Shown one piece after another: positions 1 to 54,887 of a stretch of 54,887 nt of DNA (positions within the stretch are counted from its first letter, which is position 1; each line of letters begins with the position of its first letter). The position numbers were made by a program, and so were the translations under genes. Below the pieces are notes generated by a model, which did not search any database, was not told the DNA's origin, and worked only from the letters and a program-made list of their open reading frames with translations. This DNA is from Celeribacter persicus (lineage in GTDB: Bacteria; Pseudomonadota; Alphaproteobacteria; Rhodobacterales; Rhodobacteraceae). Location of the stretch: positions 1-54,887 of the forward strand of contig NZ_QAOH01000019.1 of the NCBI RefSeq assembly GCF_003050785.1. The letters run 5' to 3'.

Positions 1-804
1 CCGACAGAAGTGGCTGAGATCCCGGGCGAAGGGGTCTTGGGTCGTGTGGAGGACCGCGAGGTGATCGTCGGGGGCGACGGCTTCGTGGCGTCCCGGGTCG
101 GGCGGATGGTGGGCGATCACCCCGCCAAGGGCGCCGGATCGGTCCTTGTCGCAGTGGCAGTTGACGGTCACATGGCCGGGCACCTCGTCATGTCCGACCC
201 GCTGCGCGAGGGAGCGGGTGCCATGCTGGACGGTCTGCGCCGCCAAGGGATCTCGCGTATCCTGCTGGCCACCGGCGACCGCGCGGACGTGGCCGAGCGT
301 GTGACGGAAGGGCTGGGCCTCGACGGGCTGCGGGCCGGTCTGACGCCGGATCAAAAGGTGTTGCTGGTGCTCTCTGAGCGTAAACACGGGCCGGTGATGA
401 TGGTGGGTGATGGTGTCAACGACGCGCCCGCCCTGGCCGCAGCCGATGTAGGCGTGGCAATGGGGGCACGGGGCGCCGCGGCCTCGGCCGAGGCCGCCGA
501 CGTGGTGCTGCTCGTCGACCGGATCGACCGGCTGGGGCCCGGCATCGAGATCGCGCGGGCTTCACGCCGGATCGCGGTCGAAAGCGTTGTCGCCGGGATC
601 GGCCTGTCTGTCATGGGCATGATCGCGGCCGCTTTCGGCTACCTCACGCCGGTTCAGGGCGCGCTCCTGCAAGAAGTGATCGACGTTGCCGTGATCCTGA
701 ACGCCCTGCGCGCGCTGCGCATCGCGCCACAGGAGCCAGCTACGGGCAAACCCCAGGCGATCATTTCAGAGCAAGCTGACATCGTTCAAGGAGCCACGCC
801 ATGA
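1..804 (+). CDS. Heavy-metal translocating P1B-type ATPase, C-terminal part (5' end outside window)
   Basis: The reading frame is open to the first base, so only the last ~267 residues are present. They cover the end of the nucleotide-binding domain, the phosphorylation domain and the last two membrane helices. Visible signatures are an ATGDR hinge motif (TGDN in most relatives), GDGVNDAPALA, and a C-terminal hydrophobic pair ending EVIDVAVILNALRAL. Family role: ATP-driven export of soft metals (Zn, Cd, Pb or Cu) across the inner membrane. The metal cannot be assigned because the N-terminal metal-binding domain and the CPx helix lie upstream of the window. The stop overlaps the next start as ATGA, so the VIT1-type gene is translationally coupled to it. 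The GTG at position 10 is internal, not a start. Confidence 0.9.
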   Translation, partial: PTEVAEIPGEGVLGRVEDREVIVGGDGFVASRVGRMVGDHPAKGAGSVLVAVAVDGHMAGHLVMSDPLREGAGAMLDGLRRQGISRILLATGDRADVAERVTEGLGLDGLRAGLTPDQKVLLVLSERKHGPVMMVGDGVNDAPALAAADVGVAMGARGAAASAEAADVVLLVDRIDRLGPGIEIARASRRIAVESVVAGIGLSVMGMIAAAFGYLTPVQGALLQEVIDVAVILNALRALRIAPQEPATGKPQAIISEQADIVQGATP

Positions 805-1502
805 GCCGTCTATCACATTCTGAAATCCATATGGTGCATCGCATCGGCTGGCTGCGGGCCGCCGTTCTCGGCGCCAACGATGGTCTTGTCTCGACCGCGA
901 GCCTCGTCGTCGGCGTCGCCGCAGCAGGATCGGGAAAGCCGGAGGTCCTTATAGCGGGGCTGGCTGGCCTCGTGGCCGGCGCGATGTCCATGGCGGCAGG
1001 CGAGTACGTCTCAGTCAGTTCTCAGACTGACGCCGAACAGGCGGACCTCGCCCGAGAGAGCCGTGAACTCGAGGAAACGCCCGAGGCCGAGCTCGAGGAA
1101 CTAACCCGGATTTATGTTGAAAGGGGGCTGGACCGCGACCTGGCGGAAAAGGTTGCCGTGCAACTGACTGAACGTGACGCGCTCGGATCGCATGCGCGCG
1201 ACGAGCTCGGCATTTCGGAAACCGTTACCGCCCGCCCTGTCCAGGCGGCTCTGGTGTCCGCACTGACCTTCGCCGTTGGGGCGGTGCTGCCCCTGATCGT
1301 CGTGCTGCTGGTCTCGGAGGCGCAGATCGCTCCCCTGGTGGCGGGATCGACGATCCTTGGCCTTGCGGTTCTTGGCGGATTGGGCGCTTCGGCCGGCGGC
1401 GCAGGCGTCGTCCGTGGGGCCACGCGGGTCACGCTATGGGGAGCGCTTGCAATGGCGGCGACAGCCGGGGTCGGTGCGCTGTTCGGGGTCGCCGTAGGCT
1501 AG
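801..1502 (+). CDS. VIT1/CCC1-family divalent metal transporter
   Basis: A 233-residue inner-membrane protein. The N-terminal stretch WLRAAVLGANDGLVSTASL with a following hydrophobic segment is the hallmark of the VIT1/CCC1 family. A Glu/Ala-rich cytoplasmic helical section (about residues 75-140) and three further hydrophobic segments complete the usual five-helix plan. Family members move Fe2+ or Mn2+ out of the cytosol, driven by protons in characterised plant and yeast members. The 4-bp overlap with the P1B ATPase implies a two-gene metal-handling operon. Length is normal for the family. Substrate is inferred only. Confidence 0.88.
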   Translation: MSRLSHSEIHMVHRIGWLRAAVLGANDGLVSTASLVVGVAAAGSGKPEVLIAGLAGLVAGAMSMAAGEYVSVSSQTDAEQADLARESRELEETPEAELEELTRIYVERGLDRDLAEKVAVQLTERDALGSHARDELGISETVTARPVQAALVSALTFAVGAVLPLIVVLLVSEAQIAPLVAGSTILGLAVLGGLGASAGGAGVVRGATRVTLWGALAMAATAGVGALFGVAVG

Positions 1503-1508
1503 GAGTTA

Positions 1509-1799
1509 ATGGGGTGTACCCGAACCCCGCTCCGGCTGCTTGTTGCGGCAACGCTCGTCAACATCGTGCTGATCATCGAGGTGCCACAGATCGAGTCGCA
1601 GCGCGTGGGGTCATAAACCCATGTCCGCAAATGGGTCATGCTGGACGAGATCAACACCGATGTTCTGGAGCGGTCCTTTGTCTGGGAGGACCGCACGCCC
1701 ATCGGCACGTTCAGTTCCGTCTTCACATCCAAAATCCAGTCCAGCCTGATCGCGCTTGCCAAGTCGGGCGGGGCATCCGTTGTCGATCGGCCGAAGTAA
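1509..1799 (+). pseudogene. Decayed ORF interrupted by one in-frame stop
   Basis: Starting at ATG 1509 a hydrophobic N-terminus (LRLLVAATLVNIVLIIEVPQ) reads for 35 codons to TAA at 1614. The same frame then continues, protein-like, for 60 more codons (WVMLDEINTDVLERSFVWED and onward) to TAA at 1797. Removing the single stop gives a plausible ~96-residue membrane-anchored protein. I do not recognise the family. It lies 6 bp after the VIT1 gene, on the same strand. It could be a recently broken third gene of the metal operon, or two unrelated fragments. Confidence 0.35.
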
Positions 1800-1827
1800 T
1801 CTCGATCAGCGCGGGGTCTACCCAGTT

Positions 1828-2121
1828 TCACTTGTTCCCATCGATCCACTTCGACATCAGCTCCTTGTCGCGGAAGCATTCGTCCGGCACGGCGCGGCGC
1901 TTGATGCGGGCGAGGCGCTCGGCAAAGGCGACCTGCTTTGATGTCGGGCGGCTGTCCTGCGTGCCCGGCTTCAGCTTGGCCTGTGCGTCGATCCAGGCGC
2001 TCAAGGAGCGCCGATCTTGCTGAACCTCACACGGCAGAAGCGTCTGGTTGCGAAGGGCCAGTGCGCGCGCATAGGCGATCTGCTTTGGCGTCGCGGGCAG
2101 GGCGTAAGTGGTGCTTTCCAT
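1828..2121 (-). CDS. Small protein with two tandem KQ..A..LA...WID repeats
   Basis: A 97-residue protein made almost entirely of two copies of one ~38-residue unit, at about residues 9-46 and 59-96. Each begins PTxKQ (or ATPKQ), has an alanine-rich helix (YARALA / FAERLA), a proline-containing middle and ends LSAWIDA or MSKWIDG. Such short helical repeats resemble DUF3072-like units and repeats appended to some topoisomerases; that similarity is from memory, and the function is unknown. A good ribosome site (AAGGGAGA) precedes the ATG at 2121. It faces away from the ardC block and is not in an operon with its neighbours. Confidence 0.75.
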   Translation of the reverse strand: MESTTYALPATPKQIAYARALALRNQTLLPCEVQQDRRSLSAWIDAQAKLKPGTQDSRPTSKQVAFAERLARIKRRAVPDECFRDKELMSKWIDGNK

Positions 2122-2473
2122 CGGGGATCTCCCTTCTTAGCGTGGCTTTCAACATAGAACATAACAGGAACAAAATCAAGCCACCTGCGGAAATCATGGG
2201 GTTTGAGAGGAAGAGGAGGGCCGGGGGAGGTCAGGCCTGAGGATGCCCGAAAGAGGGTGTCCGGGCCTGATCCTGTTCCTCATTGGGGTCTGATGCCGGA
2301 AAGTGGAGGATCCTACGTTCTCATGAGCTTTGCATTTAACGCTCCTCGGCATCAGATCCCTAAAGAGTGAAAGTGTTCTTCGGGTTTTGTGACTGACGGA
2401 TGAGGGCCTTTGGGGTCCCTCAGATGGGTCCGGGCCGGATTCCGGTCTGCTGTTATTGATGAAGGGCATTCCG
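2122..2473. other. Gene-free stretch with short inverted repeats
   Basis: About 350 bp separating divergent genes, so it should hold promoters for both. Three structures are visible. One is the arms TCTGATGCCG (2289-2298) and CGGCATCAGA (2347-2356), a 10-bp perfect inverted repeat with a 48-nt loop. A second is TGAGGG (2401-2406) with CCCTCA (2417-2422) around a 10-nt loop. The third is the 35-bp element at 2285-2319 that recurs at 9063. I cannot assign a clear -35/-10 pair. Confidence 0.45.
2285..2319 (+). repeat. 35-bp dispersed repeat, copy 1
   Basis: Begins GGGGTC and ends GGATCCTACGTT. Aligns without gaps to 9063-9097 at 27 of 35 positions by eye. The flanks differ, but in each copy an inverted repeat begins in or beside the element. 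Could be a remnant of a small mobile repeat or a protein-binding site. Confidence 0.45.
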
Positions 2474-2944
2474 ATGCAAACAGGTGTCTTGTGCGTGTTA
2501 CGCGCGACCGCCGCCTCGTGGTGGCGGCACAAGGAACTACGCCGAACCGGCCAGACGGGCCAGGCACTGCAGCTCGAGCGTGAGACCGTCCTGCGTGATC
2601 TCGGCTATCTGAAGCAGGCGGCGTCATTGCCAAACGCGCACGTGATCTGCGGGGAGGGTGGGACATTCCTCCATCTCGGTTGGACCACCGTTTCGACCTT
2701 CGCGCCGATCGAGCGCTTTCCCTTGGCCACTCTTGCGGTCGCACGAGGGACGCCCTTCATCGATATCCGACCCGTCACCGATGTCATTGCCTTCGCGAGA
2801 CTGCCGCGGGTGGCGCGGGACGGATCGGTCGACCCTGATCCTTGCGGTTCTGGCAGATCCGTCTCGCTGACCGCCTACATCGACATGGTCGAAGCCCTCG
2901 GTGCCAGGATCGCCAACGATCCGAGGCCCCTTCAGTCAATCTGA
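2474..2944 (+). CDS. Hypothetical protein upstream of ardC
   Basis: A 156-residue reading frame with no family I recognise. The start ATG at 2474 is chosen over ATGs at 2456/2459 because GAAGGG at 2461-2466 sits 7 nt before it. The product has no signal peptide or membrane helix. The middle (FPLATLAVARGTPFIDIRPV) looks like a real folded protein, and the frame stays open without rare-codon clusters. It ends 40 bp before ardC and is probably co-transcribed with it. The main doubt is whether the frame is real, since antisense frames are also open here. Confidence 0.5.
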   Translation: MQTGVLCVLRATAASWWRHKELRRTGQTGQALQLERETVLRDLGYLKQAASLPNAHVICGEGGTFLHLGWTTVSTFAPIERFPLATLAVARGTPFIDIRPVTDVIAFARLPRVARDGSVDPDPCGSGRSVSLTAYIDMVEALGARIANDPRPLQSI

Positions 2945-2984
2945 TCACCATTCCCTCTCACCAAAACTCGAAAGGAGGCCAGCC

Positions 2985-3923
2985 ATGGCCCGATCCCGCA
3001 CGACCAAATTCGATGCCTCCGAGGTCATCACAAACGAAATCATCCGCATCATCGAGCGCGGCGTCCTGCCGTGGCGCAAGCCCTGGACCGCAGGCGGCAG
3101 CTCACGCCCCCTGCGCGTGGGCGGCGAACCCTACCAGGGGGTGAACAACTTCCTGCTGACGATGCGGACCGTGATGGCGGGCCACAGCTCTCCCTTCTGG
3201 ATGACTCTGCCTCAGGCCAATGCGTTGGACGCAAAGGTCCGCAAGGGCGAGAAATCCTCTGTCGTCGTCTATTACGGCCAAAGCCGGAAAGACGCGGGCG
3301 GCGAGGACGACCGCAGCGATGGCGATGATCGCTCCGAGGAAGCCCGCATCTTCCGCTTCCAGAAATCCTACCGCGTGTTCAATGCCTGCCAGATCGATGG
3401 CCTGCCCGACAGCTTCTTCCCAGACCCGGAGCCCGCGCCCGAGCATCCGCCGTCCGAGCCCATCCCGCACATGCAGGCGTTTTTCGATGCCATCGACATC
3501 ACGACCGTCTTCACGGGCACGGAGGCGTACTATTTGCCCCCCGTGGACAAGGTCTACATGCCATCCATCACGCGGTTCCAGGACCCGCGCAATTTCTACG
3601 GGGTCTGGGCGCATGAGCTGGCCCATGCCACGAAGGCCCGGCATCGACTGAACCGTGATTTCGGGTTCTCGAAGTTTGGCAACACCTCTTACGCGCGCGA
3701 GGAGATCGTCGCGGAATTGACCTCGGTGTTCCTGGGTCAGACGCTCGGCTTTACGGCGCATACGCTCGAGATGAATGCTGCCTACCTCCATAACTGGTTG
3801 CGCGTTCTTCGGTCGGACAAGGGTGCGATCTTCAAGCACGCCGCGGATGCGCAGCGCGCCTGTGATTACCTGATCGCCAGATCGGAGGCGGGCAGGGCAG
3901 GGGGCCGAGCCAAGGCTGCCTGA
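2985..3923 (+). CDS. ardC: ArdC-family anti-restriction protein (ssDNA-binding plus metallopeptidase-like)
   Basis: A 312-residue protein. Residues ~8-130 match the N-terminal ssDNA-binding domain of ArdC (IIERGVLPWRKPWT, then PYQGVNNFLL). The C-terminal half is an M78-like metallopeptidase fold with the zinc motif HELAHATKARHR and a downstream acidic stretch REEIVAELTSVFLG. Family role: ArdC of IncW plasmids binds single-stranded DNA and shields the incoming transferred strand from type I/II restriction in the recipient. Start ATG 2985 is set by AAAGGAGG at 2971-2978; the longer frame upstream lacks a ribosome site. It leads a run of small backbone genes, as expected for early-expressed establishment genes. 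Confidence 0.88.
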   Translation: MARSRTTKFDASEVITNEIIRIIERGVLPWRKPWTAGGSSRPLRVGGEPYQGVNNFLLTMRTVMAGHSSPFWMTLPQANALDAKVRKGEKSSVVVYYGQSRKDAGGEDDRSDGDDRSEEARIFRFQKSYRVFNACQIDGLPDSFFPDPEPAPEHPPSEPIPHMQAFFDAIDITTVFTGTEAYYLPPVDKVYMPSITRFQDPRNFYGVWAHELAHATKARHRLNRDFGFSKFGNTSYAREEIVAELTSVFLGQTLGFTAHTLEMNAAYLHNWLRVLRSDKGAIFKHAADAQRACDYLIARSEAGRAGGRAKAA

Positions 3924-3946
3924 CCACAGGGAGAACGGAGACGCCC

Positions 3947-4156
3947 ATGTCACGTAAGGAACCCAAGACGCTGCGGGTGGCCTGCTTCAACGACGGCCGC
4001 CGCAAGATCATCACCTTCAAGCACGGCGCCTATTGGTGGAGCCCGTCCGAGGGCGCTTATCCGCTCTCGGCGGCACTTGAGACCATCAAGCACCAAGGCG
4101 GCTGGATCGAAACCATCCCCAACCCGAATTACAGACCCAAGGGGCTGTTCGGGTAG
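3947..4156 (+). CDS. Small conserved backbone protein, 69 residues
   Basis: Lies 23 bp after ardC on the same strand, so probably in the same transcript. It is basic at the N-terminus and rich in aromatic and glycine residues (TFKHGAYWWSPSEGAYPL, then GGWIETIPNPNYRP), with no membrane helix or signal. I recall similar short proteins beside ardC and DUF3768 genes in Rhodobacteraceae plasmids, but no function is known. GGGAGAACGGAG precedes the ATG. Confidence 0.7.
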   Translation: MSRKEPKTLRVACFNDGRRKIITFKHGAYWWSPSEGAYPLSAALETIKHQGGWIETIPNPNYRPKGLFG

Positions 4157-4244
4157 GGCCCCTTCTGCTTCTGTCCTGCCGCCAGGGGGAAAAAGAAAAA
4201 GCTGGCTTTTGGAAGGGTGTTTCAACTTCTCAAAGGAGCACCCC

Positions 4245-4634
4245 ATGTCCATGACAGGACAACCCCAGACAGACCGCCCTGATCCGAGTGTGATCGCAGC
4301 GCAGAACGACGCGTTTCGCAAGCTCGCGTGCCTCGGTGTGCCAACCGCCCAGTCTATCCAGGGCCGCATGCATGTCACCCGCTCAATTATGAGTGCCGGT
4401 GACGGCTTCATGGCCGAGGCGGTGAAGGCCACGGGCATGTTCGAGACCTTCGAGCCCGAGAACGATCCCGAAGGATGGCATGATTTCGGGGCGGTCGAGG
4501 TCCGCGGCGAGACCGTGTTCTGGAAACTGGATTTGTACGAAGCGGATTCCGACTTCCGCTATGGCGCCGAGGCCCCGGACAATCCCGTGACCACAATGCG
4601 CGTACTGACCGTCATGCTGGCGCGCGACTGGTAG
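4245..4634 (+). CDS. DUF3768 domain protein
   Basis: A 129-residue soluble protein. From residue ~20 it carries the DUF3768 pattern: AQNDAFRKL near the start, MSAGDGF in the middle, then FEPENDPEGWHDFGAVEVRG and VFWKLDLYEAD. The domain is almost confined to plasmids and genomic islands of alphaproteobacteria. Function is unknown. Start ATG 4245 is chosen for AAAGGAG at 4232-4238; the frame is open further upstream but without a start signal. A hairpin and U-rich terminator-like structure follow it. Confidence 0.82.
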   Translation: MSMTGQPQTDRPDPSVIAAQNDAFRKLACLGVPTAQSIQGRMHVTRSIMSAGDGFMAEAVKATGMFETFEPENDPEGWHDFGAVEVRGETVFWKLDLYEADSDFRYGAEAPDNPVTTMRVLTVMLARDW

Positions 4635-4669
4635 GGGAGGGGACACCCCTCCTGACAGCCCAGGCGATG

Positions 4670-4710
4670 AAGGCCCGCTGACCCCTCAAAGGGAGAGTGG
4701 GCCTTTTGTT
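4670..4710 (+). terminator. Terminator-like hairpin after the DUF3768 gene
   Basis: Arms AAGGCCC (4670-4676) and GGGCCTT (4699-4705) are followed by TT and a T-rich run. Just upstream a second GC-rich hairpin (GGAGGGG ... CCCCTCC, about 4637-4653) abuts the stop codon. Together they probably end or attenuate the ardC transcript before the ParB-like gene. The long loop (22 nt) lowers confidence. Confidence 0.45.
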
Positions 4711-4788
4711 GTGGTGATCCCTGAAGACGGGGATTGGCCGCGCATCTGAATGCGCGGGCCGCTCCAAACCCACCGAAAAGGAAACGCC

Positions 4789-6771
4789 ATGACCACAAGC
4801 TTCAAACCCGTCTCCGTCGCCATCGGCGATCTGGTCTCACATCCCGCCAATGTGCGCAGCAACTCGCCGGAAACCTATGATCCTGAGAACATCGCCCATC
4901 TGAAGGCAAGCATCGCCGTTCTGGGTCTCCTGCAGCCGCTCATGGTCCAGAAGCTCGACGGCAAATATGCTGTCCTCGCCGGTGGCCGTCGGCATGCCGC
5001 GCTGAAGGAGCTGGTCGCGGACAGGGCCGCGAAAGGCTTCACGGCGAAGGCCAAGATCGACTGCCGTCTTGTGCCAGAGGATTGCGATGTCACCACGGCC
5101 CTGTCGCTCGCTGAGAACATCACCCAGGCGCCGATGAATGCCATCGACGAGTTCGAGGCTTTCGCGCGGATGATGGAGGTCGACGACCAGACGCCCGAGA
5201 CGATCGCAAAGACCTTCGGCACCACGGTGGCGGCCGTGAAAGGCCGGTTGCGCTATGGCCTGATCCACCCCGACATCCGCGCCGCGGCCCGGGCCAAGAC
5301 GATCACGCTCGACACGATGAAGGCCTTTGCGGAGCATCCGAGCCAGGAGGTGCAGCGCGAAGTCTTCGAGGCGCTCACCAAGGAAGATAGCTACCTGCAG
5401 GCCTATACGGTCCGCCAGGCGCTCAAATCCCGCGGCGTGCAGGTCAGTGACGATATCGGGGCCTTCGTGCGCGCGGACTACGAGGCGCGGGGCGGCGCTG
5501 TCGCCGCTGACCTTCTGGAAGAGCATTCCGTGCTCGAAGACGCCGCGCTGGTCGAGACCATCCTGCTCGAGAAGCTCGGTGCCGCCGCCGAAGAGGCCCG
5601 CATAAAGCTGGGCTTTGCCTGGGCCGATGCCATGGTCCGCTATGATTACGCGACCATGGCCGACTACGGCCGCGTTTATCCCGGCCCGATCGAGCCTGAT
5701 GAGGCTGCGCAAAAGCGCATCGATGAGATCACCGCCGAGCTTGAGAAACTGCAGCTCGAGATGGAGGATGAGGGGCTCGAGGACGGTGCCTACAACGCGC
5801 TTTACGAGCGCGTGGACGCCTTGGAAGAGGAAGCCCGCGACCTGCAGGAGGCCTACAGCGCCGAGGACCTCGCGCGGTCTGGGGTAATCGCGTCCTGGTC
5901 GGGCGGGCAGGTGACCCTCCATGTTGGCCTCGTCCGCCCGGAAGACACCGTCAAAAAGGAGGGCGCGCGCGGCTCCTCGGCTAGCCCGACCGGGGAGGAG
6001 GCCCCAGACGCCGGCGAAATCACCTATCCGGCCTCACTGGCTGAGGACCTCAAGACCGAGCGAGCCATGGCGCTTGGGGCCGCGATGGCGCTGCATCCGG
6101 AAGCTACGCTCGATCTGACGCTCTTCAAGCTGGTGAGCGACGTTCTGGCCAGCGGCATGAGTGTCACGCAGGCGATCAAGATCGATGCCCGCAAGGAATA
6201 CCGCAGCCATGCCAAGATGGACGAGATCGACGCAACCTCGCTCGAGCAGGTGGCGGCGGCGCATGAGGCGCTTGATCTGTCCTGGCTCGATGACACCCGC
6301 GCGCCCGCCGATCAGTTCGCGGCGTTTCGCGCGCTGGAGGCAGGCGAAAAGGCCAAGCTCGTGGCCTATGCCACGGCCAGCACCACGCAGTCCTGCTTCG
6401 CGCGGGACCGCCAGCGCGACAGCCTGATGCATGCGTTCGAGATCGAGATCATGCCCGACATCCGCTCCCACTGGACGCCGAATGCGGCGCTCTTCAACCG
6501 CTTCAAGAAGGCTTGGCTCCTGAAGATCCTCGGCGAGGATCTGGGTCTCGCCCAGGAGGCGGTGACGCTGGCCTCGTCGAGCAAGAAGGAGATCGTCGCC
6601 TTTTGTGACAAGCTCTTCGCCGAGCCCTTCGCCACGCTCACGGACGCGCAGCGCGCTGCCGTGGCCGCCTGGTGCCCGCCCATGATGCAGACAGCCGGTG
6701 TCGCCTGTGATGAGGCGGAGCCCGCGGCGGAAACCCCGGAGCCTGACGGCGACATCGCGCAAGCGGCCTGA
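4789..6771 (+). CDS. Large ParB-like protein (ParB/RepB/Spo0J N-terminal domain)
   Basis: A 660-residue protein. Residues ~5-110 form a ParB N-terminal CTP-binding/nuclease-like domain: SHPANVRS, a helix ending GLLQPLMV, then VLAGGRRHAALKEL (GERR in classical ParB) and ALSLAENI with the following MNAIDEFEAF. Residues ~125-210 are a helix-turn-helix section (TIAKTFGTTVAAVKGRLRYG). The rest includes an acidic coiled-coil (~310-370) and a long C-terminal region of unknown role. It is about twice the length of a chromosomal ParB. No parA lies beside it, so it may be a regulator or nucleoid-type protein rather than a segregation factor. Start ATG 4789 follows AAAAGGAAA. Confidence 0.82.
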   Translation: MTTSFKPVSVAIGDLVSHPANVRSNSPETYDPENIAHLKASIAVLGLLQPLMVQKLDGKYAVLAGGRRHAALKELVADRAAKGFTAKAKIDCRLVPEDCDVTTALSLAENITQAPMNAIDEFEAFARMMEVDDQTPETIAKTFGTTVAAVKGRLRYGLIHPDIRAAARAKTITLDTMKAFAEHPSQEVQREVFEALTKEDSYLQAYTVRQALKSRGVQVSDDIGAFVRADYEARGGAVAADLLEEHSVLEDAALVETILLEKLGAAAEEARIKLGFAWADAMVRYDYATMADYGRVYPGPIEPDEAAQKRIDEITAELEKLQLEMEDEGLEDGAYNALYERVDALEEEARDLQEAYSAEDLARSGVIASWSGGQVTLHVGLVRPEDTVKKEGARGSSASPTGEEAPDAGEITYPASLAEDLKTERAMALGAAMALHPEATLDLTLFKLVSDVLASGMSVTQAIKIDARKEYRSHAKMDEIDATSLEQVAAAHEALDLSWLDDTRAPADQFAAFRALEAGEKAKLVAYATASTTQSCFARDRQRDSLMHAFEIEIMPDIRSHWTPNAALFNRFKKAWLLKILGEDLGLAQEAVTLASSSKKEIVAFCDKLFAEPFATLTDAQRAAVAAWCPPMMQTAGVACDEAEPAAETPEPDGDIAQAA

Positions 6772-6847
6772 GTCCTCACGCGACCCGCGCGTGGACCATG
6801 CCGCCCGCGCGGGTCGACCCTTCCAAACCGAACAGAAAGACATCCCC

Positions 6848-7441
6848 ATGGCTATTCTCAAGTTCTCTGCCTCCGCTGTTGCGGCGCAAATCGCACATGC
6901 GCGTGCCTGCAAGACCTTCCTGCCCAACTGGAACGGGCCCGTGGACAGGCCGGCCCTGATCCTCATCGTCGGCAATGGTGTGCATCTGCGCTCAAACGGC
7001 ATCGATGGCACGACCACCCGTATCGTTACCACCGAGCAGGCCGATCCCTCCTTCGCCTTCGCCGACGGCATGAACCCGTTTCGGGACACCGACTGGATGG
7101 CGCAGCGCCGCATGGCGTTTCGCGATCTGACCGGCCAGTTTTACACCGACATCCTGGATGACGTGCAGGTGCTCATCGACCGGGGGCGAGGGGCCATCCG
7201 GCTCGCCACCGATGGCCACAGCATCCGCGTCTTCGTGCGCCGGGCCTCGGACTATCTCATCGGCGGGACCTACGAAGTGCCCTCGGGCCTCGGTGGCACC
7301 TTCCGGGTCATCCTCAAGGATGCCTGCGACACCTTTGCGATCGTGCAGAACTGTGGCAATTGCGAGGATTTTGACGCCATGCAGCCCTACCGCGTGCCGC
7401 TCGATGCGCTGATGGAAATCGATGACCGGAGGGCGGCGTGA
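6848..7441 (+). CDS. DUF3085-like domain protein
   Basis: A 197-residue soluble protein. The segment ALILIVGNGVHLRSNG matches the core of DUF3085 as I remember it (L..G..GVYLMSNG), a domain seen next to ParB-like genes on alphaproteobacterial plasmids. A second half (VLIDRGRGAIRLATDGHSIR and onward to VPLDALMEID) has no assignment. ATG 6848 follows AGAAAGACATCCCC. The stop TGA shares its last base with the next ATG (TGATG), indicating translational coupling. Confidence 0.62.
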   Translation: MAILKFSASAVAAQIAHARACKTFLPNWNGPVDRPALILIVGNGVHLRSNGIDGTTTRIVTTEQADPSFAFADGMNPFRDTDWMAQRRMAFRDLTGQFYTDILDDVQVLIDRGRGAIRLATDGHSIRVFVRRASDYLIGGTYEVPSGLGGTFRVILKDACDTFAIVQNCGNCEDFDAMQPYRVPLDALMEIDDRRAA

Positions 7442-8094
7442 TGGGTTGGCTCTTCTACACCGACGGCCGCGTCCAGACCTACGCGGATGAGAAAGCGGAG
7501 ATTGCTCGGCTGTGCACCTTCGAGGGCGAAAGGCGCAAGACGGAACTGGTCAAAGCCTGCAAGGTGGGTTCGACTTGGTACGCGGCGGCAAAGGTCACAA
7601 ATATCGACGGCACCCCTGTCGAAGACACGACCTATGTCACCGATGCGGATGGCTCCATCACTTTCGCCGCCGTATTCCTTACCCGATATGATGACGGCTG
7701 CTGGGGCTACAAGGACATGGAGGAAAGCGCGGGACCGGTCGAATCCCGCGCGCCACTGAGCCTATTGGCCCTGCTGTCCGAGCTGAAAGACCCAGACAGC
7801 TATGCTCATGCCTGGCGCCAGCGCTGCCAGGACTGGGCTGCGATCCCGGACTACGAGGAAGGCGACAAGATCAAGCTCGCCACCCCTGTGACGCTCACCG
7901 ATGGCAGTACCTGCCAGATTGTCACCGCGACCCACTACAGGCGTGGGCGGCAAAAGCGCCGCTGCTACCGCATCGAGGAAACTGGTGGGCTCGTACGCCT
8001 GTCGAAGGCCTCGCTTGCGGGCTCGGAGCTGCTCAGCTCCACGAAAGGTGCGGCTAGCCCGGTGCTGGCGGAGTTCCTGGCGGGGCGAAATTAG
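7441..8094 (+). CDS. DUF6927-like protein
   Basis: A 217-residue protein starting MGWLFYTDGRV. The MGWLF start and the following pattern (ELVKACKVGSTWYAAAKV, then DGCWGYKDMEE) match the DUF6927 family as I recall it from Rhodobacteraceae mobile DNA. Function is unknown, and there is no membrane segment. The C-terminal part (~130-215) is a small beta-rich module with a basic loop (RRGRQKRRCYRIEET). It is coupled to the preceding gene by a 1-bp overlap. ATG 7441 is preferred over GTG 7438. Confidence 0.62.
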   Translation: MGWLFYTDGRVQTYADEKAEIARLCTFEGERRKTELVKACKVGSTWYAAAKVTNIDGTPVEDTTYVTDADGSITFAAVFLTRYDDGCWGYKDMEESAGPVESRAPLSLLALLSELKDPDSYAHAWRQRCQDWAAIPDYEEGDKIKLATPVTLTDGSTCQIVTATHYRRGRQKRRCYRIEETGGLVRLSKASLAGSELLSSTKGAASPVLAEFLAGRN

Positions 8095-8151
8095 GTCCTG
8101 CGCCGGACGGTTCATCGACCTGCCCGGCGACAGCAGATGCTGCGGCTTGTC

Positions 8152-8181
8152 TTGACGAGGCAATGCAAATGCATTACCTAT
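8152..8181 (+). promoter_or_regulatory. Promoter with internal operator for the prlF-yhaV operon
   Basis: TTGACG (8152-8157) and TACCTA (8175-8180) are spaced 17 bp, a good sigma-70-type promoter 38 bp before the prlF start. The spacer holds the inverted repeat AATGC-AAAT-GCATT (8162-8175), ideally placed for autorepression. PrlF-type antitoxins bind their own promoter through an AbrB-like fold. That this palindrome is the site is inferred. Confidence 0.6.
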
Positions 8182-8218
8182 CGCGGGCAGCAAAGCCCCT
8201 TTTCTTCAGGAGACTGCC

Positions 8219-8545
8219 ATGACAGCCCTCGCACAAGATGTCTCGAAACTCACGGATCGGTATCAGACGACCGTGCCGGCGGGTGTGCGCAAACAGCTCA
8301 AGCTGGGCAAGGGCGACCAGATTCGTTACTGCACCGAGCCGAGTGGCAGGGTCTATATCGAGCCCGTGCGCAGCGACGAGGAAGATCCCGTGCTCGGAGC
8401 CTTTCTCGATTTTGTCGAGGCCGATATCAAGGCGCATCCGGACCGCATTCGGGCTTTCGATGGGGCTTTGCATGACCGTCTTGCAGCACTGGTCGGAGAC
8501 GTTGATGTCGATCTCGATGCGCCGCTATCGCTCGAGGATGAATGA
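8219..8545 (+). CDS. prlF: PrlF-family (AbrB-fold) antitoxin
   Basis: A 108-residue protein. Residues ~8-50 carry the swapped-hairpin AbrB/MazE fold with the signature SKLTDRYQTTVPAGVRKQL then KGDQIRY. The acidic helical C-terminus (VEADIKAHPDRIRAF and DVDLDAPLSLEDE) is the usual toxin-binding tail of PrlF (SohA). It neutralises the YhaV ribonuclease encoded next and should repress the operon with it. Its stop overlaps the toxin start as ATGA. Length is normal for the family. Confidence 0.9.
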   Translation: MTALAQDVSKLTDRYQTTVPAGVRKQLKLGKGDQIRYCTEPSGRVYIEPVRSDEEDPVLGAFLDFVEADIKAHPDRIRAFDGALHDRLAALVGDVDVDLDAPLSLEDE

Positions 8546-9060
8546 GCGGCGATAGCGTGCCCGCCCAAGCGCCCCTTGTCGTGAATGGATGGTCGATTTA
8601 TGCGCATCCGCTCTTTCTGGATCAGCTCGAAGGGCTGATTGAAGAGGTCGAGGCGCGTAAGGCACGCGATCCTAAGACCTGGCGCAAGAAAAACCCGACG
8701 AAACGGCTGGCCGCCATCTTCAAGCTGGTCACCGAAGCCATACCGGCAGATCCGGGTGCCGCCGCCTTCCGGCAAGGCGGCACACTCGGCGATCACCGCA
8801 AGCACTGGTTCCGGGCGAAATTCTTCCAGCAGTATCGGCTGTTCTATCGGTTCAACAGCGATGCGAAGGTCATCGTGGTGGCCTGGGTGAACGACGACAA
8901 GACCCTGCGCGCCTATGGCAGCAAGACGGATGCCTATGCGACGTTCAAAGGGATGTTGGAAGATGGCAATCCACCTGACAATTTCGACGCGCTCTTGAAA
9001 GAAGCTGCAGCGGCAGGCAAGCGGTTCGAGAAATCCCTTGAAGCGGTGCCTGATTGGTAA
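8542..9060 (+). CDS. yhaV: YhaV-family toxin (RelE-like ribonuclease)
   Basis: A 172-residue protein matching YhaV: VNGWSIYAHPLFLDQLEGL at the N-terminus, then KRLAAIFKLVTEAIPADP, DHRKHWFRAKFFQQYRLFYR and VIVVAWVNDDKTLRAYGSKT. YhaV is a RelE-superfamily ribonuclease that blocks translation until neutralised by PrlF. The catalytic region appears intact, with no frameshift. On a mobile element the pair most likely acts as an addiction module, and may also abort phage infection. Confidence 0.9.
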   Translation: MSGDSVPAQAPLVVNGWSIYAHPLFLDQLEGLIEEVEARKARDPKTWRKKNPTKRLAAIFKLVTEAIPADPGAAAFRQGGTLGDHRKHWFRAKFFQQYRLFYRFNSDAKVIVVAWVNDDKTLRAYGSKTDAYATFKGMLEDGNPPDNFDALLKEAAAAGKRFEKSLEAVPDW

Positions 9061-9062
9061 GT

Positions 9063-9097
9063 GGGGTCGAATGCTGGAAGGGGCAGAATCCTACGCT
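9063..9097 (+). repeat. 35-bp dispersed repeat, copy 2
   Basis: Begins GGGGTC and ends GAATCCTACGCT, three bases after the yhaV stop. Matches 2285-2319 at 27 of 35 positions without gaps. It contains the left arm of the inverted repeat GGGCAGAA (9081-9088) / TTCTGCCC (9120-9127). The rest of the 9061-9351 gap shows no gene. Confidence 0.45.
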
Positions 9098-9351
9098 GAG
9101 GCTGTCCGTAAAGAGGTCGTTCTGCCCTACAATCTCCCGTCACCCTTGAGCCGAGTGAAATAAGCGACATTGGTGTGTCATATGGCTGGTACGATGAAAT
9201 TCTCAGAAGTCCCTCCCTATCCGTACACCAGCCGTTCGCTGCATCGTGTACGAACTGGTAAGATGCGGACAAAGGGTGCATTCGCTGCGGATGCGCAGAT
9301 GGCTGCTTCAGGTTTGGCGCACCGATAGGACATTGCAGCAGGTCGCGCCGG

Positions 9352-9702
9352 TTAGTCCGTATAGCTTTGGCAGGCATCAACTCCGTTGGCTGTCGAGGCA
9401 AGTAGCTGATCTGCATCACGGATGAGATCGGCGACCCGCCTGTCCGCCAGACGATACCGAACGAAGCGGCCTTTGCTGCGGCGACTGACCAGCCCGCATT
9501 CCAGCAGACAGCGCAGATGGTTCGAGACGTTGGGCTGACCCAAACCCGTATGCCCGACGATTTCCTGCACGTTGCGTTCGTCCGACACCAGCGCATCGAG
9601 GATCGTCAGACGGCTGGGATCGCTTAGGCCCCGGAAGAGCTTTGCCCGCAGTTCCAGTGTATCGGGTGCCGAAAGATCGTCTTGAATGTTTTGCGCTGTC
9701 AT
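9352..9702 (-). CDS. ArsR/SmtB-family metal sensor, CmtR type
   Basis: A 116-residue winged-helix repressor. AKLFRGLSDPSRLTILDAL is the ArsR dimer/HTH start. The recognition helix GLGQPNVSNHLRCLLECGL contains Cys65 and Cys69, followed by a wing RFVRYRLADRRV and Cys111 near the end. The CxxxC in the recognition helix plus a C-terminal Cys is the Cd/Pb site of mycobacterial CmtR (Cys57, Cys61, Cys102), so this is probably a Cd2+/Pb2+-responsive repressor. It is divergent from the HMA-CDF efflux gene, which it presumably controls. ATG 9702 is used; the frame continues upstream into unrelated antisense sequence. Confidence 0.85.
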   Translation of the reverse strand: MTAQNIQDDLSAPDTLELRAKLFRGLSDPSRLTILDALVSDERNVQEIVGHTGLGQPNVSNHLRCLLECGLVSRRSKGRFVRYRLADRRVADLIRDADQLLASTANGVDACQSYTD

Positions 9703-9733
9703 ATCATTATCCACTGATACGTTAGCAGCGTAC
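9702..9733. promoter_or_regulatory. Divergent operator region for the metal sensor and efflux gene
   Basis: The 63-bp gap holds TATCA-N8-TGATA (9702-9719), overlapping the sensor start, and TACG-N7-CGTA (9719-9733). ArsR-family repressors bind imperfect 12-2-12 type palindromes between divergent genes. Either repeat could serve, and the choice is not decidable by eye. Confidence 0.45.
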
Positions 9734-9765
9734 CTTTTCGCCCGCCACCACAAAAAGGATCGCAC

Positions 9766-10617
9766 ATGAGCCAGCCCGATAACAGCAAGTTGGCGACAGC
9801 CTCCTCCCCGATCCGAATGCGGGTGCAAGGCATGGACTGCGCGAAAGATGCCGCCGAGATCGAGCGCGCGGCCCGGTCTGCGGGCGTGGCCGAAGGCGAC
9901 GTGAAAGTGTCCGCCGCCACCCACATCATGACATTGCGGATCGCGGACGGCGATCTGCCGAAAGTGCGGCCCGCGCTCGACGCGACCGGCTACGGTTTCG
10001 AGAAGATCGAGGACGGCGATACATCGTCCGATCCGGCCTACAAGGACCCGAGCTATCGCCGCGCGCTCTGGATCGTGGTCGCGCTCAATCTCGGATACGG
10101 CGTGGTCGAAATGTTCGGCGGGTTCCTGTCCGGTTCGCAGGCGCTGAAGGCAGACGCGCTCGATTTTCTGGGCGATGGTGCGATCACGTTTCTGGGCCTG
10201 CTCGCCATCGGCTGGAGCCTGACATGGCGGGCGCGGTCGGCGATGATCCAAGGCGTGTTTCTGGGCCTTCTGGGCCTTGGCGTTGTCGGCAGCACGCTCT
10301 GGCGTGTCCTCAACCAGACCACGCCAGAAGCCGGGTTGATGGGAGCCTTCGCGGTAGGTGCGCTGATCGTAAACATCCTCGCGGTGCTGCCGCTGCTAAA
10401 GCACCGCAAGGGTGATGCCAATATGCGAGCCGTCTGGCTGTTCTCTCGCAACGACGCCATCGGCAACCTCGCCGTGGTCATCGCCGCCGGGCTGGTCGCG
10501 TGGCTTGGCAGTGCATGGCCCGACCTGATCGTCGCGTTCGCGATCGCGGGGCTTTTCCTGCATTCGTCGTGGATGATCATCCGCGATGCCCGGAGTGACT
10601 TGGTGGAAGCTGACTAA
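9766..10617 (+). CDS. HMA-domain cation diffusion facilitator (metal efflux)
   Basis: A 283-residue inner-membrane protein. Residues ~15-80 form a heavy-metal-associated domain with MDCAKDAAEIERAAR in place of the usual CxxC loop. Residues ~95-275 are a six-helix CDF transporter with the paired metal motifs DALDFLGD (helix 2) and NDAIGN (helix 5), where classical CDFs have HxxxD. It should export Zn/Cd/Co-type cations using the proton gradient. Divergent from a CmtR-type sensor. The fusion of an HMA domain to a CDF and the Asp-rich site suggest a soft-metal preference; this is inferred. Confidence 0.82.
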   Translation: MSQPDNSKLATASSPIRMRVQGMDCAKDAAEIERAARSAGVAEGDVKVSAATHIMTLRIADGDLPKVRPALDATGYGFEKIEDGDTSSDPAYKDPSYRRALWIVVALNLGYGVVEMFGGFLSGSQALKADALDFLGDGAITFLGLLAIGWSLTWRARSAMIQGVFLGLLGLGVVGSTLWRVLNQTTPEAGLMGAFAVGALIVNILAVLPLLKHRKGDANMRAVWLFSRNDAIGNLAVVIAAGLVAWLGSAWPDLIVAFAIAGLFLHSSWMIIRDARSDLVEAD

Positions 10618-11018
10618 CTCCATCATGGTGCGACGCGCCGGACGAAAGCCGACATTCGCGCGCCCCGCAGCATCGGTGAGTCTGGGCTCGTTTGAGACCT
10701 TCGCGGCATCCCGCCCCAACGTCGGCAATGGTGTGAAGGGGCGTCTGTGCGCAGATGTTTTGGTCATCCCCATAATGTAGAGATCTCAAGAGTCTTATCG
10801 TCCGGGAAGTTTTGCTGTAACGTTCGATCATCGCGTGAACGGGGAATCCGAGTTGAAACAGCCTTCAGACCGCAAAGAGGCTTGCGACAAAGTCAATCTG
10901 TCCAAGGTCCATTCTCCCTACCGCCGATCTCGGGTCGCTCTGAGCGTTGCAGCTATGCCGAGAGACCTAGGCGAGCTTCTGGATAGGCGCCTCGAGGACC
11001 ATCGCCGTGACCGGTGAG
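10618..11018. other. Gene-free stretch after the efflux gene
   Basis: About 400 bp with short open frames on both strands (for example 10835-11017 plus) but no ribosome site, no recognisable protein and no clear promoter. It looks like scar sequence between cargo genes and precedes the orphan antitoxin tail. Confidence 0.4.
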
Positions 11019-11153
11019 ATGACGTCCCATGATGCCTGGTTTCGGTCCAAGGTGAAGGAGGCACTGAATGACCAGCAGGCCGCGACACCGCATTCCAACG
11101 TGATGAACCTTGTGCAGGCGGTGATTGATGAGAAGCGCCGCCAACAGTCTTGA
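11019..11153 (+). pseudogene. Orphan RelB/StbD-type antitoxin C-terminus
   Basis: Forty-four codons reading SHDAWFRSKVKEAL, then TPHSNVMNLVQAVIDEKRRQ. This is the toxin-binding half of RelB/StbD antitoxins (typical pattern DAWFR..V..AL.D..P..PH..VM). The DNA-binding N-terminal half is missing: the frame runs upstream only to a TAG at 10968 without a start context. No RelE/StbE toxin follows. A GTG at 11007 could start a 48-residue product. Most likely a deletion remnant of a toxin-antitoxin pair, though a free antitoxin tail could still neutralise a related toxin. Confidence 0.55.
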
Positions 11154-11421
11154 ACAGTGCGTTCTGTTCTTACCTGGTACCTTCGTGCGTTTCGGGGTGT
11201 TTTGGTGGGTTGCCGCCGCTTCTTCTGTCAAAAAATTGTTTGCCGATCGGCTGCGTGACTTAGCCTTTGATTCCGACAAGGGCGGGTCGCGCTCGTGATC
11301 TGAAATTCTGCACTCACTCTCGTTGCCCAACCTCCGTCATAGCTTTCGGCGGAAACCCCAAAAAGTGTAGAGCGGGCTTTTTGTCCTTTGGAACTCAGAC
11401 CCTGATCCAAAGGAAATCCCC

Positions 11422-14400
11422 ATGTCCAAGCCCAAACTGGCAAACCCGGCTCTCTCAATCTCCGACGCTGATCTCACCTCTGCGCTGCCGCAAATTGGCG
11501 CGGAGATCGACCAACAACCCCTGCGCAGCTCAGCGCTCGCGCGCATCATGCGCGAGACGTTTCATGGCAGCGATGCTGGCAGTGCCTGGGACTGGCGCAT
11601 GGCCTACGACCTGATGCAGGCCGCGGCCATCCAGGTGCTGCTGCGTGGAGACGGTGCAGCAGGTGACATCGCCACCGCAAAGCTGCTTGCCTCACGGCTC
11701 CTCACGGAAACCCGTCGCTCCGAGCAGCAGATCCGGCTGCAGCAGTTTTCCACGCCGTTGCCTTTCGCGGCAATGGCCGTGCGGGCGGCATCCATTCGCA
11801 AGGGCGAGACCGTGCTGGAGCCCTCGGCTGGCACCGGTGCCCTGGCTGCTTTCGCTACCCGGGCTGGTGCCACACTTCTGCTCAACGAGATCGACCCCTT
11901 TCGCCAGAGCCTTTTGCGCGCGGTCTTTGGCGGCGATGTGACGGGCCATGACGGTGAGCATATCGATGATCTGCTGCAGACCCCGGTTCTACCCGACGTC
12001 GTGGTGATGAACCCGCCTTTCGCCTCCTCGGTCGATCGCTCGCGAGACAAGCACATTGCCGCCAAGCATCTCATCGCGGCTGCCAAGCGCCTGGCACCCG
12101 GCGGGCGGCTGGTGGCTATCATGCCGCCGGGATTCACGCCCGAACGCGATGCTGCGCATTGGTCCCGCGCCTGTGGTCTCCTGACGCCGCGACTGGCGTT
12201 GACGATGCCGGGGCAGGTCTACCGCAAGCTCGGCACCTCTGTCGAAACCCAGCTGATGGTCTTCGACAAGGTGCAGGAGGACGGCGAAATGATCCGCGTC
12301 CCTGTGCGGGATCTGGATGAAGCCCTTCCTTTTGTCGACGCCGTGGCCGCAACCCGGCCCGAGATGCGTCCCGCCCAACGGGCTGAAGCGACCCCTCATG
12401 CTCGGCCGACCGTTCCATCCTCTGCTCCGCGCAAGACCGCCGCTGCGCCTGTCGCCGCCTCCAAACCTCGGGCCAAGGCCGTCCGCCCGCTCAGCTTCAC
12501 GAGCCTTGAGACCCCGCGCGACAACAAGCCTATCTCGGACATTTATGCGCGCTACCGCCCGCAGCGGATCGAGATCGCGGGTGCGCAGGAACATCCCACG
12601 CCGCTGGTCGAGAGCATCGCCATGGCCTCGGTTGCCCCGCCCATGCCCTCAAACACGGGCAGTGATGACTTGCGCCTGCCCACACGGTTGATCGAGGAGG
12701 GAGATCTCTCCGAGGCGCAGCTCGAGACCATCATCATGGCGCATGATGCCCATGGGCGCGATCTGCCCGGTCGGTTTACCATCGATGACGACCAGACCAA
12801 GCTGACGCGCGCCGATGATGACCCAGACGCACGGGCCTATCGCCTTGGGTACTTTCTCGGCGACGGCACCGGTTGCGGCAAGGGCCGCGAATGCGCGGGG
12901 CTCATTCTCGTGAACTGGCTTTCCGGGCGCAGGAAGGCGATTTGGGTCTCCAAATCCGCCACGCTCATCGAGGACGCCATCCGCGACTGGACCGATCTCG
13001 GCGGCTCGCCCGCCGACATCCAGCCGCTCTCCAAATGGAAACCGGACCAGCCCGTCCCTATGGGTGACGGTATCCTGTTCGTGACCTACGCCACGCTGCG
13101 GTCCGCGGGCAAATGCGGCACCACGCGACTGAGCCAGATCTTTGAGTGGATGGGCGAAGACTTCGACGGTGTGCTGGCCTTCGATGAGGCCCATGCGATG
13201 CAGAACGCGGCAGGATCCGAGCAGGGCAGGGGGGTCAAACCCTCCCAACAGGGCCTTGCGGGCCTGCGGCTGCAACTGGCAGCACCCCGCGCTCGCGTCT
13301 TCTACATCTCGGCCACGGGAGCGACGAGCGTCCACAACCTCGCCTATGCCGCACGACTGGGGCTCTGGGGGCAGGGCCCCGAATATCCCTTCCCGAGCCG
13401 CGAAGGTTTCGTCTCGGCGATGGAGGCAGGCGGTGTCGCCGCCATGGAGGTGGTCGCGCGCGATCTCAAGACGCTCGGTCTCTACACGGCCCGTGCTCTC
13501 AGCTTCGATGGCGTGGAATATGATGTGCTCGAACACGCGCTGACCCCGGCTCAGATCGAGATCTACGACGCCTATGCAGGTGCGTTTCGGACGATCCACC
13601 ACAATCTCGAGGCGGCACTGACCGCGACCGGTGTCAACGATGCCTCGGGCGAGACCAATGCCTCGGCCGCACGCGCCTCTGCAAAGTCTCGCTTTGAAAG
13701 CACGAAACAGCGCTTCTTCAACCATCTCCTGATGGGCATGAAGGCGCCGACCATCATCCGCGCCATCAAGGACGATCTGGCGGCGGGCAATGCTTGCGTC
13801 ATCCAGGTGGTCTCAACGGGTGAGAGCCTGCTGAAACGTCGGCTTGAGACGATGGACCCAGAGGACGAGCTGGTCGAGGGCGCGCTAACGCCGCGCGACT
13901 ATGTTCTGAGCTATCTCGAGCAAGCCTTCCCGATCCATGCGCAAAAGCTCGTGGAGATTGACGGCAACATGGTGGCCGAGCCACTCCGGGATGAGACCGG
14001 CGCGCTGGTGGTCTCGCGCGAGGCGCTCGGCTTGCGCGATGCGGCTATGATGGAGTTGATGACTCTGGCCCCGGTCCCCTCAGCGCTCGATCAGATCCTC
14101 TGGGCCTTTGGCGAGGAGGCTGTCTCCGAGGTCACGGGGCGGTCTCTCCGGCCCCTCAAGGCCGAGGATGGTCATCTCTTCATCGAAAAGCGCGCCGCCA
14201 GCAGCAATTCCTCCGAGACCCAAGCCTTTATGGATGGCGAAAAGGATATCCTGATCTTCTCTGATGCAGGCGGCACTGGCCGATCCTATCACGCGGCGCA
14301 AACGGCCAAGAACCAGAAGAGGCGCCGGCACTACCTTCTGGAGCCCGGCTGGCGTGCCGATGCGGCCATCCAGGGGCTCGGCCGCACGCATCGCTCGGCC

Positions 14401-15684
14401 CAGGTCAGCGCGCCCTTCTTCCGGGTCTGCACCTCCGATGTGCATGGCGAGAAGCGCTTCACCTCGACAATCGCCAAGCGCCTCGACCAGCTGGGGGCCT
14501 TGACCAAGGGCCAGCGCGAAACCGGGTCGCAGGGCATGTTCCGCGAGGAGGATAATCTGGAAAGCCCGATCGCGCGGGCGGCATTGCGCGGGTATTTCGC
14601 CGATCTTGCCGTCGGGCGGGCCGAGGCGATGAGCTACGAGAGCTTCACCGACTGGACGGCCCTCCGGCTGATCGACAAGGACGGGGTGCTGCTCGAAGAG
14701 CTTCCGCCGATCCAGCGGTTTCTGAACCGGGTGCTGGCCCTTCCCATCCACATGCAGAACGCGCTCTTTGTCGAGTTCATGCGCCGGATCGCCGATCAGT
14801 CTGAGCGGGCGCGCGCGGCGGGCACGCTCGATCTCGGCGTGGAAACCCTGCGTGGCGAAAGGATCGAGCAGGTCTCCACAGAGGATCTCTGGACCTGCCC
14901 GAAATCCGGTGCCGTGACACGGATCATTGGACTTGAGGTTACCGACCCTGTCCACGTGCTGTCGGCGGATGACGCCCTGTCGCGCAACCCCGACAAGCTG
15001 CCGATGGTCAATCGCGCCTCCGGTCGCGCGGCGCTGATCTCGGCGCGGCCGATGCAGATGTATGACGAGGACGTCGTCACGCTGATGCGCAAGGCGGTGC
15101 GGCCAAACGGGTCGAGCTACCTGGAGGAGGCGCGGTTCGGGTCTTCTGCCTGGGAAGAGATCAGCAAGCCTGAGTTGACCCGCCTTTGGGATGCCGAGGC
15201 CACGTTGCTGCCGAAAACCACCACGACCAAGCTCTACCTGCTGACCGGTCTCTTGCTGCCGATCTGGAAGGACATTCCGACCACCAATGAGCGCATCTAC
15301 CGGGTCACGCCCGATGGGGCGACCGCCATGATCGGGCGCACGCTGAGCGAGGAAGGGGCGGCCGCGCTGCGCGCCCGCTTCCTCGTGTCCAACCCGCAAA
15401 CACCGCAGGAGATGTTGACCGCCGCCCTCGGCACCACTGCGCCGGTCGATCTGGGCCGGGGTCTCACCCTGACCCGTCGCCGTGTCGCAGGCGAGATGCG
15501 CCTTGAGTTGTGCGGCGTTGACAGGGGCATGATTGATGGCCTCAAGGCCCTCGGCTGCTTCACCGAGATCATCGCCTTCCAGCTACGGGTGTTCCTGCCG
15601 CATGGGGACGGGATCGACACGGGAAGCATTCTGGCCCGGATCGTGGGGCAGGAAGCCGCCATGACGTCAGAACAAGCCGCCTGA
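11422..15684 (+). CDS. Adenine-methylase / strawberry-notch helicase fusion (DarB-like)
   Basis: A 1420-residue protein. Residues ~95-290 are an N6-adenine methyltransferase: VLEPSAGTGALAAF (SAM site), NEIDP, and the catalytic NPPF at 197-200. A linker of low complexity (~300-360) leads into a strawberry-notch SF2 helicase. Walker A GDGTGCGKGRE is near residue 480, DEAH at 588-591, and the C-terminal helicase motif GLGRTHRSAQ near 986, followed by KRFTSTIAKRLDQLGAL. Phage P1 DarB has a similar methylase-helicase plan and protects DNA from type I restriction. An anti-restriction job is therefore plausible here but not proven. The ATG follows AAAGGAAATCCCC. Confidence 0.85.
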   Translation: MSKPKLANPALSISDADLTSALPQIGAEIDQQPLRSSALARIMRETFHGSDAGSAWDWRMAYDLMQAAAIQVLLRGDGAAGDIATAKLLASRLLTETRRSEQQIRLQQFSTPLPFAAMAVRAASIRKGETVLEPSAGTGALAAFATRAGATLLLNEIDPFRQSLLRAVFGGDVTGHDGEHIDDLLQTPVLPDVVVMNPPFASSVDRSRDKHIAAKHLIAAAKRLAPGGRLVAIMPPGFTPERDAAHWSRACGLLTPRLALTMPGQVYRKLGTSVETQLMVFDKVQEDGEMIRVPVRDLDEALPFVDAVAATRPEMRPAQRAEATPHARPTVPSSAPRKTAAAPVAASKPRAKAVRPLSFTSLETPRDNKPISDIYARYRPQRIEIAGAQEHPTPLVESIAMASVAPPMPSNTGSDDLRLPTRLIEEGDLSEAQLETIIMAHDAHGRDLPGRFTIDDDQTKLTRADDDPDARAYRLGYFLGDGTGCGKGRECAGLILVNWLSGRRKAIWVSKSATLIEDAIRDWTDLGGSPADIQPLSKWKPDQPVPMGDGILFVTYATLRSAGKCGTTRLSQIFEWMGEDFDGVLAFDEAHAMQNAAGSEQGRGVKPSQQGLAGLRLQLAAPRARVFYISATGATSVHNLAYAARLGLWGQGPEYPFPSREGFVSAMEAGGVAAMEVVARDLKTLGLYTARALSFDGVEYDVLEHALTPAQIEIYDAYAGAFRTIHHNLEAALTATGVNDASGETNASAARASAKSRFESTKQRFFNHLLMGMKAPTIIRAIKDDLAAGNACVIQVVSTGESLLKRRLETMDPEDELVEGALTPRDYVLSYLEQAFPIHAQKLVEIDGNMVAEPLRDETGALVVSREALGLRDAAMMELMTLAPVPSALDQILWAFGEEAVSEVTGRSLRPLKAEDGHLFIEKRAASSNSSETQAFMDGEKDILIFSDAGGTGRSYHAAQTAKNQKRRRHYLLEPGWRADAAIQGLGRTHRSAQVSAPFFRVCTSDVHGEKRFTSTIAKRLDQLGALTKGQRETGSQGMFREEDNLESPIARAALRGYFADLAVGRAEAMSYESFTDWTALRLIDKDGVLLEELPPIQRFLNRVLALPIHMQNALFVEFMRRIADQSERARAAGTLDLGVETLRGERIEQVSTEDLWTCPKSGAVTRIIGLEVTDPVHVLSADDALSRNPDKLPMVNRASGRAALISARPMQMYDEDVVTLMRKAVRPNGSSYLEEARFGSSAWEEISKPELTRLWDAEATLLPKTTTTKLYLLTGLLLPIWKDIPTTNERIYRVTPDGATAMIGRTLSEEGAAALRARFLVSNPQTPQEMLTAALGTTAPVDLGRGLTLTRRRVAGEMRLELCGVDRGMIDGLKALGCFTEIIAFQLRVFLPHGDGIDTGSILARIVGQEAAMTSEQAA

Positions 15685-15805
15685 AAAGTCAAAGCGGGCT
15701 TCCGGTCGGGCGGCGTGGATCGGGATTTGGCCGATCTGCGCTTTCCGGGCGCGCGCTGACCAATGCCAGGCCCGGCCCCCCAAATTCAGATAAGAGGACA
15801 GACCC

Positions 15806-16192
15806 ATGACCAATCCCCAGATCGACTATGCCGCAATGGCGGCTCAGTGGCGTGCAGAGCGCGAAACCACCCTGAAGGCATCCCGAGCGGAGCTGCTTGC
15901 GCAACTACGCGCGCTTGGCATCAGCGAGGTCACCGCCGAATACGAAGGCTATGGCGATTCCGGCAATGTCGAGGATGTGACGGTGCAGCCTGCAGAGGTC
16001 CAACTGCCGGAGCCGCTTGCCACCGAGGTGGGCGACTTCGCCTGGTCGCTCGCCTATCACCATCACCCGGGGTTCGAAAACAACGAGGGCGGCTACGGCA
16101 CGCTGACCTGGGACATAGCAGCCGACAGCATCACGCTCGATCATGCGGACCGCTACGTTGAATGCTCGCATAGCTATGACGAGGGGCTGTGA
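15806..16192 (+). CDS. DUF6878-like protein
   Basis: A 128-residue soluble, acidic protein. The core AEYEGYGDSGNVEDVTVQP and the later HHHPGFENNEGGYGTLTWDI are characteristic of DUF6878 as I recall it from alphaproteobacterial plasmids. Function is unknown. AAGAGGA lies 7-13 nt before the ATG. The stop is one base from the next start (TGAGATG), so the two genes are tightly coupled. Confidence 0.7.
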   Translation: MTNPQIDYAAMAAQWRAERETTLKASRAELLAQLRALGISEVTAEYEGYGDSGNVEDVTVQPAEVQLPEPLATEVGDFAWSLAYHHHPGFENNEGGYGTLTWDIAADSITLDHADRYVECSHSYDEGL

Positions 16193-16193
16193 G

Positions 16194-16655
16194 ATGGCGC
16201 ATCCGCTTCATCATGCCGAAAGCTCGGCCCGGAAATTCGGCGGGGTGCCGTCTGACTATCAGGCTGTGCACGATTGGTTTGACGCCTCGAAAGAGCATCT
16301 CGCGCTCTTCACGCACCGAGCCATGCGCCACCACGCTCAAGGCCTGTTCGAGGCCGAACGTGTCTTCGGCCTGACCCTGACCAATAGCGCAGGTCGAGAG
16401 ATCCCCGTGCGCTGGATCGGCGAGCAGCATGTCCGCGAAGACTGTCAGGGCCGCATTCCGAGCATGGCGGACTGGCTGCGACGGATACAGCCTGAGCCAT
16501 GGATGGCCAATGGCCATATCGAGCAGCACCTCAGCGGGGAGCCCTGCGGCGATCCAAGGGTTGCTTGGGCATTCGAGGTGGCCGCCGGAAGAACGGTTCT
16601 CGGCCTGAAAGATTGGATGGCGGCGCGCGCGACGCAAGCCACGCAAAGCGTCTGA
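16194..16655 (+). CDS. DUF6915-like protein
   Basis: A 153-residue soluble protein starting MAHPLHHAESSARKFGG, followed by DYQAVHDWFDASKEH and ALFTHRAMRHHAQGLFEAER. This His-rich pattern fits DUF6915, found on mobile DNA of Rhodobacterales and other groups. The conserved histidines hint at metal binding, but no activity is established. ATG 16194 is two bases after the preceding stop; the frame extends upstream inside the previous gene, without a start signal. Confidence 0.7.
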   Translation: MAHPLHHAESSARKFGGVPSDYQAVHDWFDASKEHLALFTHRAMRHHAQGLFEAERVFGLTLTNSAGREIPVRWIGEQHVREDCQGRIPSMADWLRRIQPEPWMANGHIEQHLSGEPCGDPRVAWAFEVAAGRTVLGLKDWMAARATQATQSV

Positions 16656-16755
16656 CAGCTCTCGGTCGTTTGCCAAACGAATGCTGCATAGAAGCCCGGT
16701 CGGAAGATCAGGCTTCTTGCGTCGTTTCCCCAGCAATCTTTTTGAGGAGGATCAC

Positions 16756-17058
16756 ATGACATTCGAAGACATCAAGGCGGCCGTCGATGCCGGTCAGACC
16801 GTGCACTGGGCCAATACCGGCTACGTTGTCCACAAGGACCGGCTCGGTCAGTACCTCATCACCTTTGTGCCGAACGGTAGCTGCATCGGCCTGACCGACC
16901 GGAGCGGGCACCGGTTGAACGGAAAAGAGGCGGAGTTCTTCATCGCGCAATCGAAGGACAGCGCGGAAAATCCGGGCAGCCAATCAAGACCAGACGGGCA
17001 GGAGGGGGGCGTAGCATCCGGAGGCGCGGGGGCACTCCCACTCGGACGGCAGATCTGA
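16756..17058 (+). CDS. Small conserved backbone protein, 100 residues
   Basis: Residues 1-66 form a compact domain (TFEDIKAAVDAGQTVHWANT, then YLITFVPNGSCIGLTDR and GKEAEFFIAQ). The remaining third is Gly/Ser-rich and probably disordered. Similar proteins occur beside DUF736 genes on Rhodobacteraceae plasmids to my knowledge; the function is unknown. TTTGAGGAGG (16741-16750) is a strong ribosome site for ATG 16756. The low-complexity tail may be a recent 3' extension. Confidence 0.7.
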   Translation: MTFEDIKAAVDAGQTVHWANTGYVVHKDRLGQYLITFVPNGSCIGLTDRSGHRLNGKEAEFFIAQSKDSAENPGSQSRPDGQEGGVASGGAGALPLGRQI

Positions 17059-17182
17059 CCCGTGGGCGGGACTGAAAGGAAAGCAGGCTTTCTGATTTGT
17101 GATCCCTCAAGGGGTCGAGAAAGCAATCCCGGATGCGTTGGCAAAAACGTCAGGCACCGGCCAATCCAAAAGGAACCATCCC

Positions 17183-17905
17183 ATGTTCGCAGGAACCCTT
17201 AACCGCAATGTCGAGACCGCAGCCGCCGAATACACCGGCATGATCCATTCGACGCGCTTTGACATCGCCATCCAGCTCGAGGCACGGGCCAAGATGTCCG
17301 AACGCAGCCCGGATTACGACGTGACGGCGGTCAACAAGTCTGGCCGCAAGGTGCGCATCGGTACGGCCTGGAACGAGACCGGCACGACCAGCGGCAATCC
17401 CTACATCTCGATGCAGATCGATGTCGGTTTGGGCCCGTTCCGCGTCAATGCCGTGCAGACGAAGGAAGCGCGCACAGCCCAGAGCGGCGAATTCGAGATC
17501 ATCCCGCTGGTCTCGAACGGCCTGATGAAATCCGGCTCGATCTCGGGCGAGCTCACCGCCATGGACGCCGACAACGCCTTCACCGGCTACATCGCCAACA
17601 TGATGTTCGATCTGGAGTTCATGCTGATCGAGAACGATTACAAGACCGAAGACACGCATCCGGACTACCGGATCGAGGTCAGTTCGCCGCGTGGCAAGCC
17701 GATCCGCGTTGGCTCGGCCTGGATGGCCAAAAGCAGCCGCACGGGCAATGACTACCTGTCGCTGCTGATCAACACGCCTGATGGCGACCTGCGCGTCAAC
17801 GCTGTGCAAAACGAGGAGCAGCGCGGTGGCCAGACCTTCTCGATCATCCCGTTCATCGACAGCGGTGAGCAGCCTCAGGACGCGGGGTTGTCATTGGTCG
17901 CATGA
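17183..17905 (+). CDS. Tandem DUF736 protein
   Basis: A 240-residue protein containing two DUF736 domains where most relatives (about 100 residues) have one. Copy 1 runs about residues 45-120 (PDYDVTAVNKSGRKVRIGTA, then RVNAVQTKE and FEIIPLV). Copy 2 runs about residues 160-232 (PDYRIEVSSPRGKPIRVGSA, then RVNAVQNEE and FSIIPFI). DUF736 proteins are soluble, beta-rich and nearly confined to plasmids and ICEs; their role is unknown. AAAGGAACC precedes ATG 17183. A clear terminator follows 31 bp after the stop. Confidence 0.85.
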   Translation: MFAGTLNRNVETAAAEYTGMIHSTRFDIAIQLEARAKMSERSPDYDVTAVNKSGRKVRIGTAWNETGTTSGNPYISMQIDVGLGPFRVNAVQTKEARTAQSGEFEIIPLVSNGLMKSGSISGELTAMDADNAFTGYIANMMFDLEFMLIENDYKTEDTHPDYRIEVSSPRGKPIRVGSAWMAKSSRTGNDYLSLLINTPDGDLRVNAVQNEEQRGGQTFSIIPFIDSGEQPQDAGLSLVA

Positions 17906-17935
17906 CCAGCGCGCGAGAGAAGACGATCTGAACCG

Positions 17936-17969
17936 AAAGGGGAGCCGTGAGACCACGGTTCCCCTTTTT
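17936..17969 (+). terminator. Rho-independent terminator after the DUF736 gene
   Basis: AAAGGGGAGCCGTG, loop AGAC, CACGGTTCCCCTTTTT: a 14-bp stem with one G-T pair, a tetraloop and a T run. It closes backbone block 2 and separates it from cargo patch 2. Confidence 0.9.
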
Positions 17970-18024
17970 CCATGTCTGGCTGCACGAAGCACGCATCTGC
18001 TTGCGATCTGCTGAATATGATATA

Positions 18025-18040
18025 CGATAATATATTATTG
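18025..18040. promoter_or_regulatory. Shared palindromic operator, site A
   Basis: CGATAATATATTATTG, preceded by TA. It matches the perfect palindrome of site D (52695) at 14 of 16 positions. It lies 20 bp before the start of the 178-residue gene at 18060, overlapping where its promoter should be. Confidence 0.65.
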
Positions 18041-18059
18041 AATGGTCGAGGGTGGGCAC

Positions 18060-18596
18060 ATGGTGGCGAGACTGGGAAAAGCTCCGTGGTTCGAGAGCTT
18101 TGATGTAGACGCCGAGGTTGAAGAGCTTCTTGCTCATATCCAGCGTTGCACCGGATTTGCGCTGCCTGAACGACAGCGTGATGTCATCATGACCCATGCA
18201 AGGGCAAAGCTCGACAGGACAAGGCATGCATATCTGGAGGCCAAGGCGGCGGGAAAGCCGGTGTCCACATCGCGCCGCGCCTATCTGACCGACCTTCAGG
18301 ACACGATCTTTATGGCGATCCCGGAAGAGAACCTCGCGCGGATGCCCCTGAGCGATCAGGTTCTCAACGATCCATCATTTTACGCGGACGCCATGCACTA
18401 TGCCGCCGCGATCAGCGAGGATGAGCTCTTCATGGCGCTGTCCTCTTCGCTGAAGGACATGACCGTTCAAGACGCCCAGGCCTTTGTCTCAAAGCTCTGG
18501 CACGGCGCGATTGACGACAATGCCCGCAAATATGCCGAAGCGTTGAAGCGCCCCGAGCGTGAAATCATGCCGCTGGGGCCTGGGAACACCGTGTAA
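18060..18596 (+). CDS. Unknown 178-residue protein behind operator site A
   Basis: A soluble, mostly helical protein with no family I recognise. The N-terminus WFESFDVDAEVEELLAHIQR is acidic. The middle (ERQRDVIMTHARAKLDRTRH) is amphipathic, and the C-terminal half has repeated acidic and alanine-rich helices (SFYADAMHYAAAISEDELFM). ATG 18060 is preferred because GAGGG lies 7 nt upstream; ATG 18042 would overlap the region next to the operator. Sharing an operator with the transfer genes suggests a role in conjugation control or entry, which is inference only. Confidence 0.65.
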   Translation: MVARLGKAPWFESFDVDAEVEELLAHIQRCTGFALPERQRDVIMTHARAKLDRTRHAYLEAKAAGKPVSTSRRAYLTDLQDTIFMAIPEENLARMPLSDQVLNDPSFYADAMHYAAAISEDELFMALSSSLKDMTVQDAQAFVSKLWHGAIDDNARKYAEALKRPEREIMPLGPGNTV

Positions 18597-18672
18597 GATC
18601 GGAGCCATTCTCTTGGCTTGAGCCCTACCGAGTTTGGCCGCCGCGAACCCCCTTTCCCGGAGGTGGCACCCT

Positions 18673-19326
18673 GTGCAGCGCGCGAAAGCCGTTGAAGGCG
18701 CTGTGGGGACGACTACTGTCGCCAACATGATGAACCGGGATCATATGCGCGTCTTCTTCCGGCGCACCGCGGCGCTTGCCGCCTTTGTCGCGCTGCTCTG
18801 GGCGGTTCAGGTTGTCAATTGGATCACCGGCTACGGCCTGAACCCGGCCTTCGGCCTGATCCCCAGGCACGGCAGCGGGTTAGATGGTGTCATCGCTATG
18901 CCCCTCCTGCATGGGAGCTTCTCGCACCTGATGGCCAATACGCCGCCGCTCCTGGTGATGGGTGGGCTGCTGGTGGCAACAACCACGCGAGGCTTGCTGT
19001 CGGTGAATGCCGTGGTGATCGGCCTCGGCGGCGCTCTTGTCTGGCTGTTCGGAAGCTCCGCCATCCATATCGGAGCGTCAGGGCTGGTCTTCGGCTGGTT
19101 CGGCTTCCTCATCGCGCGCGGTCTTGTGGATCGCTCCCCGATCACGCTGGGCGCGGCACTGGTGGTCGGTGTCCTCTATGGCTCTATTCTCTGGGGCGTT
19201 CTTCCGGGCCAACCCGGCGTGTCGTGGGAGGCGCATCTCTTCGGCGCTATCGCGGGCGCGGGCGCTGCGTTCCTAATCCGGACGCATGTCCATGCGCCGC
19301 GCCTCGGCAGCGTCGATCTGGACTGA
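18673..19326 (+). CDS. Rhomboid-family intramembrane serine protease
   Basis: A 217-residue inner-membrane protein. The family marks are [10 protein letters not shown] (the HxxxxHxxxN motif), GASGLVFGW with the catalytic Ser, and SWEAHLFG with the catalytic His near the end. About six hydrophobic helices are visible. Rhomboids cleave membrane-protein helices inside the bilayer; no substrate is evident. GTG 18673 is chosen for GGAGGT at 18659-18664, 8 nt before; ATG 18727 is the alternative. It is convergent with ietS. Its placement between a regulon gene and the IetAS pair suggests cargo. Confidence 0.82.
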
Positions 19327-19460
19327 AGCCGTACACTCGGCCGATTCCGGCCGTTCGATGAGCGCAAAGTTCGCCGCAGCGCGGCTTGCTCGAAGCTGAC
19401 GTTTGTTAGTCCGAAGATTACCGATAGACGCGCAAAAATTGCTAGAAAATGTCGGGGTCT

Positions 19461-21803
19461 TCAGGTCCGCAATCTCGGCCGTAGCCTTGCATACAGCTGC
19501 ACTTGAGCATGGTGCTCCAATTCGACTACCAGCGCGAAGTTTTGACGGATCTCCTGATCCATAGCCCAGCCACCCACGCAACGTACTACCAGATGATATT
19601 CACCGCCATATTGTGTTGTGTCGGCTGAGAACGATATCGAGGCGCTTTGGATTGTGTTTTTGTCGCGAGCGTTCTTCTTGGGCACCAGATCACAATCATA
19701 TTTTCCCGCCATCTCTGGGGGATCCGTTCCCTCTCCCACCCGAGAGCGAAAATACTCGAAGACGTGATCGACCGGGCAGCCCCGAATAAGGCGAAAATTC
19801 ATACGCGTGCCGATATACTCTGCGCGGGTTCTTTTCACCGGAGGATCATACGCCAGAGAAACCCGAATAGTGCGTTTTCCTCCTGTCTGAAACTCAATCG
19901 GTATTGGCAACCGATAGACTGCGAAATGGTCCAGTTCCAGACTGTCTTCCACGAAGTAAACAACGCGGTGATCATCCGAGTAGGCCGCACGCAAGGTGTC
20001 GACGAGGCCAATACCATGGACTCTTGAATGATCACGCGCATCAAGAGCCAACAGTCGTCGAGTGGAAGCCTCTGGAACAGTCGCGGAATTCGCCAGAAGC
20101 GCTTTGATCAGATTGGCTGATGCCCCGGGGAAACGTCTGACCAACTGCGCAGCCCTGTTCGCTAACATCGGTGCGGCGAAAGACGTGCCGCTTTTGCTTG
20201 TAAGCAATTGACGCAAGAAATCGTGGTTTGTTGTAATCAGGCCTGCCGTCGCCAGATGAGGGGCCGTCTGCAAACGCCTCGCCACGGCATCAAAAACCAT
20301 TGTCCCGCCATAGTCGACGAAATCAGGTTTGGTCATGCCTCCGGCGCCTGGGCCAGTGCGCGTGAAAGGTGCAGGTTCATCTCGCTCGGTGATGGGCTGA
20401 ATATGCGCATCAAATTCATGCTGAGGGCCAATGCCGTTTGCATGAGCCAATGCACCAACCGTCACGATGTTCGCGCCTCCAGCAGGTTCACATACACGGT
20501 TTGCGACTTCAAGGAGATAGCCCGGATATTGGGTCACGCCTTGCTCAACTGATGTACCGCCACGAGGGGGCCGGTTTCCCGCTGACACAAAGATCAGGAC
20601 GTTCAACTCACGTGCCAACTCATCCAGCGTCGTTGCCCAAGGACCAACGCGTCCTTGCTCAAAGTTAGCCTTCGTGTCGCCGAGAGAGATCACGAATATC
20701 CGGCATCCATGACTTGCATTTAGGCTCTGGATCGTTTGTCTCATCTGGCTCGGCAGCGTCCGACGATCAAAAAACTTCCGCTCGTCCGTTACCACCTTTG
20801 CCGAGATAATTCTCGCCACACGTTGCAAAGAGGTTCCGTCGAGCTGCGACCTTAAATCACCAAGCGCGGCAACACCGGCCACTGCCGTCCCGTGTCCGGC
20901 AATATCTGCTTCACCGAGCTCGCTGGGAAAGGCCTCACGCGCGACGATCGCATCCGCGAGGAATGGATGATCGTTCACGCCCGTATCCAACACAGCAATG
21001 ATTGGCAGATCAGGGTCAAGAGGCGCAACGGGCGGAACATCATCTAGCGCGAACTGGACGATCTGATTGGCTTCGATGTCCGGCTCCGGTGGAAGGTCAA
21101 TAAAAGCTACTTCAGGAACAGAAAAAATCGGTCTGATAGACTGCCCTGAAGCCTTGACCCGGATCATCGTGATAGATGGCCCAGAATAGTGGTCGTATAG
21201 CTCTCCACCCTGCTCCTCAATGAACGCGATGATTTCTTCTGCCTTTCGACGACGCGCAGCCTGCGTCCCGAACTCCCAAAGTTCGACATCGAGTATGTAC
21301 TCTTGGCCGTCTTGAAGATCAGAAACCTCCGTAAAACCGGCTTCCTTGATCCTGATCCCGAGACGGTCGCGCGGCTCCAGTGTGCTAATACTACCGATAC
21401 GGTTGATAAAACCGGAGTAGCTCGGATTCTTCTGACCTGCAGGTGTTGGTCCCTCATAGGCATCCAGCCTATTGCGAAAATCGCTCAGTTCATCTGTTGA
21501 AGAAAACAAGACGATATTGTTGTCATCGTCTGTATTTAACAACGTGAGTCCAAGCTGTTCCCAGTCTCCCTCCATGGCCAGTCCATGCATGTGGACTTTC
21601 AGAATCAGGGATGGATCGACAAATTGGGGAGGGCGGATGGCGCGTTGACGTGCGACCGCATCATCGGCTTCGCGCCGTATTTGCCCTCCGTGACCCTTTC
21701 CCGGCTTGGGCGCTGGACCGGGTCTGCCGTCTTTTCGGCGTGCAAAAGGCTCTTTCGCTCTGACCAGTTGCAGATGATCGTATTGTGCCAACAGTGGCCT
21801 CAC
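19461..21803 (-). CDS. ietS: IetS: subtilisin-like serine protease of an IetAS anti-phage pair
   Basis: A 780-residue cytoplasmic S8 protease without a signal peptide. A ~260-residue N-terminal region precedes the catalytic domain. The triad is intact: Asp273 in AVLDTGVNDH, His304 in AGHGTAVAGV and Ser541 in SGTSFAAP, with the oxyanion Asn in VSAGNRPP. The C-terminal ~170 residues are a beta-rich extension. Its start overlaps the AAA ATPase stop by 4 bp. An AAA ATPase plus S8 protease is the IetAS system, first described for Ti-plasmid stability and later shown to act against phages. Noticeably less GC-rich than the backbone. Confidence 0.85.
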   Translation of the reverse strand: MRPLLAQYDHLQLVRAKEPFARRKDGRPGPAPKPGKGHGGQIRREADDAVARQRAIRPPQFVDPSLILKVHMHGLAMEGDWEQLGLTLLNTDDDNNIVLFSSTDELSDFRNRLDAYEGPTPAGQKNPSYSGFINRIGSISTLEPRDRLGIRIKEAGFTEVSDLQDGQEYILDVELWEFGTQAARRRKAEEIIAFIEEQGGELYDHYSGPSITMIRVKASGQSIRPIFSVPEVAFIDLPPEPDIEANQIVQFALDDVPPVAPLDPDLPIIAVLDTGVNDHPFLADAIVAREAFPSELGEADIAGHGTAVAGVAALGDLRSQLDGTSLQRVARIISAKVVTDERKFFDRRTLPSQMRQTIQSLNASHGCRIFVISLGDTKANFEQGRVGPWATTLDELARELNVLIFVSAGNRPPRGGTSVEQGVTQYPGYLLEVANRVCEPAGGANIVTVGALAHANGIGPQHEFDAHIQPITERDEPAPFTRTGPGAGGMTKPDFVDYGGTMVFDAVARRLQTAPHLATAGLITTNHDFLRQLLTSKSGTSFAAPMLANRAAQLVRRFPGASANLIKALLANSATVPEASTRRLLALDARDHSRVHGIGLVDTLRAAYSDDHRVVYFVEDSLELDHFAVYRLPIPIEFQTGGKRTIRVSLAYDPPVKRTRAEYIGTRMNFRLIRGCPVDHVFEYFRSRVGEGTDPPEMAGKYDCDLVPKKNARDKNTIQSASISFSADTTQYGGEYHLVVRCVGGWAMDQEIRQNFALVVELEHHAQVQLYARLRPRLRT

Positions 21804-22786
21804 TGGTTGTTCGATAATTTCCTTAATCGCATCCTGCGGCGTTCAGCGTAACGGATGGCATCACGAAAGTCTTTCTTTGAAATGCTTTTTCGGCGATCAA
21901 GAAGAGAAATTTTCTTGGCCTGGTTGCAAATTTTTTCAAGCTCGGCATAGGAATAATCAGCTAGGCTCTGAACGAAATCCTCTGCTTCGAACTCCGTTTC
22001 GGTGTTTTTCAGCGCATTGGTGAGATACCTGCGGACCATTGCTTCGTCGGGATGGTCAAACCATACTACTTCATCGAAGCGTCGCCATATGGCGGGATCA
22101 AGGTGAGCGTCCAGGTTAGTGGCGGCAATCAGAAAACCACCTGGCTGTATCTGATCGATGAAGATCAGAAGACTGTTGACCACGCGTCTCAGTTCACTGT
22201 GATCGTTGCCTTCTTCCCGCGACCGCGCAATCGCGTCAAATTCATCGAAAAAAAGTACGCATGGCTGGCGGCGTGCAAACTCAAAGGTCTTGCGAATATT
22301 GGTGGCAGTCTCGCCCAAAAATGAAGAGATGAGGCTGTCCAGTTTGACAAAGAAAAACGGCAATCCCAGCTGGCCGGCAAAAACCTCAGCACACAATGTC
22401 TTGCCCGTTCCAGGTGGCCCGCAGAACAGTAGTTTGGAACGCACGGGAAGCCCGTGGCGCTTGATCGTTTCGGACTTTCTGAATTCATCCAGTAGCCCAG
22501 TGAAGAGCTCAATGTTGTCGTGAGTCAGGATAATGTCATCGGGCGTATGAACGGGTTCGATCCGCTGGATGAACTCTCCGGCCTCGTCTGGGAACGGCAC
22601 CAAAGGAGAAAGACCCTTGGCTTGCGGGCGTGTCGTCAGTCCATCCAGTGCCTTGCGCAGTGACCGTGCTAGCACTCGGTTGTTCTTTTTTTCCTCTTCG
22701 GAGATGATCTGTTCGACAACACCACGGAATTCATCGTCGCGCCCGTAGCTCGACAACAGCTTTTTCATCAGTTCTCCGCGTGCCAT
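21800..22786 (-). CDS. ietA: IetA: AAA+ ATPase of an IetAS anti-phage pair
   Basis: A 328-residue single-domain AAA+ ATPase. Walker A is CGPPGTGKTLCAEV, Walker B is CVLFFDEFDAIA, the second region is GFLIAATNLD, and the arginine-bearing stretch is AIWRRFDEVVWFDHP. A helical lid and a basic C-terminus (RRKSISKKDFRDAIRYAERR) follow. The family resembles membrane-free FtsH/SpoVK-type ATPases that remodel or feed substrates, here probably to the protease encoded next. ATG 22786 has AGGTGG upstream; ATG 22768 is a weaker alternative. First gene of the two-gene operon. Confidence 0.85.
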   Translation of the reverse strand: MARGELMKKLLSSYGRDDEFRGVVEQIISEEEKKNNRVLARSLRKALDGLTTRPQAKGLSPLVPFPDEAGEFIQRIEPVHTPDDIILTHDNIELFTGLLDEFRKSETIKRHGLPVRSKLLFCGPPGTGKTLCAEVFAGQLGLPFFFVKLDSLISSFLGETATNIRKTFEFARRQPCVLFFDEFDAIARSREEGNDHSELRRVVNSLLIFIDQIQPGGFLIAATNLDAHLDPAIWRRFDEVVWFDHPDEAMVRRYLTNALKNTETEFEAEDFVQSLADYSYAELEKICNQAKKISLLDRRKSISKKDFRDAIRYAERRRMRLRKLSNNQ

Positions 22787-23239
22787 GCAACCACCTGCTT
22801 TTCGTAAAATCGTAGCCGAGTATTGCGACGAGCGCTACCGAATTTGACGCTTGATTTGGATAAAGCCGGGTTGGCATGCCACGGTGTCGAGAAAGGCTGA
22901 GGGCGCATCAAATCAGTTCGAAATCTTACGGCAAACGTCCGGTTTTCTTGACCTGCTTCACTTTTTTCGCTGCCGCAGCGAACGTCCGCCCGCCCTTTAA
23001 GTCGAATGCCCGGACAAGCAATACCTATAGTCGGCAGCGGCGTCGCCCGCACATCAACCTTGGCCAGAGCCTTGCGGCCTCCCCAGCTCGGCTGCGCGTG
23101 TCGCAGGGGAGAACGGCCCTTCGGTCCGTCGCGCATTCGGCCATGCGGCCTCACCGCGGCGTCGTACCCGGCATCCCGGTTTGCCCGCCTCGCGAGCACG
23201 TCTCTCCCTGGCCGCTCCGCCGGATTGCGCTCTGGTCTG

Positions 23240-23258
23240 TTTTGGCCCGAGGCCAAAA
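23240..23258. repeat. Perfect hairpin TTTTGGCC-CGA-GGCCAAAA
   Basis: Eight-base arms around a 3-nt loop inside the gene-free stretch. Read in either direction it ends in a T run, so it may be a bidirectional terminator for transcripts from either flank. Confidence 0.6.
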
Positions 23259-23299
23259 CGATCCCGCCGCTTCATCCGTCTCCCGCGTCCGGTCGGGCC

Positions 23300-23324
23300 G
23301 TTTGCCTGCTCGGGTCGGGCAAAC
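23300..23324. repeat. Inverted repeat GTTTGCC ... GGCAAAC
   Basis: Seven-base perfect arms separated by 11 nt, 42 bp after the previous hairpin. No gene is nearby. Role unknown; it is part of a structured intergenic block. Confidence 0.5.
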
Positions 23325-23611
23325 CTACCGTCAAAACACACACACATGAGCGTGGAAGCATATCCTCCGGATGGCCCCCAAATCAGCCCGCGTCAAGGAT
23401 CGCAAAACTTTTCGGCGAGGGCGGGGCCTGTGGCGCGGGGCGGTCCCGTGCGTGAGCGCGGGCCTGTGTCGGGTGCCGCGCGCGGAAAACTTTTGCGCCC
23501 GGCAAGCCGGCGGCTGCGCCGTCCCTGACCCGGGCAGATTCGGAAACCAGGCATTCGGCCATGCCCCCACACTCACGTGGTGGCCTTGGAAACGAACACT
23601 GGAGACCAGAC

Positions 23612-24541
23612 ATGGCTTACGACACCGCAAACACCTACGAGACCATCGAGCTTTTCGGACTGACGGAGAAAGACGCACAGCTGCCGATCCCGGAGGATCA
23701 CATCCTGACCGACTGCGTCATCCGCGAGAGCTTCGAGGCTCTGCTTGGCCCGCTGCGCGGGACCGGGCTCGAGGCGGAAATCGAACCATTGGCCCACGGG
23801 TTGGCGACGATCCTGCAGCGGCGCAAGGTGGCGCTCGGCAAGGAGGTCGACCGCACCGCCGACAAGATCGGTGCACTGGCAAAATCCCACGACGGATCGG
23901 AGATCGCCGAGACCGCCATTGAGGAGGCACAGGCGCGGTTTCTGCAGCTGCGCGAGATCGTCAGCGCCATCGAGGTGATGAGCGAGGCAGCGGCGGAATG
24001 CTACGAGGTCGAGACGGGCCACGCCTTTATCCCGGCAGCTGGGTCGCGCGCAAGCGTCCGGGCGCAAGAGACCGGGGCGGTCTTCGAGGCGCGGCAGCTG
24101 CTGGAGCAGCACGACCGCGAAACCGCCGAGAAGTCGAAAGTCGAGGGGGTGCCCCTGATCGTCTCGGGCGCCACCGACTGGACCGATGTCGATGTGATCT
24201 TCAACACGCTCGACAAGGTTCGCGAACGGATCAAGCAGAACCGCAACCAGGAGATCTTCCTCTGCCACAAGGGTGGCAAGCACGGGGCGGAGATGATTGC
24301 GGCGCGGTGGGCCCGGGCACGCGGAGTGGCGCAGGCGCGGTTCGATCCGCGCTGGTCCGCGCATGGCCGGGCGGCACCGTTCAAATGCAACGACGAAATG
24401 CTGGACGACAAGTTCGCGGCGACGGGGGTTGTACTCTTCGGCGGCAACGGGGTCGCGCTGAACCTCGGGCAGAAGGCGGAAGCGAAAGGTCTGACGGTCA
24501 TGCGGGTTGCTGACCCGGCGAAGAAGACTGCGCAGGATTGA
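23612..24541 (+). CDS. DUF2493 (SLOG-superfamily) domain protein
   Basis: A 309-residue soluble protein. The N-terminal ~170 residues are helical and unassigned. The C-terminal ~130 residues carry the DUF2493 Rossmann-like core: PLIVSGATDWTDVDVIFNTL, then EIFLCHKGGKHGAEMIAARW and RFDPRWSAHGRAAPFKCND. DUF2493 belongs to the SLOG superfamily, thought to bind nucleotides or their derivatives. It is common on Rhodobacteraceae plasmids upstream of mobilisation genes; the role is unknown. ATG 23612 has GGAGA 6-10 nt upstream. A terminator follows directly. Confidence 0.82.
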   Translation: MAYDTANTYETIELFGLTEKDAQLPIPEDHILTDCVIRESFEALLGPLRGTGLEAEIEPLAHGLATILQRRKVALGKEVDRTADKIGALAKSHDGSEIAETAIEEAQARFLQLREIVSAIEVMSEAAAECYEVETGHAFIPAAGSRASVRAQETGAVFEARQLLEQHDRETAEKSKVEGVPLIVSGATDWTDVDVIFNTLDKVRERIKQNRNQEIFLCHKGGKHGAEMIAARWARARGVAQARFDPRWSAHGRAAPFKCNDEMLDDKFAATGVVLFGGNGVALNLGQKAEAKGLTVMRVADPAKKTAQD

Positions 24542-24548
24542 AGAGAGG

Positions 24549-24572
24549 GGGTCGCGCTTGGCGCGGCCCTTT
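24549..24572 (+). terminator. Rho-independent terminator after the DUF2493 gene
   Basis: GGGTCGCGC, loop TTG, GCGCGGCCC, then TTT: a 9-bp stem with one wobble pair, 8 bp after the stop codon. Confidence 0.75.
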
Positions 24573-25073
24573 CGTCATGTCTCATGGCGCGTGCGGTCGG
24601 TTACGCAAGATCGACAGGCTGCGGCGGCCGGCACTGTCATCGCTCTACCCGGTCCGTCAGCGTGCGGCCCATCCGTATCGGTACGGGTTGGGGATGGTGC
24701 GCACCTCACGCACATCGAAAGCATCGCAAGACGCGAGGGGTCGAGACATCGCATTTGAGGCTGAAGACCAGCACGACCCTCGGAGGGTGTTTCGGAACAT
24801 CGCATCCACGCGGGCGGGCTTCATCAGCACCCCGGCTAGGTTCGGCGGGACGCGGATGGTGGCGGCTGCGTGATGGCAAGGGTCATCCGGATCACTCCTT
24901 TTTGCTCATAGATGTGGATCGCACGGGGTCGGCCCGTCCGTGCCCTCAGCTCACGCTTCGGCAAGTACAAATACGGTTTCCACGGCTAGCCGCGGACCCT
25001 CCGCATTTGCGCTTGCGACCGGGCCTTTTGCCCCCGTGCCGGGTGATCCCCATCGCAACAAGGAGTAACCCAA
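24573..25073. other. 500-bp gene-free stretch
   Basis: GC-rich, with one long plus-strand open frame that has no ribosome site and a composition unlike a protein. I see no promoter, strong hairpin or known RNA. It precedes a small gene with a clear ribosome site, so a promoter probably lies at its right end. Confidence 0.4.
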
Positions 25074-25280
25074 ATGACCAACCACTACGTCGCCACCGTC
25101 CCCGTCAAGTTCACCGACACCGATGGCCAGGAGCGCACCCGTTTTCAGCGCGTGGGTGCGATGTTCCGCAACACCCGCAACGGGGACGGCTCGGAGTTCT
25201 TCAGCCTCAAGCTCGACTTCCCGGTCGCGGTCTCGGAGCTGGTGATGTTCCCACCGAGCGCGAAAGATCCCCAGGACTAA
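25074..25280 (+). CDS. Small conserved protein upstream of the mobilisation genes, 68 residues
   Basis: Begins TNHYVATVPVKFTDTDGQER and continues RVGAMFRNTRNGDGSEFFSLKLDFPVAVSELVMFPPS, a compact beta-rich protein. The pattern of exposing data such as FFSLKLDFPVAV resembles the DUF736 type of small plasmid protein, but I cannot assign a family. AAGGAG at 25060-25065 precedes ATG 25074. It stands alone between two gene-free stretches, next to the candidate transfer origin. Confidence 0.72.
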   Translation: MTNHYVATVPVKFTDTDGQERTRFQRVGAMFRNTRNGDGSEFFSLKLDFPVAVSELVMFPPSAKDPQD

Positions 25281-25473
25281 ATCCTCTGACGAGGATGGGC
25301 CGCCCCAGGACGATCTTGGGGCGGCCCGATCCCTGTTCCAGGGATGCTGGTCCTTGCGCGTTCAACGGACGCACTCCGCCCGGAATGACCAGGCCGCGAC
25401 AGACCGGCCAGTCAGCCTCAAGGGGGCCATCCACAAAAACCTATCGGCTAGGGCCTCCCGGTTTTTGCGGCAG

Positions 25474-25493
25474 AGATTTGGGGACCCAAATCT
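25474..25493. repeat. Hairpin AGATTTGG-GGAC-CCAAATCT
   Basis: Perfect 8-bp arms with a 4-nt loop in the candidate oriT. AT-richer than its surroundings, which suits a relaxosome binding site. Confidence 0.6.
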
Positions 25494-25555
25494 GGCCCTC
25501 CTTGACCCTGCCTGTCCGCCCTGTCGGTGGGGTTTGCGCCCGCCCGCGGTTCCGT

Positions 25556-25575
25556 CCGAACACATGCGTGTTCGG
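25556..25575. repeat. Hairpin CCGAACAC-ATGC-GTGTTCGG
   Basis: Perfect 8-bp arms with a 4-nt loop, 62 bp after the previous hairpin. With ATGC self-complementary in the loop, the whole 20 bp is one perfect palindrome. Confidence 0.65.
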
Positions 25576-25724
25576 CCAGAGCCTCGGGCGGGGCTGGCGG
25601 ACCGGACCCCTAGGACAGGTGTCGCCCGGTGGTGAGGGCGGCAGAGCCGCGTCCCTGCGGGCCGCGGGCAAAGCGGACACCAAGGCTGCCTGAGCCTGAA
25701 TGCGACGTAAGTATATAATTGACA

Positions 25725-25740
25725 GCTTGGTATATTATCG
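25725..25740. promoter_or_regulatory. Shared palindromic operator, site B (half-site)
   Basis: GCTTGGTATATTATCG, followed by TA. The right ten bases equal the right part of the site D palindrome and the left half is degenerate. TTGACA (25719-25724) directly abuts it, so the site would overlap the promoter of mobC-relaxase-virD4. Confidence 0.55.
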
Positions 25741-25796
25741 TAAGGTAGGGGCAGCCTTGGTGGAAGGTGGCAGGAAATAGGGGGTCTTTCTTCCGC

Positions 25797-26378
25797 ATGT
25801 CCCGAACGAAACGCCTGACAGAGATGGAGAAGATGCAGATCGTCCGCGAGGCCGCGGAGGGTGTGTCGACGACCGATCTGGCGACGCAGTTCGGGGTGAC
25901 GGCACGGGCCGTGCGATACATCTTGAAAGCTGACGCCGAGCGCGAGGCAGATGCAGCGATCCCGGTCTCAGCGGTCAGTGTGAAGGTCACCGCTGCAGAG
26001 CTCGCAGCATTCGACGAGGTGTTGGCGAAGGCCGGGATCGAGAGCCGGGCCGAGGGGCTGCGGCGGCTCATCCAGGCGGCAGGCGGGGTGTTCGTTCCGG
26101 ACGCGCAGATGGCGACTGAGATGGCACGCTACAGGGCCTCTCTGCACGAGGTCGGCAATGGCGTCGCGCAGATCGCCAAGCAGATGACGCAGGCCAACCG
26201 GCAGGGGCAGGGCGCCAGCGATCAGTTCTCCGAACTGAGGCTAACCCAGATGCGCGGGTTGGCGCGGTTCATCCTCGATTCCGCCGACGAGATCGATCTG
26301 CTCCTGCGCCGCCGTCGGGACGCGATGCAGCTGCAGGCTACGGCCGCGCTGAGGGAGTTTGCCCATGCGGCTGAATGA
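25797..26378 (+). CDS. MobC-like relaxosome accessory protein with N-terminal helix-turn-helix
   Basis: A 193-residue protein. Residues ~5-45 read as a homeodomain-like/recombinase-type HTH (EKMQIVREAAEGVSTTDLAT, then FGVTARAVRYILK). Residues ~60-105 form a ribbon-helix-helix (VSVKVTAAELAAFDEVLAKA) typical of MobC. The C-terminal part EVGNGVAQIAKQMTQANRQG is the MobC helix that assists the relaxase. It should bind oriT and recruit the relaxase, and the extra HTH could let it regulate its own operon. ATG 25797 is used; GTG 25767 is an alternative. It overlaps the relaxase start by 14 bp. Confidence 0.78.
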   Translation: MSRTKRLTEMEKMQIVREAAEGVSTTDLATQFGVTARAVRYILKADAEREADAAIPVSAVSVKVTAAELAAFDEVLAKAGIESRAEGLRRLIQAAGGVFVPDAQMATEMARYRASLHEVGNGVAQIAKQMTQANRQGQGASDQFSELRLTQMRGLARFILDSADEIDLLLRRRRDAMQLQATAALREFAHAAE

Positions 26379-28698
26379 TGCTGTCGATGCTGTCACCGGC
26401 GAGGTCTTCCGGGACGGCTGGAGCCGCATCCGGGGCTCGATGCAGGGGCTGCATGTCGCCAAGCAGAGCCAGCTTGTGCGCGCGGCAGCGGGGCATCGGC
26501 CAGCGGTTTTCAAGGCGATCCGGGGCGGGGGTACGCATACCAAATCGCAGCTGATGAACCAGCTCGATTACCTCACAACCAAGTCTACCCATATCGTGGA
26601 CAGCAGTGGGTTCCTAGATGGAAAGGCGAAGCTCGAGGCGGGCGACATCAAGGATCTGACCGAGCGCTTCGCCAAGCGGTGGGATGCGGGCTTCAAGCCC
26701 AAGCTGGGCCAGACGACCCATATGCTCATGTCCTTCCCCGTCGGCACGCGCGGCGAGGATGTGCGCGACATCGCGACGGATGTGGCGGAACGGTTCTTCC
26801 AGACCGACGCGGGGCATTTCGACTACATCATCGCGGTGCATGAGGACCGGGATCACCCGCATGCGCATCTGGTGCTGAACCGTCGCGCGCAAGAAGGCGA
26901 GTTCTTTTTCTTGGGGCGGAACCACCGCTTCAACTATGACGACTTCCGCCTCGCCATGGTCGAGGAGGCGGAGAAGTATGGTGTGCGCCTGGAGGCCACG
27001 CGGCGTGTGGATCGCGGGGTTGTGCATTACCCCGCCCGGACCAGCGAGGTCTACGCCGCGAAAGAAGAGGGTCGCGCGCCCCGCGAGCGCGAACGAGTGG
27101 GGCAGGACCTGGCGCGGACGCTGGCGGAGATCGCCAACACCAGAACTGTCTACCACTCGCTTGCTGCGGAGGCTTCGCGCGAGGCCCGCGAGGATATTGC
27201 CACAGCCCTCTTTCGCGCGGGCGAGGTCTTGGCGCATGGCGGGCAGGTGGACCGAACAGGAGATGTGTATATGGCAGAGGATCAAAGTTTCGAGGATCTA
27301 AGAAGCCTCTATGCGGAGAAGCTCGCGCGGGTACAGGGCATGATCGCCGAGAAGGCGGACGCGGAACGCCCCCTGCTGGAAAAACGCCTCATCGAGATCC
27401 AAACGCAGGTCCAGCACATGCAGCCTCTCGGTTTGCGATCATCCACGCTATCAGACGCCCCCTCGGAGGGTGGGATCTATTCCGAGGCGAACATCGACAC
27501 CAGTCAGCTGGACCGTCTGGCCGAGACGGACTTGCGGTCGCGCATAGACACTGCCCTGCGCGGCACCGGGATCAGCACAGCGGAAGTGGTCGCCCGGATC
27601 GAGACCGGGGCCTCGAATGCCGCGCTTGAACATCAATGGATCGCCGATGATCTCTCCAAGGTGGCCGAGGCGCGGGACCTGAACCTCGAGCGTCGCGCTG
27701 ATCTGGAACAGGCGCGCGACATTCTCAACGATGTCCATGTCGAGCTTGGCACGCTGCTGGAACGGGATAACGTGCTGCGCCGGGACGGTGTCGTGGAGGA
27801 GGACGCGGTCAGCGAGCGGTTCCACTATCACGAGGACGCGGTGCGGGAGATGGAAGGGACAATCCGTCATGAGATGCGCGCCGAGGGTTTGACAACGCAG
27901 GAGATCGAGGACCGGGACTGGGAGGTGGCCTCAAAGGCGGAGCGCCGGATCGAAACAGAGCAGCGCGCGTATCTCGAGGTACATCCGGAGCTGCTCGCAC
28001 GTCCTGGCGATGTGATCGACCGGTCCGAGCCCTACAGGGAGACCATCACCGACGCGGCCCGCGCCAGCGAGATCACCCGCGAGGTCGACCGGATCATGGA
28101 GGCACGCGACCTCCGCACGCCTGTTGCAGATGCGGTCGCGGATGACGTCTCGGAGCGCTATCCGGACATGCCGTCCCACCTCGCCCGCGGGCTCGGCGCG
28201 ACCTATGCGGCCGTTGTGGAGATACGCGACACGGAGGCCATCAATCAGGTCCGCCGCGAAACCGAGTTGCGCGACGGGATTGGGGTTGGCACGCGCGAGG
28301 AGACCCTCGCGACAGGGGATGAAACTGCACCGCAGTTTGACCGGTCCGACCGCCTCGCAGGCGAGATTGCGCGCGTCCTGGACCATGAGCGGGCGGGAGA
28401 GTTGTCCGCGCCCTTCGAGACCGAGGCGGAGCGGGACGCCTTCCGCGAGGAGATCGCGCGGGTGCTGGATGACCGCCAATTGGGCCGCCTCACATCCGGC
28501 GATGCCGATGCGCTGGACAAGGTACTCGAGGACCGCCTCGACCGGCTCTATGTCGCCAAGGTCTATCTGCAATCGGATGCAGCGACGGCCAACACGGAGG
28601 CCTTGCGCCAGGTGGTCGATGATCTCGCCGACGCTGAGTATGAAAAACAGCGCGCGACAGACGTGGATGGCGAGACCGAGCGGGGACAGGTCCATTGA
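26365..28698 (+). CDS. VirD2-like (MOBP-type) relaxase
   Basis: A 777-residue relaxase. QLMNQLDYLTTK supplies the candidate nucleophile Tyr near residue 70. HFDYIIAVHEDRDHPHAHLV gives the metal site, with His159, His164 and the HxH pair at 166/168. It should nick oriT, stay attached to the 5' end and be exported through VirD4. Residues ~240-777 are long charged helices, probably coiled-coil, ending in an acidic tail that may carry the secretion signal. GAGGGAG at 26351-26357 marks ATG 26365. Longer than VirD2 (~450), as is common in this plasmid group. Confidence 0.87.
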   Translation: MRLNDAVDAVTGEVFRDGWSRIRGSMQGLHVAKQSQLVRAAAGHRPAVFKAIRGGGTHTKSQLMNQLDYLTTKSTHIVDSSGFLDGKAKLEAGDIKDLTERFAKRWDAGFKPKLGQTTHMLMSFPVGTRGEDVRDIATDVAERFFQTDAGHFDYIIAVHEDRDHPHAHLVLNRRAQEGEFFFLGRNHRFNYDDFRLAMVEEAEKYGVRLEATRRVDRGVVHYPARTSEVYAAKEEGRAPRERERVGQDLARTLAEIANTRTVYHSLAAEASREAREDIATALFRAGEVLAHGGQVDRTGDVYMAEDQSFEDLRSLYAEKLARVQGMIAEKADAERPLLEKRLIEIQTQVQHMQPLGLRSSTLSDAPSEGGIYSEANIDTSQLDRLAETDLRSRIDTALRGTGISTAEVVARIETGASNAALEHQWIADDLSKVAEARDLNLERRADLEQARDILNDVHVELGTLLERDNVLRRDGVVEEDAVSERFHYHEDAVREMEGTIRHEMRAEGLTTQEIEDRDWEVASKAERRIETEQRAYLEVHPELLARPGDVIDRSEPYRETITDAARASEITREVDRIMEARDLRTPVADAVADDVSERYPDMPSHLARGLGATYAAVVEIRDTEAINQVRRETELRDGIGVGTREETLATGDETAPQFDRSDRLAGEIARVLDHERAGELSAPFETEAERDAFREEIARVLDDRQLGRLTSGDADALDKVLEDRLDRLYVAKVYLQSDAATANTEALRQVVDDLADAEYEKQRATDVDGETERGQVH

Positions 28699-30686
28699 GC
28701 GCCGCCATGGGAAAAGCGCGGATCGCAACAGGGGTCGTTCTGGTAACGCTGGTGACCGGGGCCATGGGCTATACGATCGCCTCGGCGGTGCTTACCTACC
28801 AGGATCTCGGCTTCGGGGCCGAGATCGACTTTGCGTATATCGCGCAAAACTACATTGCGATCCTGGACCGCCGTCCGGAGGATGCCCAACTCATCCATCT
28901 GATCATCGGCAGCTTCGCCGCCGCCGGCCTGATGCTGAGCCTCGCCCTCTCGGGATCGGCCCTCACACGCTTTGGCCAGACCCATTGGCAGACCGCGCGC
29001 GAAATGAAGGCCAATGGCTTCTTCGGGGCGCCGGGCACCGGGTTCATCCTCGGCAAGCTGGGGACGCCTGGCTCCCGCGCCAACTACATCTGCTCCAAGG
29101 TCTTCCCCCATGCGCTGATCGTGGCCCCCACGGGCCGCGGCAAGACCACGGGCTTTGTCATTCCGAACCTGCTGACCTGGCAAGGCTCCGCCGTGACGCT
29201 CGATGTGAAGGGCGAGTGTTTCGAGGCCACGGCCCGGCACCGCGCAGCCCAGGGCGACAAGGTCTATCGCTTCGCCCCCACCGATTGGGAGGGCAAGCGC
29301 ACGCATCGCTACAACCCGCTCCTGCGCATCTATCAACTGAAAGATCCCGCGCGCCAGCAGATGGAATTGCAGCTCTTGGCGACGCTCTTTTTGCAGAGCG
29401 ACAATGACCGGGTGCAGGGCCTCCTCAAGGGCGGCATCGATCTCTTCGTGGCGGCGGGGCTTTTGGCCTTCCAGCGCAAGCGCCCGACCTTGGGCGAGAT
29501 CTATCGCATCGCAGCCTCGGGCGGAAACAAGCAGAAGGAGTATTTCGCGCGGGGCCACGAGGTCGACAACCGGGCGGCCAAGCTGATCTTCACGCGGCTG
29601 GCGTCGACCAACAACGACACGCTGACCTCTTACGTCTCGCTCCTGATGACCTCGGGGCTGGATCAATGGCAGAACCCGGCCATCGACGAGGCGACGGCGG
29701 TGTCGGACTTTGATTTTCGCACGATCCGGAAAAAGCCCTTTTCGGTCTATCTCGTGGTCCAGCCGCTGATGGTGAAGCCGCTGGCGCCGCTGATCCGGCT
29801 CTTCTTCTCCGACCTGCTCTCGGCCATGCAGGAAAAGGATCCCGGGCCGGATGAGCCCTGGCCCGTGATGATCATGCTCGACGAGTTCAACCGTTTGGGC
29901 AAGATGCCCATCGTGGTCGAAAGCATCGAGACCCTGCGCACCTATCGTGGACACTTGGCCGTGGTCACCCAAACCATCCCTGCGCTCGATGAAATCTACG
30001 GCGAGAACAACCGCCGCGCCCTGCAGGGTAACGCGGGCGTGAAGCTCTACCTCACGCCGTCGGATGAAAAAACTGTCGAGGAGCTGAGCAAGGCGGTCGG
30101 CAAGACCACCAAGACCGTGGTCACGCGCTCCCAATCCATCGGCAAGAACCCTTTCGAGGGTCGCAGCCAGTCCACACGGACCGAGGAAAGCTCCTTGCTG
30201 CCCGAAGATGAGGCGCGCCGCCTGCCGCTCGACGAGATCGTCATGGTGATCGACGCGCAAATGCCTGTCCGGGCCAAGCGGATTCAGTATTTCGACGACC
30301 GGTTGTTCAAGGCGATCCATGCGGCGCAGACGGGGGAGTTGCCGTTTCCGGAGCCGGGGGGAGGAGGATCGCAAGGCACGCTGCCGCTGAGTATGCGCGC
30401 CATGCCGATGACACCGCCACCGGTCGGGTCTGGCGGATCCGAGGCCGACGTTGAGGCCGAACGTCAGGCTGCTGATGGCCAATCGTCAGGGAAAACTGAT
30501 GTCGCTCCAAAGAAAACTTCGCAGGTCGTTCAAGCCGTTATCGCCGAGGAACAGCGACAGATTGAAATGGATTTTGGGGGGGAAGTGGCTGCTCTTGGTT
30601 CGGTGAAAGATGCGGATGTCGAGCAGGTACGAACGGCCGTACATGATTTGAGCGAGTTGGAGACAGCCCTAACACAGGGGCTCTAA
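28695..30686 (+). CDS. virD4: VirD4 coupling protein
   Basis: A ~663-residue inner-membrane ATPase. Two N-terminal helices (residues ~10-30 and ~65-90) anchor it. Walker A APTGRGKTTG lies at ~144-153 and Walker B VMIMLDEFNRLGKM near 395. The TraG/VirD4 sections GAPGTGFILG, LDVKGECFEAT and FTRLASTNNDTLTSYVSLLM are present. It links the relaxosome to the VirB channel and drives DNA transfer. TTG 28695 overlaps the relaxase stop (TTGA) and has GGGGACAGG upstream; ATG 28707 is the alternative. The C-terminal ~110 residues are acidic and variable. Confidence 0.92.
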   Translation: MSAAMGKARIATGVVLVTLVTGAMGYTIASAVLTYQDLGFGAEIDFAYIAQNYIAILDRRPEDAQLIHLIIGSFAAAGLMLSLALSGSALTRFGQTHWQTAREMKANGFFGAPGTGFILGKLGTPGSRANYICSKVFPHALIVAPTGRGKTTGFVIPNLLTWQGSAVTLDVKGECFEATARHRAAQGDKVYRFAPTDWEGKRTHRYNPLLRIYQLKDPARQQMELQLLATLFLQSDNDRVQGLLKGGIDLFVAAGLLAFQRKRPTLGEIYRIAASGGNKQKEYFARGHEVDNRAAKLIFTRLASTNNDTLTSYVSLLMTSGLDQWQNPAIDEATAVSDFDFRTIRKKPFSVYLVVQPLMVKPLAPLIRLFFSDLLSAMQEKDPGPDEPWPVMIMLDEFNRLGKMPIVVESIETLRTYRGHLAVVTQTIPALDEIYGENNRRALQGNAGVKLYLTPSDEKTVEELSKAVGKTTKTVVTRSQSIGKNPFEGRSQSTRTEESSLLPEDEARRLPLDEIVMVIDAQMPVRAKRIQYFDDRLFKAIHAAQTGELPFPEPGGGGSQGTLPLSMRAMPMTPPPVGSGGSEADVEAERQAADGQSSGKTDVAPKKTSQVVQAVIAEEQRQIEMDFGGEVAALGSVKDADVEQVRTAVHDLSELETALTQGL

Positions 30687-30878
30687 CTTGATGGGTTGTC
30701 GCATCCAGAAGTTGATGCAGTAAGAGGTGGTCACCAGCCGCGTTCTAGAAGTCTGAGATTTCGCTCTCTATCAGGTTTGACCCTTTGCAAGGGTAACCTC
30801 CATATCTTGTTGCTCCTCCCTTATGTTGCTCCAGATAAAGTGTTACATCTCGAAAAGCCTGTTTTCGGGAATCGAGAT

Positions 30879-32213
30879 GTGAATAAGAAAGTTACAACCA
30901 GCCAGCGAATTGGCGAAATCGGGGAGAAGGCGGCTAATCTTCAATTCTTGCGAATTGGGTTCCAATTCGATGGGCGTTCGCGGTTGGAAGCAGGGATAGA
31001 CGGCATCGCTGAGGTGATGGACGATGATCAGCCGACTGCGAAGATGATTGCCGTTCAGGTCAAGGCTACTGAGCGTGGCAGCTATGTCGGCGAGACGAAC
31101 GCCGGTTTCACCTATCGTGTCCGCGCTTCAGATTTCGACTATTGGCGTGGCTCCAACCTACCCGTCATCCTAGTTCTCTACAGGCAATTAGATGACACAT
31201 TCTTCTGGAAGTCGCTCGAAAACCTCGTTGGCGAGGCCGAACGCACATTGCAGTTCGACAAGGAGCGCGACGTCTTGGACGGACGTGCGAAGGATCGCCT
31301 CGCTGCCCTGACCGTCGCCAAGCAAGGACACGGTTACTACGTCCCGCCACTTGGGGGAGGGGAGGACGCGATCATCAACATGGTGCCATTGCAGCTTCCT
31401 GAGGAAATCTTCGTCGCACAGACACAGCTCTCCACCCAGAAGGCGCTCGCCCGGATGAATAAGGTCCGGGACGGCCAGCGGTACGATTGGATGGTCGATG
31501 AAACCTCGCTTTGGACATTCTGCGACCCACTATCCACACCCGTTCGCGACCTGGTCGAACGGGATCAGGTCGAACGGATCGAAACCGACTTTCTGGCACA
31601 ACACGACGCAGTGGATCAGCAATACAAATTTGCGGGTCTGTTGCGACATACTCTGGGCCATGACTTTCGGGATTTGCTTGGATGGGACCGAAAGAAAAAA
31701 CAGTTCTACTTCTTGCCAACACCTGGAGGCGTCGCGCGCAAGTTTCGCTATCTTGGTGCGAAGCAGAAGACACAGGCAGACGTTGTCAGCGTCTATCAGA
31801 AGTCAAAGGGGGAGGGGCCCATCGACTATGTGCGGCACCATTCATTCCATCCCCGGTTCGAGCGCTTGGCGGACCAATGGTACCTGATCATCAACCCATC
31901 CTACTACTTCACTTCGGATGGAGAGCGCGCGCTCAACTATCCGGATGCCTTGTTGTCCGGGAAGAAGCGCCTCGACACAAACAGCACCGTTCGAGGCCAG
32001 GTGATCATGTGGCATCGATTGCTGTCAGGTATGGAATTTGAAGATGCCGGCGAACTGCTGGCACCCGACGCCAAGACGGATCGTATCATCAAGTTTGGTG
32101 ACCCGCCTTCCATCGAACTGCCAAAGAGTGTGCCCGAGGACGTGTGGGGCGCGAAGGCGCAGAAGTCGAGGAAGCCGTCCGGCTCGAATGAACAAGGCAG
32201 CTTTGACCTATGA
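30879..32213 (+). CDS. DREN-APAZ effector subunit of a SPARDA short-Argonaute system
   Basis: A 444-residue protein. Residues ~10-150 form a DUF4365 nuclease-like domain: [20 protein letters not shown], Asp41 in GIDGIAE and Gln60-x-Lys62 in IAVQVKAT, a PD-(D/E)xK-type arrangement. The rest should be the APAZ domain that pairs with short Argonautes. DUF4365 is the domain named DREN in SPARDA systems, where guide-dependent target DNA triggers collateral DNA/RNA degradation and cell shutdown. GTG 30879 with GGGA 7 nt upstream is preferred over ATG 30696, which would add 61 non-conserved residues. It overlaps the pAgo start (ATGA) and is AT-richer than the backbone. Confidence 0.8.
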
Positions 32214-33685
32214 GCGACTTCAAGACAAAGATCTTCCCGGAGCCTGAACTGGAATTTGGTGACCAACACCATCATCCTGATCCACGATTGGGGTTGCTAC
32301 AGGCGGGCCCGTTGCAAACGAACCTGGGGGACACGATCAAAGTCGGCGTTGTTGGCAGCGCTCTGACCGTCGAAAAATCAGGCGAGTTTCTGAATGCGAT
32401 CGAAGATGGGTTCGAGGGTAAGACCGAAAAGCACCCGAACCTGCACCCGGACTTCCCCGGGTTGAGAAACCAGAACCCCTATCGGTGCCGGTTTGAAATG
32501 GTGGCTGCCGAAGATGGAGTGCTGACGAAAGGTCAGATCGAGAAGATTGCCAAGGAACCGAGCGATGCGCGTGCTGTGGAGATGGCCGTCGACGCAGTTA
32601 TGGCGCAACTGGAAAAGCTGGAGGCGCATCATGAACGGCCGGACGTGGTCATGGTTTCTCTCCCTGTCAAGTTGATCGAACGGGTCTGGAGAAACGAGCG
32701 GGCGCGCGATGACGAAGGTATAGAGGGCGAAGCGGCCGACGCGAAAGCTGGCAGAGAAACCTCTCCGAACTTCCGTGGCTTGCTCAAGGCCAGAGCGATG
32801 GACCTCAGATTCTCAATTCAGATTGTCTGGGAGGATGTCATCAACCCCGGTGCCAAGATCCCTCGCAAGATCAAGGAGAACTCTGACCGCCAAACCCAAG
32901 ATCGAGCTGACCTCGCATGGAACCTCATGACGACGCTCTACTACAAGGGCAGCGGCAAGGTGCCCTGGCGCAGATTGCCGGAAGAAGGCGAGTTCACCGC
33001 CTGTTACATTGGCATCAGCTTTTTCAAGGATGCCGAAACCGACGAGATATGGACCAGTGCTGCGCAAATGTTCGACGAGCGGGGCAGAGGGTTCATTCTT
33101 AGAGGCGGTCCTGCGCAGTCAGAGTCGCGGGGTCGCCACCCGTTCCTCACTATCGATGAGGCTCACAAGCTTACCGAGAGCGCCTTGGCCGCCTACAAGT
33201 CGGTCCATAGAACGATGCCGGCACGCGTGATCGTCATGAAGACGTCACGCTTTCGCGAGGACGAGGCCGAGGGTGTTGGCAAGGCGCTCGACGAGGCAGG
33301 TGTGGAACTGCGCGATCTCGTTTGGATTCATGAGAGCTACTCAGTCAAGGTGCTGCGCGACGGCGACTTCCCTGTCCTCCGCGGTACCTTCGTTGAACTG
33401 GACGGCAATGGGCTGCTCTATACCAACGGCAGCATTCCCTACTATGGGACCTATCCTGGCCTCTATGTCCCGAACCCCCTGTTGCTCTGTCCGCACCCGC
33501 AAAGCGAGAGCACGATCGAACAGATTGCGAAGGAAGTTTTCAGCCTCACGAAGGTGAACTGGAACTCGACCCAGATGAACCAACGCTTGCCGATTCCGAT
33601 CCGAGCAGCCCGTAAGGTTGGTGACGTATTGAAATACGTTCCCTCGGGGCAAAAGGTCAGCAGTGACTATCGGAAGTACATTTAG
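32210..33685 (+). CDS. Short prokaryotic Argonaute (MID-PIWI only, catalytically inactive)
   Basis: A 491-residue protein lacking N and PAZ domains. [15 protein letters not shown] opens the MID-PIWI core. The PIWI part includes [20 protein letters not shown], then [20 protein letters not shown] and [20 protein letters not shown]. In active Argonautes the first catalytic Asp sits in IGxD. Here it is Ser270 (IGIS), and the strand at 340-346 lacks the usual Asp, so slicing should be absent, as in all short pAgos. It should bind a guide, recognise invader DNA and activate the DREN nuclease encoded just before it. A ~25-residue charged insert lies near 165-190. Confidence 0.87.
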
Positions 33686-33751
33686 AGCCTCTTGGGCCTT
33701 CGGGAATTTGCAGAAAACCGATTTGAAAAAATAGAACGCTAGGGAATTCGG

Positions 33752-35740
33752 ATGAAGATTGACACACTTTTTATACGGAACTTCCGATGCTTCGGCGCAG
33801 AGGCTGAAACTCTCAGGTTTGAGAACGGGGTTACGGCATTGGTTGGCGGAAACGGAGCCGGAAAAACGGCGGCGCTTCAGGCGTTAGCACGGCTTTTTGG
33901 TGTCTCAAGTGCAGAAAGACAGATCCAGACACGCGATTTTCATCTTAGGCCTGACCAAACCGAGCTCGATCCTGGAGCGACGCTGTCGATCGAGTGTATC
34001 CTGTCCTTCCCAGAATTAGACGGTCTTGACGAGGCGGCGGCGGCCGACGCCGTGCCGGATTTTTTCAACCATATGGCAGCAACCGGCCCTGGAGAACCGC
34101 TTAAAGCGCGCATGCGCCTGCAGGCAGTCTGGACGGATGACGGAACGCCCGATGGTACGGTGGAAGAGGACATTCGCTGGATTGGTACGCTCGGTGATGA
34201 TTACGATTGGGATGAGTGCCAAAGGGTCGCCGCCGTTGATCGTGGCACCATCCAACTTGTTTATGTGCCGGCGACCCGTAATCCGGCGGATCGTGTCACT
34301 GATTTGCTTAAGGGGCGTTTGTGGCGGGCTGCGAAATGGTCGGATCGCCTGTCCAAGACGACCGAGCGCGGAGCCAAGCTCATCCAGAAGCGTTTTGAGC
34401 GCGAAGCACCCGCAGAATTCATCGTCGAGCGGCTTACGAAGCGCTGGCGGCAGGTCCACGAAGCCGACACAGATACGACGCCAGTGCTCAGACTTGTGGA
34501 AAGTCGGCTCGAGGAACTGGTCAGGCGCGTCGAATTTGCATTCCATCCCGATGAGGCCGGTCGCGAGCGGGCGCTTGTCGACCTAAGCGACGGTCAACGC
34601 TCTCTGTTTCATATAGCTCTAACTGCGGCGACGCTTGAAACTGAAAAAGATGCTCTGCGACTGGCCGCTGCCGATAGCCCGTTCGATCAGGAAAAGCTGC
34701 GGCGTGCTCATCTTACGATTCTGGCCATCGAAGAACCGGAAAACAGCCTGTCGCCGTTCTTCCTCTCTCGCATTATGAACCAAGCGCGCGACATCGGAGC
34801 GCTCAGCTCGGCGCAAGTACTGATCTCTAGCCACAGCGCTAGCATTTTGAGCCGTATCAAGCCGGACGAGGTGCGCTACTTCCGGCTCGATACGACCAGC
34901 AGGGCCTCATCGGTGAAATCTTTGACGCTACCTGACGATGCGACCGAGGCGGGTAAGTATGTCCGGCTCGCCGTGCGGGCGTATCCGGAGCTCTACTTCG
35001 CGCGGTTCGTCATCCTCGGCGAGGGGGACTCCGAACGAATTGTGTTGCCTCTGCTCGCGGAGGCGATGGGCGTCCCTCTTGATCCTTCTTTCGTGCCTGT
35101 TGTGCCGCTCGGCGGTCGCCATGTCGATCACTTTTGGCGGCTTCTTGACGCGCTGAAGATACCGCATGCAACGCTGATTGATCTCGACCTGGGGCGCTCA
35201 CATGGCGGTGCGAACACGATAAGGGCGACCGTCGGATCGCTCGCCGAAATTGGAAACGATCTCAGCAACAACTTGGATGTGATGATGGAAGTGGTCGAGC
35301 TCGCCAACCTTCCTGCCCTGTCCGACGAAGAGATGACTGATGGATTTGCTGAAAACAACTGGATGCAGGCGCTGAAAGACGAAGGTGTTTTTTTCTCCGA
35401 TCCACTCGATCTGGACTTCGCGATGCTCGCGGCATTTCCAGACGCCTATAAGGAGCTCGATCCGGGCGCGCACGGTCCTGACGACAGTGAAGAGGCCTTG
35501 GAGCGCAAGAAAGCCGCCACTCTCAAAAAGGGCGGGAACGCTGGTCTCTACGATCCTGAGTGGGATGATTGCTTTATCTGGTATCCATACCTGTTCTTGA
35601 GCCGAAGCAAGCCTGAAACGCATCTGGCCGCGATTAATCGCATTCCGAAGGCAGATCTTGCCGCAAACGCTCCGCCTGAACTGTGCGCGCTGGTTCAACA
35701 TGTCAAAATGAAGCTCGGTCTCGAGAACGGCGCAGATTGA
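33752..35740 (+). CDS. gajA: GajA-like OLD-family ATPase/TOPRIM nuclease (Gabija)
   Basis: A 662-residue protein. The N-terminal ABC-type ATPase has IRNFRCFG, Walker A GGNGAGKTAAL (~31-41), the signature-like LSDGQRSLFHIAL, Walker B LTILAIEEPENSL and ISSHSASIL. The C-terminal TOPRIM domain has Glu424 in ILGEGDSER and Asp477/Asp479 in LIDLDLG. Followed at once by a UvrD-like helicase, this is a class 2 OLD pair, the Gabija defence system. GajA is a DNA nuclease inhibited by nucleotides and released when phage replication depletes them. It is longer than Bacillus GajA (~580). AGGGA precedes the ATG. Confidence 0.85.
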   Translation: MKIDTLFIRNFRCFGAEAETLRFENGVTALVGGNGAGKTAALQALARLFGVSSAERQIQTRDFHLRPDQTELDPGATLSIECILSFPELDGLDEAAAADAVPDFFNHMAATGPGEPLKARMRLQAVWTDDGTPDGTVEEDIRWIGTLGDDYDWDECQRVAAVDRGTIQLVYVPATRNPADRVTDLLKGRLWRAAKWSDRLSKTTERGAKLIQKRFEREAPAEFIVERLTKRWRQVHEADTDTTPVLRLVESRLEELVRRVEFAFHPDEAGRERALVDLSDGQRSLFHIALTAATLETEKDALRLAAADSPFDQEKLRRAHLTILAIEEPENSLSPFFLSRIMNQARDIGALSSAQVLISSHSASILSRIKPDEVRYFRLDTTSRASSVKSLTLPDDATEAGKYVRLAVRAYPELYFARFVILGEGDSERIVLPLLAEAMGVPLDPSFVPVVPLGGRHVDHFWRLLDALKIPHATLIDLDLGRSHGGANTIRATVGSLAEIGNDLSNNLDVMMEVVELANLPALSDEEMTDGFAENNWMQALKDEGVFFSDPLDLDFAMLAAFPDAYKELDPGAHGPDDSEEALERKKAATLKKGGNAGLYDPEWDDCFIWYPYLFLSRSKPETHLAAINRIPKADLAANAPPELCALVQHVKMKLGLENGAD

Positions 35741-37611
35741 TGTTGGTGCTTCCCGATGATTGGAGGCCTCAGGGCGTCGACGATCTCGAGCCGGGCGCGT
35801 GGCAAGCGCTGCGCGAAACGGACCGAAGCGTATGCGTTACCGCCGGCGCAGGCGCGGGCAAGACAGAATTCCTAGCGCAAAAAGCAGCATACCTCCTGCA
35901 AACTGGCATCTGTCTGCCGCCCAAATGCATCCTGGCCATCAGCTTTAAAAGGGATGCTGCACAGACGCTCAAGGCGCGCGTAGGCAAGCGTTGTCCGCCC
36001 GATCAGGCGCGCCGTTTTCACTCGCTTACCTTCGATGCGTTCACCAAAAATATGTTAGACCGCTTTCGGGCCGCGATCCCTCAACCCTTTGGGCCGCCCC
36101 GCAACTATGAAATTGGGTTTCCGCGGCGCGATGATTTGGAGGACTTCCTCACCCGGAGCGGTCGGCGTGACATCGGCTGGCAAAAATTCGAAAAGGCGAT
36201 CGCACGCGCGCCGCTTCCGTTCGATGCGGAGGGAATACCACCGGCTTGGCGCGAGCTACTTCATACTTATTGGCAGGAGCAATTGGAGCGTCCAACCGGT
36301 ACGTTGCTCTCGTTTGCCATGATTAACAGACTTGTCGATTATTTGCTGCGCGAGAACCCCGCGATACGGCGTGCCCTGCAGCTCACCTATCCCTTCGTTT
36401 TCCTCGATGAATTCCAAGATACGACATATGCACAATATGATCTGGTGAAGAGTGCTTTTCATGGCAGTGATGCCGTTTTCACAGCCGTCGGCGACGACAA
36501 GCAACGCATTATGGGCTGGGCCGGGGCGATGGACAACGCCTTTCAGGAATTTGCTTCTGACTTCAATGCAGTGAACGGAGCGCTACGCTTTAACTGGCGG
36601 TCTCATGCGGATCTGGTCGCCATTCAACAGGTGATTGCGGAGCGCATCGATCCAAACGTAGAAGACGTTGAAGCCAGGGGGCAGCGCGCCGTCGACGGTC
36701 AGGTCGCTGCGCTTTGGCGTTTCGATACACGCGAGCAGGAAGCACAGCAAATCGCGGCTTGGATCGATAGAGAAATTGAGCACGGCATTCTGGAGCCGCA
36801 TGATTGCGCCATTCTCGTGCGTATGCGCGCCGACGATGTTGAAGCCGAACTGACGGACGTATTTGCAGCGCAAGGCCTGAAGATCAGAAACTTGGCGCGT
36901 AGTGTTGGTGGAATTGCGATTCAGGAACTACTTGCCGAAGAACTGACAGGTATCTTTATACCGCTCTTGAGGCTCGGTACTGGTGAACGTAGCCCGGGTG
37001 CCTGGAACGCCACTCAAGAACAGCTGCAAGCGCTATTCGCCATCGATACTGGCGATGAACGAGCCCAGGAGCGGCTGCAGCGAAGTATTGAAGAATTCTC
37101 CTCCACTTTGCGTGCGGCTATGCGCGATAACGAACAGAATGGCGAGAGCGCGGCAAATGTGTTTCAGATCGCCCTTGAATTTGTCGGTGCCGATCGGCTG
37201 CGCCAGGCTTTTCCCGCCTATAGACGGGACGCGGACTTCGAACGGGTACGGACAGGGTTCATCACGCTGTTTTGCGAATGCGCCGAAGCTGTGGACGCTT
37301 GGTCAGACGCTCTCGATCGCTTCGAAGGCATAGGCCAGGTGCCACTTATGACGATCCACAAAAGCAAGGGTCTTGAGTTTCACACAATGATCTTCTTTGG
37401 TCTCGATGCACAGACTTGGTGGAGCCTTTCACCCGGACGGGATGAAGAGCTGAATTCCTTCTTTGTCGCCTTCACGCGTGCCATGCAAAGGGCCTTCTTC
37501 GCTTATTGCAGTGAGCGCGGACAAGCGATCGGATGGCTTGAAAACATGTTGCTGCCGGCCGGTCTGGAGCGGGTCGACGGGCTCCTGCACCTTGCGGTTG
37601 GAGATGAATAG
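35740..37611 (+). CDS. gajB: GajB-like UvrD/Rep-family helicase (Gabija)
   Basis: A 623-residue SF1 helicase. Motif I is TAGAGAGKTEF, motif II VFLDEFQDT, motif III AVGDDKQRIMGWAG, motif IV NWRSHADL, motif V MTIHKSKGLEFH and motif VI FFVAFTRAMQRAFF, so all motifs look intact. In Gabija, GajB binds the GajA tetramer and senses DNA ends, helping to activate the nuclease. Start ATG 35740 overlaps the gajA stop by one base (TGATG). It is longer than Bacillus GajB (~494), mainly through a fuller 2B-like region. No ribosome site is needed if coupled. Confidence 0.85.
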   Translation: MLVLPDDWRPQGVDDLEPGAWQALRETDRSVCVTAGAGAGKTEFLAQKAAYLLQTGICLPPKCILAISFKRDAAQTLKARVGKRCPPDQARRFHSLTFDAFTKNMLDRFRAAIPQPFGPPRNYEIGFPRRDDLEDFLTRSGRRDIGWQKFEKAIARAPLPFDAEGIPPAWRELLHTYWQEQLERPTGTLLSFAMINRLVDYLLRENPAIRRALQLTYPFVFLDEFQDTTYAQYDLVKSAFHGSDAVFTAVGDDKQRIMGWAGAMDNAFQEFASDFNAVNGALRFNWRSHADLVAIQQVIAERIDPNVEDVEARGQRAVDGQVAALWRFDTREQEAQQIAAWIDREIEHGILEPHDCAILVRMRADDVEAELTDVFAAQGLKIRNLARSVGGIAIQELLAEELTGIFIPLLRLGTGERSPGAWNATQEQLQALFAIDTGDERAQERLQRSIEEFSSTLRAAMRDNEQNGESAANVFQIALEFVGADRLRQAFPAYRRDADFERVRTGFITLFCECAEAVDAWSDALDRFEGIGQVPLMTIHKSKGLEFHTMIFFGLDAQTWWSLSPGRDEELNSFFVAFTRAMQRAFFAYCSERGQAIGWLENMLLPAGLERVDGLLHLAVGDE

Positions 37612-37673
37612 CAAGTTTAGTTTCAATCCACGGCTTAGTGGCCCGTTGGTGCACACGGGGGTATGATCCCGGC

Positions 37674-39071
37674 TCAGAAGAAGGTGATCTCCCGCAGACC
37701 TTGAAATGCACCTTCTCTAAACGCGCCCGTTTTATGCAGCCGAGGGAAATCTGGAAGCCTGTCTAGCTCGACTAACGGAAGCAAAATGTCAGCGCTGAAC
37801 CATGGCATTTTCGCGGACCTGCTTTCATCATACATCTTCGAAAGTGCCCTTCCGACCGCATAGGCTCCGGCCAAGTCAATTTTGGAAACGCGTGTTCTAT
37901 TTCTGGGCAGCAGGCTCCCAGTTGTCGATTTACCGCCGACATTGAAATAGATCAGGTCATGGCCCCACCCGAGGCGTATGATATGTGTCCGGTCGGACCG
38001 TTGGATTGAAACTCCCGGATATAGGTCTCTGACCCAAACCTTATGTTCATCGCACCAGTCGAGGGCTTCCTTCAGCATCGCTACGCCGCCGAGGTCTTTC
38101 TTCCAGATCGGACATAGGTGCTGAAACCCGGCGAATTTGACCCGCTTCTGACTTCTGATGTCATTGGCAATGAAAGCGCCTTCGCGCGTGACCTTCGGAG
38201 ACCACATTTGTTCCTCGAGCGTGGCTGCGTCCTCCAAACCTATGTGTAAGTCATGAATCGCAACTTTGGTATCCGCGGAAATGGTTCTGTGTCGTGCTTC
38301 AAGCAGTGTGATGGGCGGTAGCGGTTTCCTCGGGTATTGGTCGAGGATCGAAGGCCCGTTGGGTCGAACGATATCGTCAGAAACATCAACTGGTCTGTCC
38401 GTTTTCACGTCGTGGTCGACCAGCCAGCGGTACGGTGTCCCGAGGTCCATAGGATCATCATTCATGAGCGAAAGATGTGGCAGACCTTTTTTGAGGAACG
38501 CCATGATCTCGCGCGTATCCTGACGTTCCGCCCCCATGAGGCGTCCGTGAAAGGATTGGCGGTCTGACTTGCTTTGACGGGCTTTCAGTGTGTTTTCGAT
38601 GCGCTCTCGTTCGATATCGCTTAGCTGGCGCCGCATGTACGCAATCGAAACATCTACGTCCCCATAGTCGTCAAGCTCCTCGAGCGCGCTGCCGAACAGC
38701 TTCAATGTGATACGTTGCAGGCGGTTCGGATCGCTGTTGATGACCTTGGCCCGAGCAAGCAGTTCAGAAATGATGGTCTGAACCTTATCGCGCCCGATGC
38801 GCTTTCGCTTGGATTCCGTTGCGAGGCGAGTTCCGTTCGGCGTTAGCTGCCAGTAAAACAAACCGTCAAGGATGTCGGCAGGCTCCAAGTACCCAGCCTC
38901 GGCCATCTGGCGCAAGACTCGGTTGGCGTGATGTGCATCGCAATCCAGAACACGAATTGCCTCTTCAAGTCCGACAGATCTTCCATTCACTGCTGAACGC
39001 AGGATTGTTTGCACCAGCTCCAATAGTACCGTTCTTACTGGTGAATGTTTAAGGGACCTCCGTTCATCCAT
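37674..39071 (-). CDS. Unrecognised winged-helix / nucleotidyltransferase-domain protein
   Basis: A 465-residue soluble protein. Residues ~10-90 look like a winged helix (EEAIRVLDCDAHHANRVLRQ, then LDGLFYWQLTPNGTRLA). Residues ~95-150 contain FGSALEELDDYGDVDVSI, an exact GSx9DxD signature of the Pol-beta-type nucleotidyltransferase superfamily (Gly127-Ser128, Asp138, Asp140). The C-terminal ~300 residues are unassigned. No HEPN partner is adjacent. It converges with gajB and its start is 31 bp from the end of virB6, so it could be transcribed from the virB operon or stand alone as a defence gene. ATG 39071 is chosen; TTG 39089 is an alternative. Confidence 0.7.
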   Translation of the reverse strand: MDERRSLKHSPVRTVLLELVQTILRSAVNGRSVGLEEAIRVLDCDAHHANRVLRQMAEAGYLEPADILDGLFYWQLTPNGTRLATESKRKRIGRDKVQTIISELLARAKVINSDPNRLQRITLKLFGSALEELDDYGDVDVSIAYMRRQLSDIERERIENTLKARQSKSDRQSFHGRLMGAERQDTREIMAFLKKGLPHLSLMNDDPMDLGTPYRWLVDHDVKTDRPVDVSDDIVRPNGPSILDQYPRKPLPPITLLEARHRTISADTKVAIHDLHIGLEDAATLEEQMWSPKVTREGAFIANDIRSQKRVKFAGFQHLCPIWKKDLGGVAMLKEALDWCDEHKVWVRDLYPGVSIQRSDRTHIIRLGWGHDLIYFNVGGKSTTGSLLPRNRTRVSKIDLAGAYAVGRALSKMYDESRSAKMPWFSADILLPLVELDRLPDFPRLHKTGAFREGAFQGLREITFF

Positions 39072-39101
39072 GGCTCGGTAGCCTTGCAAAACAAAACTTC
39101 T

Positions 39102-40178
39102 TCATCTCCGCCCCAGCCTTCCCAACCGAGCCAGTTGCGCCAGCATCTGGGACCCGGCACCCGGTGACCCTGTGCCGCTTCCCTGACCCGTCTGCCCCAT
39201 GCCTTGCCGCACTGGCATCTGCTGCACACCAAAGAACTGCCGCGCTCTAAGGGCGGCATATTCCGCGCCACTGGCACCGCCGATCAGATAGCGGTTGTAG
39301 GCCTGCTGGCTGCCCATGGCGGCGCGGGCGAAGCTGTAGCCCCCGCCGAGACCTCCGGAGAGGGCGGGCATCATGATGTTGCCGGAGATCGCGCGAACGA
39401 TGAAGGGCGTTGCGATGATGAAGCCCTTGGCCATGAGCACCATCATGAAGAAGGGAATGAGCGCGCCGATGTTTGAGGCGCCTTCAGGATCGCCAAGCTC
39501 GCCGATGAGTGCGGAGGAAACGCCGGTGATTGTCGCGAACACGCCGGCGACGACGATGGGGTAGAGCGCAAAGGAAACCAGCGCCGACAGCCAGCGCGCG
39601 AAGTAGTCTTTGGTCACCTCGAAGAGTGTCAGGAATATCATGACCGGCGCGATCCCGATCAGAAGCGCGATCATCAAACGCGAGGCCACGAGAATGAAGG
39701 CGGCCAGCCCGCCGAGGATGGAAAGCAGCAGCACCCCGACAATGTCGAGCATGGCCCCTGCCATCCAGTTCAACTCGGAACCAGCGGCATTCAAATAGTC
39801 CCCCAACTCGGCGATCAACCGGTCGAATTCTTCGGCGAAGGTACCAGAAGGGCCGGGAGTCCCACCACCGACCGAGGCCACGAGCGCCCCTGCAATGCTG
39901 TCGATCCCGGCAAGGATGGCGGATGAGAGCGCGTTGAACTGCACCCAGTTAGTCGCGAATATCCCGATCAGTCCGATCTTGACCGCGAGCCAGAATGCCG
40001 TGCGCCCGTCCATCGCCTTGTACTGGTAGATCATGTTGAGGAACACAAGGATCACCACCAATGTTGTTCCCAGCACCAGAAGCGTGCCGACAGTAGCTGC
40101 AACGGAACCGAACTGGGTTTCCGCCGCGGTGTCGAGATAGCCTTGGGAGGTTTCAACGAAATATGTGACGACGCTCAT
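39102..40178 (-). CDS. virB6: VirB6-like T4SS inner-membrane protein
   Basis: A 358-residue polytopic membrane protein. About six hydrophobic segments lie between residues 25 and 270. The TrbL/VirB6 core is visible in MDGRTAFWLAVKIGLIGIFA and in the long second half (LIGIAPVMIFLTLFEVTKDY, with FARWLSALVSFALYPIV). The Gly/Gln-rich cytoplasmic tail (~310-358) is typical. VirB6 forms part of the inner-membrane pore and contacts the DNA strand. It is the last VirB gene here, whereas in the Agrobacterium operon it sits between virB5 and virB7. Confidence 0.85.
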   Translation of the reverse strand: MSVVTYFVETSQGYLDTAAETQFGSVAATVGTLLVLGTTLVVILVFLNMIYQYKAMDGRTAFWLAVKIGLIGIFATNWVQFNALSSAILAGIDSIAGALVASVGGGTPGPSGTFAEEFDRLIAELGDYLNAAGSELNWMAGAMLDIVGVLLLSILGGLAAFILVASRLMIALLIGIAPVMIFLTLFEVTKDYFARWLSALVSFALYPIVVAGVFATITGVSSALIGELGDPEGASNIGALIPFFMMVLMAKGFIIATPFIVRAISGNIMMPALSGGLGGGYSFARAAMGSQQAYNRYLIGGASGAEYAALRARQFFGVQQMPVRQGMGQTGQGSGTGSPGAGSQMLAQLARLGRLGRR

Positions 40179-40190
40179 CGGGGATCAGCC

Positions 40191-40604
40191 TTACCAATTG
40201 CCCGCAGCGTCGCAGATGGCTTTGGCCTCGAGGCGAACGTCGTTGGCGCGTCGATTGTAGGTTTCGGAAGCTTCCAGCATTTCCCAGCGTTCGCCACTGG
40301 CGTGGCGCTCACGAAACACCGCCTCAGCTGCGTCCCAAGATGGGAACCTGGTCTCGCAATCGCAGCTGCCGGACTCGACAATCCGCTCGAGGTTTTGGGC
40401 GCGATAGATGTCCTGGACCAATACGCGCTGATAGGCTTGGCGCAGGGGGATTCCTTGCATCCAGCTGGGCTCAGCGGGCCGGTCCGGACAGACGTTGAAG
40501 CTGCGATCGAGCGTCGGCACTAGATTGCGCTCGGCGAAGGCGGGGACAGCCAGTAGGCTCAGGGCCACTCCGGTCAAAGCAACGCTTAGCCGTGCCAGCC
40601 TCAT
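40191..40604 (-). CDS. Secreted accessory protein of the virB operon
   Basis: A 137-residue periplasmic protein. A signal peptide (LSVALTGVALSLLAVPAFA) is cleaved near residue 24. The mature part has four Cys (FNVCPDRPAEPSW, SGSCDCETRF and KAICDAAGNW), suggesting disulfide bonds, and a helical middle. No family is recognised. It is coupled upstream by a 4-bp overlap and followed 12 bp later by virB6, so it is probably a species-group-specific channel or pilus accessory. GGAG precedes the ATG. Confidence 0.75.
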   Translation of the reverse strand: MRLARLSVALTGVALSLLAVPAFAERNLVPTLDRSFNVCPDRPAEPSWMQGIPLRQAYQRVLVQDIYRAQNLERIVESGSCDCETRFPSWDAAEAVFRERHASGERWEMLEASETYNRRANDVRLEAKAICDAAGNW

Positions 40605-40795
40605 GCCGTGGCTCCGATGGTGGTCGTTTCGCGTTTCAGGAAGACCGTGTGCCCAACATTCGCGAATTCCGAGGAGCTGATCGACACCACCTCCCAGCCT
40701 TCCGCACCTTTGGCATTCAGGCTGGCTTGCATGTCGGCAAGGCTGGTTTTGCGGGTCATGGGAAAGGACAGGATATCGTATTCAAAGGTTTTCAT
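40601..40795 (-). CDS. DUF4177-like small protein in the virB operon
   Basis: A 64-residue soluble protein. MQASLNAKGAEGWEVVSISS, followed by a beta strand with VFLKRE, is the DUF4177 pattern (a short alpha-beta protein of unknown role). The N-terminus KTFEYDILSFPM adds the first strand. It overlaps virB11 and the next gene by 4 bp on each side, so it is translated as part of the operon. Its presence inside a T4SS operon is unusual. Confidence 0.7.
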   Translation of the reverse strand: MKTFEYDILSFPMTRKTSLADMQASLNAKGAEGWEVVSISSSEFANVGHTVFLKRETTTIGATA

Positions 40796-41778
40796 TGGGA
40801 AGCTCCGATCTCATTGGTGCCGGGGAGGTAGAATTCGGTGATGCCGCGTTTGCCATCATGGCGACCGGCCTGGATGATTACGTCGATGGAGTTCTCGATG
40901 TACTGGATCATGTCGGCATAGGTCATCGGGATCTCGGTCTTGAGTGCGGCGATGGCCAGACGCTGCACGGCAAGTTGCGGGGTTTCTGCGTGCAGCGTGG
41001 TCATTGAGCCGCCATGGCCAGTGTTGATCGCCTCGAGGAAGGTCATGGCTTCCTTGCCGCGCACCTCGCCCAGGATGATCCGGTCGGGGCGCATGCGCAA
41101 CGTTGCGGTGAGCAGCACATCGGCGGTCTGGAACTCCGCATCGCGATTGGCGATGAGGGTCACGGCATTGGGCTGGGTCGGCAGAAGCTCGGCGGCTTCC
41201 TCGATGGTGACGATGCGTTCCTCGGATGGCACGTGCGAGAGGATCTTGCGTGCAGCCACGGTCTTGCCGGTGGAGGTGCCGCCAGAGACGATCATGTTAA
41301 GCTTGTTGTCGACGCAAAAGGCCAGCGCATCGTCGATCACGCCCGCGGCCACCACTTCGCGCAGTTCGTGGGTTTTCTCGAGGCGGAGTTCTTCAAGCTT
41401 GCGTTCCTTGCCAAAAAGGAAATCAAGCGCAATCCCGTCAAGCGGCAGGCTTGAGAAGAACCGAAGGCTGATCGACATGGCCGAGAGCACGGCAGGCGGG
41501 GTGATGACCTGTGCGCGGATCGGGCGCCCCTTGTAGGTGATCGAGACCGAGACGATCGGGCGGTCCTTGCTCATCGTTGTGTTGGCGGAAGAGGCGATCT
41601 GGTTGCCGAGGTCCTTCACTTCTGTTGCGGTCAACGCCTGGTCCAGCCTCCGCATGAAGTGATCGCCCTGGAATTCGCCCCAGCAGGTGCCATCAGGGTT
41701 GATGCAGATCTCGATGACATCGTCGCGAGCGGCGGCGTCGATCCGGTCGAGCGAGGTTTCGAGATAGCTCAGCGACAT
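40792..41778 (-). CDS. virB11: VirB11 ATPase
   Basis: A 328-residue hexameric traffic ATPase. The N-terminal domain (~1-150) has VIEICINPDG. Walker A GGTSTGKT lies at 166-173, the Asp box IVTIEEAAEL follows, then RMRPDRIILGEVRGKEAM and GHGGSMTTLHAETP, which carries the His box. It switches the channel between pilus assembly and DNA export at the inner membrane. ATG 41778 is used; the frame extends 21 codons into virB10 without a start signal. It lies 4 bp after virB10. Confidence 0.93.
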   Translation of the reverse strand: MSLSYLETSLDRIDAAARDDVIEICINPDGTCWGEFQGDHFMRRLDQALTATEVKDLGNQIASSANTTMSKDRPIVSVSITYKGRPIRAQVITPPAVLSAMSISLRFFSSLPLDGIALDFLFGKERKLEELRLEKTHELREVVAAGVIDDALAFCVDNKLNMIVSGGTSTGKTVAARKILSHVPSEERIVTIEEAAELLPTQPNAVTLIANRDAEFQTADVLLTATLRMRPDRIILGEVRGKEAMTFLEAINTGHGGSMTTLHAETPQLAVQRLAIAALKTEIPMTYADMIQYIENSIDVIIQAGRHDGKRGITEFYLPGTNEIGASQ

Positions 41779-41782
41779 GGGC

Positions 41783-43162
41783 TCAGAATATCTCCAGATC
41801 GCGGTCGACCATGACCGTGACGCGGGCGCCCTGGTCGACATAGATGACGGGGCCGATGGAGAGGTAATCGCCTATGACGCTGTCCGTGGCATCTGCCAGA
41901 TCATCGCCAACGTCTTCGAGAGCGTCGGCGGCAGTCTCATCCTGGACTTCGGAGGCGGCAGCACTGGGTGCTGCTGAGATCAGCGAGATCAGGGCGGCCG
42001 ACCCGAAACGCTCGGCGAAGCGTGTGTCCACGAAACCGGTGACGCCAGAACGGCCCAGTTCATCACCTCCGAAGGAGCTGATCTGGACGGTCTGGCCCGC
42101 GGGCAGGATGATCCGGTCCCAAGCGATAGTCACGCGGCGCTGCGCGATATCGACGCCAGCGCGGTAGCGCCCGATGAGACGGGATCCGCGGGGGATCAAG
42201 AGGCGCGCGCCATCGACGCTGTAGACATCCTCGGACACCACGGCACGGGTCTGGCCGGGCAGGGAGCTGTCAAGGGCAGTTTCCATGACGGCCTGGATCA
42301 TGGTGCCCTGTAGAATCGTGTTGGAGGGATTGGCGATCACCTCGGCCTGCGTCACGGTAGAGGGCAGCGCCCCGTTCAGCACGAAATCCGTCACCTCGCC
42401 AAAAGTGCGTTCGGTCAGAGCTGTTTCATTCGCTCCGGAGGCACCGCCAAAAGCGATGGTCGGCGAGGCGATGCGCCGCTCCTGGAAGGCGCGTTCCTCC
42501 GCGGCGCGGCGTTCAAGTTCCGCGAGCCGTCTTGCTTCTTCCTCGCGCCGGAGCCGCTCTTCTTCCCGCGCGCGTAACTCGTCCTCGGTGGGCCCGATGG
42601 GTGCCGGAAGGGGCCGGTTGGCCTCAAGCTGCGCGAGCTCAAGGTCCATGCGGAGTTGCTCCAGTTCGCGGTCGCGCGCCGTGAGCTCATCGCGAAACTG
42701 CTGTTGCGCGGTTTCCGACGCGGCTTGCAGGGCCGCGATCTGCGCGGTCAGCGCGTCAATCGCATCTGCGGCAGCGGTGTCTTCCTCGACAACTGGTTCA
42801 GGGGCGTTGCGCAACTCCTCGATCTGGGCCTGCAGCGCGGTGATCTGCGCCAGAAGCTCCGCGTTGGGCTCGACTGGATCCGGTCCGACAAACACAACCT
42901 CGGGCTCGGGCGGGGGCAAGGTCTCGATGGCGCCAAAGCCGTCCCCCTCGTTTTGGAAGACATCCGGGGTGGCCGTCGGCAAGGCTTCCTCTTCGTCGGG
43001 CTGTGAGAGAAGATAAAGCAGGGCACCACCCGCGCCGATGACGAGGACCACGATCAGCGCGAGAAGGGGCGACCGGCGCTGCGCCGCCGTGGGGGCGCGG
43101 GCACTGCCTTTCTCAAGGGCGGCGAGGCGTTTTTCCAGCTCGGTGTTCTCGGTATCGCTCAT
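41783..43162 (-). CDS. virB10: VirB10 channel protein
   Basis: A 459-residue protein. A short cytoplasmic end, one inner-membrane helix (LLALIVVLVIGAGGALLYLL, ~33-52), a Pro/Glu-rich stretch, and a long charged helical section (~100-225, rich in REEE/RRAAEE) precede the C-terminal VirB10/TrbI domain. That domain contains LPGQTRAVVSEDVYSVDG, then LIPRGSRLIGRYRAGV and WDRIILPAGQTVQI. It spans both membranes as part of the core complex. The coiled-coil section is longer than in Agrobacterium VirB10 (~377 residues). ATGA overlap with virB9. Confidence 0.93.
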   Translation of the reverse strand: MSDTENTELEKRLAALEKGSARAPTAAQRRSPLLALIVVLVIGAGGALLYLLSQPDEEEALPTATPDVFQNEGDGFGAIETLPPPEPEVVFVGPDPVEPNAELLAQITALQAQIEELRNAPEPVVEEDTAAADAIDALTAQIAALQAASETAQQQFRDELTARDRELEQLRMDLELAQLEANRPLPAPIGPTEDELRAREEERLRREEEARRLAELERRAAEERAFQERRIASPTIAFGGASGANETALTERTFGEVTDFVLNGALPSTVTQAEVIANPSNTILQGTMIQAVMETALDSSLPGQTRAVVSEDVYSVDGARLLIPRGSRLIGRYRAGVDIAQRRVTIAWDRIILPAGQTVQISSFGGDELGRSGVTGFVDTRFAERFGSAALISLISAAPSAAASEVQDETAADALEDVGDDLADATDSVIGDYLSIGPVIYVDQGARVTVMVDRDLEIF

Positions 43163-43845
43163 GAGGCGGCCTCCGCGGGCGGGATCGCCTCGATGCAGAC
43201 CACCTCTTCGCCAAGTCGCAGGACCCATTGGCGGTTTACGCCGCTGACGCGGATCACACCGTCCTCAGGGGTTTGCGTGTTGACCGTGCGTTCACGGCCG
43301 CCCGCGTAGCGGAAGATCGCTGGCACAGGTGCGTTTCTTGGAAAGGCGAAATACGTGAACGTCCCGTCATCCCAGATGCGGGTTGGCGTGAACTCGGTCC
43401 GCGCGCTGGCGCCGTAATTGTAGTTCGGCGCTTGGGCGGCGATGGCCCGGATCGGGCGCGCAGCGTCGTCAGGGTAGCGGAACTGCACAACGTAGAAGGT
43501 CGGGCTGCGGACCTCCTCGACGTTGAAATAGTAGCTTCGCCTGTTCGTGTAGACCGTCACATTGGTATGGACACCGCGCGCGACGGGCTTGATTGCAAAG
43601 GCCTGACCACCGGGGACGCCATCGATCTCGAAGCCTTCCGTGTCGCCCGCGATGATCGAGCGGATGCTTTCACCCTCACCGAATTCGACCGTGGTCACAT
43701 GGGTGAGCGACACGCTGAGACGGTAGACCTGACCCTCCTGGTAGGTGGCCAAGCGCACTCGGCTGTCGTTGGGACCGCCACGCGGGATGGTTTCGGCAGA
43801 GGCGAGGCCGGGCAACAGGGCAATGACAAAAATAAGCGATCTCAT
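43159..43845 (-). CDS. virB9: VirB9 outer-membrane complex protein
   Basis: A 228-residue periplasmic protein. The signal peptide RSLIFVIALLPGLASA is followed by an N-terminal domain (ETIPRGGPNDSRVRLATY) and a C-terminal VirB9/CagX domain (TPTRIWDDGTFTYFAFPRN, then PEDGVIRVSGVNRQWVLRLG). It forms the outer-membrane ring with VirB7 and VirB10. ATG 43845 is preferred over TTG codons just upstream. It is coupled to virB10 by a 4-bp overlap. Confidence 0.92.
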   Translation of the reverse strand: MRSLIFVIALLPGLASAETIPRGGPNDSRVRLATYQEGQVYRLSVSLTHVTTVEFGEGESIRSIIAGDTEGFEIDGVPGGQAFAIKPVARGVHTNVTVYTNRRSYYFNVEEVRSPTFYVVQFRYPDDAARPIRAIAAQAPNYNYGASARTEFTPTRIWDDGTFTYFAFPRNAPVPAIFRYAGGRERTVNTQTPEDGVIRVSGVNRQWVLRLGEEVVCIEAIPPAEAAS

Positions 43846-43856
43846 ATACAACAACG

Positions 43857-44510
43857 TCAGTTCTCCAATCTGTCGGAGCGGATGGAATATTCGCGCACGG
43901 TGAAGCCGAAGGGGTTGGTCCAGACCTCGTCGATGGAGCGGCGGGTCTCCGGGCGGAACTCGAAGAGAAGCGTCGCAGTGAAGAGGCCGGTCTGGGTGCC
44001 GTTAATGGACGTCAGGCGCTTGCGCAGGCGGACCGTCGCGCGGTTGGTTCCGATCCGGTTGATGCTGAGGATTTCCACGTCGAGCCTGGCGTTGGGGCCA
44101 TAGACGGTCGGCGGGTAATTCTCGTTGGCGCTGTTCCAGATCTGGCGCAACCCGCTCTCGGCAGCTCCGTCCGAGCGGCGCAGGACGCTGCGGATGCGCA
44201 GGTCGTTGTCGAGCTGGTTATAGACCTCGCGGTCGGTCACGTAGCGGAAGACCTCCGCCTCGATGATCGCCTGGTTGGCTGTGACAGACGTCGCGCCCAC
44301 CGAAGCCTCGGGCAGGGCAAAGCCGGTGGCGGGATCATAGGGCACGACCACAGGCGGCGGATCGACATCGAGGATCGCGACAGCCGCCGCGCTCAGGCAT
44401 CCGAGAATGCCGAAGATGAGCCCGATGAGCCCAAGGCGCTGCCAGAGGCGTTCACGGCGCAGAGCACCATAGACCAGCTCTTCTTCGATGATTTCCTGTT
44501 CACTCGCCAC
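43857..44510 (-). CDS. virB8: VirB8 assembly factor
   Basis: A 217-residue bitopic inner-membrane protein. One N-terminal helix (LGLIGLIFGILGCLSAAAVAI, ~27-47) leads into the periplasmic NTF2-like VirB8 domain. That domain has YVTDREVYNQLDNDLRIRSV, NENYPPTVYG and WTNPFGFTVREYSIR. VirB8 nucleates channel assembly and binds VirB10. It sits 16 bp after virB5. The length matches the family. Confidence 0.92.
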   Translation of the reverse strand: MASEQEIIEEELVYGALRRERLWQRLGLIGLIFGILGCLSAAAVAILDVDPPPVVVPYDPATGFALPEASVGATSVTANQAIIEAEVFRYVTDREVYNQLDNDLRIRSVLRRSDGAAESGLRQIWNSANENYPPTVYGPNARLDVEILSINRIGTNRATVRLRKRLTSINGTQTGLFTATLLFEFRPETRRSIDEVWTNPFGFTVREYSIRSDRLEN

Positions 44511-44525
44511 GCGTCATGCCTCAAA

Positions 44526-45338
44526 TCAGTCTGCGCGCAGGTCCGGCAGCGTAAAGTCCATGAAGCGCTGCTCTTCGGCGATGGTGGCGGCATCGATCAC
44601 GCCGCCGGTGCCATCGCCCACGGTCTGGATGGCTTCGAGTTGCCACATGGCGACCAGTGCAATGGCGAGCTCCGCGGTCACGCGCGTGTTGAGATCGATG
44701 CTTTCCTTTAGTTCGTCCATGTCGTCGATGAGCCCGACAAGGCGGTCGACCCGCTCGAGCGATTGGCCGGCATCCTCATAGCTGTTCTGGGCTGCCGCCG
44801 AGACAAGGGCACCGGTGGTGGCCTGCGTCGCCACGCGGTTGGCCCCGGGATTGCCGCTCGTGGCCATTTCCGAGAGGGTGTCATCGTCAAATCCGAGATC
44901 GGCCAGCACCCGATCCATCTGGGTTTCGATTTCGCCCGCGCCGGAGCCCGAGAGGCCCGAGAAATCTCCCGTCTTGATCGCCTCAATCGTGGCGAGGATA
45001 TCGCCGAACTCTTGGTCGAGTAGGCCATTGAGTTCGTCTTCCATCTCGGTGCGGATGATTTCTGGAAGCTCGGCGAGGCGGGTGAGGGCCTCGTAGGTTC
45101 TTTGCAGCTCCGCGAGTTGGTCCGTGAGAAGGCCGAGCTGTTCGCGGAGCTGCGTCAGCTGCTCGTTTTGCAAGATCTCGTCCTCGATCATCTGCCGCAG
45201 CTGCTGGATGTTTTGCGCGATGTTCTGGGTATCGACGACGGGCACGCCTTGCGCGAGGACGGGGGATAGGGCGCCAAGATGCAGACCAACCCCAAGTGTC
45301 GTGGCCAAAGCTGTCCTCAAGAGCAGATGTCCCATCAT
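44526..45338 (-). CDS. virB5: VirB5-like minor pilus protein
   Basis: A 270-residue exported protein with a signal peptide (residues 1 to ~30, ending VLA). The mature part is almost entirely helical with Gln/Leu-rich coiled-coil (NIAQNIQQLRQMIEDEILQN). The C-terminus holds ESIDLNTRVTAELAIALVAM and ends EEQRFMDFTLPDLRAD, a tail shared with the transglycosylase encoded just before it. VirB5 proteins sit at the pilus tip and aid adhesion. ATG 45338 overlaps the preceding stop (ATGA) and has AGGGAG upstream. Confidence 0.85.
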   Translation of the reverse strand: MMGHLLLRTALATTLGVGLHLGALSPVLAQGVPVVDTQNIAQNIQQLRQMIEDEILQNEQLTQLREQLGLLTDQLAELQRTYEALTRLAELPEIIRTEMEDELNGLLDQEFGDILATIEAIKTGDFSGLSGSGAGEIETQMDRVLADLGFDDDTLSEMATSGNPGANRVATQATTGALVSAAAQNSYEDAGQSLERVDRLVGLIDDMDELKESIDLNTRVTAELAIALVAMWQLEAIQTVGDGTGGVIDAATIAEEQRFMDFTLPDLRAD

Positions 45339-46489
45339 TCAATCTCCCTGATCGTAAAATCCATGAACGCGCCTTCGGCCATGCGGGCGCTGGCCTGGGC
45401 CAGCTCTTCGGCGGAGAGCACGCGGGTGCGGGCGGCCTGAAGCCGGATGCGGGCGGCCACGAGACGCACGAGTTCGGCGCGGGCATAAGTGTTGAGCGCA
45501 ACGCTCTCCTGCACATCCTCGGTCTCGGAAATCCGTTCGACGATATCCGCAATACGTAGGGCGGCTTGCCTGATCGCGGCGGGTGAGTTGTTGCCATAGA
45601 AGGCCGCGCCGTGCCCAGTGAGCGAGAGGTTGGCATTGGCCAGAAGCGCGGGGTCGATCGTGCCAAGCGCTTCGATCCCGCCGATACGGGTCAAATAGAG
45701 GTTATAGCGTTCGGGGATCACCTGGACGTAGTGCTGGGTCTCGCGAAAGGGTGGCACGCCGCCATACTCGAAAACCCGGCCGGGTCCCGCGTTATAGGCC
45801 GCGAGCGCATTGATGATATTGCCGTCGAAGGTGTTGAGCTGTGTCGCGAGATAGCGTGCACCGCCATGCACCTGCAGGTAGGGGCTGTCATAGTATTCCG
45901 GATTGATGCCCAGATCGCTGGCGGTACCGGGCATGATCTGGGTGAGGCCAAAGGCGCCGACGGGAGAGCGTGCACCGATGGTGAAACGGCTTTCCTGCCA
46001 GATCAGCGCCTGTAGGAGTGCGCGCCATTGGACCGGGGAGAGGCCCGCGCGGCCAACGCCGGCAAAGCCGCTGGTCTCCTGAGCCACGCGGATAATGAGC
46101 TGCTCGATGTTTTCCGCCGCATCCCCGAACATCTGCGCACCGCCGGGATTGGGGTCGATGTCGGCATTGCCATAGACCGCCTCGACTGACCGGGCCGGAT
46201 CCCCGCTGCCGCTTTCCAGCCCCGAGACCATAGCCGGCAAGCCCTGACCGCCGAAGCTGGTCTGGGCATCGAGGATGCGTTGCAGGGTTTCCAGCTGCTC
46301 CCGTTCGATCTCGGCAATGAGTTCGCGCACGGCAAGCTTGTCGGCCTGAACGGCCAAGTCAGCCTCGCGATCGCCAGTCTCGACGATGTCACGCGCGGTC
46401 AGCCCACTGTCATTGGTCGGCACGCCTTGAGACAAAGCGAGACCGGGCAGCAGGCAAAGGGCCAGGATATGAGGCAGGCTAGACTTCAA
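45335..46489 (-). CDS. Lytic transglycosylase fused to a VirB5-like tail
   Basis: A 384-residue exported protein. The signal peptide is SSLPHILALCLLPGLALS. A lytic transglycosylase domain (~150-280) has the catalytic Glu in LIWQESRF, then GAFGLTQIMPGTASDLGI and NALAAYNAGPGRV. The last ~80 residues (ESVALNTYARAELVRLVAAR, then EGAFMDFTIREIE) align with the VirB5 C-terminus of the next gene. It should open peptidoglycan for channel assembly and may dock at the pilus through its VirB5-like tail. TTG 46489 is chosen for GGAGGG upstream and the signal peptide. Confidence 0.8.
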   Translation of the reverse strand: MKSSLPHILALCLLPGLALSQGVPTNDSGLTARDIVETGDREADLAVQADKLAVRELIAEIEREQLETLQRILDAQTSFGGQGLPAMVSGLESGSGDPARSVEAVYGNADIDPNPGGAQMFGDAAENIEQLIIRVAQETSGFAGVGRAGLSPVQWRALLQALIWQESRFTIGARSPVGAFGLTQIMPGTASDLGINPEYYDSPYLQVHGGARYLATQLNTFDGNIINALAAYNAGPGRVFEYGGVPPFRETQHYVQVIPERYNLYLTRIGGIEALGTIDPALLANANLSLTGHGAAFYGNNSPAAIRQAALRIADIVERISETEDVQESVALNTYARAELVRLVAARIRLQAARTRVLSAEELAQASARMAEGAFMDFTIREIE

Positions 46490-46646
46490 TGTCGCCCTCC
46501 GGTGCGCCAAGGGGCGTGAAGGTGCAATCAGGCGAGATGGCTGTCGTGGAGGCGAGGAAGGTGAAGCAATTGGCCTGCGGTTCCTGGTACTGGGCACAGG
46601 AGGCCAACGCACCGAGCGCGGCAACGAACATCAAAATACGGGTCAT
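46479..46646 (-). CDS. virB7: VirB7-like lipoprotein
   Basis: A 55-residue lipoprotein: TRILMFVAALGALASCAQYQ, with lipobox LASC and lipidated Cys16, then two more Cys in the mature part (NCFTF and DCTFTP). Position in the operon, size and lipobox fit VirB7, which anchors the VirB9 ring in the outer membrane. GGAGG lies upstream of ATG 46646, which overlaps the virB4 stop by 4 bp. The end overlaps the transglycosylase start by 11 bp. Confidence 0.72.
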   Translation of the reverse strand: MTRILMFVAALGALASCAQYQEPQANCFTFLASTTAISPDCTFTPLGAPEGDIEV

Positions 46647-49018
46647 GAAAGCCTCCAGAAATCAGGGCGGTCGCGGTAATCGGCGCCGACAAGCGCTTCG
46701 CCCTTTTCCATGCCGCCAAGGATGGTGAGATTGGGTCCAAGCGCGCTCAGATCGGCATCGACGACGATCGAGCCCTGATCGTCGCGGATCAGCGCCAAGC
46801 GGCTGTTGCTGCCCGTGTTGAGAAGGACATCGAGCTCCTTCTCCGTGAGGTTCAGCATGGCGTAGTCCGCTGGCTGCGCGCGGATATTGGGGAGCAGGAT
46901 CTGCGTCGGCACCGCCTCGATGATGGTCTTGCCGGTCCGGGTGCGCTCGAGCTGGCTTGCGTATTGCGTCATCATCACCGCGACCGTGTTCTGTTTGCGC
47001 GCTGTCACCAGCCAGTTCGACAGCCGCTCGGCGAAATACGCGTTATCGAGGGCCTTCCAGGCCTCGTCGATCACGATGATGGTGGGGCGGCGGTCCTCGA
47101 TTTCGCGCTCGACCCGGCGGAAGAGATAGGACAGGACCGCCATCCGTTCCTTGTCGGCCTCGCTGTCGAGAATGCCGGTCAGATCGAAGCCCACCACATC
47201 GCCCTTGAGCGAGAACGTGTCCTCGAGGCTCTGCCCGAAGATCCAGCCATAGCGGCCGTCCTCGGTCCATTCGAGCAGGCGCTGGTGCAGATCGCCGCCA
47301 TCATCGGTGGACACAAAAAGCGATGCGAAATCCCGCCAGTTCCGCAGGGCCGGGTTTGTGGCCTGCGCGTTCTGGCGCACGACTTCCTGGATGCGATTGG
47401 TCTGGGCAGGAGTGAGCGGCTTGTCGGCGCGGTAGAGCAGGGTGACAAGCCAGTCCGAGAGCCAGGCGGTGCCGCGCGCATCGGTCTCGGTCCAGAGCGG
47501 GTTGAGGCCCGTGGGCTGACCGGCGTTCAGGGACGCGTAGCGCCCGCCATTGGCGCGGACCGCCATCTCCATACCAAGACGGTAATCGAAGACGAAGATC
47601 CGCGCGCCTGCGCGACGGGCTTGCGTCATCAGAAAGGCGGACAGCACCGATTTGCCCGACCCGGGCCGACCCATGATCAGGGTATGCCCGCTGGTCGGTT
47701 CTTTGTCCGGGCTGCCCTGCTCGTGGTAGGAAAACCGGTAGGCGCTCTGCTCCGGCGTGGGCAAATAAGTGACGACCCGGCCCCAAGGGGTAAGTGCTGC
47801 GGGTTTGCCGAGCTGCGTCCGGTGGAAGGCCGCAAAATCCGCGAAGTTGCGATTGGTGACGGCGCTCGCGCGGACACGCTTGGGCTGGTTGCCGGGATGC
47901 TGGCTGAGGTAATGGGCCTTTGCGGCGACCCGCTCGCCGATCATTTTCACGCCCTCGGTCGCGGCGGCATTCACGATCTCGGCGCTGAGGGTTTGCAGCT
48001 CTTCGAGCGTGTCGCAAAAGAGCGTCACGACCATGTGATGCTCGCCGAAGCTTTGGCGCTTGGCCTCGAGATCATCGGCGGCGATGTCGAGGGCTTCCAG
48101 GAGCGAGAGGGCTGCGTCCTGGCTGGCCTGCATCTGGCGCTTTTGCCGCTTGATGCGGCCCGCCATGAGGTTCGAATTGATCGGCGTGAAGGAGTGCGTC
48201 ACGATCATGTCGACCGGCAGGTTCAGCATGTCGAACATGGTGCAGGAGGTGCCTTCCGAGTATTCCCCGATGGTGAAACTCTTGCCGTAGCGATGCCCCA
48301 CGACGCCTTCGGAAAGCTCGAAATGATCGCCGTGAAACGTCACTCGCGTGTTGGCGACGTTGAAGGACAGGAAGCCATAGGTGTTCGCCGGATAGAGCGG
48401 CAGCTCCTGGCCAGTGTTGAGGGCGCCCAGAAAGCCGATCAACTCACCGCTCTTGGCCGAAAGCACGCGCGGGTTCAACTCCGTCAGGCCCGACAGGAAC
48501 ACGCTCACGGCCTCGCCCAGACGACGCAAACGTTTCTCCGTCGCTTCCTTCAGCCGGTCCGGCGCGCTGCGGCTCAGGAACGGCAGGAGGCTTTTCGGGG
48601 GCGGACGGTGAATGACGGTGAGCGTCAGCGTCTTGTCGCGCAGCCCGCTGGTCTCGAGTTTTGCGCGCCAGCGCCGGTCCACCTCGCCTGCGAAGCTGTC
48701 CTCACGGATCGGGTCGAGATCAGGTTTGATGGCCTTGGAGACCTTGTGGACGTAATAGCTGAATTCCGGCCCGAGCTGCGCGACGATGCGGGCAAAAAGC
48801 GCCGTCACCTTGTCGAGATAGGCATCGTCGGTCGTGTAGCTGTTGATCCCCTCGAGCCGAATGCAGCGGAAGAGTTCGTTCACCCGGGTCCGCACGGTCT
48901 GGTCGTCGACGAGGCTTACATAGGGCAGCATATGCGCGAGGCGGGTCTCGCGCGCATACCAGTCTGGCGTCATTGTGCGGGCATCGAGCGCAGCACCACG
49001 GGCGTCATCACGGGGCAT
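46643..49018 (-). CDS. virB4: VirB4 ATPase
   Basis: A 791-residue ATPase. The N-terminal VirB4/CagE domain (~1-400) has LFRCIRLEGINSYTTDDAYL. The C-terminal RecA-like domain has Walker A GRPGSGKS (~450-457), IFVFDYRLGMEM, Walker B RPTIIVIDEAWKALDN and VAVMMTQYASQLERTRTG. It powers pilin extraction and substrate transfer at the inner membrane. ATG 49018 with GGGG 6 nt upstream is chosen; ATG 49033 is possible. It overlaps the virB3 end by 11 bp. Confidence 0.93.
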   Translation of the reverse strand: MPRDDARGAALDARTMTPDWYARETRLAHMLPYVSLVDDQTVRTRVNELFRCIRLEGINSYTTDDAYLDKVTALFARIVAQLGPEFSYYVHKVSKAIKPDLDPIREDSFAGEVDRRWRAKLETSGLRDKTLTLTVIHRPPPKSLLPFLSRSAPDRLKEATEKRLRRLGEAVSVFLSGLTELNPRVLSAKSGELIGFLGALNTGQELPLYPANTYGFLSFNVANTRVTFHGDHFELSEGVVGHRYGKSFTIGEYSEGTSCTMFDMLNLPVDMIVTHSFTPINSNLMAGRIKRQKRQMQASQDAALSLLEALDIAADDLEAKRQSFGEHHMVVTLFCDTLEELQTLSAEIVNAAATEGVKMIGERVAAKAHYLSQHPGNQPKRVRASAVTNRNFADFAAFHRTQLGKPAALTPWGRVVTYLPTPEQSAYRFSYHEQGSPDKEPTSGHTLIMGRPGSGKSVLSAFLMTQARRAGARIFVFDYRLGMEMAVRANGGRYASLNAGQPTGLNPLWTETDARGTAWLSDWLVTLLYRADKPLTPAQTNRIQEVVRQNAQATNPALRNWRDFASLFVSTDDGGDLHQRLLEWTEDGRYGWIFGQSLEDTFSLKGDVVGFDLTGILDSEADKERMAVLSYLFRRVEREIEDRRPTIIVIDEAWKALDNAYFAERLSNWLVTARKQNTVAVMMTQYASQLERTRTGKTIIEAVPTQILLPNIRAQPADYAMLNLTEKELDVLLNTGSNSRLALIRDDQGSIVVDADLSALGPNLTILGGMEKGEALVGADYRDRPDFWRLS

Positions 49019-49286
49019 AGCTGTCCCCGCCATGGATGGACCTGTTGCGCGTGGGCGGTGTCTCCTGCAGGGCCGTCATCATCACGTCGATGAAACGCGG
49101 GTCCCAATCTGCGGCCTTCCACAGCACCGGATAGAGCAGGGCGGCGAAACCCAGTACCGCGATGTGCTGGACCCAGACGAACAAGAGCACAGAGCCGAAG
49201 AGCCAGACCATCGCGTACATGATGGGCAGGCCCAGAAGCTTCGGCGGGCGCACGAGGCCCAGAAAGAGGGGCGAGCGTTCAGCCAC
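49008..49286 (-). CDS. virB3: VirB3 inner-membrane protein
   Basis: A 92-residue protein. AERSPLFLGLVRPPKLLGLP is the VirB3 start, followed by a hydrophobic hairpin (MYAMVWLFGSVLLFVWVQHI and AVLGFAALLYPVL) and a short tail. VirB3 works with VirB4 at the base of the channel. GTG 49286 is chosen because upstream codons overlap virB2; the overlap at this start is 8 bp. Confidence 0.88.
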   Translation of the reverse strand: MAERSPLFLGLVRPPKLLGLPIMYAMVWLFGSVLLFVWVQHIAVLGFAALLYPVLWKAADWDPRFIDVMMTALQETPPTRNRSIHGGDSYAP

Positions 49287-49572
49287 CGGCGAAGACCGCG
49301 GCAACAATGGTGGGAGCGGCGGCAACACCAGCGATGCCCACGAGGACCCAAAGCGCTTGGCGCAGGTCGATGATGTTGAAGAACCAGCTCAAGAAAACGC
49401 CGAGGACCGCGAGTGTGGCGATGACCACACCAAGAGGGCCGGTCAGCGCATCGACAATGCCCTGCAACAAGCTCTGGATCGGGGAGAGATCGATGCTTTG
49501 TGCAAGGGCGGGCTCGGCAATGAACAGGAATAGCGCCAGCGAGGCGACAAAGAGGTTTGAAATCTGTCTCAT
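49279..49572 (-). CDS. virB2: VirB2 major pilin
   Basis: A 97-residue pilin precursor. The long signal sequence (NLFVASLALFLFIAEPALAQ) is cleaved near AQS. The mature protein has two hydrophobic helices (GPLGVVIATLAVLGVFLSWF and LWVLVGIAGVAAAPTIVAAV), the TrbC/VirB2 plan. It builds the conjugative pilus. The start overlaps the preceding transglycosylase stop (ATGA). Confidence 0.9.
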   Translation of the reverse strand: MRQISNLFVASLALFLFIAEPALAQSIDLSPIQSLLQGIVDALTGPLGVVIATLAVLGVFLSWFFNIIDLRQALWVLVGIAGVAAAPTIVAAVFAGG

Positions 49573-50279
49573 GAATTTGATCCTTCCAATCGGGCCACGA
49601 CAGCCATGACGCGGGCCACGTGGTTCTGGGTTTCTCGGTAAGGGGGAATGCCACCGTGTTGGCGCACGGCGTCCGGCCCCGCGTTGTAGGCCGCCAGCGC
49701 CAGATGCGGATCGCCGAAGGTTTCCAGCATCATCGCGAGGTAGCGGGCGGAGCCGTCGAGGTTCTGCAGCGGATCACGCGGGTCGACGCCCAGATCACGC
49801 GCAGTTGCTGGCATCAATTGACCAAGGCCAATGGCACCCGCACTTGAAATCGCATCCTGCCGGTAGGCGCTCTCAACCTCGATATTGGCGCGGTAGAGAG
49901 CCAGCCAATCCCTCATGGAGAGCTCTGCGCGCCGCAGGCCCGGATGGCCGGCATAGCGCAGGGCCGTTGCCTCGATGCCTAAGAGAACGTCTGCGCGGGG
50001 CAGGGGTGCTGGCTGGGCGAGTGCCGCAAACCTCAGCGCGTCAGGTTCGGAAGCTGCTTCAGTCTCGCCAAGAATGGCCAAACCATCGGACGCCGATCCC
50101 TGACCAATGCCGTCATTGTAGTTTCGAGCAAAGCTGCTTTGGGAGCGTGACGGGATCAGGGAGCCGTCGCTCTCCATGACCAGGACCATTTGAGCTGAGG
50201 CAGGTGCTGCGACCAGCCAGAGACAGACGAGGTTAGCTGCCAGCGCCCTTGTCTGATGGGGCTTTGTCTGGCGGCGCAA
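49569..50279 (-). CDS. virB1: VirB1-type lytic transglycosylase
   Basis: An exported protein of ~236 residues. The signal-like stretch LAANLVCLWLVAAPASAQ is followed by a linker and a C-terminal SLT domain: IEVESAYRQ with the catalytic Glu, AIGLGQLMPATARDLGVDPR and LALAAYNAGPDAVRQHGG. It clears peptidoglycan for T4SS assembly and is first of the classical VirB order. The start is uncertain: TTG 50279 limits overlap with the previous gene to 47 bp, while ATG 50324 gives a longer N-terminus. It is the second transglycosylase in this operon. Confidence 0.82.
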   Translation of the reverse strand: MRRQTKPHQTRALAANLVCLWLVAAPASAQMVLVMESDGSLIPSRSQSSFARNYNDGIGQGSASDGLAILGETEAASEPDALRFAALAQPAPLPRADVLLGIEATALRYAGHPGLRRAELSMRDWLALYRANIEVESAYRQDAISSAGAIGLGQLMPATARDLGVDPRDPLQNLDGSARYLAMMLETFGDPHLALAAYNAGPDAVRQHGGIPPYRETQNHVARVMAVVARLEGSNS

Positions 50280-50613
50280 GTTTGTGCGTACGGCTTGTCC
50301 CCGCCTCAAGCGGCAGGTCGACATGCGCAAAACCAAGGCCAATGAAGAAAGACACCACGCCGGAGATCGTCTTGAACTCGCGGATCTTGATATCGTTGTA
50401 GGTCGTCCGCGTGCGGGCGGTGACCAGGAGCTTTTCCTCGCCATCATCAGAGACAATGCGCATGATCCAGACCCCGTAATAGCTGGGGCCTTTCTTATGT
50501 GCCGACTCCTGGCACAGGATTTCTGCGCTATAGCCGCTTTCCACGAGCTCGCGGAACCTGGCTTCCGTAACCACATTTGGTGCTTCGATGTCCCAGTTCA
50601 TGGCCCGGCTCAC
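50233..50613 (-). CDS. Unknown first gene of the virB operon, 126 residues
   Basis: A soluble or weakly membrane-associated protein. EAPNVVTEARFRELVESGYS, then YYGVWIMRIVSDDGEEKLLV and SGVVSFFIGLGFAHVDLPLE. No family is recognised. GTG 50613 is preferred because GGAG lies 6 nt before; ATG 50601 lacks a site. It is the first gene behind operator site C, so it may be a regulator or early factor of transfer. The end overlaps the virB1 start. Confidence 0.65.
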   Translation of the reverse strand: MSRAMNWDIEAPNVVTEARFRELVESGYSAEILCQESAHKKGPSYYGVWIMRIVSDDGEEKLLVTARTRTTYNDIKIREFKTISGVVSFFIGLGFAHVDLPLEAGTSRTHKLAPPDKAPSDKGAGS

Positions 50614-50664
50614 GCTTTCTCCAATGGCGCGACCCCAGGCATTCCCACTTGAAGCCCAGAGTTA

Positions 50665-50680
50665 CGATAGTATATTATCA
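50665..50680. promoter_or_regulatory. Shared palindromic operator, site C
   Basis: CGATAGTATATTATCA, preceded by TA. It matches the reverse complement of site D at 15 of 16 positions. It lies 52 bp upstream of the virB operon (minus) and 105 bp upstream of the plus-strand gene at 50770. On the minus strand it contains TATACT, a good -10-like box. Confidence 0.7.
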
Positions 50681-50769
50681 ACCGCAAGATGTAATATCAT
50701 GCTTTAGCTGTAGTTTGGTCACGCAAACACTAGTCTCGGGCAGTGTCCGCAATCAAGGAGATAACAGGT

Positions 50770-51063
50770 TTGAGAAACCCGAGGTTGATATGCCTGCTCC
50801 CATTGCAAGCTCTGGTCCTTCTAATCTGCGTTTCCGGGCCGGTTTTGGCGGAATCCTGCTTCGCCCCGGCCCGTCCTTTCCTGCCAAGCGATTCGCAGGC
50901 GGCGCGGGACTATGCGGACATCATCCGTGGCGATTTCGAAGACTACATCCAGGATATCCAGAGCTACTTCCGTTGCCTCGACAGCGAACGCGCCCGCGCT
51001 TTCGAAGAAGCGCGCGAAGTCAGCGAGGACTATGGCCGATTTCTGCAATTGGTAGGGGATTGA
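50770..51063 (+). CDS. Small exported protein divergent from the virB operon, 97 residues
   Basis: The signal peptide ICLLPLQALVLLICVSGPVL is cleaved before ESCFAP. The mature ~68 residues are acidic and helical (ARDYADIIRGDFEDYIQDIQ, then ERARAFEEAREVSEDYGRFL) with two Cys that could pair. No family is recognised. AAGGAG at 50755-50760 sets TTG 50770; GTG 50743 lies before the ribosome site and is rejected. Its divergent position suggests a periplasmic transfer accessory, possibly entry exclusion. Confidence 0.68.
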   Translation: MRNPRLICLLPLQALVLLICVSGPVLAESCFAPARPFLPSDSQAARDYADIIRGDFEDYIQDIQSYFRCLDSERARAFEEAREVSEDYGRFLQLVGD

Positions 51064-51127
51064 TGGGCAACCTCGGGAGCATCAGACTTGCAGCCCATGG
51101 AAACCAGACGCCGATAACACCCTCATA

Positions 51128-51144
51128 TATCTACTTTTTAGATA
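51128..51144. promoter_or_regulatory. Palindrome TATCTA-N5-TAGATA upstream of the XRE gene
   Basis: A perfect 6-bp inverted repeat with 5-bp spacing, 44 bp before the regulator start. This is a typical place and form for XRE autoregulation. Confidence 0.5.
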
Positions 51145-51165
51145 ACAGATTTCATCCGCTAGCGA

Positions 51166-51186
51166 CGTCACAAAAGGTATGTGACG
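51166..51186. promoter_or_regulatory. Inverted repeat CGTCAC-N9-GTGACG abutting the XRE start
   Basis: Ends one base before GTG 51188 and spans the ribosome site AAAAGG, so it could be a second operator or an RNA hairpin that hides the start. Confidence 0.45.
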
Positions 51187-51187
51187 C

Positions 51188-51445
51188 GTGGCAAAGACAA
51201 TCAGAAGCAAGGGACAAGTGGCACTCTGTCAGGCGTTGGTCGACGCCCGTGTCAAAGCGGGCCTTGGTCAGAAAGACCTGGCAGACAGGCTCAGATGCCA
51301 CCAGTCCCTTATTGCCCGCCTTGAGAGCGGCCAGCGCCGGGTCGACGTTGTCGAGCTGGTCGTCTTGGCGCGCGCCATCGGCTTTGACCCGTTCGAGGTT
51401 CTGGCGATCGTTGAAGCCGCCACGGAGCCCGACCACAGGATTTGA
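51188..51445 (+). CDS. XRE-family HTH transcriptional regulator
   Basis: An 85-residue DNA-binding protein. The HTH covers ALVDARVKAGLGQKDLADRL and CHQSLIARLESGQRRVDVVE, followed by a short dimerisation tail (ARAIGFDPFEVLAIV). GTG 51188 is the only sensible start. It is the only free-standing small repressor in the transfer region and the best candidate for controlling the shared operators or its own palindrome. Which sites it binds is not shown by sequence. Confidence 0.85.
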   Translation: MAKTIRSKGQVALCQALVDARVKAGLGQKDLADRLRCHQSLIARLESGQRRVDVVELVVLARAIGFDPFEVLAIVEAATEPDHRI

Positions 51446-51462
51446 AGCCAATGAATTGTTGA

Positions 51463-51618
51463 GAACACGGGAACCCACTTTCCCGGTCTGATGATCATTT
51501 CCTCATCGAGGACCAGTTAGCCAACATCAAAGAAGCCCGGCGCGCGGTCGTAGTGAACGCTCTGCAACCCCACGCCGCAATTCGCAGCGCCGCAGTGCAG
51601 GAAGCCAGTAAACAGTGA
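51463..51618 (+). other. Startless open frame coupled to the next small gene
   Basis: From the stop at 51460 the frame reads EHGNPLSRSDDHFLIEDQLA, then NIKEARRAVVVNALQPHAAI and on to TGA 51616-51618, protein-like and helical. No ATG, GTG or TTG is in frame. Its stop overlaps the next start as GTGA, the usual sign of coupling. It may be a gene that lost its 5' end, or one using a rare start. Confidence 0.3.
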
Positions 51619-51842
51619 ACGAAGATAAGGGTGAGGGCGTCGCGATCGCCAATCTGATCGGGACCGATGGGTGCAGTGTTGTTGGTTGGGTTTATCGCTG
51701 GAGGACAGGCTCACATGCGGTGATGTGGGACGTCCAAGGGCCCCAGCCGGTATCGGAAACCCGGCCGGATATAAGTGACGAACAGAAGCAAGAAATCGAC
51801 TTCGATGCGCTGACGAGGATCGGAAGAAGCGACGACGGGTGA
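51615..51842 (+). CDS. Small hypothetical protein, 75 residues
   Basis: GTG 51615 overlaps the preceding open frame by 4 bp. The product has a beta-rich core (VAIANLIGTDGCSVVGWVYR, then GSHAVMWDVQGPQPV) and an acidic end. No family or motif is recognised, and the ribosome site is weak. Composition looks like a real protein, but support is modest. Confidence 0.42.
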   Translation: MNEDKGEGVAIANLIGTDGCSVVGWVYRWRTGSHAVMWDVQGPQPVSETRPDISDEQKQEIDFDALTRIGRSDDG

Positions 51843-51962
51843 ACAGAGCGAACCCGCGGTGTTTGCCTAAACGCCAAACAGCATGTGGACCGCGAAGCGT
51901 ATGCGGTGCGGTCGTGCAAGCCAAAGAAGCCGTCTTCCATGACAAATCTACGTAGCGGCAGG

Positions 51963-52658
51963 TCAGTAGTTCACCTGCTCGAACCCGTAGTTGCCGTCAT
52001 AGTCACGCCAATCGACGAAGACGGATCGGTGATAAATGCCAGGGCAATGCTCGCCCCAACGTTCAAGTCCCACATGGGCCTCGGGCAGGGCAGTTATCGA
52101 AGATCGCTGCCATGAGAAATCGCCTTGGGTCCCGTAGGTGCCGAGGACCACGGTCGCGCTTCGGTTACAATCCCCATCGCGCCCGGACTCGTGCTGTCGT
52201 GCATACCGTACATCGAAGACGCGGATGGACCGCACGAAATTGAACTCGGGACCGCTGATATCGATGTCCGCGCGATCCTGAACAAGCCGGAGTGCCTGGT
52301 CGGTGGGAACGAGATCATGGACTTGCAAGGATTGGAGCGGTCGACGGCTGTCCGTCTGGTAAAAGGCTTCAAAGATGCGGCCAGCGCTGTTTAATGGCCG
52401 ATCGCTCTCATAGGAAGCGCCCATGGGACACCGCCAGATCTGCAGCGGCGGTTCCACCGGCCAGGGCGTAATCCGCCGGATGAATTCGGCGCGCGCCCGG
52501 GCGCAAGGGACGGAAGCGGGCCAGCCGCCCGACAGACACAAGAGGATCGCGCAATCGATAGAGTAGGTCTGCGCGCGGGCGGGCATCGGCAGCGAAAGAC
52601 CTGTCACAGTTAGGGCAACTGCGACCGAGGCGGGGAGCTTATTGAATAGATGGCGCAT
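51963..52658 (-). CDS. Exported Cys-containing protein behind operator site D, 231 residues
   Basis: The signal peptide (SVAVALTVTGLSLPMPARAQ) is cleaved after ARA. The mature part starts TYSIDCAILLCLSGGWPASV and continues CARARAEFIRRITPWPVEPP, with paired Cys. The C-terminal half is beta-rich (SATVVLGTYGTQGDFSWQRS). I recall similar proteins near T4SS genes of Rhodobacterales, but no function. ATG 52658 has GAGGG 8 nt upstream and is preferred over the upstream TTG 52679. Its promoter region carries the most symmetrical operator copy, so it is probably co-regulated with transfer. Confidence 0.72.
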   Translation of the reverse strand: MRHLFNKLPASVAVALTVTGLSLPMPARAQTYSIDCAILLCLSGGWPASVPCARARAEFIRRITPWPVEPPLQIWRCPMGASYESDRPLNSAGRIFEAFYQTDSRRPLQSLQVHDLVPTDQALRLVQDRADIDISGPEFNFVRSIRVFDVRYARQHESGRDGDCNRSATVVLGTYGTQGDFSWQRSSITALPEAHVGLERWGEHCPGIYHRSVFVDWRDYDGNYGFEQVNY

Positions 52659-52694
52659 GCTGAGAACCCTCTGTGACAAGGCTCAGCATACATA

Positions 52695-52710
52695 CGATAA
52701 TATACTATCG
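52695..52710. promoter_or_regulatory. Shared palindromic operator, site D (best palindrome)
   Basis: CGATAATATACTATCG, preceded by TA: perfect apart from a G-A/T-C asymmetry at the two inner positions, and the reference copy for sites A to C. It lies 37 bp upstream of ATG 52658 on the minus strand. Confidence 0.7.
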
Positions 52711-52782
52711 CAACACTAAGTACAAAGACGCATAATGAAGTTTATGTTAAAAATAGAAGTATCAGCCAGCTTTCCTTGGGTT

Positions 52783-53352
52783 TCAGAAAATCCTGACCTG
52801 GGTTCCCACTTCTGCCAGAGCAAAAAGTTCAGCAATGTGCTCGTTGTACAGTCCAATACAGCCGTTTGATGATTGCCGACCGATTTTGCGCGTGTCACCG
52901 GTTCCGTGCACCCGGTAATACTGCCACGACAGATAAAGTGCGTGTGTTCCAAGCGGGTTGTCAGGACCCGGCGGCCAATAGTCAGGCCATTCGGGGTTAC
53001 GCTCTTTCATTGATGGAGTGGGCCGCCAACTCGGCCCCTCCACCTTCCTTATAACCTCTGTATATCCTCGGCGGGTCAACTCTTCCGATGCAGGGACACT
53101 CGACGGGTAGAGTTTGTAGACACTTTCGTCTTCCGACCAATACTGGACTGCACGCGAGTCGATGTCGCACAAAATTGCACCGTGCTGAAGGTTATCGAAG
53201 TGGTCTTGCCAGAGATCCGCACTAAAGGACGAAATATTTCTGCGTACCGCCGAGGGCTCCTGCTCCTGAGCACGGAGAAGGGAAGGTGTTGCCAGAAGTC
53301 CGATCATAGTTGTCGAGACGAACTGGCGTCGTGTTTTCAGTGTTTTTGTCAT
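52783..53352 (-). CDS. L,D-transpeptidase (YkuD) with Tat-type signal
   Basis: A 189-residue exported enzyme. The N-terminus TRRQFVSTTMIGLLATPSLL has the twin-arginine pattern. The YkuD catalytic core is YYRVHGTGDTRKIGRQSSNG followed at once by CIGLYNEHIAELF, with the His and the nucleophile Cys of the SxGCIGL motif. It cross-links peptidoglycan stem peptides (3-3 links) or attaches proteins to the wall. It is complete and of typical length. Near the T4SS it might remodel the wall around the channel, or be simple flanking cargo. Confidence 0.88.
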   Translation of the reverse strand: MTKTLKTRRQFVSTTMIGLLATPSLLRAQEQEPSAVRRNISSFSADLWQDHFDNLQHGAILCDIDSRAVQYWSEDESVYKLYPSSVPASEELTRRGYTEVIRKVEGPSWRPTPSMKERNPEWPDYWPPGPDNPLGTHALYLSWQYYRVHGTGDTRKIGRQSSNGCIGLYNEHIAELFALAEVGTQVRIF

Positions 53353-53448
53353 ATGCCTTGCCTCACTCTTTTGTTGGCTGACGGATACGACCTCTAGAAG
53401 CTAGAGGTTCAACTGAAAAAACGATGACGTTCTCGTGAGGTCGCGAGT

Positions 53449-54006
53449 TTACAGGTATCGACGCGTTTCAGCGCAATAATCGCGATACTTGGAGCCGTAT
53501 TGTTCATGCAGCCATGGCTCTTCCGCGAGCGGGGCAAGGGCCAGCGCGGCAACTCCAACGATGACGATAGGCCAAACCCAAGATGAGGCGAAGAGAAGAC
53601 CAAAACCTATCAGGATGGCCATGTCGGCAAGGTACTGCGGATGCCGAGAGAAACGGTAGAGACCCGAAGTGATCAGCTCGTCTTTCGCACCGCTGGTGGC
53701 TTTCAGTCCAATGCTGAATGCCCCCCACCAGACAATCAGATTTCCGGTTGCGATCAAGAACGGCCCGACCGCCCAACGGAGTGGGTTGGCCATAGAAGCG
53801 GATTTCCAATCCAAGATGCCCAAACCGATCACCGCCCCAAACACGGCCAATGTGAGACCCCATGCAATGTTTGGTATTACTGAATGCTCTCTGTTTGGAG
53901 GCCAGATGCGCTTGGACGGGCGGGCGATCGACCAAAGGAGCGCACCAATCAAAACCAGACCGGATAGCAGGCCAACGACCACTAGTATGCCTTGGGCAAT
54001 CGTCAT
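53449..54006 (-). CDS. Isoprenylcysteine/phospholipid methyltransferase-like membrane protein (CzcN-like)
   Basis: A 185-residue inner-membrane protein with four to five helices. The ICMT/PEMT signature is GLYRFSRHPQYLADMAILIG plus a terminal EEPWLHEQYGSKYRDYCAET, the SAM-binding C-terminus. The start overlaps the CDF gene stop as ATGA, so they form an operon. The same pairing (czcD with czcN) occurs in Cupriavidus metal resistance loci, where CzcN has a modulating role. The methylated substrate is unknown. Confidence 0.83.
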   Translation of the reverse strand: MTIAQGILVVVGLLSGLVLIGALLWSIARPSKRIWPPNREHSVIPNIAWGLTLAVFGAVIGLGILDWKSASMANPLRWAVGPFLIATGNLIVWWGAFSIGLKATSGAKDELITSGLYRFSRHPQYLADMAILIGFGLLFASSWVWPIVIVGVAALALAPLAEEPWLHEQYGSKYRDYCAETRRYL

Positions 54007-54887
54007 GAGCGGTGTCCGAACACCTGCGCCTCCTGATGCGCATTGTCGCTCGCTTCGAATTCAAGCGTGGAATGCTCGATTGAGAAACGTTGATGCAGCA
54101 CCGATTTGACGTTTTCTTTAATCTTGTCGGCCTCACCCATCCATTCGCGTTCGACGACAATATGGCAGTCCAATGCCGCAGCGTGCTCCTGCATTTGCCA
54201 CAGGTGGACATGATGCACGTCCACAACGCCATCGACACTCTGGATCGCTCTGACCACGTCATTTCCATCAATATCTGGTGGGCTCCCAAGCATCAGGGTT
54301 CGAATTGGGCCCCCTATTTCGGTGAAGGACAAATACAGGATGTAGAGCGCGATGCCGATGGTGATGGCCGGATCAACCCAACGCATTTCATAGAGTATAA
54401 TGAGCGTCCCGCCGACTATGACGGCCACTGAAGCCAACGCATCCGAAAGGTTGTGGAGAAAAAGCGCACGGATGTTCACGCTCCCCTTCTGCATCGAATA
54501 GGTCAGCATTGCGGTCAGCGTGTCGACCACAAGCGCGATTCCACCGAGAATGACGACGGTCCACCCCATGACTTCGGGTGGATCAATCATGCGCATGCCA
54601 CCTTCGTAGATCAGATAGAAGCCGATCACGATGAGGGTGGTGTAGTTGATCAGGGCCGCGACGATTTCGACCCGGCCATATCCGAAAGTCATGCGCTCAT
54701 CGGCCGGGCGGCGCGCGATCTTGCGTGCGGCGAAGGCAATGACAAGCGAGGCCATATCGGAAAAGTTGTGCAGCGCATCGGCGATCAGTGCCAGGCTGCC
54801 CGACAATATGCCCCCGACGATTTGCGCAACGGTAAGAAGCCCGTTCGCCCAGATCGCGATGGCAACCCGCCGATCGCCAGAATCCGG
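54003..54887 (-). CDS. CzcD-like cation diffusion facilitator (5' end outside window)
   Basis: About 294 residues are present and the frame stays open to the last base, so the N-terminus with helix 1 is missing. HxxxD motifs ALHNFSDM (helix 2) and LHNLSDALASV (helix 5) form the metal site. A cytoplasmic domain after residue ~200 (GVVDVHHVHLWQMQEHAAAL) is the CDF dimerisation fold. It exports Zn2+, Co2+ or Cd2+ by proton antiport. The TTG near 54806 is internal. With the P1B ATPase at the other end, metal genes bracket the transfer module. Confidence 0.9.
   Translation of the reverse strand, partial: PDSGDRRVAIAIWANGLLTVAQIVGGILSGSLALIADALHNFSDMASLVIAFAARKIARRPADERMTFGYGRVEIVAALINYTTLIVIGFYLIYEGGMRMIDPPEVMGWTVVILGGIALVVDTLTAMLTYSMQKGSVNIRALFLHNLSDALASVAVIVGGTLIILYEMRWVDPAITIGIALYILYLSFTEIGGPIRTLMLGSPPDIDGNDVVRAIQSVDGVVDVHHVHLWQMQEHAAALDCHIVVEREWMGEADKIKENVKSVLHQRFSIEHSTLEFEASDNAHQEAQVFGHRS

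Follow-up and report, generated by a model that had tools for sequence, protein, structure and literature searches.

The window analysed here, that is the whole contig NZ_QAOH01000019.1 of Celeribacter persicus (54,887 nucleotides), contains a mobC-relaxase-virD4 operon for DNA processing, a virB operon for the transfer channel, and several genes of no known function (Table 1). The open reading frames 25767-26378 and 26359-28698 overlap, which places mobC directly upstream of the MOBP relaxase gene. For the 178-aa protein, whose structural model has a mean pLDDT of 66, the start codon at 18060 is the likelier one, being common to the homologues. A relaxase match of at least 60% identity was found in 155 plasmid records, among 553 with any match. 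The transfer module occurs in many marine genera.

Table 1. Genes and sequence elements of the transfer region (predicted elements are marked as such).
Feature	Position	Strand	Remarks
Operator site 1, CGATAATATATTATTG	18025..18040	.	~20 bp upstream of the 178-aa gene (likely start codon)
178-aa protein, function not known	18060..18596	+	optional regulon member
Rhomboid protease gene	18634..19326	+	Pfam Rhomboid; downstream of the 178-aa gene
oriT inverted repeat, left arm (predicted), CACCAAGGCTGCC	25678..25690	.	
Upstream half-operator, CGTAAGTATATAATTG	25706..25721	.	mobC promoter
-35-like TTGACA, mobC promoter	25719..25724	+	by eye, conserved
Site 2, half-operator, GCTTGGTATATTATCG	25725..25740	.	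spacer of TTGACA and a weak -10-like TAAGGT
oriT inverted repeat, right arm (predicted), GGCAGCCTTGGTG	25750..25762	.	
Nick-region core (predicted), TGGCAGGAAATAG	25768..25780	.	5 bp past the right arm
HTH-MobC relaxosome accessory protein	25797..26378	+	proposed regulator
MOBP-type relaxase	26359..28698	+	Pfam Relaxase; related plasmids MOBP in PLSDB
VirD4 coupling protein	28695..30686	+	
virB operon	39102..50576	-	VirB11, VirB10, VirB8, VirB5-like, VirB4, VirB3, VirB2, transglycosylases, others
Operator site A	50665..50680	.	separates the divergent virB operon and exp83
exp83, small exported-type protein	50770..51063	+	signal peptide by eye
Operator-like repeat, TATCTACTTTTTAGATA, distinct from the 16-mer	51128..51144	.	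upstream of the XRE gene
XRE regulator, 85 aa	51188..51445	+	unlikely 16-mer binder
exp238, exported-type protein of no known function	51963..52679	-	regulon member; signal peptide by eye
Operator site B, CGATAATATACTATCG	52695..52710	.	exp238 promoter

A reading made from the sequence alone had proposed four 16-bp palindromes, unlikely to occur by chance, at the heads of the mobC-relaxase-virD4, virB, exported-protein and 178-aa genes. The four coordinates and the positions upstream of these genes all hold. Three of the sites (18025, 50665 and 52695) differ from CGATARTATAYTATCG at no more than one position, and no sequence this close appeared in 60 dinucleotide-shuffled windows. A fixed consensus at up to three mismatches gave three matches in the window versus a shuffled mean of 0.05. 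In the 4.3-Mb genome of the strain itself the three strong sites were the sole matches at up to one mismatch (reversed control 0), and a looser pattern, GATANTATANTATC, also at up to one mismatch, found the same three sites only (reversed control 2). The site at 25725 is a half-site and not the palindrome that had been claimed, with four mismatches to CGATARTATAYTATCG. Alone it is not significant, because at up to four mismatches the window has five matches versus a shuffle average of 1.75. It becomes significant by its position, since all four promoter regions contain a match at up to four mismatches (shuffled mean 0.03, the regions shuffled having been picked around the sites) and the exact half-site GTATATTATCGTAA is present in 29 of 36 mobC loci.

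On the - strand, site A fills the spacer that separates TTGCGG from TAACTC, and site B sits between TTGCGA and TATGCT of the exp238 promoter, on the same strand, all hexamers having been recognised by eye. A strict promoter scan reported none at mobC or upstream of the 178-aa gene, and at virB and the exported-protein gene its matches were on the opposite (+) strand, so that the -35 and -10 hexamers named here derive from conservation and visual inspection. This overlap with promoter-like hexamers might indicate that the element is a common core-promoter feature, or else a partition site of the replicon, instead of an operator. We consider this very improbable: the element is a dyad whose placement relative to the hexamers varies, and it differs between systems while the layout stays. 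A RepABC/ParB partition site would go with one replicon type and a linked partition protein, a pattern that was not found, and the plasmids carrying the motif span at least five replicon clusters (rep_cluster 160, 599, 601, 392/558, 613 and 558).

Across the 806 kb of six related, complete plasmids the motif had 15 matches at up to two mismatches, all 15 at regulon heads, 15-90 bp upstream of virB/exp83, exp238 or the 178-aa gene, and the reversed pattern had none. At up to one mismatch it was present in 24 of 292 genomes (reversed control 0/292). A whole-genome search at two mismatches in 20 hand-picked genomes was noisy (23 matches vs 13 for the reversed control), and therefore weak sites were counted only by position. 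Site A was found at up to three mismatches in 72/72 loci having enough upstream sequence, these loci having been fetched by XRE similarity. For site B, 19 of 73 loci lacked it within 4.5 kb downstream of the XRE gene; the exp238 gene can lie beyond 4.5 kb from XRE. Sites accompany their genes even 10-12 kb away from virB. Conservation at the exported-protein promoter was 0.911 in the motif versus 0.733 and 0.533 in the flanks; at site A (motif 0.956, left flank 0.972, right 0.914) the footprint is uninformative because the entire region is conserved. Among the 24 motif genomes two (G004 and G079) have a site that is not near any tested homologue, and in G100 an exported-protein-type promoter was present with no homologue found in the 20-kb stretch. 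The 178-aa gene is missing in three of the six complete plasmids, together with site 1. These three retain the other sites, which discards the 178-aa protein as a required autoregulator.

Motif copies scattered inside genes, or lack of conservation in related plasmids, had been named beforehand as observations that would speak against the regulon. The first was not seen in the strain's own genome, the 292 genomes or the six plasmids, and the second is contradicted by the plasmids and by the persistence of site A. Since the sites are confined and conserved, we regard them as a conserved transfer operator, with the genes at 18060 and 51963 in its regulon. Sequence comparison thus gives good support to the proposal that DNA processing, channel synthesis and these two uncharacterised genes form one shared programme.

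As to the protein acting at these sites, the sequence-only reading had named two candidates, of which the XRE regulator is disfavoured by our comparisons and HTH-MobC favoured. Repression of the regulon by XRE bound to the 16-bp sites would fit the linkage of its gene to site A in every locus, a linkage that is built in as XRE was the query, and the presence of a T4SS-linked XRE gene in 20 of the 24 motif genomes, one of them broken. Plasmids without XRE also have weaker sites, and therefore XRE may matter. However, seven XRE homologues (49-66% identity) whose fetched stretch holds no T4SS gene lack the 16-mer at up to three mismatches, and these seven and the window XRE have a TATCT..AGATAA-type repeat directly upstream (one in a variant form). 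A loose form of this repeat occurs in 120 of the 138 regions upstream of XRE genes, a count that includes duplicates. Moreover, four T4SS plasmids without XRE retain nine of nine sites tested, with 2-3 mismatches; when the region of each site was shuffled 500 times, no more than three shuffles reached as good a match. XRE matches in those four genomes were only remote (≤38% identity), on other contigs, or none. The XRE slot of these plasmids is occupied by another gene pair, which resembles RcgA/RcgR of rhizobial plasmids as described in the accessible part of PMC9601222, a transmembrane HTH protein plus an alpha/beta hydrolase; the hydrolase match was examined in two of the four and is weak in one. 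In G189 the XRE gene is broken and the sites persist. Joint inheritance of site and XRE was therefore not observed, neither in the four plasmids nor in the solo XRE genes with their other repeat. Because XRE has an operator-like repeat of its own and the sites are kept in four plasmids without it, we consider it an improbable binder.

The mobC promoter offers a different layout. This promoter lies within a predicted oriT, which contains two direct half-sites (25711-25721 and 25730-25740) as a 19-bp direct-repeat pair; the half-sites flank TTGACA on both sides and one fills the spacer of the promoter (assigned by eye). Each exact half-site was found in 29 of 36 loci and a looser pair in 33 of 36. 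The oriT is predicted from sequence only, by a nick-like core plus a perfect inverted repeat of at least 8 bp, found in 50 of 57 mobC loci (some from one genome) and absent in seven. The gap from the repeat to the core was 5 bp in 41 of these 50 and different in nine. We take the core TGGCAGGAAATAG to resemble T-DNA borders.

We propose from these comparisons that the best candidate regulator is the HTH-MobC relaxosome protein, acting as an autoregulating repressor. It is the DNA-binding protein of the window that was also found in divergent systems, where related operators at mobC and at virB change together in most of the groups. In one divergent group (T4) no common operator was found, and the score of group T2 comes from matches that are not operator-like. 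In a covariation test, with groups of related members set after viewing the sequences, the own virB promoter came first in only 9 of 17 systems; its lower places included 7 in the window, 7 in G003, 17 in G259, 10 in G058 and 13 in G166C8. Sites are present in the draft genomes G271 and G064, in which neither mobC nor relaxase was found in a first look that scored few candidates per genome (up to 11 for MobC). No genome with MobC showed matches at up to one mismatch unless a T4SS-linked XRE was present as well. The HTH recognition helix varies (RAVRY or RAIQY) among plasmids with an identical operator. The mobilisation motif LxxuGxNlNQIAxxLN is recognisable in the family consensus LNRVGNNVxQIAKRMN and, with deviations, in the window protein (LHEVGNGVAQIAKQM). 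Pfam MobC matches 14 of 25 family members and not the window protein at E 0.01. As to a ribbon-helix-helix (RHH) domain, RHH_1 matches two of 25 and NikA-like seven of 25, RHH matches in the PDB were weak (E ≥0.03), and the MobC model (pTM 0.35) has no strands. A second look at this model by VIA gave mostly helical bundles, which is uninformative.

The binder might instead be neither of these two: a conserved backbone protein (for instance the ParB-like one encoded at 4750), a regulator missed by annotation, or a host factor, perhaps one downstream of quorum sensing. We judge this rather unlikely. ParB-like proteins bind palindromes, and this one, with an HTH_ParB domain, is encoded on all six complete plasmids and in 19 of the 24 motif genomes; the ParB-like protein is nevertheless an unlikely binder, given that G189, G271 and G277 have sites and no ParB-like match (few candidates scored, four per genome). 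The spread of the motif plasmids over several replicon clusters also argues against such a binder. A host factor would agree with the induction of D. shibae T4SS genes by acyl-homoserine lactones reported in the accessible part of PMC4886583, but it is disfavoured because sites outside the plasmid would be expected and the strain's genome has no others at up to one mismatch.

HTH-MobC has a precedent in MobC of RA3 (IncU), which, according to the accessible part of PMC4175270, represses its own promoter via an imperfect palindrome in the -35/-10 spacer. There too the accessory protein is encoded before a MOBP relaxase, the oriT and a wide inverted repeat surround the mobC promoter, and MobC has a mobilisation motif of the LxxuGxNlNQIA type (PMC4175270). 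Unlike RA3 MobC, the window protein has an extra N-terminal HTH, the operators here are AT-rich instead of GC-rich, and the element recurs at virB, exported-protein and unknown genes, while the only RA3 target described there is the mobC promoter (PMC4175270). The same source indicates that the oriT-proximal MobC site was dispensable for transfer of RA3 (PMC4175270). The alignment of both MobC proteins reached a probability of only 55%. ArdK of R388 and the KorA family are likewise small plasmid HTH repressors of several promoters, and the available text describes the binding of ArdK to direct repeats and to an inverted repeat, as the two layouts here would require (PMC9723621). In the fold comparison of the MobC model, ArdK and KorA rank near the top, but every match is weak (E above 0.1). 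To our knowledge, neither KorA nor ArdK is a relaxosome protein. In RP4, co-regulation of the TrbA/KorB type puts one regulator over both DNA-processing and channel genes (Tra and Trb operons), with a regulator family different from the one proposed here.

Taken together, we find it somewhat probable that the 16-bp element serves a plasmid-borne transfer regulon as its operator, most likely bound by an HTH-MobC dimer that blocks transcription. The element lies within or across four core promoters: those of mobC-relaxase-virD4, virB with its divergent partner, exp238, and the 178-aa/rhomboid pair in plasmids that have it. An HTH-MobC dimer would bind the direct half-sites in the oriT/mobC promoter, giving autoregulation and perhaps relaxosome assembly, and the dyads at the other promoters, where RNA polymerase would be blocked until MobC is titrated or displaced. 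We infer in this way MobC binding, repression and a coupling of oriT and promoter occupancy.

In roseobacters, quorum-sensing signals raise the expression of conjugation genes (PMC4886583, accessible part), and the literature found, as far as its text was available, names no operator or direct regulator for them. This operator was not reported in the open-licence literature found, including the available text of PMC11481893, PMC4886583, PMC6473078, PMC5513947 and PMC13386836. Reporters for virB promoters of plasmids from D. shibae and P. inhibens already exist, according to the accessible part of PMC11481893, so that the model is open to immediate testing.

For a module of many marine genera, the analysis defines an operator and its target genes, predicts an oriT and offers a candidate for the regulator; it also places two proteins of no known function in the transfer programme. 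Probably a single regulator governs DNA cutting and channel construction alike in a large family of marine plasmids. More tentatively, HTH-MobC may possibly be a bifunctional relaxosome protein and master regulator across Rhodobacterales plasmids, in which the oriT loop would hold the MobC half-sites and couple DNA processing to channel synthesis through system-specific operators, so that the amount of free MobC would shift, and the channel genes be switched on or off, whenever the relaxosome forms at oriT or leaves it.

A 16-bp palindrome at four promoters, placed under one repressor (the XRE regulator or HTH-MobC), had been proposed from the sequence alone. All four sequences were confirmed at their coordinates and three of them do share the palindrome (at most one mismatch to CGATARTATAYTATCG), while the mobC site at 25725 differs by four mismatches and is not palindromic by itself. 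At this cut-off the window contains three sites against none in 60 shuffles, and the whole host genome (4.3 Mb in 94 contigs, the window being one whole contig, G000:C19) has only these three strong sites, with none in the reversed control. In the mobC promoter a 19-bp direct repeat is made up of the half-sites GTATATAATTG and GTATATTATCG; exact copies of each were found at 29 of 36 mobC loci, and the bases directly 5' of the second half-site differ among relatives. The -35 and -10 hexamers in the table come from our own reading and from conservation, and a strict promoter scan gave no backing for those of the exported-protein, virB and mobC promoters.

Regulatory, transfer-related and neighbouring features in the window
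Position	Feature	Details
18025	operator before the 178-aa gene	likely gene start 18060
25474-25493	near-perfect 20-bp palindrome AGATTTGGGGACCCAAATCT	within ORF 24584-25693
25678-25780	predicted oriT	placed from sequence
25678-25690 / 25750-25762	arms of a perfect 13-bp inverted repeat	surround the mobC promoter and both half-sites
25725-25740	mobC promoter element	fills exactly the 16-bp spacer from TTGACA to TAAGGT
25768-25780	predicted oriT nick-like core TGGCAGGAAATAG	5 bp past the right arm
50665	virB promoter operator (site A)	between TTGCGG and TAACTC, 17-bp spacer
51128-51144	repeat TATCTACTTTTTAGATA	directly 5' of the XRE gene
51167-51185	possible hairpin GTCACA-AAAGGTA-TGTGAC	just 5' of the XRE start; Shine-Dalgarno-like loop
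52695	exported-protein promoter operator (site B)	between TTGCGA and TATGCT, 17-bp spacer
52783-53352	L,D-transpeptidase (YkuD) gene	adjoins the exported-protein gene

The sites are kept in related plasmids, all of them before regulon genes. Six complete plasmids (two from D. shibae and one each from Pseudosulfitobacter, Ruegeria, Paroceanicella and Phaeobacter, 806 kb in total) gave 15 matches at up to two mismatches and none to the reversed pattern: six lie 75-90 bp before virB and the divergent small exported-type gene, six 15-17 bp before the homologue of the 238-aa exported-type gene, as aligned, and three 20 bp before the 178-aa gene, the three plasmids without this last site being exactly those without the gene. 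Genes relocated 10-12 kb away keep their sites. Site A was present (at most three mismatches) in 72 of 72 loci with enough upstream sequence, in a survey of the best 80 of 132 loci fetched by XRE family from genome contigs. Among 292 genomes of the order, 24 carried the motif with no more than one mismatch and none matched the reversed control; a T4SS-linked XRE was found in 20 of the 24, MobC at 69% identity or more in 19 and the ParB-like protein also in 19. Whole-genome counts at two mismatches were noisy (23 versus 13 in the control, 20 genomes). Searches scoring few candidates per genome gave no ParB-like match in three site-bearing genomes (G189, G271, G277), and by such searches MobC was found in the site-bearing genomes discussed here save G271 and G064, two drafts in which the relaxase, too, went undetected. 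Conservation at site B is higher in the motif (0.911) than in its flanks (0.733 and 0.533; 61 sequences, 52 distinct); at site A motif and flanks are alike conserved, and no footprint can be read there because the whole region is conserved. A conserved transfer operator and regulon are very likely.

The conjugation module in the window is of MOBP/MPF_T class and Rhodobacterales type. Places matching its relaxase at 90% identity or more occur in 126 plasmid records, including Octadecabacter, Pseudosulfitobacter, Sulfitobacter, Ruegeria, Dinoroseobacter and Phaeobacter, and VirB4 places at 95% or more in at least 62 records among the 5000 listed. In a Phaeobacter plasmid, too, L,D-transpeptidase genes are annotated close by, as beside the window's exported-protein gene.

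The same promoter layout recurs with other operators in distant systems (VirB4 65-74% and MobC 33-49% identity), where the stretches examined gave no match to XRE. Related forms stand at both mobC and virB promoters, resembling TTACAATAAT in genomes G186 and G075, ACAAAACCG in G277:C3 and G102, and CAATATTATAATATTG in G228:C1, G045 and G126. A parallel change is seen inside the window's own group, G152 having TACGATAATATAGCATTGACCG at virB and TACGATAATATTGCATTGACCG at mobC. Scored by the best 14-mer common to both promoters in 17 systems of five groups, the mean was 20.9 within groups versus 18.0 between; in 20,000 label permutations the observed score was never reached, and of 120 group pairings the true one scored best, with groups drawn after the data were seen and members that are related. 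The own mobC-virB pairing came first in only nine of the 17 systems, and seventh for the window. This comparison shows nothing in group T4, and in group T2 the best matches are not operator-like, the T2 virB and exported-protein promoters having another element in common. In two loci of another T4SS group (L284, L309) an element around CAACATTARYGATAGCAAG is common to virB and exported-protein promoters, and not clearly to mobC.

At its N-terminus HTH-MobC carries an HTH, matched by Pfam HTH_23 in 24 of 25 relatives, and it also bears a version of the MobC-clade mobilisation motif; hhalign aligned it with RA3 MobC over 106 columns (probability 55%, E 0.00012). Its AlphaFold2 model is of moderate quality (mean pLDDT 75.8, pTM 0.35) and Foldseek placed ArdK and KorA repressors with other proteins among the top matches, all at E above 0.1, so that this fold likeness may serve as a lead only. 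A core of the TGGCAGGAAATAG type with a perfect inverted repeat of at least 8 bp was found at 50 of 57 mobC loci, some sharing one genome, with the 5-bp gap in 41; the arms vary from system to system. T-DNA borders start in a manner similar to TGGCAGGAAATAG. The predicted oriT layout, an inverted repeat around the mobC promoter with a T-border-like nick core, recurs in divergent systems.

The XRE regulator was the other candidate binder. In seven homologues (49-66% identity), whose fetched stretches contain no T4SS gene, a TATCT..AGATAA repeat lies directly 5' of the gene's own start, in variant form in locus L130, and the 16-mer is absent from those seven stretches. The window's TATCTACTTTTTAGATA is of the same type, such repeats standing, in unrelated contexts, before homologues as distant as about 48-50% identity, and it is probably the family's own operator. 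By eye, the hairpin seems kept in several relatives with other arms. XRE is missing from that region in four T4SS plasmids (G153, G166, G194, G209), whose genomes gave remote matches only (32-38% identity, other contigs) or none; in these plasmids all nine sites tested are kept at two or three mismatches, and of 500 shuffles of a site's own region no more than 3 did as well. G189 has a broken XRE frame and still carries sites. The XRE slot of the four plasmids (L271-L274) holds a 540-548-aa protein that has relatives, some of them called membrane proteins in the annotation, on many rhizobial plasmids, and a second gene, alpha/beta-hydrolase-like in both cases scanned, weakly in one; the pair resembles RcgA/RcgR of rhizobial plasmids as far as the published description consulted goes (PMC9601222).

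On balance we lean towards HTH-MobC as the protein that binds the operator. The parts of the RA3 account used here (PMC4175270) describe a MobC that acts as a repressor of the promoter from which it is expressed. Its target there is an imperfect palindrome lying between the -35 and -10 elements, oriT and a wide inverted repeat occur in the same region, and the MobC site was dispensable for transfer; this is a precedent for an autoregulating transfer repressor. The fused HTH of the window's MobC is new relative to those parts. R388 ArdK, in the portions of its description consulted (PMC9723621), represses five genes having a direct repeat in common and can bind an inverted repeat too, so one protein can serve both layouts. 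In D. shibae, T4SS genes are expressed more strongly in response to quorum-sensing signals (PMC4886583), and reporters for virB are available (PMC11481893). The simplest reading would be an autoregulated transfer repressor with its operator inside every core promoter of the regulon; repression and a coupling to oriT are inferred. Compared with RA3, within the parts of that account used, what is new is one element over DNA processing, the channel and two unknown genes.
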